A DNA stretch of 32,614 nucleotides from a virus. Positions 1 to 32,614 of the stretch are shown here, piece after piece (the stretch's first letter is position 1; every line of letters starts with the position of its first letter). Location: positions 1 through 32,614 of the IMG/VR virus record IMGVR_UViG_3300025168_000344. One strand, 5' to 3'. The notes below the pieces were generated by a model. That model was given only the letters and a program-made list of their open reading frames with translations, ran no database searches and had not been told where the DNA came from. Position numbers and translations under genes: made by a program.

Positions 1-102
1 TGTAAAGTAGGATTGTTTCTGTAAGTATTCAGGTCCGAATACAGACTGATACAGTCCTCGTTGAGACTGAGCAAGATATTCCGATAAACTTGGATTAGCC
101 AT
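1..102 (-). CDS. Probable major capsid protein, N-terminal fragment
   Basis: Only the first 34 codons lie in the window; the gene runs off the left edge. The protein begins MANPSLSEYLAQSQ. The start is supported by an AGGAG ribosome binding site separated by seven bases (ATTATAA) from the ATG. No shorter-range feature identifies the product. The call rests on position: it directly follows, by 29 bases, an acidic coiled-coil protein that looks like a scaffold, at the end of the terminase-portal-scaffold series where the major capsid gene normally sits in tailed phages. It could instead be another head protein. Confidence 0.5.
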   Translation of the reverse strand, partial: MANPSLSEYLAQSQRGLYQSVFGPEYLQKQSYFT

Positions 103-131
103 GTTTATAATCTCCTATAGTTTGTTTATTA

Positions 132-965
132 TTAACCTTCTAATAGTTCCCTAGGGATACCATCAGTGTTTCCTGTTTCTATATTATGTTGCATTCTTCT
201 GAGTTCTGAGTAAGAAAGTTCAGCAAGTTGAGCTGGTGTGTCCGTAGCAGCAGCTTTTTGGATTGGTGACATTCCGTCAACACCTAGTCCATTAACTATT
301 TTCGGAGCTTGTAGTCCAGTCTCTTCTCTGAATCCCAATTTTCTTAATCTAGCTTCAGATTCAGTTTGAACAGCTTTTGAAATGTTAGCTTCTGTTGATG
401 CTAACTGTTTCTTCATTTCTGCTAACTGTTTCTTCATTGCTTTCATGTCGTCAGAATCGTCATCATCATCCATACCCTTCTCTTCTACAGGCTCGTCAGC
501 GGCTTCATCATCGCCATCGTCCTTATACATCCCCTTCTCTTCCTTATCCTCATCATCGTGAGCATCTTTTTCCATCTCTTTTTCATCTTTATCACCGTTA
601 TATGCGGCTTGGATTGTGTTTTGCTGTTCCTCAATTTTTGCCTCTATTCCGGCATCACTTTCAGAATCGTCAGAACTTTGTGGAGTACTGCCTGTTGCAC
701 TAGCTTTTCTCTCGTCACCAGAAGCATCGGAACCAGCGTAAGCTGCTCCTTCTTCTGATTTAAGAACTGCTTTTACTTCTCGAGCAATAGACTTCACAAG
801 TTCAGCCTTAGCGAATGCTTCAGCTTCTAACTGTGCATTTGCGGCAGCAACTTCTTCTTCTTTAGCTAATCGTCCGTCCATTTTTTGTAGGACTTCAGCT
901 ACGGCTGCTAATGCAAGGTTAGTACCTTCCATTTGTTTTTCCAGCCTCTCGTTTACATCTGCCAT
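132..965 (-). CDS. Acidic coiled-coil protein, putative capsid scaffold
   Basis: A 277-residue protein with no recognised catalytic motif. The first 70 residues are Ala/Glu-rich and predicted helical. The middle (about 75-175) is a very acidic, low-complexity stretch with two EEKGM repeats separated by Asp-rich runs. A heptad-like tandem repeat (MKAMKKQLAEMKKQLA, encoded by a near-perfect 21-base DNA duplication near 399-438) follows, then an ordered C-terminus with NGLGVDGMSPIQKA. Helical, acidic, repeat-bearing proteins immediately upstream of the major capsid gene are usually scaffolds, so that is the inferred role. The start has a strong AGGAGG site ten bases upstream. The preceding 171-base gap carries a promoter-like box, a palindrome and a hairpin. 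An internal protease domain is not visible. Confidence 0.5.
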   Translation of the reverse strand: MADVNERLEKQMEGTNLALAAVAEVLQKMDGRLAKEEEVAAANAQLEAEAFAKAELVKSIAREVKAVLKSEEGAAYAGSDASGDERKASATGSTPQSSDDSESDAGIEAKIEEQQNTIQAAYNGDKDEKEMEKDAHDDEDKEEKGMYKDDGDDEAADEPVEEKGMDDDDDSDDMKAMKKQLAEMKKQLASTEANISKAVQTESEARLRKLGFREETGLQAPKIVNGLGVDGMSPIQKAAATDTPAQLAELSYSELRRMQHNIETGNTDGIPRELLEG

Positions 966-1013
966 AGTATTAAAACCTCCTATGAATTAAGTTTGTTCTT
1001 CTCATTCTTCATA

Positions 1014-1044
1014 AAAGGTTGGTCTTAGCCATCCGACCTTTTAA
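1014..1044 (-). terminator. Imperfect hairpin in the scaffold/capsid leader
   Basis: Inverted repeat AAAAGGTTGG / CCGACCTTTT with a 10-base loop. On the minus-strand RNA it pairs seven bases, has one C-A mismatch, then two more pairs; the plus strand pairs slightly better through a T-G wobble. The U-run is part of the stem, so this is a poor intrinsic terminator. It may instead be an RNA-stability or processing hairpin in the capsid operon leader. Confidence 0.35.
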
Positions 1045-1054
1045 TTATGGAAAG

Positions 1055-1072
1055 AAATATAACGTTATATTT
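1055..1072. repeat. Perfect 18-bp palindrome AAATATAACGTTATATTT
   Basis: Perfect dyad centred on AACGTT. It lies a few bases downstream of the AGTATAATA box (1083-1091) and upstream of the hairpin at 1014-1044, in the leader of the scaffold/capsid genes. It could be an operator for a dimeric regulator placed over the transcription start. In such AT-rich DNA chance is possible, although an 18-bp perfect palindrome is not common. Confidence 0.45.
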
Positions 1073-1075
1073 AAC

Positions 1076-1095
1076 GCTATATTATTATACTCATG
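1076..1095 (-). promoter_or_regulatory. Late-promoter-like box AGTATAATA (scaffold/capsid)
   Basis: Minus-strand sequence CATGAGTATAATAATATAG, with TATAAT at 1089-1084. It is one of five exact AGTATAATA copies in the window, all in gaps upstream of structural genes. No TTGACA-like -35 is seen. It would give a leader of roughly 110 bases to the scaffold gene. A run of overlapping TATAAT-like words at 1105-1140 lies just upstream and may add weak promoters. Confidence 0.5.
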
Positions 1096-1136
1096 AAATC
1101 AAAAAATCCTACTCAATTATATTATATATTATATAA

Positions 1137-1343
1137 CTATTCGGAATCTGGGAGGCCTTTAGACTCTAATTGAATCATTTCGTTACGAAAATCGTATAAT
1201 GGTACTTGTAAAAGCTTCTTAAGTTTGTCACATTGATTACCTTCGGGTAGTGATGCTTCTACTAAATCTAATACTTTTCCCACCATTTTAGAATGGCGTG
1301 CTATAATAAATTCTTGAGTTGGGGTTACTTTACTTATGTCCAT
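1137..1343 (-). CDS. Small hypothetical head-region protein (68 aa)
   Basis: Unrecognised 68-residue protein, mixed charge and predicted helical, with no transmembrane segment or metal-binding motif (one Cys only). The reading frame is supported by an AATAGGAG site nine to ten bases before the ATG and by position, following the 185-residue protein with a nine-base gap. It lies in the head gene cluster just before the capsid leader, so a virion or assembly role is likely, but nothing in the sequence shows which. Confidence 0.65.
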   Translation of the reverse strand: MDISKVTPTQEFIIARHSKMVGKVLDLVEASLPEGNQCDKLKKLLQVPLYDFRNEMIQLESKGLPDSE

Positions 1344-1352
1344 GGTATTCTC

Positions 1353-1910
1353 CTATTCTATTATTTGAATTGCTTTGGGCAACTGGTTTCTAAATTCTTT
1401 TGGTATTTTTCTATACACCTTATCCCACGCATCCTGTACAAAATTCCGCTGTATTTTTAATTGAGCCATACGTAATCCAAAGTTATTCTTAGGACTAGCT
1501 GTATACCACTTGCCGTCCTTTCCTTCTACTGGTTTATATCCCAGACTATAATATTTAGTGTGAGCCCGTACAGGAACTCTACCTTGTCTTGTGTTCCGAG
1601 TATGCTGTTTTGTCTCAGCAGAATAACTATACAGTGTTCCTTTATTAGGATTTGTTCCTCGTGCTTGAAATACAGACTTGCCTGCATATTTTGATGGAAG
1701 AAGTATAGGGTCAAAAGTTTCGCTGAACTTTATAGAAATGTCATTTGGACTAGCAGTTATTTCAACTTCGTCAGATAATGAAGAAGAGCTAGCTGGAAGT
1801 ATTTTTTCGCATTCTGCTACAATTTCTTCAGCAATTCCTTTCATAAGAACTTCTGAGAGTTTGGCTAAATTCTTCTGCTGTCTGGTATTTGGTTGTCTTT
1901 GTCTAGGCAT
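1353..1910 (-). CDS. Hypothetical virion-assembly protein (185 aa)
   Basis: Basic protein of 185 residues. The N-terminus is Arg/Gln-rich (MPRQRQPNTRQQKNLAK), residues 20-75 look like a helix plus strands, and the C-terminal third is Lys/Arg-rich and helical (QDAWDKVYRKIPKEF). The order of elements resembles HK97 gp10-like neck or tail-completion proteins, but no diagnostic motif is present, so this is a weak suggestion. The start is odd: the only Shine-Dalgarno-like bases (AGGA) lie about 17 bases upstream, inside the end of the preceding gene, while an AGTATAATA box ends only four bases before the ATG. A leaderless transcript from that box would explain the missing ribosome site. Confidence 0.6.
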   Translation of the reverse strand: MPRQRQPNTRQQKNLAKLSEVLMKGIAEEIVAECEKILPASSSSLSDEVEITASPNDISIKFSETFDPILLPSKYAGKSVFQARGTNPNKGTLYSYSAETKQHTRNTRQGRVPVRAHTKYYSLGYKPVEGKDGKWYTASPKNNFGLRMAQLKIQRNFVQDAWDKVYRKIPKEFRNQLPKAIQIIE

Positions 1911-1927
1911 AAACTATTATACTAGTT
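1911..1927 (-). promoter_or_regulatory. AGTATAATA box abutting a start codon
   Basis: Minus-strand sequence ACTAGTATAATAGTTTATG places TATAAT (1921-1916) five bases before the ATG at 1910. If this is a true -10-type element, transcription would begin at or within a few bases of the start codon. It shares the exact nine-base core with four other sites in the window. Confidence 0.4.
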
Positions 1928-3252
1928 TATCCTATTAAGTCTCCCCACTTTTCAGGACTCTTGTCTATAAACTTTCTCTTACTCTTGTCATAACGATTTA
2001 GATATATAACATCTTTACCTACATAACCGTATTGAGGATGCCAATAAGTAACTAACTGCTTTGGTTTAGTAGCCGCATGTAACCTTTGTAATGCAAATTC
2101 ATCTGGACCTTTCATGGTGCCACAAATATGTAATTCACCAGTTCCTATATCTACTTCGTCTATACGATGAAAGTGTCCAATCATTACACTATCAAACTCA
2201 ATCTCTGCATCATCATCCATAGCTTCTTCAATTTCTCTTTGTAATGCTTTTCTATATTGGAAAACACTTCTAAGTTTAGCAATGGCTCCAGTAATTGAAC
2301 CACTACTTCCCGCACCAGAAATTGAATCACCATGCATTATAAGAACTACCTTGTCGTGAACCTTAAATGTAGTAATAAAACTCTTTGGAATATGAAAATT
2401 TAAATTCTCTTGGTTTTTACAGAATGTAGATACCCACTGGTAAAGCATATAATCCCAATCCATATACTTATCTTTCATAGGGGGTTTTCTAGTCATACGC
2501 CCATGATTACCAACAACACAAGGTACTGTAATTTTTGTGAAGTGAGGTGCTAAATACATCAATGCTTGAGCAATAACACTTGCTCCTTTTATCATTTGTT
2601 CCATATTGTTCATATGGTTAGACCTTGCTAACTCTTCATGTATGTCCCCACTAATCATATCACCTAGCATAGGAATAATAAGCTCATCAACTGGAGCAAT
2701 CTGCCTTCTATAGGAAGCGTGTTTTAGTAATTGGTTAGCCCATCCATACATACGCTTGTTAAAGATATCAAAATTGTATTCATTTAAATTCCGCATTTGC
2801 TCTTTATAGACTTGTTCGCCTACATGAGTATCAGATAATGGAGCTACCATTATTTGTTTTTGTTGACCAAACGGGGTTTTTTCTGAATTGTTTAGTTGTT
2901 TTAGAGGAACAGCAGGAAAGCCTTTAGTGTGTTCTTGAATAGTTTCAACAATAAGTTCTTGCTTTAAGGTATCTTTTAGAAGTCCATTGTAAAGTTTTTT
3001 GTAATGGTTAGCTTCCCCTTTATAAGTAGCAAGCTTCTTATCCATCTTGATTCGATTATCAGTCCCTTCCTCGTTTACCAAGAGTTCTTCTTCCGGTTCC
3101 CAATGGTTTTTCTCGTACCACTTTTGAATCGTTGTTCGGTGAACCTGAAGTCCATGTTCCATTTCTAACCACTCGGCTATCTTTGTCCATGAAACCCCCA
3201 TTACTCTTCTTCTTATTATCTCTGATTTTGCCTTCTCGGGAATCGTAATCAA
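1927..3252 (-). CDS. HTH-metallophosphoesterase fusion (calcineurin-like)
   Basis: A 441-residue protein. Residues 8-50 form a helix-turn-helix (RRRVMGVSWTKIAEWLEM) of the kind seen in small terminases. Residues 135-400 are a calcineurin-like metallophosphoesterase with all five metal-binding blocks: D141-x-H143, G197-D198, G248-N-H-G, H307 and GHFH at 359-362. Such enzymes cleave phosphomonoesters or diesters with Mn or Fe; Mre11/SbcD nucleases are relatives, but the substrate here is unknown. The start codon is TTG, chosen because a GGAGG site sits six bases upstream and the HTH begins right after it. Its first 65 codons overlap the preceding zinc-ribbon ORF in another frame. Its place among head genes suggests a role in packaging or DNA processing; this is inference. 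Confidence 0.85.
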   Translation of the reverse strand: MITIPEKAKSEIIRRRVMGVSWTKIAEWLEMEHGLQVHRTTIQKWYEKNHWEPEEELLVNEEGTDNRIKMDKKLATYKGEANHYKKLYNGLLKDTLKQELIVETIQEHTKGFPAVPLKQLNNSEKTPFGQQKQIMVAPLSDTHVGEQVYKEQMRNLNEYNFDIFNKRMYGWANQLLKHASYRRQIAPVDELIIPMLGDMISGDIHEELARSNHMNNMEQMIKGASVIAQALMYLAPHFTKITVPCVVGNHGRMTRKPPMKDKYMDWDYMLYQWVSTFCKNQENLNFHIPKSFITTFKVHDKVVLIMHGDSISGAGSSGSITGAIAKLRSVFQYRKALQREIEEAMDDDAEIEFDSVMIGHFHRIDEVDIGTGELHICGTMKGPDEFALQRLHAATKPKQLVTYWHPQYGYVGKDVIYLNRYDKSKRKFIDKSPEKWGDLIG

Positions 3253-3379
3253 AGTGAACCTCCGTTACTAATCTTTTCGCACAAACTATACATTGTAAGT
3301 CCTTATCTTCGTTAATAAACATGTGACCATTACATTTAGGGCACAATACTACACTATCATCTTTAGAATGTTTTTGCAA
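3059..3379 (-). CDS. Zinc-ribbon protein overprinting the phosphoesterase start
   Basis: A 106-residue ORF. Residues 13-33 form a treble-clef-like zinc ribbon with C13-x2-C16 and C30-x2-C33 (CPKC and CIVC). The rest is a basic, low-complexity tail (KLNG-poor, rich in K, R, G, S) that overlaps the first 194 bases of the phosphoesterase gene in a different frame. The start is a TTG directly after the upstream TAG stop, with TAGGT as a weak ribosome site. Options are a real overprinted gene, a short ribbon of about 43 residues whose tail is incidental, or an N-terminal ribbon joined to the phosphoesterase by a +1 shift. The ribbon itself looks genuine; the tail is less certain. Confidence 0.55.
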   Translation of the reverse strand: MQKHSKDDSVVLCPKCNGHMFINEDKDLQCIVCAKRLVTEVHFDYDSREGKIRDNKKKSNGGFMDKDSRVVRNGTWTSGSPNNDSKVVREKPLGTGRRTLGKRGRD

Positions 3380-4408
3380 CTATTTACCTAAAAGCCTTTT
3401 ATATAGGTCCTTACCTATAATCTTCTCAAAGGGTAGGTCTTCGGTTTCTTCATCAAGCTCTTCAACAACACCTCTCTTTTTGTCCTGTCTGCCACCACTA
3501 ACCAAACCACCTCTTTCTGGCCCAGAACCATATTGGAGTTGAACATTTAATCCAGCAGGAGCTGCTTGTCTAGCATCACCCTGCTCTTGTTTATCATTGT
3601 GCTTTATATCTTCTTTATCGTCTAAAGCTTTAATTTTTTCTTCCATATCTTTTTGTTCGATAGCAGCATTTTTGTCTGGCTTGGCATCAAACTCAACAGG
3701 GTTTTTATCCTCAAGGTCTTTTGCGACTGCTGTTTGCGGGTTGATGTCCTCAGAACTACTTTGTTGTCTAAACTTAACATCACTTTTTTTTAGTTCCTCA
3801 GCAACCCAATTAACTAGGTCTACTGTAAAAGCTGTGTTCTTTTTTATCATTTTTCTTTCCGGTGAAAATTCATTTATAAAATCAGCTAACCGGTGTATAC
3901 CAGTTCGTTTTTTCTTTTTTTTCTTACGGTCAACTCTATTTAGTTTCCTCCCACTACCGCCACCATATGTTGGTGTAAAGAATCCAGAGTCAGTAGAAAC
4001 AGCTACAGTACCACCAAATCCTCCTGTAGCACCGCCTCCACCATTTCCACCACCGTTTCCGCCACCGCCATTTTCTTTTTGGATTTTTTTATTTTTAGTA
4101 TCCAATGAGCCTCTAGGGTTTGTAATCCAAGCTTTTTCTAGCTCCGGATGAAATCGGAATGAAACTGTTTTTGCATCTTTAGCAACGGACTTACCGTCTA
4201 TTAGAATTTCTATAGGATATACTTCTGGTTTCTCTAACCAATAAGCAACTTCGTACCCACCATCTTTCAGAAGTTTAACTAATAAACCTCGGTCATAATC
4301 ACCTTCTGCCTTTAAGATTTTCTGTTCACCAACTGGCAAATTTAAATCAACTTTATATACATCTTGAACCTTAGAGTGGTTATGTTCTTTTTTTTGAATA
4401 TTATTCAT
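3380..4408 (-). CDS. Gly-rich hypothetical protein following portal
   Basis: A 342-residue protein with three parts: an ordered N-terminus (about 15-100, strand-rich, with AYWLEKPEVYPIEILIDG); a glycine-rich linker at about 114-135 and a Lys run near 159-164 (KKKKKK); and a helical, highly charged C-terminal half. A short ordered block RLADFINEFSPE follows the Lys run. The family is not recognised. Its ATG overlaps the stop of the portal gene (ATGAATAA), so the two are translationally coupled, and there is no good separate ribosome site. By position it may be a head protein or a protein bound to portal; a protease signature (catalytic His/Ser/Asp pattern) could not be assigned. Confidence 0.65.
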   Translation of the reverse strand: MNNIQKKEHNHSKVQDVYKVDLNLPVGEQKILKAEGDYDRGLLVKLLKDGGYEVAYWLEKPEVYPIEILIDGKSVAKDAKTVSFRFHPELEKAWITNPRGSLDTKNKKIQKENGGGGNGGGNGGGGATGGFGGTVAVSTDSGFFTPTYGGGSGRKLNRVDRKKKKKKRTGIHRLADFINEFSPERKMIKKNTAFTVDLVNWVAEELKKSDVKFRQQSSSEDINPQTAVAKDLEDKNPVEFDAKPDKNAAIEQKDMEEKIKALDDKEDIKHNDKQEQGDARQAAPAGLNVQLQYGSGPERGGLVSGGRQDKKRGVVEELDEETEDLPFEKIIGKDLYKRLLGK

Positions 4409-6356
4409 CGTCTATATTACTTGTAGTTTCTTGTTGTGGTGTTTTGTTACTGCTATATTCTTTCTTTGGTGGACCTGAAAAAACAGCTTTTTCTACATGA
4501 GTTACCCCATTAGGATTTAAGTTTGCTACATATTCTATGTTATTTTCAGAAAACCACATCTTAGATAAATCAGAAGAAAGCTCTTTGATTATGGGAGCCA
4601 TAAAGCCCTTCTCAGCAAGAGACTCTACCCAAGATTTTGACAAAGTAAGTTCATTTTTCTTTGCCCTAGCTTCAGCATATTCATCTATATCTCTCTCTTC
4701 GTCTGGAGATTTGTCACTCCAGTCTGGTGTTATTCCACCCATTCTACCTTTAAATTTACGTTGTGATGGTGGTTTATATGCTTTCTGCATTGCCTGAATA
4801 GGTTCTCCACCTTCTTCCCCCTCAACGCCCTCTTCACCCTCAGCCATCATTTCATCTTGCTGTTCTTGTTGTTCTTGCATCAATTGTTGCTGCTGTTGTT
4901 CCATTTCCATTTGTTGTTTCTGTTGTTCAAGTTGCATAGCAGCTTGTTCAGCCTGCATCTTAGCAGTAGGAACTGGGTCCCCACTAACAATAAATTCAGC
5001 CTCAAAAAGTGCAACATCTTGTTCTTTTAGTTTTATATCAAATCCTAATTGTGCAAATTGATTTACTATTTGTATCTTCTGTTGTGCATGAGCCAGTCTG
5101 GTGTTTTCAGCTTTCTCTTCAGGTTGCGGTAGAACTATTTCGTAATCCGTAACACCAAAGGCATCTAATAATTGCGGAAATACCTTCTCGTGAAATAATC
5201 TTTGGTCACTTTCAACAACACGACTCATAACAACTAGTTGCTGAGTTTGCTGAGATAATCCACCGAATGCATCGGGAGCACCCTGCCACGCTGGGGTTAC
5301 ACCCCACATAGCTGCTACACGTTCTCTAATTTCGTCCCTAATAGGTAAATATTCCATTTCGTTTAGACTGTGGAATAACCTTACAAGGTCTACTCTACCT
5401 CTTTGGTTTCTAGCAGATACTGCTACCATTGGTATATAGTTAGGGTCCATTCTTGTTTGAGCCGCAATATGTTCTCTTTCTCTACGTAATGACTCTGGGT
5501 CATCAGTAGTTACCATTAACATACTTGCAGGCATTTTTCTTTCAAAGAAATATCTATATAGGTTTTTATCCATACCAACTAATGTTAAAGCTTTTTCAAA
5601 TATAGTTAGGATTGGGGACCATCCATAAGTTTCGGATGGAGCAAACTTAGATAGATGAATAACCTCTTCGTCAGAGAAATACATGTGGGCACTTCTGTGA
5701 TAGTACTTGTACATTGCGGGAACTAATTTAACATTACATCCCTCGGTAACACAAATACCGGCCGTATCTTGAATCACTTCCCTATGTATTGGACATATAT
5801 AATGTGAATTTTTAGGTAATCCGGCTTGGTCTAAGTCAAACTCAACTAAAGCTGGGTTCAACCTTCTTAGTTCTTGTAATCTAGAAGACACGCTACCATC
5901 TCCATTATCTTTATATTCTTTAGCTAAATAAAGAAAACCATCATCTAAGGTGTTCATATCAAAGTGGAACTGTCTTAAAACCTCTTCCATACTTTGGTCA
6001 AACACATTAGAGTCTTTTAGCCACTTCTGTACTTTTTCTTTCTGTTTAATATCTGGGTCTTTTACTTTAGGGACTATTGTTATACCCCGCCTAAAAACCT
6101 CACCTGTAATATGAGATACCGGTCCTCTAATTTCTTCAACAGACATTGCAACTGTTTGCAAATCTTGTATTAATTGTTGGCGATATGCCATTTGATGTCT
6201 AACCCATGTATTTACAACTTGGTCAAGACCTACAGTTGGGGCTTTCCCAGTGTCCCCTTGCGATTTCATGACATCTAATAAACTGATTTGTTTATTCAAG
6301 TCTGCCATTTGTTGCTGCATTTGAGGAACTTGTGGTAGATATTCAGATAATTTCAT
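4401..6356 (-). CDS. Portal protein
   Basis: A 651-residue protein forming the dodecameric DNA channel at one capsid vertex. The order is typical of portals: an N-terminal helical region, a clip-region stretch (about 85-240), then FSDEEVIHLSKFAP, YGWSPILTIFEKAL and a long helical stem with MWGVTPAWQG near 345-355. Residues 188-207 hold CPIH and C-x4-C, a probable zinc-binding insertion not usual in portals. After residue 460 there is a Gln/Glu/Met-rich coiled tract, then a C-terminal tail of about 150 residues with TPDWSDKSPDEERD. The length is above that of common portals because of this tail. Start: AGGGA five or six bases before the ATG, two bases after the previous stop. Confidence 0.85.
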   Translation of the reverse strand: MKLSEYLPQVPQMQQQMADLNKQISLLDVMKSQGDTGKAPTVGLDQVVNTWVRHQMAYRQQLIQDLQTVAMSVEEIRGPVSHITGEVFRRGITIVPKVKDPDIKQKEKVQKWLKDSNVFDQSMEEVLRQFHFDMNTLDDGFLYLAKEYKDNGDGSVSSRLQELRRLNPALVEFDLDQAGLPKNSHYICPIHREVIQDTAGICVTEGCNVKLVPAMYKYYHRSAHMYFSDEEVIHLSKFAPSETYGWSPILTIFEKALTLVGMDKNLYRYFFERKMPASMLMVTTDDPESLRREREHIAAQTRMDPNYIPMVAVSARNQRGRVDLVRLFHSLNEMEYLPIRDEIRERVAAMWGVTPAWQGAPDAFGGLSQQTQQLVVMSRVVESDQRLFHEKVFPQLLDAFGVTDYEIVLPQPEEKAENTRLAHAQQKIQIVNQFAQLGFDIKLKEQDVALFEAEFIVSGDPVPTAKMQAEQAAMQLEQQKQQMEMEQQQQQLMQEQQEQQDEMMAEGEEGVEGEEGGEPIQAMQKAYKPPSQRKFKGRMGGITPDWSDKSPDEERDIDEYAEARAKKNELTLSKSWVESLAEKGFMAPIIKELSSDLSKMWFSENNIEYVANLNPNGVTHVEKAVFSGPPKKEYSSNKTPQQETTSNIDDE

Positions 6357-6358
6357 TA

Positions 6359-6805
6359 TTAATCCCTAGTTAGTTTAGTCATATCCTGCATGGATACCAA
6401 TTTTATTATATTGTCCATGGCTTTTTCTTTTAGTTCAAACTCTTCAGAATGAGAAGCTGCTTTTTCGACAACACGTTTTTCTTTTGTTAAGTTATTTAGC
6501 TCTTCTTCTAATTCTTTGATTTTTTTATCTTTTAGCTCTATCTCATATTCTAACTCAGTTGTATCTATCTCGGAATTAAAGGATGAACCTTCTAATAATC
6601 CCTGACCACCAGCTTCTCTAATCAAAGCTAAATATTCGCCTTGTTTTAAAACTTTGATAGCGGGACTTTCATCAGGAACATCATCATCAGCAGTCATCAT
6701 TTTTAAATCTTGATGTTGAGTGTCTATTATTCTCCAAGTACCTTTATCATCTAAATGTGCTTTATACTGCTCATTTGAACCGGAAAACATGTTTCCTATT
6801 ACCAT
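6359..6805 (-). CDS. Coiled-coil protein between nrdJ and portal
   Basis: A 148-residue acidic protein with no recognised family. Residues 1-75 are mixed, with an Asp-rich loop (TADDDVPDESPA). Residues 82-118 form a clear charged coiled coil (LKDKKIKELEEELNNLTKEK). It follows a strong late-promoter-like box with a 30-base leader and an AGGAG ribosome site, and lies two bases before portal, so it is probably the first gene of a head transcription unit. A role as a portal chaperone or minor head protein is possible but not shown. Confidence 0.65.
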   Translation of the reverse strand: MVIGNMFSGSNEQYKAHLDDKGTWRIIDTQHQDLKMMTADDDVPDESPAIKVLKQGEYLALIREAGGQGLLEGSSFNSEIDTTELEYEIELKDKKIKELEEELNNLTKEKRVVEKAASHSEEFELKEKAMDNIIKLVSMQDMTKLTRD

Positions 6806-6828
6806 ATATTCTCTCCTAAAATCTTTTC

Positions 6829-6850
6829 TATTTATATTATACTATATTTT
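6829..6850 (-). promoter_or_regulatory. Late-promoter-like box AGTATAATATAAATA (head genes)
   Basis: Minus-strand sequence AATATAGTATAATATAAATA with TATAAT at 6841-6836. It includes both the AGTATAATA core and a TATAAATA word of the kind used in T4 late promoters. An A-rich tract lies just upstream and no TTGACA-like -35 is seen. It sits between nrdJ and the 148-residue protein, 30 bases before the latter's ATG. Confidence 0.6.
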
Positions 6851-6872
6851 TCGTATTTACCTACGCTTTTAC

Positions 6873-8816
6873 TTAAGCTATCTTGCAGGCACTCCAACCA
6901 CAGGACTTACATGTCTCACACCCAGACTCAAAAACTATGTTTGGACTATCACAACAAGAGTTCTCTGGAGTAAAGTTTGTTACTTCATTTATAGCTTGTT
7001 CTTCAATTCCAAAACCATCTAGGGCAAGCTGTTCGGTTTTATCAGTATTACCTTTTACCAAAACTTCTTTTTCTCTACTACCAGCTCTGTATACAGTAAT
7101 ACCCTTGCATCCCTCTTCCCACGCAAGAATGTATGCTTTTTCAACATCTTCTATAGTGGCAGAATTAGCAAAGTTTATTGTTTTAGATATTCCAGAATCA
7201 CAGGATTTTTGAAAGGCTGCTTGCATTAACACATGGTCTTCCGGAGAAATTTCAGGAGCGGTAGCGTATACAGCTTTTGCCCAATCTGGAACTTCGGGTA
7301 CAGATTCTAAGGCACCGCCTTCGGCTAAGTAATCCATTAGGTCTTCTGAATAAAAATTATGTTTTTTGGCATCTGACTCAAAATATTTATTTATATAGTT
7401 TAAAGTTTTACCTTCTAATATATTTTGTTTTTTCCAAGCTAATGCAAAGGTAGGCTCAATACCACTAGAAGTATCAGCTATCATTGATATTGTTCCTGTT
7501 GGTGCAACTGTTAATCTACAGTGATTTCTAAATCTTTCTGTTTCTCGGTCGTAGTTACTGTTCTCCCAAGCTGGAAATGTACCTCTTGATTCAGCAAGTG
7601 CTAAAGATTTTTTATCAGACCAATCTCTAACCTTACTCATAATAGACAACCCAATGTCTTTTGCTAAGTCAGAAGAATAAGGAATCTGCATTTGTATAAG
7701 TAAATCTGCAAACCCCATAATACCTAATCCAATTTTTCGTGTAGCCTTAGTCATCTTTTCTATTTCAGGTGTAGCATATTTATTCGCATCAATAACATTA
7801 TCTAAAAAATGCACTGAGGTGTTTACCACTTCTTCTAATCTAGTCCAATCTATTTTTTCTTCCCACCCATGAGTAGGTCCTTCAGAAGGGGTATAAAATT
7901 TAGCTAGGTTTATAGAACCTAAGTTGCAAGATTCATTCCCTAGTAGAGGCTGTTCTCCACAAGGATTAGTAGCAATCATTTCTCCATATTGCTCACTAAC
8001 ATGATTATCTTTATTCACTTGGTCTAAGAATATCATCCCGGGTTCGCCATTTCTCCATGCACCATCAACAATTTTATTAAATACGTCTCGTGCATTTAGA
8101 CTTCCATCAATAGAATTACTCTTAGGGTTTATTAAATTATATTCCATATTATTTACTACGGCATTCATAAAGTTTGAATCAACCCCAACAGAAATATTAA
8201 AGTTATGTATGTCCCCCTCAGTCGCTTTACAAGTTATAAAGTCTAAAATATCTGGGTGGTAGATAGACATAACTGCCATATTAGCCCCATCTCTCTTACC
8301 GCCTTGGGTAATCATAGAAGAAACTCTAGAAAGTGTCTTTAAAACTTCAATAGGCCCGCAGGCAATACCATGAGTAGATTGAATTTTATCCCCTCTAGGT
8401 CTAAGTTTAGATAGAGAAAATCCTGTACCACCTCCAAATTTCTGTACCATCGCTGCATCGTGTGCTGCTTTCATTATACCTTCCATACTATCTTCTAGTG
8501 GTAATACAAAACATGCGGATAAAGTTCCTTGTTCTGTACCGGCATTCATAAGTGTTGGAGAGTTTGGGACAAATTCTAGGTTTTTCATCATCATGAAAAA
8601 ATCCTTCTCTGTCAAAGAGGCTTCAACGGGTAAAGATAAATAGTCATTGTCTACTGAAGCAATAGCTTTTGCTACCCTTCTAAATAAATCTGTAGGAGAC
8701 TCAACTATTTCAGAGTCTGAGTTTTTTAATAGATATCTGTGTTCTAAAATAACATTTGCTTGTTCGGATAATTGAACCTGTTCTTCTGTTTTTATTGTGT
8801 TTATTTCTGTCGTCAT
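6873..8816 (-). CDS. nrdJ: B12-dependent (class II) ribonucleotide reductase
   Basis: A 647-residue enzyme reducing ribonucleotides to deoxyribonucleotides with adenosylcobalamin, supplying dNTPs for phage DNA synthesis. Catalytic residues are visible: C102 in GTLSACFVLP and C297 in ESCNLGSINL (redox pair), and the radical-site loop N284-P-C286-G-E288. Also present are KFGGGTGFSLSKLRPRG, GGKRDGANM and PTGTISMIAD. The C-terminus carries a Cys cluster (CCDS, CETCKSCGWSAC) as in NrdJ proteins, used for thiol relay or zinc binding. No ATP-cone is seen. No NrdB-like small subunit is present in the window, consistent with class II. It lies between terminase and portal with its own promoter-like box. 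The GGAGG site is 11 bases from the ATG, slightly far. Confidence 0.93.
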   Translation of the reverse strand: MTTEINTIKTEEQVQLSEQANVILEHRYLLKNSDSEIVESPTDLFRRVAKAIASVDNDYLSLPVEASLTEKDFFMMMKNLEFVPNSPTLMNAGTEQGTLSACFVLPLEDSMEGIMKAAHDAAMVQKFGGGTGFSLSKLRPRGDKIQSTHGIACGPIEVLKTLSRVSSMITQGGKRDGANMAVMSIYHPDILDFITCKATEGDIHNFNISVGVDSNFMNAVVNNMEYNLINPKSNSIDGSLNARDVFNKIVDGAWRNGEPGMIFLDQVNKDNHVSEQYGEMIATNPCGEQPLLGNESCNLGSINLAKFYTPSEGPTHGWEEKIDWTRLEEVVNTSVHFLDNVIDANKYATPEIEKMTKATRKIGLGIMGFADLLIQMQIPYSSDLAKDIGLSIMSKVRDWSDKKSLALAESRGTFPAWENSNYDRETERFRNHCRLTVAPTGTISMIADTSSGIEPTFALAWKKQNILEGKTLNYINKYFESDAKKHNFYSEDLMDYLAEGGALESVPEVPDWAKAVYATAPEISPEDHVLMQAAFQKSCDSGISKTINFANSATIEDVEKAYILAWEEGCKGITVYRAGSREKEVLVKGNTDKTEQLALDGFGIEEQAINEVTNFTPENSCCDSPNIVFESGCETCKSCGWSACKIA

Positions 8817-8837
8817 GAAACTAAGGGCCTCCCTATA

Positions 8838-8870
8838 TCATTATATTTGTTTTATTATATCTATTACTTT
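8838..8870 (-). promoter_or_regulatory. Promoter-like region upstream of nrdJ
   Basis: Two TATAAT words on the minus strand at 8859-8854 and 8845-8840, in GTAATAGATATAATAAAAC and AAATATAATGATATAG. The first resembles the late box but has GATATAATA in place of AGTATAATA. It lies in the short gap after the terminase stop, so nrdJ may be transcribed separately from the packaging genes. A small AGGG-AGG-CCCT dyad overlaps the ribosome site. Confidence 0.4.
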
Positions 8871-10540
8871 CTATAAGAGCAATATAAGCATAATCCTCTT
8901 TCTGGAACCCAAAAAGAAGGACTACATACTAGCTCTTTACACTGAGGATTTGGTGCCGAAGTTGCCCTCTCACTTGGATTAACCGGCTCCATTTGTAAGG
9001 GGTTTAATGCTGACAACTTTTTCTGTTGTTCTTCACTAAGCCCTTTTCTCTCATTATCCATCTGTTTACGACTCTCAGGAGTCTCCCCGGGACTGATTGC
9101 ATTGAACCAATCCGTTGCACTGCCCAAGTCTACAAACTTATAAGCTGTATCGTGGGCTGCCTGTAAAGCCATTGCGATTGAAAAAAAAGCATCCCCGTGT
9201 CCCATTGGAGTATCCGGAGCTTTCAAATCATTACTTACAGACAGAATGTGCTGCTTCTGCCGCTCATCCTTTATTAGTTTTAATATACCAGAATGAACAA
9301 ATTTTTCGAAGACTCCAGCCATGGTATTTTTACTTTTTCTTGTGAAATTCATGGGTCGCCACTTAGGGTCTAAACCACGGTCTTCGAGCTCCCCTCGAGT
9401 GTTATCAATATAACCCTCATCTAAATCAAAATTCTCTGCTACTTCATTTAAAAATTCTATTTGGTCGGAGTAACTCCACCCGTCTAAAAAGGAAGAATGA
9501 ATTTGCTGTAACTCCTCACCTCGTTTTCTAAACAATACTAAATGAGATGGGTGTTTTTTCTTACCCACATCAAATCCACCAAAAACTTGGTCGCCAGATT
9601 CCCAATCAGCAAACTTCTTAGTTGTTGGAAATGACCTAAGAGTCTCGTCTTCACATTTTGTAATATCTTCTTCATTGAAATAAGCCTCTGTGGCAAAATG
9701 TGGTACCAACATAAACTCTGATGCAAATGATTTAGGTCTAGCTTTTTGTTGGGATAATAAATACTTCTCATCCATTATCTCTGGAGCCAGTACTCGTCTT
9801 CCGGGAACTGGGTCTAAGGCTGGTAGTACTCTAGATTTGAACCGTTCATCGTCTTGTAGTTTAGCTAATAAATCTCCGGGCATCATGGGTGTACCTACCA
9901 CAATAATCGGTGCTGTCTTCAAAGGTATAAATAAGCTTTCTGTCATAAAGTGGTCTTCAACCTTTGTTATTTGTCCAATATTCAGTGGGTTTTCAGGGTC
10001 TCTCAATACGTCATCTGCAATCAAGGCACCATTTACGTGCATCCCTCTTTTAAAAGAAAATAATCCACCATGCATAATATCCATTGGTTGATTGTTTTTA
10101 TAGAACCTTGCAGAATAATCTGCTTTAGGATTTCTGTTTATAAGTAACTCTGGAATAATAGGATTTCTAGAAATTGTTTTATTTATTTCTGCGATATGAT
10201 ATTTAGCCATACCATCACTATAAGAAAGATATAGGATTGACATGTCTCTCGGAGCTTTTAAAAGTCTCCAAACACTAAAAGCATGACCCAAAATAGTAGA
10301 CTTGAAATGCCCTCTAGGCAATACTCCCACATAATTTAGACCTGTTTCTAAACATTCTTCAATATCTTCAGCTAATAAGGACACATGCCATGCTTTAAAG
10401 TATTCAGGGTTATCATAAGATAACGCCCAAATGTTTTCTATAAACTCTCTAAAGCTACCAACTTCATATCTTTTTTGTTCTAATAAACCATCAGATAGCA
10501 TATTAAATGCGTTTTCAACGCTAACTATATCTTTAGGCAT
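8864..10540 (-). CDS. terL: Terminase large subunit
   Basis: A 558-residue packaging motor. The ATPase half shows Walker A at 74-82 (LPRGHFKST), Walker B at 173-179 (LIADDVL) and the coupling motif VVGTP at 214-218. The nuclease half shows acidic residues D324 (GGFDVGKKKH), D379 (YIDNTRGE) and the GHGDAFFSIA block with D450. After residue 460 there is an extra tail ending in four cysteines (about 534, 539, 551, 554), a possible zinc ribbon not typical of terminases. It follows the small subunit with a two-base gap; the ribosome site is weak, so coupling to the upstream gene is likely. Its packaging class (cos, pac or other) cannot be told from the sequence alone. Confidence 0.92.
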   Translation of the reverse strand: MPKDIVSVENAFNMLSDGLLEQKRYEVGSFREFIENIWALSYDNPEYFKAWHVSLLAEDIEECLETGLNYVGVLPRGHFKSTILGHAFSVWRLLKAPRDMSILYLSYSDGMAKYHIAEINKTISRNPIIPELLINRNPKADYSARFYKNNQPMDIMHGGLFSFKRGMHVNGALIADDVLRDPENPLNIGQITKVEDHFMTESLFIPLKTAPIIVVGTPMMPGDLLAKLQDDERFKSRVLPALDPVPGRRVLAPEIMDEKYLLSQQKARPKSFASEFMLVPHFATEAYFNEEDITKCEDETLRSFPTTKKFADWESGDQVFGGFDVGKKKHPSHLVLFRKRGEELQQIHSSFLDGWSYSDQIEFLNEVAENFDLDEGYIDNTRGELEDRGLDPKWRPMNFTRKSKNTMAGVFEKFVHSGILKLIKDERQKQHILSVSNDLKAPDTPMGHGDAFFSIAMALQAAHDTAYKFVDLGSATDWFNAISPGETPESRKQMDNERKGLSEEQQKKLSALNPLQMEPVNPSERATSAPNPQCKELVCSPSFWVPERGLCLYCSYRK

Positions 10541-10542
10541 CT

Positions 10543-11043
10543 TTATACATCTCTGTGTTTTTGTTCAATAGTTTTCAACTTAACTCCAATTCTTTTTAGA
10601 ATTTCTGCGTCAGATATTTCTTCTATTAAAACAGCCATTATGTCTTGAACAAATTCCATATTTATCATTCCTTGAAGAACATCTCTCTGACCCTTTATAC
10701 CTATATCAGCTGCTCTAGCTGCGTCTAAGGGGCGGTCAAAGGTCAATCCTTTGATTTCCCTACCTGCCTTATTAGCAAGCTCGGTATAAGTGTCTAACTG
10801 CTCCGTTTGTAGTCGTGCAAATCTTTGACCCTCTGACTCTGCTAAATCCCTTTGGGTATCCGCTATAGCAACAGCTTTCTGTTCACCCCATTTATCTTTC
10901 TTAGCCCACATATAAATAGTGGGAGGAGCTACAGCGTGCTCATCTGTAGAGACTTCCTCAGCAATTTGTTTAGCTGTTTTGTCTCCTTGTAGGAATAATC
11001 CCATTGCTTTTAGTTTTATTTCATCAGGTATATGTTTAGGCAT
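10543..11043 (-). CDS. terS: Terminase small subunit
   Basis: A 166-residue DNA-binding partner of the large terminase. Residues 8-53 form a helix-turn-helix (MGLFLQGDKTAKQIAEE) followed by PPTIYMWAKKDKWGEQK, a pattern common in small terminases of the Terminase_2/HTH type. Residues 60-166 are helical, as expected for the oligomerisation region. It sits two bases upstream of the large subunit with an AAGGA site before its ATG. The assignment rests on fold pattern and neighbour; no conserved catalytic residue exists in this family. Confidence 0.8.
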   Translation of the reverse strand: MPKHIPDEIKLKAMGLFLQGDKTAKQIAEEVSTDEHAVAPPTIYMWAKKDKWGEQKAVAIADTQRDLAESEGQRFARLQTEQLDTYTELANKAGREIKGLTFDRPLDAARAADIGIKGQRDVLQGMINMEFVQDIMAVLIEEISDAEILKRIGVKLKTIEQKHRDV

Positions 11044-11048
11044 ACTTT

Positions 11049-11564
11049 TTAGTCCTTAAATTGGTCATATATACTATTAGAATCATTTATTCCATATCCA
11101 GCGGTTGAAGCATGTTGAGAATCTATGTTCCCCCCTAATGGACTTCCATCAGAGTTTAAGAATTGAGAAAAATCCCAGTATCCTGTTTTGTCTGTATGTG
11201 CTGTATAGCAACTAGGAACTTTTACTTTTGCTCCATGAGGTAATTTCATCTCATCAAACTGTATTCCTATTTCTCCTCTAGTACAAACTCCAGCCCAAAT
11301 ATGTTCTTGTTTATTAATAGGCGTGTAGTTCTGTCTCTTTAAAAGAGTCCCTGTAGTTCTTTGTAAATCTTTTACTTCTTGATTACTTCCACATTTAGCA
11401 AACTTACACCATACAACAGTGCCATATTTATTTTTAATATCTTCAATAGTAGGTAATTTTTTGGGAAATTTATCTTTATATTCCCTTTTCTTTACTTCCT
11501 TCTTGCCCGGAAAAGCCATAGTAAAACCTCTTACTACCTTTTGTAGTCCACCTGCAATACTCAT
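11049..11564 (-). CDS. Hypothetical protein between ruvC and terminase
   Basis: Unrecognised protein of 171 residues from the chosen start. A longer reading to 11606 adds 14 residues that overlap ruvC; the internal ATG at 11564 is preferred because AAAGGAGG lies seven bases before it and the gap to the ruvC stop is then one base. The N-terminus is Lys-rich. Residues 47-160 are strand-rich with cysteines in WCKFAKCG, GVCTRGEIG and VPSCYTA, which could bind metal or be coincidental. The C-terminus is Asn/Ser/Asp-rich. It sits between recombination and packaging genes; no function is proposed. Confidence 0.65.
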   Translation of the reverse strand: MSIAGGLQKVVRGFTMAFPGKKEVKKREYKDKFPKKLPTIEDIKNKYGTVVWCKFAKCGSNQEVKDLQRTTGTLLKRQNYTPINKQEHIWAGVCTRGEIGIQFDEMKLPHGAKVKVPSCYTAHTDKTGYWDFSQFLNSDGSPLGGNIDSQHASTAGYGINDSNSIYDQFKD

Positions 11565-11565
11565 A

Positions 11566-12021
11566 CTAGAACCTCCTTTTGTTCCATAACGCAATACATG
11601 CTGCATCTGCGTAATCTTGTTCGGGGAATTTATCTCCCCACTTTTCTTCAGCGAATCTTTTGATTTCGTCTTTTTTTACATTTCCTTTTCCAACCACATT
11701 TTTTTTCCATGTATTGTTATCTACACGTACAGTTGGAATACCCTGTAACACCAGAATTGCCCATACTGCCCCAACTACACTAGCCAGTGTTCCCACTACA
11801 CTTCTGTTTTGAGCAAATATGGATGCTTCTATTGTTGCAAAGTCTATGTTATTTATTGTACTAATTTCCTTAGAAAAATTAGATATTAATTCGGGGAACC
11901 TTTCTTCAAAAGGCTTTTTGATATCACATCCCCATTTGTACAAACACACTAATTCTTCTTGTGGGTTAACCACTGCTCCATGAATTGCCTTACTAGATGT
12001 ATCTAACCCTAAATACATCAT
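11566..12021 (-). CDS. ruvC: RuvC-like Holliday junction resolvase
   Basis: A 151-residue RNase H-fold nuclease that cuts four-way junctions, probably to debranch replicated phage DNA before packaging. The four acidic residues are at D7 (LGLDTSSKA), E65 (TIEASIFAQNRS), D136 and D139 (QDYADAACIA), almost the same spacing as E. coli RuvC (7, 66, 138, 141). VVGKGNVKKDEI matches the basic loop before the last helix. The length is close to E. coli RuvC. Its ATG overlaps the TGA of the preceding gene (ATGATG), with GGTGA acting as a weak ribosome site, so the two are coupled. It is one of four nuclease-like genes within a 4-kb block around recA. Confidence 0.9.
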   Translation of the reverse strand: MMYLGLDTSSKAIHGAVVNPQEELVCLYKWGCDIKKPFEERFPELISNFSKEISTINNIDFATIEASIFAQNRSVVGTLASVVGAVWAILVLQGIPTVRVDNNTWKKNVVGKGNVKKDEIKRFAEEKWGDKFPEQDYADAACIALWNKRRF

Positions 12022-12521
12022 ATTCTTTCACCATGAGTTCTTATGGTAACAATTCTACTAACAGTATTATAAGCTGTTGTATAGGTATTTAACAATCCTT
12101 GAGTCTTTTTTAGGGTAGCCTCTTGGTCAATAATTTCCCGTCTCATTTCCCTTAGAACTGCGTGGGTGTCCATAATCTCACCTTTTAATTCATCTCTGGT
12201 AGGCTTTTTTTTATCTTTTTCCTCATACAGTTGAACAGTTCTATACAAAGCCGTGCTATAACCTTCATCGAAAGCTGCATTCAAAGCACCTACTTTAGAT
12301 TCAATATCAGCTATTTTAGTTTCAAGATAAGCTTTGTAACCACCATACATAGCTAAGAAATCAGCTAATATTTTATTATCATAAGTATTTAATTTAGAGA
12401 ACTCTAAGGTATTGTTATCTTCTAAGTCAACAGCTAGTGGCGGTAAACCCAAAGAATCAACTTCTTTTTGGGCCTTCCCTAGAGCTTTCATTGGAGTCCA
12501 TTTAGTTTCTCTTTCTTCCAT
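12018..12521 (-). CDS. Coiled-coil protein between Cas4-like nuclease and ruvC
   Basis: A 167-residue helical, charged protein. A longer ORF to 12563 would overlap the preceding gene; ATG at 12521 is chosen because it falls one base after the upstream TAA. The ribosome site is weak. Residues 30-60 include TLEFSKLNTYDNKILADFLAM; residues 60-150 are coiled-coil-like (RDELKGEIMDTHAVLREMRR). The position between recombination nucleases would fit a recombination mediator or nuclease partner, but no family signature was found, so the role is unknown. Confidence 0.6.
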   Translation of the reverse strand: MEERETKWTPMKALGKAQKEVDSLGLPPLAVDLEDNNTLEFSKLNTYDNKILADFLAMYGGYKAYLETKIADIESKVGALNAAFDEGYSTALYRTVQLYEEKDKKKPTRDELKGEIMDTHAVLREMRREIIDQEATLKKTQGLLNTYTTAYNTVSRIVTIRTHGERI

Positions 12522-12522
12522 G

Positions 12523-13194
12523 TTAATAAGTCTCAACCTTTCGGCAATTACACCATGTTGCACCAGAACATTTTTCGGGTGGTATTAGCATTTCTTGTAT
12601 TCTAAAACATCGTTTTAATATTTCATCCCACTGCACTAAGTCTTTCTCAACCAAAAAGGTTTTTATTTTCTGGTCATTCTTATTTTCGTATAGTACAGTC
12701 CCCATATCATAGTTACCCATATTTAAATACATTTGAATTTGTATTTGATGTTCTGGTTTAGGTTTCTTCAGCTTAGAAAACCCAGCAGTATTTATAGATT
12801 TTAGTTCAATTGGTAGAGTACCATAAGTATAGTGTTTAATTAAAAAGTCAATCCTACCTGAAATTGGAGGTATTTCCTGCTTTACTGAAACCTCCCTATC
12901 AATTAAAATGTTCATGTCAGTCAGCCATTTCCCAACCCTATCTTCTAAATAATTCCCGTTTTGAAATATTCTTTGTAAGTTTGGTGGCAATGGTTGGTCT
13001 ACCATTTTACCATGATAACAGAGCCATACGTATTTATCACAAGCGTTACTAATAACAGAAGGGTGAAATACACCACCTCTAGGAGCAAACATAGTGTCTG
13101 CTAAGTAATCATCAATTAGTTCACTCAACCATAAATCTTTCGGAGCTGGTTTGTTTGTTCTATCTACTGGTTTAATTTGTTTAATTCCAGCCAT
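12523..13194 (-). CDS. Cas4-like PD-(D/E)XK exonuclease
   Basis: A 223-residue nuclease of the Cas4/RecB type. The core shows D116 (SGRIDFLI), E130-x-K132 (PIELKSI) and Q/Y residues in HQIQIQMYL. C52 (ISNACDKYVW) together with C209, C215 and C217 (CSGATWCNC) match the four-cysteine Fe-S arrangement of Cas4/AddB nucleases. The family resects DNA ends, and in phages it usually works in recombination or DNA processing next to RecA. No CRISPR array or cas1/cas2 is present in the window. AAAGGA lies seven bases before the ATG. The end overlaps the next gene's coding region by about two bases and its start overlaps the Vsr-like gene by 31 bases. Confidence 0.85.
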   Translation of the reverse strand: MAGIKQIKPVDRTNKPAPKDLWLSELIDDYLADTMFAPRGGVFHPSVISNACDKYVWLCYHGKMVDQPLPPNLQRIFQNGNYLEDRVGKWLTDMNILIDREVSVKQEIPPISGRIDFLIKHYTYGTLPIELKSINTAGFSKLKKPKPEHQIQIQMYLNMGNYDMGTVLYENKNDQKIKTFLVEKDLVQWDEILKRCFRIQEMLIPPEKCSGATWCNCRKVETY

Positions 13195-13469
13195 AATTTG
13201 TCCTTTATATCTTTTTTTGTAGTTTCTGTTATATGAATTATACCTTCTATCTCAGGATACTCTTTCAAATCTTCATCTCTTTTGCGGTCTCTTTTTATAT
13301 TGTGCCCATATACTCCGTCAGCTTCAACTACTCTTTGTATTTCTGAAACATAAAAATCCACTGTATATGGAGGAAAACTTGTTTGTTGTGAATATCTTAT
13401 GCCAAATTCATCTAAGCAATCAGCAATAATATTCTCTTGTTTGGTATATTCTTTAGGAGGTAAGTTCAT
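13164..13469 (-). CDS. Vsr/DUF559-like endonuclease
   Basis: A 101-residue protein from the ATG at 13469, which has GAGGAG eight bases upstream (an ORF start at 13484 would add five residues without a better site). It shows the Vsr-like core: TVDFY with D38, then VVEADG with E49 and D51, then a His at 55 and basic residues (GHNIKRDRKRD). This matches small PD-(D/E)XK endonucleases of the DUF559/very-short-patch type that nick or cut DNA. It overlaps the recA end by 17 bases and the Cas4-like gene by 31 bases, so it is part of the recombination operon. Substrate and sequence specificity are unknown. Confidence 0.75.
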   Translation of the reverse strand: MNLPPKEYTKQENIIADCLDEFGIRYSQQTSFPPYTVDFYVSEIQRVVEADGVYGHNIKRDRKRDEDLKEYPEIEGIIHITETTKKDIKDKLWLELNKLNQ

Positions 13470-14424
13470 TTTGTAACTCCTCAAACAAAGAAGGAGTCTC
13501 TAAAAATAACTTCTTTAGTCCATTTAAACCTTGAACCTTTGTTCCTTCATATGTATACCATGTACCAGCTTGTTTTATAATTCCTGCTGCAATACCATCT
13601 CGCATGAAGGTCTCAATAATATCTATGCCCCCATCTGATTTAAAAGGAACCACAACTGACTTCCAGTTCTCTCCACCTATCTTAGATTTATGCATTCGTA
13701 CTTGCATATCAAACCCAACAGTTTCTTCATTGCCATTTATTTCTTCTTTTATCCAGCCATCTCGTCTAACCTCTAACATTGCATGAGCATAAAAAGTCTG
13801 CCCTTGACCCCCCGGCCAAGTGTTTGTTGCACGTATACCCCCAATGCTTTGTCTCTGTTGGTTTATAGCAATAAGTGCTGAACCATTCTTTAGATATGGA
13901 AACAGTTTAGGAAAAACACTATTTACAAATCTACCTTGCCAAGCCATTGGATTATAGTCAAAATTACCCTTCGCAACTTCTTTTGCTATATCTGCAGGCA
14001 ATAAAGCTGCGACACTATCCAATACAACTACAGCAATACCTGCATCTAAACCTTCCTTAACATGTGCCATGGCTTCCACACCATTATCGGGTTGTGCAAC
14101 TAAAATTTTAGATTGGTCTACACCACATTTAGCCATCCAATCTTTATCATAAGACCTCTCTACATCTACCCACATAGCCTCTCCGCCCTCTTTTTGAGCA
14201 CTTGATACTACTAAAGAAGCCAGATATGATTTACCTACATTAGGAGGGCCATAAATCAAAGTAAATCTGTTCTTAGGTATTCCACCACCTAGTAACTTAT
14301 CTAGTTGAGGTAAATGAAATGGTATTTTTTCTACTGCTGCCACAGCTTCTCCCAAAGAAAAATTTAAAGTCTTGCTTTTTAATAGTTTTTCAATTGCACT
14401 ATTTGCGTCTTTATCCACTTTCAT
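13453..14424 (-). CDS. recA: RecA/UvsX-like recombinase
   Basis: A 323-residue strand-exchange ATPase. It shows Walker A at 59-66 (GPPNVGKS), the catalytic Glu in WVDVERS (E89), Walker B at 132-141 (VVVLDSVAAL, D136), the NQQRQSIGG switch near 188-196 and an L2-like loop. The C-terminal domain is short, as in phage versions. It would drive recombination-dependent replication and repair with the SSB-like protein and the nucleases nearby. The start is ambiguous: GGAGG is only one base from the ATG at 14424, but seven bases from the GTG two codons later (14418), which may be the real start. It overlaps the end of the MazG-like gene by 14 bases. Confidence 0.93.
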   Translation of the reverse strand: MKVDKDANSAIEKLLKSKTLNFSLGEAVAAVEKIPFHLPQLDKLLGGGIPKNRFTLIYGPPNVGKSYLASLVVSSAQKEGGEAMWVDVERSYDKDWMAKCGVDQSKILVAQPDNGVEAMAHVKEGLDAGIAVVVLDSVAALLPADIAKEVAKGNFDYNPMAWQGRFVNSVFPKLFPYLKNGSALIAINQQRQSIGGIRATNTWPGGQGQTFYAHAMLEVRRDGWIKEEINGNEETVGFDMQVRMHKSKIGGENWKSVVVPFKSDGGIDIIETFMRDGIAAGIIKQAGTWYTYEGTKVQGLNGLKKLFLETPSLFEELQNELTS

Positions 14425-14671
14425 GCCTCCTTCGTACAGACTCTGCCCACGAAAAGTAGGTCGCTGCTAATTCTACAAGTTCAATAAATAGTTTAGTATC
14501 ACTTTGCTTAAAAATTTCTTTTACAACATCTCCGTTTTTATCGGTTGTTATAAGGTTCCACCAAGAATCATCATGGTTTTGTTCACCGTATACCTTTACC
14601 TGTCTTTCTTTTTCGGCTAGTATCGCTTCTAATATAGTTACACCAACTAAGTCTTCTTTATTTAGAGTCAT
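14411..14671 (-). CDS. MazG-like NTP pyrophosphohydrolase fold, degenerate
   Basis: An 86-residue helical protein whose pattern resembles small phage MazG-like proteins: ILAEKERQVKVYGEQNHDD, then a variable part, then IELVELAATYFSWAESV. Active all-alpha pyrophosphohydrolases carry an EExxE-type metal site in the middle helix; the matching stretch here (TTDKNGDVVKEI) lacks that motif, so catalysis is doubtful. An AGGA site lies eight bases before the ATG, which overlaps the stop of the previous gene. It is probably a co-opted structural relative or a decayed enzyme; this is inferred by eye. Confidence 0.45.
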   Translation of the reverse strand: MTLNKEDLVGVTILEAILAEKERQVKVYGEQNHDDSWWNLITTDKNGDVVKEIFKQSDTKLFIELVELAATYFSWAESVRRRHESG

Positions 14672-14876
14672 CTAGCATATCCTCAATCTGTGTGTCTACC
14701 TTAACTTTTAGAAACTTCCAGACAACATCAGCTACTTTTTCAGCATCTTCTAGTTGTGGTTCTGTAGGTAGTTCGGTATCTATTTGGTCGACTGTTAGGT
14801 CAACTCTTCCGTATTGATTTTGTTCTAGTGGACCTACCCTAAAGGTAAATCCTAAGTGGGCACTAACTTTTGCCAT
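14658..14876 (-). CDS. Small hypothetical protein (72 aa)
   Basis: Unrecognised 72-residue acidic protein. The N-terminal half is strand-rich (HLGFTFRVGPLEQNQYGRVDL) and the C-terminal half helical (DAEKVADVVWKFLKVKVD). A GGAG site lies seven bases before the ATG, and the stop overlaps the next ATG. It is part of the replication/recombination operon. No function is proposed. Confidence 0.65.
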   Translation of the reverse strand: MAKVSAHLGFTFRVGPLEQNQYGRVDLTVDQIDTELPTEPQLEDAEKVADVVWKFLKVKVDTQIEDMLDDSK

Positions 14877-15021
14877 TATCTTTCTCCTCTTCTATTTCAT
14901 CATCTTGAAATGTATGTTTTTTTAATTCCTCTATTTGTTTAGATAGTGCAATCATCATTTCTTGCATCAGCATCACACTCTGTTCTAATAAAACAATTCT
15001 ATCTTCTATGGGTTCCGCCAT
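14863..15021 (-). CDS. Small coiled-coil protein (52 aa)
   Basis: A short gene read directly from the sequence: MAEPIEDRIVLLEQSVMLMQ begins a heptad-like helix that runs to about residue 36, followed by an acidic tail (QDDEIEEEKDNGKS). AAAGGAG lies about 11 bases before the ATG. It overlaps the end of the preceding gene by 16 bases and the start of the next by 14, filling what would otherwise be an empty 130-base gap in a tightly packed operon. The function is unknown; it probably forms a small coiled-coil oligomer. Confidence 0.6.
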   Translation of the reverse strand: MAEPIEDRIVLLEQSVMLMQEMMIALSKQIEELKKHTFQDDEIEEEKDNGKS

Positions 15022-15428
15022 TTTAAATCTTTCTCCTTTAGAAAAAACAATCCTGCTAATGGAACCAACACCAATTTACTTAGGTTATCATCACCGCCCA
15101 TAACTATTCGGTGTGGGTATTTGTCTTCAATTTTCTTTACAATTGCTTTCAAAATATCTACTTTAAAAAATAAAGACATATATGCTTCATTTCTAACCTC
15201 TAAATTATGCCACCAATATTCAGAATGCGTTTTATATAACCCACTAGGCTTACCATCAAACTCTATTTCTATTGCTAGATTACCTTTTTCTTGCCACACA
15301 CCCATCTCAGTTTTAACTTCAATTGGTTTATCAGCTAATATCTCAGCCAGTTTTTCTTCTCTTATTACACCGGCTTTTAGGTCGTGTGAAAAGTTTTTAT
15401 TTAGTTCGTATTTTTTCTTAGTTATCAT
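15006..15428 (-). CDS. Phage PD-(D/E)XK-like nuclease family protein
   Basis: A 140-residue protein from ATG 15428; starts at 15437 and 15461 are also open, but the chosen one overlaps the upstream gene least (11 bases). The sequence IEVKTEMGVWQEKGNLAIEIE followed by GKPSGLYKTHSEYWWHNL matches a family of small phage proteins with a PD-(D/E)XK-like core: acidic residue, E-x-K, a GN-x-x-IE block and SG..T..e.W. E25 and E37/K39/E41/E54 are the candidate catalytic residues. The family is often placed with endonucleases or resolvases in phage replication operons. Activity is inferred, not shown. No clear ribosome site is seen, so translation is probably coupled. Confidence 0.65.
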   Translation of the reverse strand: MITKKKYELNKNFSHDLKAGVIREEKLAEILADKPIEVKTEMGVWQEKGNLAIEIEFDGKPSGLYKTHSEYWWHNLEVRNEAYMSLFFKVDILKAIVKKIEDKYPHRIVMGGDDNLSKLVLVPLAGLFFLKEKDLKWRNP

Positions 15429-15678
15429 TCTTATCATTAAAATGCAATAGTAACATTGCATAGTGTATTATTTTTAGTATGTCCTTACGAGGTGTACCTT
15501 TTTTATCATATCTTGAAGCATACTTTAGAATATTACTTCTACAAAATGCTTTAGCATCTCCACAAGCTGCTATAAAGTCTAATGTCTGAACCTCACCCTC
15601 GCTGTAATGCTGGTCATATGTGTGTTCCACATACTCAGTTATTTCTTTTATTATTTTGTCTTCGTTATACTTGCCCAT
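15418..15678 (-). CDS. DUF3310-like small protein
   Basis: An 86-residue protein with the DUF3310 pattern: an HYSEGE-type N-terminal motif (QHYSEGEVQTLDFIAACG), then FCRSNILKYASRYDKKG (the family's F-C-x-G/S-N-x-x-KY-x-x-R), then KDILKIIHYAMLLL. These proteins are common in phage replication operons and have been annotated as nucleotide kinase-like, without firm function. It has no Shine-Dalgarno site; instead a TATAAATA word ends two bases before the ATG, suggesting a leaderless or short-leader transcript. It ends overlapping the next gene. Confidence 0.7.
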   Translation of the reverse strand: MGKYNEDKIIKEITEYVEHTYDQHYSEGEVQTLDFIAACGDAKAFCRSNILKYASRYDKKGTPRKDILKIIHYAMLLLHFNDKNDN

Positions 15679-15698
15679 GTTATTTATATACTATCATT
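15679..15698 (-). promoter_or_regulatory. TATAAATA promoter-like box at a start codon
   Basis: Minus-strand sequence ATGATAGTATATAAATAAC directly before the ATG at 15678. It shares TAGTATA and the TATAAATA word with the late-type boxes but lacks the exact AGTATAATA core. It falls in the 34-base gap after the polymerase gene, the only sizeable gap in the replication block. Confidence 0.35.
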
Positions 15699-15712
15699 TT
15701 TCATACTTATAT

Positions 15713-17803
15713 TCAAGACCAGCTAACCCCGTCATTATCTGTAACTGGAGTATCACCCCAATCAACAAAATCTTCTAAAGTTAGTATCTTTAATTCTTTT
15801 TTGTTCGCCCAAGATGGTGTACATAATTCCATGTCTACCTTTAATGGTATTTTTAGGGTATTAGTTTCTAGTAAATCTCGTATTGTATATGGTACGCTCT
15901 CTAATTCTGAGTCATGTATCTCACATATAATTTCATCGTGAACCTGAAGTAAGATATTACTTTTTTTGTCAGATAGAAAATCATCAACAACCAGCATCCT
16001 TTCGCTCAAAAGGTCAGCACTTGTCCCTTGTACGAGGTAATTTACACCCTTATAAGCAAATTGAGGATTTATCTGATAGACTCTACCATATTTGTTTCTA
16101 ATAGTGCCTACTCTTTCAACTTTTGCCACAACTTTATCAAAAAAGTCTTTAGAGCCCTTCATTCCCTCAAAGTATTGCCTCTTGAATTTCCCAGCTTCTT
16201 TTGGAGAAGTTTTTAGTTGTTGAGCCAATTTCTTATTACCAATCCCATAAATAGTACCAAAAGTTATAGCCTTAGCCATTTGCCTGTAAAATTTAAACTG
16301 GTCAGAAGACTCATCAATTTTAAAGGCTAATTTAGCAGATTCACTGTGAAAGTCTACGTCTTCCTTTTTTAGTATCTCATCTATAGTTTCATTTCTAAAA
16401 TAAGACATAAATACACGAACTTCCATTTGACTGTAATCAAACCCAACTAATGAATACCCCTTCCGTGGAATAAAAAGCCTTCTAATGGCAATTTGGTCTT
16501 TGTCGGACTCATCATAGGACTCATCGCCTATAAAGGACCAAGTTCCCAGTACATCGTCAGACAATTCAGTATTCATTGTAATTCCTTTTTGCCCAACCAT
16601 AGCAGAAATTTTATCTCGTATTTCTATTTTATCTTGGTCGTTTAAATCTTTCTCAGCTAATTTAAAATGGTTTCTTGGAATATTCTGCAGATTAGGGTTA
16701 CGACTAGATAGTCTCCCAGTGGCAGTTCCCCAATTACAAAATGAAGTATGCATGGTATCTATTTTAAGATATGGCAGTATATAAGTAGACTTTAGCTTCT
16801 CTAGGGTTCTATACTGTCTTATCAACCCAGCCATTCTATGATTTATATTAATCAATGCGGCTTCGTTCCAAGAATCTTGTCCCTTTAGGGTTTTTACTGG
16901 GGACTCAATGCTCATAGAGTTGAAGACATCGCCTATTTGTTTAGGACTTGATATATTAAATTCAGCCTCTTCGTGTTTTTTAGAAGAAGTAGAAAATTCA
17001 TGATTCCATTTTTTGCGTCCTGATATTTGTAGAATCTCTGTTTCAACTTTGTCTAATCTAGTTGTTATTTGTTTTTCTACTTGATGGGCATACTGCTTAT
17101 CAATAGATATCCCTCTGTTTTCCATAGCATATAAAACCTTTGTAAGGTTACATTCCATCTTAAATATATCAACCTGTTTACTGTCGTGTATCTTTTTAAG
17201 GTAATCATTATATATTCTAGCGGTAAGTCTTACATCTTCTTGACAATACTCACCCAACAAATCTGCTGGAGCTTTAGAAAAGTCTCTAAACCAACCCTTG
17301 TTAGATTTTAATATCTTTTTAGTATCATCATCATACTGTATAGCTTCTTGCCCGTAGTTTCTTTTTGCAGTAGGAGAAAGTCCTAGTTCTTTTATGTCTG
17401 AGTGTTCCATCAAACGTACCATAACTATAACGTCTATCAGTTCTTTATCGGTAACGTCTAAGCCTTCTTTTTGTAAGAAATGTAAATCAAACTTTAGATT
17501 ATAGCCTATGTAAGATTTAACAGATTGGTTTAAAATAGATATTAGGTTCTGCAGAGATTCTGAAGATAAGTTTCCTCCCTCATGATGCCTAAATGGGTAA
17601 TACTGGGTTAGTCCTTCATAATTAGGTTCACCTACACCAATACCACATATTTGATTAGTGCCAAAAGAGTCTAAGCCATTTGTTTCAACATCTACAACCA
17701 AGGTCGGTGCTACCTCTAATACCGACCTCAGCTGCGTAATATTATGCTCGAAAGTTTCTTCAGTTACTGCAGATTCCTTAAAATAAGGTTTCTTCAGTAT
17801 CAT
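15713..17803 (-). CDS. polA: Family A DNA polymerase with 3'-5' exonuclease
   Basis: A 696-residue replicative polymerase from ATG 17803; upstream in-frame ATGs to 17866 would overlap the SSB-like gene by up to 89 bases. The exonuclease domain (about 25-200) has DVETNGLD, GYNLKFDLHF and YCQEDVRLT. The polymerase domain has TATGRLSSRNPNLQNIP, motif A (LVGFDYSQMEVRVF), the O-helix RQMAKAITFGTIYGIG and motif C (LQVHDEIICEI). The residue matching E. coli Phe762 is Phe. There is no 5' nuclease domain. About 60 unusual residues (with KDLNDQDKIEIRDK) lie between the LQNIP block and RRLFIP, where bacterial enzymes have about ten. Its neighbours are the SSB-like, primase and helicase genes, making a phage replisome. 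The ribosome site is weak. Confidence 0.93.
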   Translation of the reverse strand: MILKKPYFKESAVTEETFEHNITQLRSVLEVAPTLVVDVETNGLDSFGTNQICGIGVGEPNYEGLTQYYPFRHHEGGNLSSESLQNLISILNQSVKSYIGYNLKFDLHFLQKEGLDVTDKELIDVIVMVRLMEHSDIKELGLSPTAKRNYGQEAIQYDDDTKKILKSNKGWFRDFSKAPADLLGEYCQEDVRLTARIYNDYLKKIHDSKQVDIFKMECNLTKVLYAMENRGISIDKQYAHQVEKQITTRLDKVETEILQISGRKKWNHEFSTSSKKHEEAEFNISSPKQIGDVFNSMSIESPVKTLKGQDSWNEAALININHRMAGLIRQYRTLEKLKSTYILPYLKIDTMHTSFCNWGTATGRLSSRNPNLQNIPRNHFKLAEKDLNDQDKIEIRDKISAMVGQKGITMNTELSDDVLGTWSFIGDESYDESDKDQIAIRRLFIPRKGYSLVGFDYSQMEVRVFMSYFRNETIDEILKKEDVDFHSESAKLAFKIDESSDQFKFYRQMAKAITFGTIYGIGNKKLAQQLKTSPKEAGKFKRQYFEGMKGSKDFFDKVVAKVERVGTIRNKYGRVYQINPQFAYKGVNYLVQGTSADLLSERMLVVDDFLSDKKSNILLQVHDEIICEIHDSELESVPYTIRDLLETNTLKIPLKVDMELCTPSWANKKELKILTLEDFVDWGDTPVTDNDGVSWS

Positions 17804-18470
17804 TAGTAGATGCTGCACTTTTTGCGATATCCATAGCTGCATCTGCAGAGTTGCCATATTTCTCATAGAAATACTCTTTTAGTACAGGCAGTTCGGCAAT
17901 CTCAGCTTGTTTATCATTTGGGATTTCATCGTTTTTAGGGGTAGCTGTAATTGAATAAGAAGTGTCAAACATTCCTTGACCAGTTCTTTTTATTCTAATA
18001 ACCCCCTTATTTAAAGCTCCCCAATCGTTGTAAACATCAACTAATTGGTTCCAAATGTAGTCACTTCGTCCAAAAGATAGGGAAATAATACGAAAATCGT
18101 TAATATCTTCTCTATACATTTTCTTTCCTGCAGGTCCTGCTATCTCAATCCAATCATCATTTCTTTTTTCTAAATGAATTATGTTGTGTACATATGCCCA
18201 AATAGCAAATTTATGAGAAGCTCTAACATCATCTGGTACTATAGAGGTGTCTACTCTATCATCTTTTAGTAAGTTTACTAATCTTGTGCCTGCTCTGAAC
18301 ACATATAAATAAAGTTCATCTAAATATTTGTCGTCATCAGAGCCTGTAGCAACAGAAGATAAAAACACTTGGTCTCCATCTTTGAACCATATCTCCTTGC
18401 CCGGTGTAAATGTAACATCAGGTCTTCTAGAGTCTTCTCTTCCTTGCTGTATTCTTGTAATTCCACTCAT
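17778..18470 (-). CDS. Putative single-stranded DNA-binding protein
   Basis: A 230-residue protein between primase and polymerase. Residues 25-170 are strand-rich (KEIWFKDGDQVFLSSVATG, then a HKFAIWAYVHNI block and NKGVIRIKRTGQG), consistent with a single OB-type fold. The C-terminus is Ala/Asp-rich and ends STNDTEETLF, an acidic tail with terminal Phe like that of SSB proteins, which bind partner proteins. An AAGGAG site lies nine bases before the ATG. The assignment is by pattern and position; no phage SSB family motif was proven. It could also be another replisome accessory protein. Confidence 0.55.
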   Translation of the reverse strand: MSGITRIQQGREDSRRPDVTFTPGKEIWFKDGDQVFLSSVATGSDDDKYLDELYLYVFRAGTRLVNLLKDDRVDTSIVPDDVRASHKFAIWAYVHNIIHLEKRNDDWIEIAGPAGKKMYREDINDFRIISLSFGRSDYIWNQLVDVYNDWGALNKGVIRIKRTGQGMFDTSYSITATPKNDEIPNDKQAEIAELPVLKEYFYEKYGNSADAAMDIAKSAASTNDTEETLF

Positions 18471-18482
18471 TCTTTAATCTCC

Positions 18483-19358
18483 TTATAGTAGGACTTTGCT
18501 TTTCATAACCCTGTGTAATGTGTCAACGTTATCTATTTCCTGCACGTCCTTGTATTTTTTTGGAATATTTAAATATGATATCAAAAATCTATTGTCTATG
18601 TCAAGTGTTGCTTTTGATATTCCTTTTCGTCCTGCATCATCATTATCTAACGCAAGCACTACCTCATGTGGTTGTAGTTTACCAAGCAATTCTATTTGTG
18701 TTCTTGATATACTGGCTCCTAAAATAGCCACACTAGGATAACCATGTTGACTAAGCCACATACAATCTAAAGCACCTTCAACTAAATATAAGGTATCTTC
18801 GTTTTTTATCTTATCTATACCAAATAAAGTTTTAGATTTAGCAAACCCCTTGGAAAACAAATACTTAGGTATAGCTTGAGTTCTCCTAGTTACCCACCCA
18901 ACAGTTTCTAAAGATAAATTTTTTGCTGGAATCATAAAATCTGAAAAGTTATTAGTTTTACAGTCCCAATCTAATATAGTTTGTTTAGAAAAACCTCTTT
19001 TATATATCCAGTGACTATCAGGCATGTTTAGTATTATGCTAGGTTCTTGATAAGGGAGTTCTTCGGAAACTTCTTTTTCCTCGTCCCCAAAGAAAAGTGG
19101 ATTAATTTCAAGCATATTGGAGTCTATTTGACCACCAATCTCAGCGTTTATTTCATCCCAAGACCTGCCTGAAAACTTGTGTAGAAAGCTTTTTAGGCCC
19201 CCTTGACCACAGCCTGCAAAACAAATCCAAGCTCCCTTATCTAAATTGATTGCACAAGACTCTTTCCTGTCCTCATGAAAAGGGCAGTGTATTACAATCT
19301 GTTCTTCGTTTGGAATTTCCACCCCATATTTAATTAATATAGAGTACCAATCAACCAT
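18483..19358 (-). CDS. DnaG-type DNA primase
   Basis: A 291-residue protein with an N-terminal CHC2 zinc finger: C25 and H28 (HCPFHED), C46 and C50 (WICFAGCGQGG). The TOPRIM core follows: YLVEGALDCMWL with the catalytic Glu, then ALDNDDAGRKG with the metal-binding Asp pair. It synthesises RNA primers on the lagging strand. It is shorter than bacterial DnaG and lacks a helicase-binding C-terminal domain, in keeping with a separate helicase gene two genes upstream. The AAAGGATAG site precedes the ATG, which overlaps the TAA of the previous gene (TAATGG). Confidence 0.9.
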   Translation of the reverse strand: MVDWYSILIKYGVEIPNEEQIVIHCPFHEDRKESCAINLDKGAWICFAGCGQGGLKSFLHKFSGRSWDEINAEIGGQIDSNMLEINPLFFGDEEKEVSEELPYQEPSIILNMPDSHWIYKRGFSKQTILDWDCKTNNFSDFMIPAKNLSLETVGWVTRRTQAIPKYLFSKGFAKSKTLFGIDKIKNEDTLYLVEGALDCMWLSQHGYPSVAILGASISRTQIELLGKLQPHEVVLALDNDDAGRKGISKATLDIDNRFLISYLNIPKKYKDVQEIDNVDTLHRVMKSKVLL

Positions 19359-19552
19359 TATCTATCCTTTTTATTTTTTCTTAGGAAAAGAACAACTTCA
19401 TTTCTATAACCGTATTCATCAGTAGCTATTCCTTTACGAATATCATCTACAGTAATATCAATGATAGGTCTTCTGTCTCCTTTGCTTCTAGTAGATTTAA
19501 CAATAATACCACTATCGTCTTCACTACCATTGAGCCAATCTAAGATTCCCAT
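19358..19552 (-). CDS. Small hypothetical protein between helicase and primase
   Basis: A 64-residue basic protein (MGILDWLNGSEDDSGIIVKS) of unknown family. The middle has a strand-helix pattern (RRPIIDITVDDIRKGIA) and the end is Lys/Arg-rich. It has a strong AAGGAGG site eight bases before the ATG and ends overlapping the primase start. It is transcribed with the replisome genes; it could be a small partner of helicase or primase, but this is a guess from position. Confidence 0.65.
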   Translation of the reverse strand: MGILDWLNGSEDDSGIIVKSTRSKGDRRPIIDITVDDIRKGIATDEYGYRNEVVLFLRKNKKDR

Positions 19553-19567
19553 AATAAACCTCCTTGT

Positions 19568-20854
19568 TTAAAAATCTCCTCCCCCATCATAATCGGGTAA
19601 TTCTTTTATGTCACCATTATTAACTGACCACTCCATATAGGTTGTGTCTCTTGGCAATTCACCATCCCGATATTTTTGAAATTGCACTAGTCTTTTGGTG
19701 TCAGCTGCTTTCTGCATTAGCGATGAAGCTTCCACTGAATCATTCGCAACAGCACACATGGCTATTGCCACATCTGCAGCTCTTATTAAAGCATCACCAA
19801 AGGCCACTTGGTCTGCTCTAGGGGGAGTAAACATGTTAGATGCGTCTCGTGTGGCTTGTGTTGATACCATAATGGGAGTATTTGTAGCAGTTGCTAGGTT
19901 TTTCAATCCATAAAATAAAGCATGAGATTGTTCCCAAGCAGCTTTTTTTGAATCGTTTGTTGCTACCAAATAAACTCCATCAATAACTACAAACTCAGGA
20001 TTATGTTTTCTTACTAATCCTGCAATTGATTCCAAACTTATTCCCATTTGACCTGAAATGTGGTCACAAACTAATAGGGATTCTGTATCTGACTCTTTCA
20101 AAAACTTTTCGTATTCTTCTTCATCTATAGGTTCACCATGTCTCAAGGCTTTATGGGAAAAGTTATAACCCATAATTTTAGATAGAACTACATCAACACG
20201 CATATTAATTGCTGTTTTAGGCATTTCTGTAGAAATTAACAAGGTGCGAAACCCCTGACTAACTGCTGTAGCTGCTGCGTGAACACACAACCATGTTTTA
20301 CCAATAGTAGGTCTAGCAAACATAGCTATTAATTCCCCGGGCATCCACCCTACACCAGTAGAATTTATAGTCTTAAAGCTGGTAGGTACACCCATAAGGC
20401 CATCCCCCATTTGTCTACGCTCTGTTCGCTCTCTCCACTCTGTCAGTCTAGTAGTGTCACCTTTGTCATAAGCTTGAACATCTTCATCATATAAGACTTC
20501 AATGTCTGTTAACCCTACCATCAAATTAGATATTGCTTTTTTCGGGTTTTCTGAAATTAAATTGACTTGCTGATTAACAGCTTGGCGTACCTTACGCTGC
20601 ATCAAATGATTCTTAAACTCTTCTAATGCATATTCAAAATTTACTGAATTAGCGGTTTTGTCTAAGGTTGGAAAGTTTTCAGCTAAAGATTCTATTGATG
20701 GAAATTCTCCATATTTATCAAAATGATTAAGTACAAATTTATACGCATCGCCATGTACAGCAAAATCTTTTTGAGTATGCTTAAAGGAACGTAAATTTGT
20801 TTTGTTGTCAAGATTGAAAACTATAGCAGATTCTATATATTCAAAGCTAGCCAT
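19568..20854 (-). CDS. dnaB: DnaB-like replicative helicase
   Basis: A 428-residue hexameric helicase. The N-terminal domain (1-120) is helical. The RecA-like motor has Walker A at 180-188 (ARPTIGKTW), the catalytic Glu at 210 (LLISTEMP), Walker B at 289-296 (VVIDGVYL), a sensor Gln at 333 (VSTQATRD) and the K-x-R arginine finger pair in QFQKYRDG (about 394-396). It unwinds DNA ahead of the polymerase and recruits the primase two genes downstream. AGGAG precedes the ATG, which overlaps the previous stop by eight bases. The Walker A has Arg-Pro-Thr-Ile where many have other loop residues, as in phage and bacterial DnaB. Confidence 0.9.
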   Translation of the reverse strand: MASFEYIESAIVFNLDNKTNLRSFKHTQKDFAVHGDAYKFVLNHFDKYGEFPSIESLAENFPTLDKTANSVNFEYALEEFKNHLMQRKVRQAVNQQVNLISENPKKAISNLMVGLTDIEVLYDEDVQAYDKGDTTRLTEWRERTERRQMGDGLMGVPTSFKTINSTGVGWMPGELIAMFARPTIGKTWLCVHAAATAVSQGFRTLLISTEMPKTAINMRVDVVLSKIMGYNFSHKALRHGEPIDEEEYEKFLKESDTESLLVCDHISGQMGISLESIAGLVRKHNPEFVVIDGVYLVATNDSKKAAWEQSHALFYGLKNLATATNTPIMVSTQATRDASNMFTPPRADQVAFGDALIRAADVAIAMCAVANDSVEASSLMQKAADTKRLVQFQKYRDGELPRDTTYMEWSVNNGDIKELPDYDGGGDF

Positions 20855-21044
20855 CTGTTTCTCCTGTTGTACTATATAAAACTCTATTATTATTAGAATA
20901 TATATAATATATTACCTGAGACGTATCTAGTTTGTCAATTTCATCTTTAGCCTGATTGATGTCTGAGTAATAACCAACCGTCCAAAAATCTTTCAAATCA
21001 ACAGATGAGGCAATTACTCTAAATTTCTTTTCTTCAATTATCAT
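20847..21044 (-). CDS. Small hypothetical protein before helicase
   Basis: A 65-residue protein (MIIEEKKFRVIASSVDLKDF) from ATG 21044. An ORF start at 21107 would overlap the upstream gene by 74 bases; the chosen start overlaps by 11, in the same AAGAATGATAA context as the start at 15428. A central YYSDINQAKDEIDKL helix and a Tyr-rich strand (QVIYYIYSNNNRVLY) are seen. It ends in the helicase start. The function is unknown; helicase-adjacent position only. Confidence 0.5.
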   Translation of the reverse strand: MIIEEKKFRVIASSVDLKDFWTVGYYSDINQAKDEIDKLDTSQVIYYIYSNNNRVLYSTTGETDG

Positions 21045-21510
21045 TCTTTTTTTGTTTATTGGTTTTCTTATTAACCCGTTTTGTTGTCTCCTTGTTCGTC
21101 TTGGCATTTGCCCACTCCTTTAATTCTTTGAGTATCAATTTTCTTTGTGACCTTTGTGTTGCTGATGGAAACCAGACTGCATCTAAAACTAAAAAGTGTC
21201 TCCATAGTTTTTTGATTTTAGGTGTTCCCCACCTAGTGATAGCATAATAAATAACTGGATTATAAGAAGTAATATAATATTTTATTCCTGCTGCAAAATA
21301 AGGAATAGTAACTGTTTTGTCATTGTTAATAATACAGTTTAGGGTAGAGCATGCTACTTGAGCAGGTCCATATTCATCTAGTAAATTACGTAATGAATGC
21401 ATCTCATTACCAATCCACCCAGACCCTTGGTATTCTGCATTATGTTTTTCTTTATAAAGGGAGCTAAAAAGTTCATAAATATCCCTAGCGTTTAGTTCTT
21501 CAAAATTCAT
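21034..21510 (-). CDS. Hypothetical protein between sigma factor and helicase
   Basis: A 158-residue protein of unknown family. Residues 1-60 are helical (ARDIYELFSSLYKEKHN, then GWIGNEMHSLRNLLDEYG). Residues 60-115 are mixed and aromatic-rich. The last 35 residues are Lys/Asn/Thr-rich and probably disordered, as in nucleic-acid-binding tails. The ATG overlaps the sigma factor stop (ATGAATTTTGA), so it is probably coupled. Helicase loaders often lie next to phage helicases, but no loader motif is recognised. Confidence 0.55.
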   Translation of the reverse strand: MNFEELNARDIYELFSSLYKEKHNAEYQGSGWIGNEMHSLRNLLDEYGPAQVACSTLNCIINNDKTVTIPYFAAGIKYYITSYNPVIYYAITRWGTPKIKKLWRHFLVLDAVWFPSATQRSQRKLILKELKEWANAKTNKETTKRVNKKTNKQKKNDN

Positions 21511-22042
21511 CGGTCTCAGCTAGTAAATCTGTAAATTTTTCTCTGATTGAGTGTCTCACCTTATAAGAAGACTCACCAAGTTTCTTGGTTATCTCATCCA
21601 TAGTTAATCCCTGTAATTTATAAAAGACAAATTCTTTCTCATTGGGTTGTAACTTAGGGTTGCCGTTCTTGTCATTTGCGTGAATTAATAAATCAGTATC
21701 CACTTGCTCATACTCCTTTGCTTCTATAGACATAATTTTTGCTATTTCTGATGTATAAAACCCTGAATCATTTGTATCGTATGGATTATTGTCTATACTA
21801 ACAAAGTTAGGGTGTCGTTGAGCTTTTGTAATTAAAGTTCTAATAGTATTTATTAGAGATGTGTGTAAGTATGTATGAAAAATAACCCCTCTACTGTCAT
21901 CGTACTTTTGAGCAGCTTTCATAAGGGCAATGCGTAATTCTTGTGCAACATCTTCGTTGTCCATACCAGCAATATAGGTATTCCCCACCATTTTCATGAT
22001 TTTGGGTTCCCATTGTAATATTAAATCATTATCAATTCGCAT
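21500..22042 (-). CDS. Phage-encoded sigma-70-family factor
   Basis: A 180-residue protein with two sigma domains. Residues 28-75 match region 2: MDNEDVAQELRIALMKAAQKYDDSRGVIFHTYL, the helices that bind core polymerase and melt the -10 box. Residues 132-172 match region 4: PNEKEFVFYKLQGLTMDEITKKLGE, then KVRHSIREKF, an HTH. Regions 1 and 3 are absent, as in small ECF-like or phage sigma factors. It would direct host RNA polymerase to phage promoters, probably the AGTATAATA boxes; this link is inference. The start lies 16 bases after a hairpin that hides AGGG; a second Met at 16 exists. It is preceded by a 120-base regulatory gap. Confidence 0.8.
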   Translation of the reverse strand: MRIDNDLILQWEPKIMKMVGNTYIAGMDNEDVAQELRIALMKAAQKYDDSRGVIFHTYLHTSLINTIRTLITKAQRHPNFVSIDNNPYDTNDSGFYTSEIAKIMSIEAKEYEQVDTDLLIHANDKNGNPKLQPNEKEFVFYKLQGLTMDEITKKLGESSYKVRHSIREKFTDLLAETDEF

Positions 22043-22054
22043 AATTTTTATTTT

Positions 22055-22068
22055 ATCCCTATTGGGAT
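22055..22068 (-). promoter_or_regulatory. Hairpin sequestering the sigma ribosome site
   Basis: On the minus strand ATCCC-AATA-GGGAT forms a five-base stem with a four-base loop. The only Shine-Dalgarno-like sequence for the sigma gene (AGGG) lies at the start of its second arm. It ends 12 bases before the ATG. It could lower or regulate sigma translation; the long spacing already predicts weak translation. Confidence 0.35.
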
Positions 22069-22079
22069 TTATTACAATG

Positions 22080-22131
22080 TATTACTATTATATCACAATT
22101 AAATAAAAAATGTTACTATTTTATAACAATT
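22080..22131 (-). promoter_or_regulatory. Tandem promoter-like repeats upstream of sigma
   Basis: Two 21-base direct repeats on the minus strand, 31 bases apart: the one at 22131-22111 begins AATTGTTATAAAATAGTAA and the one at 22100-22080 begins AATTGTGATATAATAGTAA; they match at 18 of 21 positions. The downstream copy contains an extended -10 box, TGATATAAT (TATAAT at 22092-22087), typical of host sigma-70 without a strong -35. The 31-base spacing is three helical turns, suiting a regulator bound to both copies. This is the best candidate for host-driven transcription of the sigma and replication genes. Confidence 0.5.
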
Positions 22132-22162
22132 TTAGGGAATATATTACGAATATCGTTTAAGT

Positions 22163-22534
22163 TTATTTAAAACCTACTTCGCTTATATGATTGTGAAAAC
22201 ATTTAGGACTGCAGTATATATTTTTATACCCTTCGTTATATTTTTGAACAATTTGACTGCGTTTTCTATAAAAAGGTATCGTACAATAATTACAATTTAC
22301 TTTTAAGTTATAGTATTTGAAATGACAGCTACCTTTATGAACTCTGGTTGTGCTTATCTCCCGACAAACTAAACAGTGTTTTACACCTTTTTGGCGTTTG
22401 GCTCTCAGTGTAGGTATATTATTCTCTTTCAACACCCTGTGTATATAGGGACTAGACACATTGAAAGCATCTCCTATTTGTTGTAAGGTATCGTGTGGAT
22501 TATCGTATCTATATTGTATGATTTTAGAAATCAT
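22163..22534 (-). CDS. HTH and zinc-finger protein, putative regulator
   Basis: A 123-residue basic protein. Residues 14-42 form a helix-turn-helix (TLQQIGDAFNVSSPYIHRVL). Residues 54-110 carry three Cys pairs: CLVC, then CNYC with a nearby CHF, then CSPKCFHNH, resembling two zinc knuckles. The mix of HTH and zinc-binding suggests a DNA-binding regulator; an HNH-type nuclease relative is less likely because no HNH metal triad is complete. It lies immediately before the promoter gap in front of the sigma gene, so it may control that region. The start overlaps the previous gene by 11 bases and has no clear ribosome site. Confidence 0.65.
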   Translation of the reverse strand: MISKIIQYRYDNPHDTLQQIGDAFNVSSPYIHRVLKENNIPTLRAKRQKGVKHCLVCREISTTRVHKGSCHFKYYNLKVNCNYCTIPFYRKRSQIVQKYNEGYKNIYCSPKCFHNHISEVGFK

Positions 22535-22736
22535 CTGTCGTTTTGAGAGACAGTTCGTAATTTTTTACAATAGTGCTTAGTTCATTTTTCCAGTGTGTAG
22601 CTAAATAGTTTGCATCTACAGTAGTTTCTGCCGGGTTTAATTCCCAGCCACCTTTTATGTGCCCTGAAGCTGCCTCAATTCTATCCCATTGAGCCTCTGA
22701 GAAAGTCATTGATACTGTTACATCGCCTTCTGCCAT
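22524..22736 (-). CDS. Small hypothetical protein after tail fibre
   Basis: A 70-residue acidic protein, MAEGDVTVSMTFSEAQWDRI, with an unclear family. The last part has DANYLATHWKNELSTIVKNYE, a helix common to short ORFs after tail genes in phages. Its ATG overlaps the fibre stop (TAATGG), so it is translated by coupling. It could be a small chaperone or a non-virion protein; no function is claimed. Confidence 0.6.
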   Translation of the reverse strand: MAEGDVTVSMTFSEAQWDRIEAASGHIKGGWELNPAETTVDANYLATHWKNELSTIVKNYELSLKTTDDF

Positions 22737-25700
22737 TAGTTATTCTCCTTTAGTTTTTCTATTTCTTCTTTTAGTTTTTTTATTTCCATTAATAATACTA
22801 CTGATATTCGGTCATAACTTATAGAATCTGGTCGCCCTTCTTCATCATAAATTACTAATTCTGGAAATAGTTTATGTACTTCTTCCGCTATTAAACCAAA
22901 TCCGGGTTTTCCTTCATCATTTGTGTTTTCATTGTTTTCATATTCTACTGGTCTCATATCATATATTTTAGACGAGTCTAGAGCAGCATCAACAATATTC
23001 TTTTTATACCGTTCTGAAGATGTAAACTTATAAATTAATCCGCCCGCACTTCCATGTAAAACAGTACCGGCACTTCCACTTGAGGTCATACCTACAGAAA
23101 GTCCACTACTGCTTAAAATTGATATTACAGAACCAGCAACAGAATGCCTTATAGAGGGACCACTAGCATCTCTATACATCCCTGTATCTATGTCTGATGA
23201 AAAAGCAAACGTTGGCAATATAGCTCCACCGTCATCACCATAATATCGAGGAGCGTTTGGTATAGAAGTTGGAGAAGAACTTTGTGCAAATCCTCCTTGT
23301 ATTCCTACTAAACGCCATACAGCATATGGAAGGTCATAGTTTATCTCAGCAATTATTTTGAGGTCTGAGTCGTTACGTTCTTGAACTAATGCCGCATAAT
23401 CGCCATCATCTATTACTCTAAATTTAGTTTCACCTTTTAAGTAATAAACATAATAAATTCTACCATCTGAATTTAATGCCGATAGATAACTTGAATCGCC
23501 TGCCTCAATTACAAAAACTTCATTCCCAACATGAACATTTCCAGCTGCCCAATTTACCTGACTTGCAGATGAAGAACTAAATACACATGTTGTTCTAACT
23601 GATGGGTTAGCTGCAAACTCTGGCTCATCTGGTAAGGCATCATCTGTGTTTACGGAATCGGTTAGTCCACTCACATTACTACCAGAAAACTCAGCTGCTT
23701 GAAGAACCGAGTCTTCAACAACCTCATATCTTGTACTTACCCCGCCATTAGCTTCTCTATACTCCATCCCAACCACAATCATAGTTTTATCTACGTTTTG
23801 AATATCACTTCGTACTCTTAATGAGTCTGCGGCTCTGACTGGAATATAGTATCGTAGTGTAGAACTAGTAGAAACACTTCCGGTAGCCCAAGTAACTTTT
23901 ACTTTTGTAGCACTTACCCAAGTAGCATACCCATAGGTACCTGTAGGCAATCCATTAGAATCTAATTCATTAATTGTCATACCGGTACGGAATCCATATT
24001 TAGTCAAGTCTATATTACTATCATATATATCTGCACCACTTGTATGTTCAGCAGCTGATGTAGAGTTTTGAGCTCTAGTCGCAGTAATTAATATTTTACT
24101 GTTGACTGCTGTAATTATTAATTCTTCACTGTCTATTTTTATACGTTGCCCCACATACATACCAGTAGAGTCTGTTACATCAATTGGAGTCTCACTTGTA
24201 TCTAAAGCCTCATTTAACTTACCTGTTAAGAGAGTATTACCAACAGTTATTTCAGCTGTTCCAGAACCTGATACAGCACTTGGAACGTTATCTATATAAA
24301 AATTAGGAACATAAACTGATTGAATGTCTCCTCTAACTGGTGGGTTATGATATCTTAATAAAGCCGCTGCTACACGTTCTCTAATGGTGTCTGGGTCTAC
24401 TGTACCTGAAAGATTAATTTTTTGTGTTTTTCTAACACCTTTTGCAATTCTTGGTCTACCACCGGCTTTAAGTTGAAAAGAATGTCCAGAATCATTCCCA
24501 AAAAAATTATTTAAAGTTGGAGCTGCGGAAGATGTACCCCAAATAACTGTAGAATCATTTAATGCTGGGTCTATATGAGATATTAACATATATGCTGTTT
24601 CTACTGCTGGGTCGGCATTTACGGTGTTTGTACCAGCGGTCAAATATTGTATTCTACCTACAATTGTAGAAATAAATGCATCATCATCTCTCTCAGCATC
24701 GGTAGTTCCATTATGTCCTCTTTGAACTGTTAAATTAGTACTACTATTTATAGCTGTTATTAGGACCTGTTCTCCGGGAAATCCTATAAATAAAACTTGC
24801 CCTACATACATATCTGCTGTTGAATCAAGAGTTAAGCTTGTAGCACCTGCGGCAAAATTACTCCCCATATTTATCTGAGTCATTAGCCCTCTAAATCCCT
24901 CAGCACTGTCTGCATAAGCTAAATCAGAGCCACTTATAGTAAGTATCCCACCTGAAATATTTCGTCCCGGATATACAAAACCAGCACCAGCAGTATTAAT
25001 ATTAAAAACTTCAATCATTTCAAAGTTTTCAGTATTTCTGGTAGTTACTGCATCACCTTTATCTGCTCTAGAAGTACTATTAAAGTTACACGTAACATCA
25101 GTAAAAAACTCCCCTCGGTCTGTTGTAAAATTACTTTGTGTCATAGGTATTTGACGACCTGTAGTAACAAAAGAACCGTTGGTAATAGTGTCCGGAGATG
25201 GGAAATGAATGTTCAGCCCAAAGGCTGTAGGGCCTAAAGTTTCACTAGTTGGACGAGTTCCTCTTTTAAAATAATCTAAAAATGATGTTGATAAACTATT
25301 ACCTGTTGATGTTATATTAGGAGACACATAAAAATCATAACCAAAGCCATCTTGGTCTGCTGATAAAATATAGTGTGGCTCACTAACTGAAGCACTTCTC
25401 ATATGTTTTAGTACTGATTGTGATGCTTGACTTGATAATTTTAAAAGACCATTTTTTTTATAATTTGTTACAGATTCTGTCCATCTGTCATCTACTGCTT
25501 GTAATATAGCTTTGTCTGAATGAGTTGCTGCAGTTGTTCCTCTGTATTCTCTTTCTACAGTTATAGTAGTTTTGTTGGTAACAGCTGTTACTAGCATTTC
25601 TTCATTATCTACTTTTAATATTTGCCCCACAAACATATGGGTAGAATCAATTACCGTTAATTCAGTTTCACTGTCATCAATAGCTTCATTTACCTGTATA

Positions 25701-26467
25701 GAAATACCCGGATGTCTTAAGTTGTTTGAAAAGTGGTCAAGTAAAGATTTTACTAAACCCCCTCTGCTTCCATATGGTTTTACATATTCCTTTCGGTCTC
25801 CATCAAGAACACCTTTTCTTGGTATAAATTGAAATATAGGAGTAGCGGCTTCAAACATAGCTGCACCATTTGAATGAGTATCAAACTCACTATTAACACC
25901 TCGTACAACATTTATAACAGTAGAACTAACAATTTCTGTAATAATCATATCCTCATCATTACTAGCAAATGTTATTCGCATACCTATTCGTAATTCATCT
26001 GTATTCGTAACAGTAATTGGTGTTTCACTATTATCTAAATCTTCATTTAAGGTAGCAATTAAAGCTCGGTCGTTTGCTATTTGTCTAAAAGAGCTTCTAC
26101 CTGTAGTAGTTTGGTCTTTTATTTCAAACAGATAGTCAGATGCTTCAATAATTAAAAACATTCCATCTGCAGTACTAAATTCTTCAGTAACTTTTGTAGC
26201 AGCTCCGTAAAAATAACATTCACCTGTATCTTTATCTCTAATTTTTATAGGTGTAAAATCTCCTACAAGACCTGTAAAAGGTCCTTTAGCAGAAGCTGCA
26301 GAGTTAGATTGCGGGTTAGAGGAATTATTTGAAAGGGTAATTTTAGCTACTCTAGGTTTCCCTAAAGTGTCTGCAATAACAAGGTTATATACACGTGAAT
26401 CGCCTCCAACACTAAAGTCTTCCCATGAATCCCCGTCCCAATAAGATGCTATAGATTTAGATGCCAT
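22736..26467 (-). CDS. Tail fibre or baseplate protein with S74 domain
   Basis: A 1243-residue modular protein. Residues 1-130 resemble a tail-hub-like entry (PIKIRDKDTGECYFYGAA). Four copies of a ~67-residue beta module follow (139-206, 259-325, 533-600, 750-816), each with a D/E-S-E-T-P/L-I-T-V opening and the pattern YVGQ-x-I-K-I-D. Residues 880-1060 include sugar-binding-like and Tyr-rich strands. Residues 1089-1130 are a trimer-like DIDTGMYRD...GSVISILSS stretch. Residues 1151-1243 are an S74 self-cleaving chaperone with S1151 and K1155 in SERYKKNI, GFGLIAEEVHKLFPELV and a terminal coiled coil. The domain is expected to cut before S1151, releasing the mature fibre. Host receptor is unknown. 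Confidence 0.82.
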   Translation of the reverse strand: MASKSIASYWDGDSWEDFSVGGDSRVYNLVIADTLGKPRVAKITLSNNSSNPQSNSAASAKGPFTGLVGDFTPIKIRDKDTGECYFYGAATKVTEEFSTADGMFLIIEASDYLFEIKDQTTTGRSSFRQIANDRALIATLNEDLDNSETPITVTNTDELRIGMRITFASNDEDMIITEIVSSTVINVVRGVNSEFDTHSNGAAMFEAATPIFQFIPRKGVLDGDRKEYVKPYGSRGGLVKSLLDHFSNNLRHPGISIQVNEAIDDSETELTVIDSTHMFVGQILKVDNEEMLVTAVTNKTTITVEREYRGTTAATHSDKAILQAVDDRWTESVTNYKKNGLLKLSSQASQSVLKHMRSASVSEPHYILSADQDGFGYDFYVSPNITSTGNSLSTSFLDYFKRGTRPTSETLGPTAFGLNIHFPSPDTITNGSFVTTGRQIPMTQSNFTTDRGEFFTDVTCNFNSTSRADKGDAVTTRNTENFEMIEVFNINTAGAGFVYPGRNISGGILTISGSDLAYADSAEGFRGLMTQINMGSNFAAGATSLTLDSTADMYVGQVLFIGFPGEQVLITAINSSTNLTVQRGHNGTTDAERDDDAFISTIVGRIQYLTAGTNTVNADPAVETAYMLISHIDPALNDSTVIWGTSSAAPTLNNFFGNDSGHSFQLKAGGRPRIAKGVRKTQKINLSGTVDPDTIRERVAAALLRYHNPPVRGDIQSVYVPNFYIDNVPSAVSGSGTAEITVGNTLLTGKLNEALDTSETPIDVTDSTGMYVGQRIKIDSEELIITAVNSKILITATRAQNSTSAAEHTSGADIYDSNIDLTKYGFRTGMTINELDSNGLPTGTYGYATWVSATKVKVTWATGSVSTSSTLRYYIPVRAADSLRVRSDIQNVDKTMIVVGMEYREANGGVSTRYEVVEDSVLQAAEFSGSNVSGLTDSVNTDDALPDEPEFAANPSVRTTCVFSSSSASQVNWAAGNVHVGNEVFVIEAGDSSYLSALNSDGRIYYVYYLKGETKFRVIDDGDYAALVQERNDSDLKIIAEINYDLPYAVWRLVGIQGGFAQSSSPTSIPNAPRYYGDDGGAILPTFAFSSDIDTGMYRDASGPSIRHSVAGSVISILSSSGLSVGMTSSGSAGTVLHGSAGGLIYKFTSSERYKKNIVDAALDSSKIYDMRPVEYENNENTNDEGKPGFGLIAEEVHKLFPELVIYDEEGRPDSISYDRISVVLLMEIKKLKEEIEKLKENN
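24020..26053 (-). repeat. Four beta-module repeats inside the fibre gene
   Basis: Protein-level repeats at about 26053-25850, 25693-25493, 24871-24668 and 24220-24020. Shared elements are a lead of the type LNEALDTSETPIDVTDS, a central VGQRIKID/EELIITAV unit and a close resembling RGxxGTTAAxH followed by an Asp/Ala-rich edge. They are diverged in DNA, so they are old duplications. Two relatives appear in the tail tube gene (residues about 44-115 and 218-290). Confidence 0.65.
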
Positions 26468-26479
26468 ATATTACTCCTT

Positions 26480-26998
26480 TTATGATACACCTGCTCTCCA
26501 ACCAGCCACAAATTGAATACTAAAAGCCCACCTGTCTTCTAACCCCGGAGCTTGAGAAAATTGAAATTGAGCTATAGCCACTTCATGAATTGCTCCACCT
26601 GTAGAAGCTGTTGTTCCCGACCCTGAATAATCAGGCGTGGTTGCGTCACCAATCTCAAGTTCTAAGTTATCATTTGTTGTCCAAGTTAAAAGTTTCTTTT
26701 CTAAATAGTTTTTGTATGGAATATAGTAGGTTTGCCCTTGAGTTGTAAATTTTTCCATATTAAAGAAAGCATTTGCAGTTGTATTACTTAAGTCTTCACC
26801 AATGTTATCAATAATTCCTGATACAGTAATAGTAGGTCTTGATTGCCCTAAGTCAATTATAACTGGAGAAGCACCCGGTATGGGTATTTGAATTGGTTGT
26901 CTACCATAAGATAAAGATAGTTGTTCTACTTTTAAAGCAAGCCTATCAGTTGCCCCGGAATTTGTCCCGTCTCTAAGTAATACGGATAAATCTGCCAT
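26480..26998 (-). CDS. Distal tail/baseplate-like protein
   Basis: A 172-residue strand-rich protein. Residues 25-70 include PIQIPIPGASPVIIDLGQSRPTITVSGIID, a pattern seen in tail-tip and baseplate connector proteins in which a beta strand pair is followed by a VSG turn. A central FFNMEKFTTQGQTYYIPYK block and a C-terminal FSIQFVAGWRAG are also seen. It lies between the tape measure and the fibre, where the distal tail protein normally is. AGGAG precedes the ATG. The assignment is by position and pattern. Confidence 0.6.
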   Translation of the reverse strand: MADLSVLLRDGTNSGATDRLALKVEQLSLSYGRQPIQIPIPGASPVIIDLGQSRPTITVSGIIDNIGEDLSNTTANAFFNMEKFTTQGQTYYIPYKNYLEKKLLTWTTNDNLELEIGDATTPDYSGSGTTASTGGAIHEVAIAQFQFSQAPGLEDRWAFSIQFVAGWRAGVS

Positions 26999-27007
26999 TG
27001 CTTACTC

Positions 27008-28006
27008 CTAACTGTAAAGATTGTAGTTATCTGATTCTAAAGCCCGGTCTTCTTCTCTAGTTAAGGCTTCACCTATATTGTAACCTGTATATATATCAGC
27101 CCCACCACCACCGGTTAGGCTTCTAGCAAAAGTTGCACTACGTTCAGCAGCGGTTGGTATAGAAACTATTTTTGTTTTTATCCCATCATCGTCAACTACC
27201 TTGTCTAATTTGTTATTCAATACTCTCAATTCCTCTGCAGCAGCATTTTGAGCAGACTGAACGTCAGATTGAAAGTTTGCGAGAGGACTCGTTGCACCTT
27301 CACCAAAAGGGTAAAAGTCTCCTCCGAAAGGATTTGGAATTTTCACCTTTAAAAGCATTGCTATAAGGCCATTTATTGGTGTTAAGATGTCATTCAATAA
27401 ACCTAGTCCCAATATTTTTAATTCTAACCATAACCTTTGCACGGTATCGCCCAGTTTTTTTACATTATTAACTATCTTGGGTACTGCACCACCTTCACCA
27501 ATTAAATAACCAATACCACTTTCAATAAGTTCTATAGCAGTTATTACTGCACCTAGTACTGGAATGCTTTTTAACATATCCATTCCAATTTTTTTAGGGT
27601 CTTGAGTCATGTATTTAGATTGTATTCCTAATATTCTACCCGCTGTCTCAAGCATAACAGCAAATGTAGGCACTAAAGGAATAAGCATAATATCTACCAT
27701 GGCCCCAATTAATTGGAAAAAGGCACCTATTGTACCTGTAAAAATTTGTGATTGTTTCATCATTGCTGACATTTGAAAACTAACACCTGTTAATTTTTTT
27801 GCTGAAGTAGCTCCGTCTTTTGCATACTTCATTGCTTTTTTAGGTCCGTGAATAGTTGCATCTAATGCTTTTTTTGCCACGCTAGACGACATCCCTTCAG
27901 CCGCAGCACCATACGCACCACCAACGGCACCACTGGCACCACGAGCGGCCATACCTGCACCACTAGATGCAGCTTTCATAATTGCTGGTAACAACGCAAA
28001 CACCAT
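27008..28006 (-). CDS. Putative tape measure protein (short)
   Basis: A 332-residue protein. The first 50 residues are Ala/Gly-rich. Hydrophobic helices lie at about 89-128 (TGTIGAFFQLIGAMVDIMLI), 146-170 and 198-220, as is usual for tape measures, and the C-terminal third is charged and helical. It follows the tail chaperones, the standard site of the tape measure gene. By the usual ~1.5 A per residue relation the tail would be about 50 nm, which is short for a siphovirus; the value is a rule-of-thumb inference. It starts with AGGAGG ten bases before the ATG. An alternative is a membrane-active virion protein. Confidence 0.65.
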   Translation of the reverse strand: MVFALLPAIMKAASSGAGMAARGASGAVGGAYGAAAEGMSSSVAKKALDATIHGPKKAMKYAKDGATSAKKLTGVSFQMSAMMKQSQIFTGTIGAFFQLIGAMVDIMLIPLVPTFAVMLETAGRILGIQSKYMTQDPKKIGMDMLKSIPVLGAVITAIELIESGIGYLIGEGGAVPKIVNNVKKLGDTVQRLWLELKILGLGLLNDILTPINGLIAMLLKVKIPNPFGGDFYPFGEGATSPLANFQSDVQSAQNAAAEELRVLNNKLDKVVDDDGIKTKIVSIPTAAERSATFARSLTGGGGADIYTGYNIGEALTREEDRALESDNYNLYS

Positions 28007-28025
28007 TTAAACTAATTCCTCCTAA

Positions 28026-28271
28026 TTAAAATTTCATTCCCTTGTGCATTGAGGTTGCCTTAGTGGCAGCCATTGCTCGGGCTTGTTCATCATTTTCTTT
28101 TTGATTCAGTGCCATTTGTACACCTAAAATCAAATTTAATTCATCACCATTCATACTTTGTATGGCTTCCCAACTAATCCCCATTTTTAATAACTGGATG
28201 GTAATAATCCAGTGGGAGTATAAAACAACTTCATAACTTGTTATGTCAGTTGAACCCCGTGTGAAAGCCAT
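28026..28271 (-). CDS. Tail assembly chaperone, second frame (gpT-like)
   Basis: An 81-residue helical protein (MAFTRGSTDITSYEVVLYSH) that is out of frame with the preceding ORF. The ATG at 28271 overlaps the stop of the first chaperone (TAATGG), so it might start by re-initiation. However, the A_AAA_AAA heptamer upstream joins it in-frame via R-V-M, giving a 203-residue fusion. The C-terminus is Lys/Met-rich and could bind the tape measure, as gpT does in lambda. The pattern W..Y..i..LLK.G.s...i is typical of the downstream half of tail chaperones. Confidence 0.75.
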   Translation of the reverse strand: MAFTRGSTDITSYEVVLYSHWIITIQLLKMGISWEAIQSMNGDELNLILGVQMALNQKENDEQARAMAATKATSMHKGMKF

Positions 28272-28636
28272 TACCCTTTTTTTATTTCGTCAGCTTCCCC
28301 TTGTTTATCAAATGCTTGAGGTACTAAGGGCTCTAAAGCTTTTCCTAGTCTCTCATCTATTGATACTAAAAAAGATTCTGTCGTAGGACCCCAAGGAGCC
28401 TTTACAATCATTTCTTTTAAACACTCTTTCATATAGTAATCCCCATCAAAAGAGTTGTTCCCACCGCCATCAATTTTCAAACATTTAGAAACTATTTTGT
28501 TTCTCCTGCTCCAAGACATAGGTTTAAGTGTAACCTTAACCTCGTCCCCAGTTTCTTCAATAACTATTGTTTGTTCATAGTTCTCACCTGAAATTTGATA
28601 CTTTGAAATATCAAAATCTTTACTCTGCTCCGCCAT
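28271..28636 (-). CDS. Tail assembly chaperone, first frame (gpG-like)
   Basis: A 121-residue protein: MAEQSKDFDISKYQI, strand-rich 21-45 and helical after 45, ending QGEADEIKKG. It lies between the tail tube and tape measure, as does lambda gpG. It has a GGAGG site eight bases before the ATG. Its last codons hold a seven-A slippery site, ATA-AAA-AAA-GGG-TAA, from which a -1 shift continues into the next ORF. The product pair would be the 121-residue short form and a 203-residue long form in a fixed ratio, guiding tube assembly around the tape measure. Confidence 0.75.
   Translation of the reverse strand: MAEQSKDFDISKYQISGENYEQTIVIEETGDEVKVTLKPMSWSRRNKIVSKCLKIDGGGNNSFDGDYYMKECLKEMIVKAPWGPTTESFLVSIDERLGKALEPLVPQAFDKQGEADEIKKG
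28277..28283 (-). promoter_or_regulatory. Programmed -1 ribosomal frameshift site (A_AAA_AAA)
   Basis: Seven A residues on the minus strand, read ATA AAA AAA GGG TAA in frame 0. A -1 slip gives AAA AAA AGG GTA ATG, in frame with the downstream chaperone (R-V-M-A-F-T). An AAGGGGA sequence at about 28302-28296 lies about 13 bases upstream, as an internal Shine-Dalgarno that stimulates -1 shifts in dnaX. Downstream, a small CATAA/TTATG hairpin starts about 31 bases away, too far to be a clear stimulator. Confidence 0.8.
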
Positions 28637-28657
28637 ATAGGCCTCCTGTTCTATTAT

Positions 28658-30490
28658 TTATGGATATACTGGTACGCCATCCACTATTGTTATTCTTAAA
28701 CTTCTAAACACCATATCTAAATCTACTTGAAATGGATTGTCACCCGTTATGCCATGAGGTGCTGAATTAATAAAAATACCTTGCTTATTTAATTGATTTG
28801 TATTATCTGAGCCCTCATCAGGAGCTCCCACAATAGCAGCAGGTGGTATGTCTATAGTTATAGAATCATTGGTTCCTCTTTCAAATTTCAAGCTAGCTGT
28901 AAAACCCCTTCTATATACAGTTCCGTTAGCAGCACCATAATCACCTTCTAGTAGTAATTGTTTAAATAATTCTAAAGCACTGTCTTGAGCAGCTGTTGAA
29001 ACAATAGCTGAATTAACTACATCTGCGTCTGGTAATACTACACTAGCTGACATAGAATATTCTCTTGGCCCCTCTCGGATTTCAAAAGGTCCTCTTGCTC
29101 TTGCACCCTGTTTGCCAATATAATATCTTGGTTCTTCTCCGTTTGAAATAGATAAAGAAAAGCTTCTTATTCTAGCAAACTCTTGCTCAAAAAACTTTAT
29201 TGTTCCTTCTGAAAAATAATAAGGAGAAGTTGTTGGATAGCCTGTACCATCATTAACGGCAGCACCATTATGACTTGGCATTCCTACATCATCTGTATCA
29301 ATTGTTTGCATCAAACCAAATCTAGGCATATTGGCTTCAATACTCGCTCCATCGTAATCATCGCCTGAAGCTGTTCCAACAGTTTTTTGGTTTCTTACAT
29401 TATGTACCATGTTTAAGAAGTTAACACTATCCCAAGACATAGTAAGCATGCCACCTTCTTCAGCACTTATTGTAGATGAGCCTATCATTCCTCCTACGTA
29501 TCTTCTGTCAAAATTTTTAAGAGCAGTTTCTGTACTATCTTTCATATGTACATGCCACGTTACTGTGTCTAAGTCCACTGCTTCTTCAATAGTGTGTGTA
29601 TAAACGCTTGCGGTTGTACATTCTCGTACAGCTGTACTGGTTGCGTGGTCAAAACTTAATGGGTAATTTAATTTAACTCTACTACTTATAATATCAACTA
29701 TTCTTCTTACTTCAGCAGTAGTGTTTGAATCGTCAGCAGTGTATCCAATAACAATATAGTCACCGTCTGCTAAATTTGTGACTGCGTTTAGAAGAATATA
29801 AACGTCACCTTTTTTTACTGCCCCATTAAGAGTAAGTCCAGTACTACTACTTGTAGAGCTAGCTATTGGAAAGGTACGAACGGTTCCTATTGGGAATCTT
29901 AATGGCCACCCATTAAGTAAAACCATACCCGAAACACCACCAGCTAATGTTTGTTGCCCCGGATAAAATACTGAAACATTTCTTTTAGCAGCAGTATTAA
30001 GAAACCTTCTTCCCTCTATACTCATCTCTGGGTCTGGGGTATCAAAAGTTTCATATATACCGGGAATAAAAGTTATAAATTTATTATTGTCCCCATGTCT
30101 GGTAACATCACCCTCATCGCCTAAGCCATCTACCTCTTTTATCTCTGCATCATTATCTTGAAAAAAAGCAATAGGTCTGTCTAAAGTAAAGGTATTTGTT
30201 GTGTTCCCCCCAGCTTTGTCCATTGACTCAATACGCCTAACTTCGTGTTCTGCAACACTAGAAGCGTAAGTACCATCAACGGTACCTATTCTTATAAAAT
30301 CCCCAATTACAAAAGTGTTACTAACTCCATCTACAGATATTGCTCTGCTACCCGCATTGTGGTCACCCACCAATGCAGCTGTAGCTGGTGAAGAAGAAAC
30401 AATAGACCCTTCTATCATTTCGGCATCTCCCCCTTGTGCTGCTTCAGCAGCGAATGTCAATTGTGCTTGGTCACTTCTATATACACCCAT
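28658..30490 (-). CDS. Major tail tube protein with inserted beta modules
   Basis: A 610-residue protein starting MGVYRSDQAQLTFAAEAAQG, the usual opening of siphovirus tail tube proteins. Later parts (about 300-610) hold the tube-like fold (FARIRSFSLSISNGEEPRYY and RGFTASLKFERGTNDS). Two insertions at about 44-115 and 218-290 share the pattern G-D-x-I-x-I-G-x-x-x-x-x-x-EVRRI with the modules in the fibre. Its place is directly before the tail chaperones. The length is well above ordinary tail tube proteins (often 200-300), because of these modules. A contractile sheath is an alternative but no sheath motif or tube partner is seen. GGAG lies nine bases before the ATG. Confidence 0.65.
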   Translation of the reverse strand: MGVYRSDQAQLTFAAEAAQGGDAEMIEGSIVSSSPATAALVGDHNAGSRAISVDGVSNTFVIGDFIRIGTVDGTYASSVAEHEVRRIESMDKAGGNTTNTFTLDRPIAFFQDNDAEIKEVDGLGDEGDVTRHGDNNKFITFIPGIYETFDTPDPEMSIEGRRFLNTAAKRNVSVFYPGQQTLAGGVSGMVLLNGWPLRFPIGTVRTFPIASSTSSSTGLTLNGAVKKGDVYILLNAVTNLADGDYIVIGYTADDSNTTAEVRRIVDIISSRVKLNYPLSFDHATSTAVRECTTASVYTHTIEEAVDLDTVTWHVHMKDSTETALKNFDRRYVGGMIGSSTISAEEGGMLTMSWDSVNFLNMVHNVRNQKTVGTASGDDYDGASIEANMPRFGLMQTIDTDDVGMPSHNGAAVNDGTGYPTTSPYYFSEGTIKFFEQEFARIRSFSLSISNGEEPRYYIGKQGARARGPFEIREGPREYSMSASVVLPDADVVNSAIVSTAAQDSALELFKQLLLEGDYGAANGTVYRRGFTASLKFERGTNDSITIDIPPAAIVGAPDEGSDNTNQLNKQGIFINSAPHGITGDNPFQVDLDMVFRSLRITIVDGVPVYP

Positions 30491-30513
30491 AATTTTTTAC
30501 TCCATGTTGTAAC

Positions 30514-30539
30514 ATCGTATATTTATATTATACTTATTT
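30514..30539 (-). promoter_or_regulatory. Late-promoter-like box AGTATAATATAAATA (tail genes)
   Basis: Minus-strand sequence AAAATAAGTATAATATAAAT with TATAAT at 30532-30527, in the 49-base gap before the tail tube gene. It contains both the AGTATAATA core and a TATAAATA word, the same arrangement as at 6829-6850. An A-rich tract lies upstream and no -35 is seen. Confidence 0.6.
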
Positions 30540-30980
30540 TTACGAAGTTTCTAGTAATACTCCGTTGTTTTCTAATTGTATCTCAATTGTTCCTGTCCAA
30601 ACGTTTGCCTGTTCCCCAACCTCTTCATTAAAAGTTGTAAACATTTGTCTCTGAAAATTAGTTAATGAATGCCGTCTAGCATGCATAATTCTTCGAACTT
30701 CTCTCATTAAATTATATAATCTTTGTCTACTTGTTAAAGTAAATATTTCTAACTCAAGGCTATATGCTCTGTTCCCATATTTATGATTCCCTAAAGGGGT
30801 TTCATCAAAAGCTGGGCTACCAGTTCTTCCGATTAAATGGTCGCCAACGTTTAAGTCAAAACGATAAGGTTGGCTTTCACCGTTTACGGTAGTCAAGGCT
30901 GGTTTTGTTACATTAGAAGCATCCCACTGACTATTTAAATCAGTCATTACTGCATCTATAGGTATCGGCTCATCTGGCAT
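30540..30980 (-). CDS. Putative tail-completion (terminator) protein
   Basis: A 146-residue protein of mixed fold, MPDEPIPIDAVMTDLNSQWD. Residues 70-115 have a helical core with SLELEIFTLTSRQRLYNLMREVRRI, like tail-terminator proteins in which an EVRRI helix packs the ring; residues 125-140 form strands (WTGTIEIQLENNG). It sits between the connector and the tail tube, where tail-completion proteins lie. It overlaps the connector stop at 30980 by one base. The role is inferred from order and pattern. Confidence 0.55.
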   Translation of the reverse strand: MPDEPIPIDAVMTDLNSQWDASNVTKPALTTVNGESQPYRFDLNVGDHLIGRTGSPAFDETPLGNHKYGNRAYSLELEIFTLTSRQRLYNLMREVRRIMHARRHSLTNFQRQMFTTFNEEVGEQANVWTGTIEIQLENNGVLLETS

Positions 30981-32113
30981 TAAAACACCTCAAAGGCTCG
31001 CATGCTGTCTAAATTAGAGTCTATTTCAGCCTGCCAACCACTTATTTTTGAACTTATATCATATCTATCCATACCGCTTACTACAGAGCCACCAAAGTCT
31101 GCACTTCTTGAAATCTCAATAGCCGCTAATTTTTTAGCCATATCTGATATAAGTCCACCTTGTTGGATATCTGTATGGATGTCCCTACCATGTAGATAGG
31201 TTACTTTCACAGGCATAGTAAATTCTCCACCACCCCATCTCCACACTGGAGCATTGTAAGAAGTAAATCTTGCGGGTAGTAAAAAGTATCTTGAAAATTG
31301 TATCATGCCTGTATCAGGAACCATAAAATAATCTTTTGTTCTTCCTTGTCTTCTTGTGTCCCATTCCGCCCCATTCCAAACTTGTAAAGATAATATTTTG
31401 TATGGGTCAGGTCTGTCTAAATGAAATCCATTTAGATTAAAAGGATGGTATTCATTAGCTATATAATTAGGTCTCCAAGATTTCCTAGACTGCATATCTA
31501 TATAAGACTGTGCTTCATAAATATATTGTTCAACTGTTGCTTTACTAGGAACCGTAGAGCTAGTAAAGTCTGTACCACTAAGTACATTTTTAAGTTGCAT
31601 TAGTTCATAAACTTCTTTGGTTGTACAGTATGCAGCATGAGGTCTCATCTGTATTCTTTTTATTGTAGGTGCGGTAGAAACGCTTGTAGGAGATGAAATT
31701 CTTACCCAATATAAAGTACTGCTATTTATTGCAACTGTTGCCCAATCGCTAAGTAAGTTAGAAGGAAATATTTCTGCTCCATCTTTAGAGAAATCATATT
31801 GCCCGCCTTCATTGTCATCTGGGTCTAGTTCATACCTAGCAGAAGCTGGTATAAATTCTGTCCATGCTGAACCATTGTAGTATTCATATTGTAGGGTACC
31901 CACAACCCCAGCAGTATCAACATCAAATATAGCCATGTCAAATTTTGATGCATGACCTAAATAAAGATGATGAGCTGTGGAATTAAGTATAGTAAATGAC
32001 GTACCTGCAGGGCTCTGAGACTCTAAGGTAACATCAGCATAATCACTGCCTGATGTACCTACACCGTCCCAATTGAACACTTTATCAAATACTGCTCCAG
32101 CAGTGGTTGCCAT
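30980..32113 (-). CDS. Two-domain head-tail connector/adaptor
   Basis: A 377-residue protein. The N-terminal part (about 15-155) is a beta domain with YEYYNGSAWTEFIPA and TLYWVRISSPTSVSTAP, a Trp/Asn/Gly-rich virion domain that often decorates phage structural proteins. The C-terminal part (about 160-377) matches head-tail adaptor proteins: YCTTKEVYELMQLKNV, EQYIYEAQSYIDMQSRKSW and PYKILSLQVWNGAEWD, then a helical end. In the usual adaptor (lambda/HK97 gp6 type) the second part alone is the gene, so this is a fusion. It starts with an AGGAG site seven bases before the ATG; the site lies in a 10-bp palindrome CTCCTAGGAG. Confidence 0.65.
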   Translation of the reverse strand: MATTAGAVFDKVFNWDGVGTSGSDYADVTLESQSPAGTSFTILNSTAHHLYLGHASKFDMAIFDVDTAGVVGTLQYEYYNGSAWTEFIPASARYELDPDDNEGGQYDFSKDGAEIFPSNLLSDWATVAINSSTLYWVRISSPTSVSTAPTIKRIQMRPHAAYCTTKEVYELMQLKNVLSGTDFTSSTVPSKATVEQYIYEAQSYIDMQSRKSWRPNYIANEYHPFNLNGFHLDRPDPYKILSLQVWNGAEWDTRRQGRTKDYFMVPDTGMIQFSRYFLLPARFTSYNAPVWRWGGGEFTMPVKVTYLHGRDIHTDIQQGGLISDMAKKLAAIEISRSADFGGSVVSGMDRYDISSKISGWQAEIDSNLDSMRAFEVF

Positions 32114-32122
32114 TTATATCTC

Positions 32123-32377
32123 CTAGGAGTCTTTTTTATCCCCTGTTTTACCTTTTATTGCTTCTTTAGCTGCTTCTACAACTTCGTCTGGTACTCCGCC
32201 TTCATTTATCACTTCCGGTGTATTATCTTTTCCTCTTAGGTACATTAGTACACCCTGTAGATTTTGTATGCTACCTACTAGTTGTTCTCGTTGGGCGTTA
32301 ATTTTATTTAAGTCCTCAACTAAAGCTTCCATTTTTTCAGTAACTGCTTTTAAATCGTTTTGTACATCTATCTTCAT
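32123..32377 (-). CDS. Coiled-coil protein (84 aa) before the connector
   Basis: An 84-residue protein. Residues 5-48 form one coiled coil (VQNDLKAVTEKMEALVEDLN), followed by a Gly/Asp/Glu-rich tail ending KGKTGDKKDS. AATAGGAG lies about ten bases before the ATG. It is the first gene after a late-promoter-like box and ends nine bases before the connector. It may be a small head or tail accessory protein; no family is recognised. Confidence 0.65.
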   Translation of the reverse strand: MKIDVQNDLKAVTEKMEALVEDLNKINAQREQLVGSIQNLQGVLMYLRGKDNTPEVINEGGVPDEVVEAAKEAIKGKTGDKKDS

Positions 32378-32418
32378 GTTTCTTTTCTCCTATTTTCTTT
32401 ATCCCTTTTTTATAGGGG

Positions 32419-32441
32419 TCTTTATTATTATACTATATTTT
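32419..32441 (-). promoter_or_regulatory. Late-promoter-like box AGTATAATA (connector/tail genes)
   Basis: Minus-strand sequence AAATATAGTATAATAATAAA with TATAAT at 32432-32427, directly after the stop of the partial ORF at the right edge. It matches the box at 6829-6850 through AATATAGTATAATA, 14 bases. An A-rich tract precedes it and no -35 is seen. A CCC/GGG dyad follows at about 32401-32419. Confidence 0.6.
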
Positions 32442-32614
32442 TTAACCTTCCCAATCATCATCCCAATCATCTCTTTTGGTCCAAGTGCCACTATCATAAT
32501 TATACTTGTCTCCATAGTAATCCCCCGGAACATTACTAACACTTTCGACTATAGTAGAATTACCACTATGTAAGTCTCCAATTATTAACTCTGGTGGGTC
32601 TCCCACGGTTATAG
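32442..32614 (-). CDS. C-terminal fragment of an unknown structural protein
   Basis: 57 C-terminal codons; the gene enters from the right edge. The visible part reads ITVGDPPELIIGDLHSG, then a Tyr/Asp stretch DYYGDKYNYDSG, ending WTKRDDWDDDWEG. The acidic, Trp-rich end and Gly/Asn/Ser-rich start suggest a virion or fibre-like protein, but too little is present to name it. It is followed within a few bases by a late-promoter-like box. Confidence 0.5.
   Translation of the reverse strand, partial: ITVGDPPELIIGDLHSGNSTIVESVSNVPGDYYGDKYNYDSGTWTKRDDWDDDWEG

Follow-up and report, generated by a model that had tools for sequence, protein, structure and literature searches.

The window analysed here is one entire virus record of 32,614 bases (a fragment), in which essentially all real genes lie on the minus strand. 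Searching both strands, we found exactly five copies of the 9-mer AGTATAATA, all on the minus strand and all intergenic, at the coordinates given by the initial annotation, which had proposed them as a phage-specific class of late promoters. Each copy is a candidate -10 element on the minus strand. The exact match at 1083..1091 precedes gene 132-965, the putative scaffold gene in the head operon, with a predicted +1 at about 1077-1078, and the one at 1915..1923 precedes gene 1353-1910. Gene 6359-6805 and the portal gene lie downstream of the element at 6835..6843 (predicted +1 at about 6829-6830), the tail gene 28658-30490 downstream of that at 30526..30534 (predicted +1 at about 30520), and gene 32123-32377 downstream of the exact match at 32426..32434 (predicted +1 at about 32420). 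Longer forms occur as first described, AATATAGTATAATA at 6843 and 32434 and AGTATAATATAAATA at 6843 and 30534. The sites were said to lie in gaps just upstream of structural genes: the gaps are there in 5/5 cases, and the label "structural" comes from neighbours (portal, tail, and major head protein in the relative G002) rather than from a family match of each open reading frame.

In 100 dinucleotide shuffles of the window, AGTATAATA occurred 1.02 times on average and at most 4 times, and no shuffle reached 5 copies. One-mismatch copies are at chance level (22 vs 22.7), so the exactness of the 9-mer matters, and the looser relatives to which the initial annotation had also pointed carry no weight on their own. 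The looser copy before nrdJ is not conserved in orthologs, and the one before the DUF3310-like gene belongs to a different, TGnTAKAAT-like class. TTGACA is absent from all five sites, where the best -35 match at spacings of 15-19 has at least two mismatches, in line with the original claim.

We then turned to relatives of this virus in IMG/VR, where the terminase gave 131 relatives, of which 80 were fetched; a search with the sigma factor described below gave 15 loci. The survey set comprised 22 relatives read nearly in full and the window, about 703 kb of related and fragmentary genomes with approximate gene calls from a simple custom caller. Gaps account for 6% of the sequence and contain 69 of the 83 exact AGTATAATA sites. 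Same-strand gaps hold 61 sense copies (1.7-4.9 expected from Markov models) and 0 antisense, and coding DNA holds 7 sense copies (8-10 expected) and 2 antisense (7-9 expected). Many equally good copies inside genes had been named as evidence that would count against a promoter class; coding copies are at or below expectation. A blind k-mer search of 206 deduplicated gaps ranked AGTATAATA first among all 9-mers, with copies in 26 gaps vs 1.1 expected and 0 antisense. When relative loci were turned to the coding strand, we counted 98 forward copies, which are not independent events because some loci share contigs and some phages are close kin, and 0 reverse copies; the only two reverse matches were unturned pieces of the window itself.

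The motif stays put before orthologous structural genes while the flanks diverge. Upstream of gene 6359-6805, the exact 9-mer is present in 27/32 orthologs, the other five being more distant relatives, and upstream of the tail gene 28658-30490 it is present in 8/8. The form AGTATAAT[A/G] precedes gene 132-965 in 15/15 orthologs (counting AGTATAATG). For gene 32123-32377, the exact motif was found in 4/6 orthologous matches, some of whose upstream regions are rearranged. For an independent set of loci, we scanned IMG/VR for TGGCTNAGACCAACCTT, a block of the scaffold-operon leader described below, and obtained at least 119 stretches, with 73 distinct contexts among the matches listed. Among these matches, 67/67 distinct true leader loci carry AGTATAAT 40-73 nt upstream, and the six remaining contexts lack the rest of the leader and resemble chance matches.

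We asked which genes carry the motif, with early, middle and late assigned from gene content rather than from time courses. AGTATAAT[A/G] was found upstream of 53/239 structural vs 4/401 replication or packaging genes (p=3e-20, uncorrected for genome kinship, which inflates several of our p-values). Counted by ortholog group with RuvC set aside, it was found at 5/18 structural groups vs 0/23 (p=0.011). All four replication or packaging exceptions are RuvC genes with leaderless spacing, and AGTATAATR precedes RuvC in some relatives. In relatives of 81.6 kb and 66 kb the sites adjoin structural genes. The nrdJ-terminase-recA-polA-primase-dnaB-sigma block of G001 contains zero sites, and the nrdJ-to-sigma block of G002 contains a single AGTATAATG, inside a gene. 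A few further sites of G002 are in a poorly annotated region at 25-35 kb. The element TGnTA[T/G]AAT showed the opposite tendency, with 21 replication or packaging genes vs 6 structural genes, 13 of the 21 being the sigma gene. The proposed class of phage-specific structural-gene promoters has come through comparisons by chance, strand, intergenic position, orthologs, gene module and independent loci, and on this sequence evidence AGTATAATA is a real, strongly conserved signal before the virus-particle genes of a large uncultured phage family.

TATAAT is the -10 consensus of host sigma70, so the core of the motif alone would suit the host enzyme too. The sites could then be strong promoters of the host primary sigma, used throughout infection or derepressed late; both the exact hexamer and the host-type promoters present in these genomes fit this. 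Before the sigma gene, at 22087..22095 on the minus strand, lies TGATATAAT, an extended -10 like those of host sigma70 and not of the AGTATAAT class; TGnTA[T/G]AAT precedes the sigma gene in 13 records, and the early regions of G002 have TTGACA-N16-18-TGnTATAMT promoters. In the more distant relative G019, which has the sigma gene, the promoter at the portal operon looks sigma70-like instead (TTGACA-N18-TATAAT), a point against the proposed late class. We regard reading by the host sigma as unlikely. The late hexamer is preceded by a conserved AG at -14/-13 instead of the TGn extension, TTGACA with at most one mismatch is found at 3% of late sites (1/37 non-redundant) vs 19% of TGn sites, and across the 22 relatives and the window TATAAT after dinucleotides other than AG shows no comparable enrichment in gaps. 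The two classes also split by gene module (53:6 vs 4:21).

Aligning 37 non-redundant sites gave the consensus T-AGTATAATA, with no further column reaching 0.5 bits and, column by column, nothing strong upstream of -15. A block of roughly TAGRATTTT is nonetheless seen at -34 to -26 in the 67 leader promoters. When a matrix built from 21 scaffold promoters was applied to 22 late sites, one per family, its best score fell at the identical spacing (z 3.8; 1 of 5000 local shuffles). The TGn promoters give a similar peak one base away, so part of this signal may be a generic T/A tract; a degenerate contact for sigma region 4 is possible, with a weak signal. Since the weak block is common to the class, we set aside the strict "-10-only" description that had first been given.

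In 15/19 cases in which a start codon follows closely, from about five gene families, exactly 4 nt lie between the 9-mer and the ATG, as at site 1923 with gene 1353-1910. This distance therefore predicts leaderless mRNAs. The A of the ATG then falls 6 nt past the hexamer, near the starts reported for the late promoters of Kayvirus and phiEco32 (PMC7698491, PMC8948821). The position of AGTATAATA at operon boundaries, often near start codons, might also suit an RNA processing site or a packaging or translation signal. We consider such a non-promoter role highly improbable: the motif itself stays fixed at distances of 4 to more than 100 nt from the start codon, the leaderless spacing suits a -10 element, the motif includes a complete -10 hexamer, and just downstream of it comes a leader RNA with a hairpin at its 5' end. 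A 5'-terminal hairpin as a general property of late transcripts was discarded, as 34 sites gave no clear folding excess past the predicted start.

The window encodes a putative phage ECF-like sigma factor of 180 aa (21500..22042, minus strand), with sigma region 2 and a C-terminal helix-turn-helix resembling region 4. It matches Pfam Sigma70_r2 at 5e-11; region 2 was found in 16/16 family members, and region-4 matches were weak and limited to 6-7 of 16. The protein matches phrog_351 and phrog_1740 (2e-5 for the latter), and one relative matches phrog_1740 at 5e-11. An AlphaFold model of modest confidence (mean pLDDT 73, pTM 0.41) has three N-terminal and three C-terminal helices, and Foldseek searches with it returned mostly sigma factors, cellular and phage, with modest E-values and low TM-scores. 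Two top PDB rows of that search are titled as ribosomal-protein/RNA polymerase integrative models, to which we give no interpretation. A homolog of the sigma factor is present in 19/22 relative records, the three without it being fragments of 16-21 kb.

Just before the sigma gene is gene 22163-22534, whose helix-turn-helix/zinc-finger-like product is encoded beside sigma in most relatives and has weak matches to sigma region-4 and DNA-binding profiles. This product, or an unseen activator, might reshape the host polymerase such that the motif is read by something other than sigma alone. Co-factors do take part in late transcription of T4 and phiEco32 (PMC2988020, PMC8948821), and the shared block at -34 to -26 would fit as well. 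However, the best PHROG match of the product is an HNH endonuclease, we found no strongly conserved upstream operator, and a -10 element is most simply read by a sigma, which makes a further factor an improbable explanation. One point against sigma as the reader is that its region-4-like domain would predict a clearer -35 element than was found.

The initial annotation had compared this system to T4 gp55. T4 late promoters have a -10-like element, the late box TATAAATA, and no -35, and are read by host core polymerase with the phage specificity factor gp55 (PMC2988020). As a functional parallel this stands; as a family relationship it fails. T4 gp55 matches phrog_234 at 3e-69, which the window sigma does not match, and a profile comparison of the two was not significant (hhalign probability about 1%). 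A non-exhaustive search identified no gp33 or sliding-clamp gene here. The accompanying claim that the consensus differs from that of T4 was borne out: TATAAATA lies within the two longest of the five window sites, in a stretch that is not conserved across the class. As a motif in its own right TATAAATA was dropped, with 10 copies vs 5 expected, on both strands, scattered and unconserved.

The nearer parallel is gp36 of phiEco32. It too is an ECF-type sigma encoded by the phage; the structural genes are preceded by a single short and highly conserved element, and early genes use host sigma70 promoters, as we propose here. Its transcripts are reported to start 6-8 bp downstream of the element, its middle/late consensus is tAATGTAtA, and it is reported to lack homology to region 4 (PMC8948821, PMC4331800). 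The window system differs in the weak region-4 match of its sigma and in its promoters, where a weak block at -34 to -26 accompanies AGTATAAT[A/G], unlike the single element of phiEco32. gp36 matches phrog_1740, which the window sigma family matches weakly, and a direct profile comparison of the two sigmas gave no significant match. In Salmonella phage 7-11, the sigma factor gp47 has a region-4-like C terminus and serves late genes from bipartite promoters, GTAAtg-(16)-aCTA (PMC8948821); in the window class the upstream part is very weak. The late promoters of Kayvirus (515A1), in the structural-gene region and attributed to a phage sigma, have a long -10 (TGTTATATTA, supported by RNA-seq), no -35, and an initiator some 6 bp past the -10 box (PMC7698491). 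Consensus, phage type and host differ there, and the window class was derived from sequence alone. Literature searches with the motif string and for marine parallels found nothing specific.

In our view AGTATAAT[A/G] is probably a late-promoter -10 element that host core polymerase recognises through the phage sigma factor 21500-22042. The host RNA polymerase and its primary sigma would first transcribe the early and middle genes, the phage sigma gene included, from promoters of the TTGACA/TGnTATAAT type. The phage sigma would then take the place of the host sigma on the core polymerase, bringing it to AGTATAAT[A/G] upstream of the head, portal and tail operons and, in some relatives, of RuvC. 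The motif, usually after a T, would form the -10 element at about -14 to -6, a weak contact for region 4 may come from the degenerate block around -34 to -26, and transcription would start about 6-7 nt past the TATAAT hexamer, giving leaderless mRNA where the ATG lies 4 nt after the 9-mer. A host-type promoter at the sigma gene together with the motif at structural genes is the pattern expected if sigma then activates the late genes. From this pattern we infer promoter activity and its late timing, the start sites, and recognition by the phage sigma. Late promoter classes of this kind are known, and the consensus is new.

What is known of temporal gene control comes from a handful of cultured phages. 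In the present case, late control appears readable from sequence in a large uncultured family (131 terminase relatives, at least 119 leader-block stretches). The consensus allows late operons, start sites and gene classes to be annotated in contigs of this family, it is paired with a candidate sigma of testable specificity, and the exact 4-nt spacing to the ATG is a concrete prediction of leaderless late mRNAs. A host search with the terminase profile against a genome collection gave no match. The portal profile matched a single contig, assigned, perhaps through a binning error, to a Candidatus Daviesbacteria MAG; that contig has few AGTATAAT copies and these are without a promoter-like setting. 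The nearest annotated structural proteins are from haloarchaeal tailed viruses (25-28% identity), which does not identify the host. Because of this resemblance we considered an archaeal TATA box, which was ruled out by the ATG 4 nt from the motif, the sigma gene and the sigma70-type promoters.

The transcript predicted for the scaffold operon would begin with a structured 5' leader RNA (966..1079, minus strand) consisting of a 5'-terminal hairpin, a GGTCGG..TGGCTNAGACCAACCTT block and a stem pairing with the ribosome-binding site. Alignment and folds gave one compensatory change in the hairpin, and the block GGTCGG...GACCAACCTT is invariant. The leader folds better than its shuffles (z about -3), and an Rfam search returned no family at E<=1. 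Pairing of CCUU with RGGAGG is possible in 66/66 leaders, which proves little alone because the pairing bases are almost invariant; covariation was limited to one to two flanking positions. The scaffold-capsid leader is predicted to cover the operon's ribosome-binding site and is a candidate new RNA regulator. Tentatively, and with more doubt than confidence, we suggest that it keeps this site hidden until bound by a factor, from phage or host, or by a ligand, while the sigma-specific AGTATAAT[A/G] class to which its own promoter belongs makes some other mRNAs leaderless through exact spacing, in a two-layer late switch whose combination would be new.

The scaffold-capsid operon has a conserved, structured leader RNA at 966-1079 (minus strand), which combines a conserved block, TGGCTNAGACCAACCTT, with a predicted stem covering the ribosome-binding site. 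This leader had no match in Rfam, and its pattern was found in more than 100 IMG/VR stretches at the least (loci L140-L258). Within polA, a possible hairpin, GGTCGG...CCGACC, lies at ~17,702-17,732 (minus strand), and its arms show matched changes in several relatives (AGTCGG...CCGACT).

Directly upstream of the sigma factor gene we observed a small conserved gene (22163-22534, minus strand). Its product, which weakly matches helix-turn-helix, region-4, and HNH-type domains, is a possible transcription co-factor or endonuclease.

TTGACAA repeats, such as TTGACAAAAGTTGACAA and TTGACAAAACTTGTCAA, are common to early promoters at ~19,600-30,800 of relative G002 (L098, L099) and look like operator sites overlapping the -35 element. 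At 20,882-35,490 of relative G001 (L103, L104), AAACTTTTTT recurs in early gaps ~21 nt upstream of a TATAAT-like element, often TGn-extended, an arrangement that perhaps represents another early promoter class.

Contig JACOXG010000010.1 (L259), binned with Candidatus Daviesbacteria, is a distant phage relative encoding portal, terminase, and nrdJ relatives at 39-47% identity; its placement in that bin is possibly an error. No AGTATAATA site was found in a promoter-like setting on this contig.

The nearest relatives of the window's portal and tail proteins (4401-6356 and 28658-30490) in the annotated phage collection are from haloarchaeal tailed viruses (25-28% identity), in contrast to the bacterial-type sigma factor, RecA, and DnaB encoded by the same phage.
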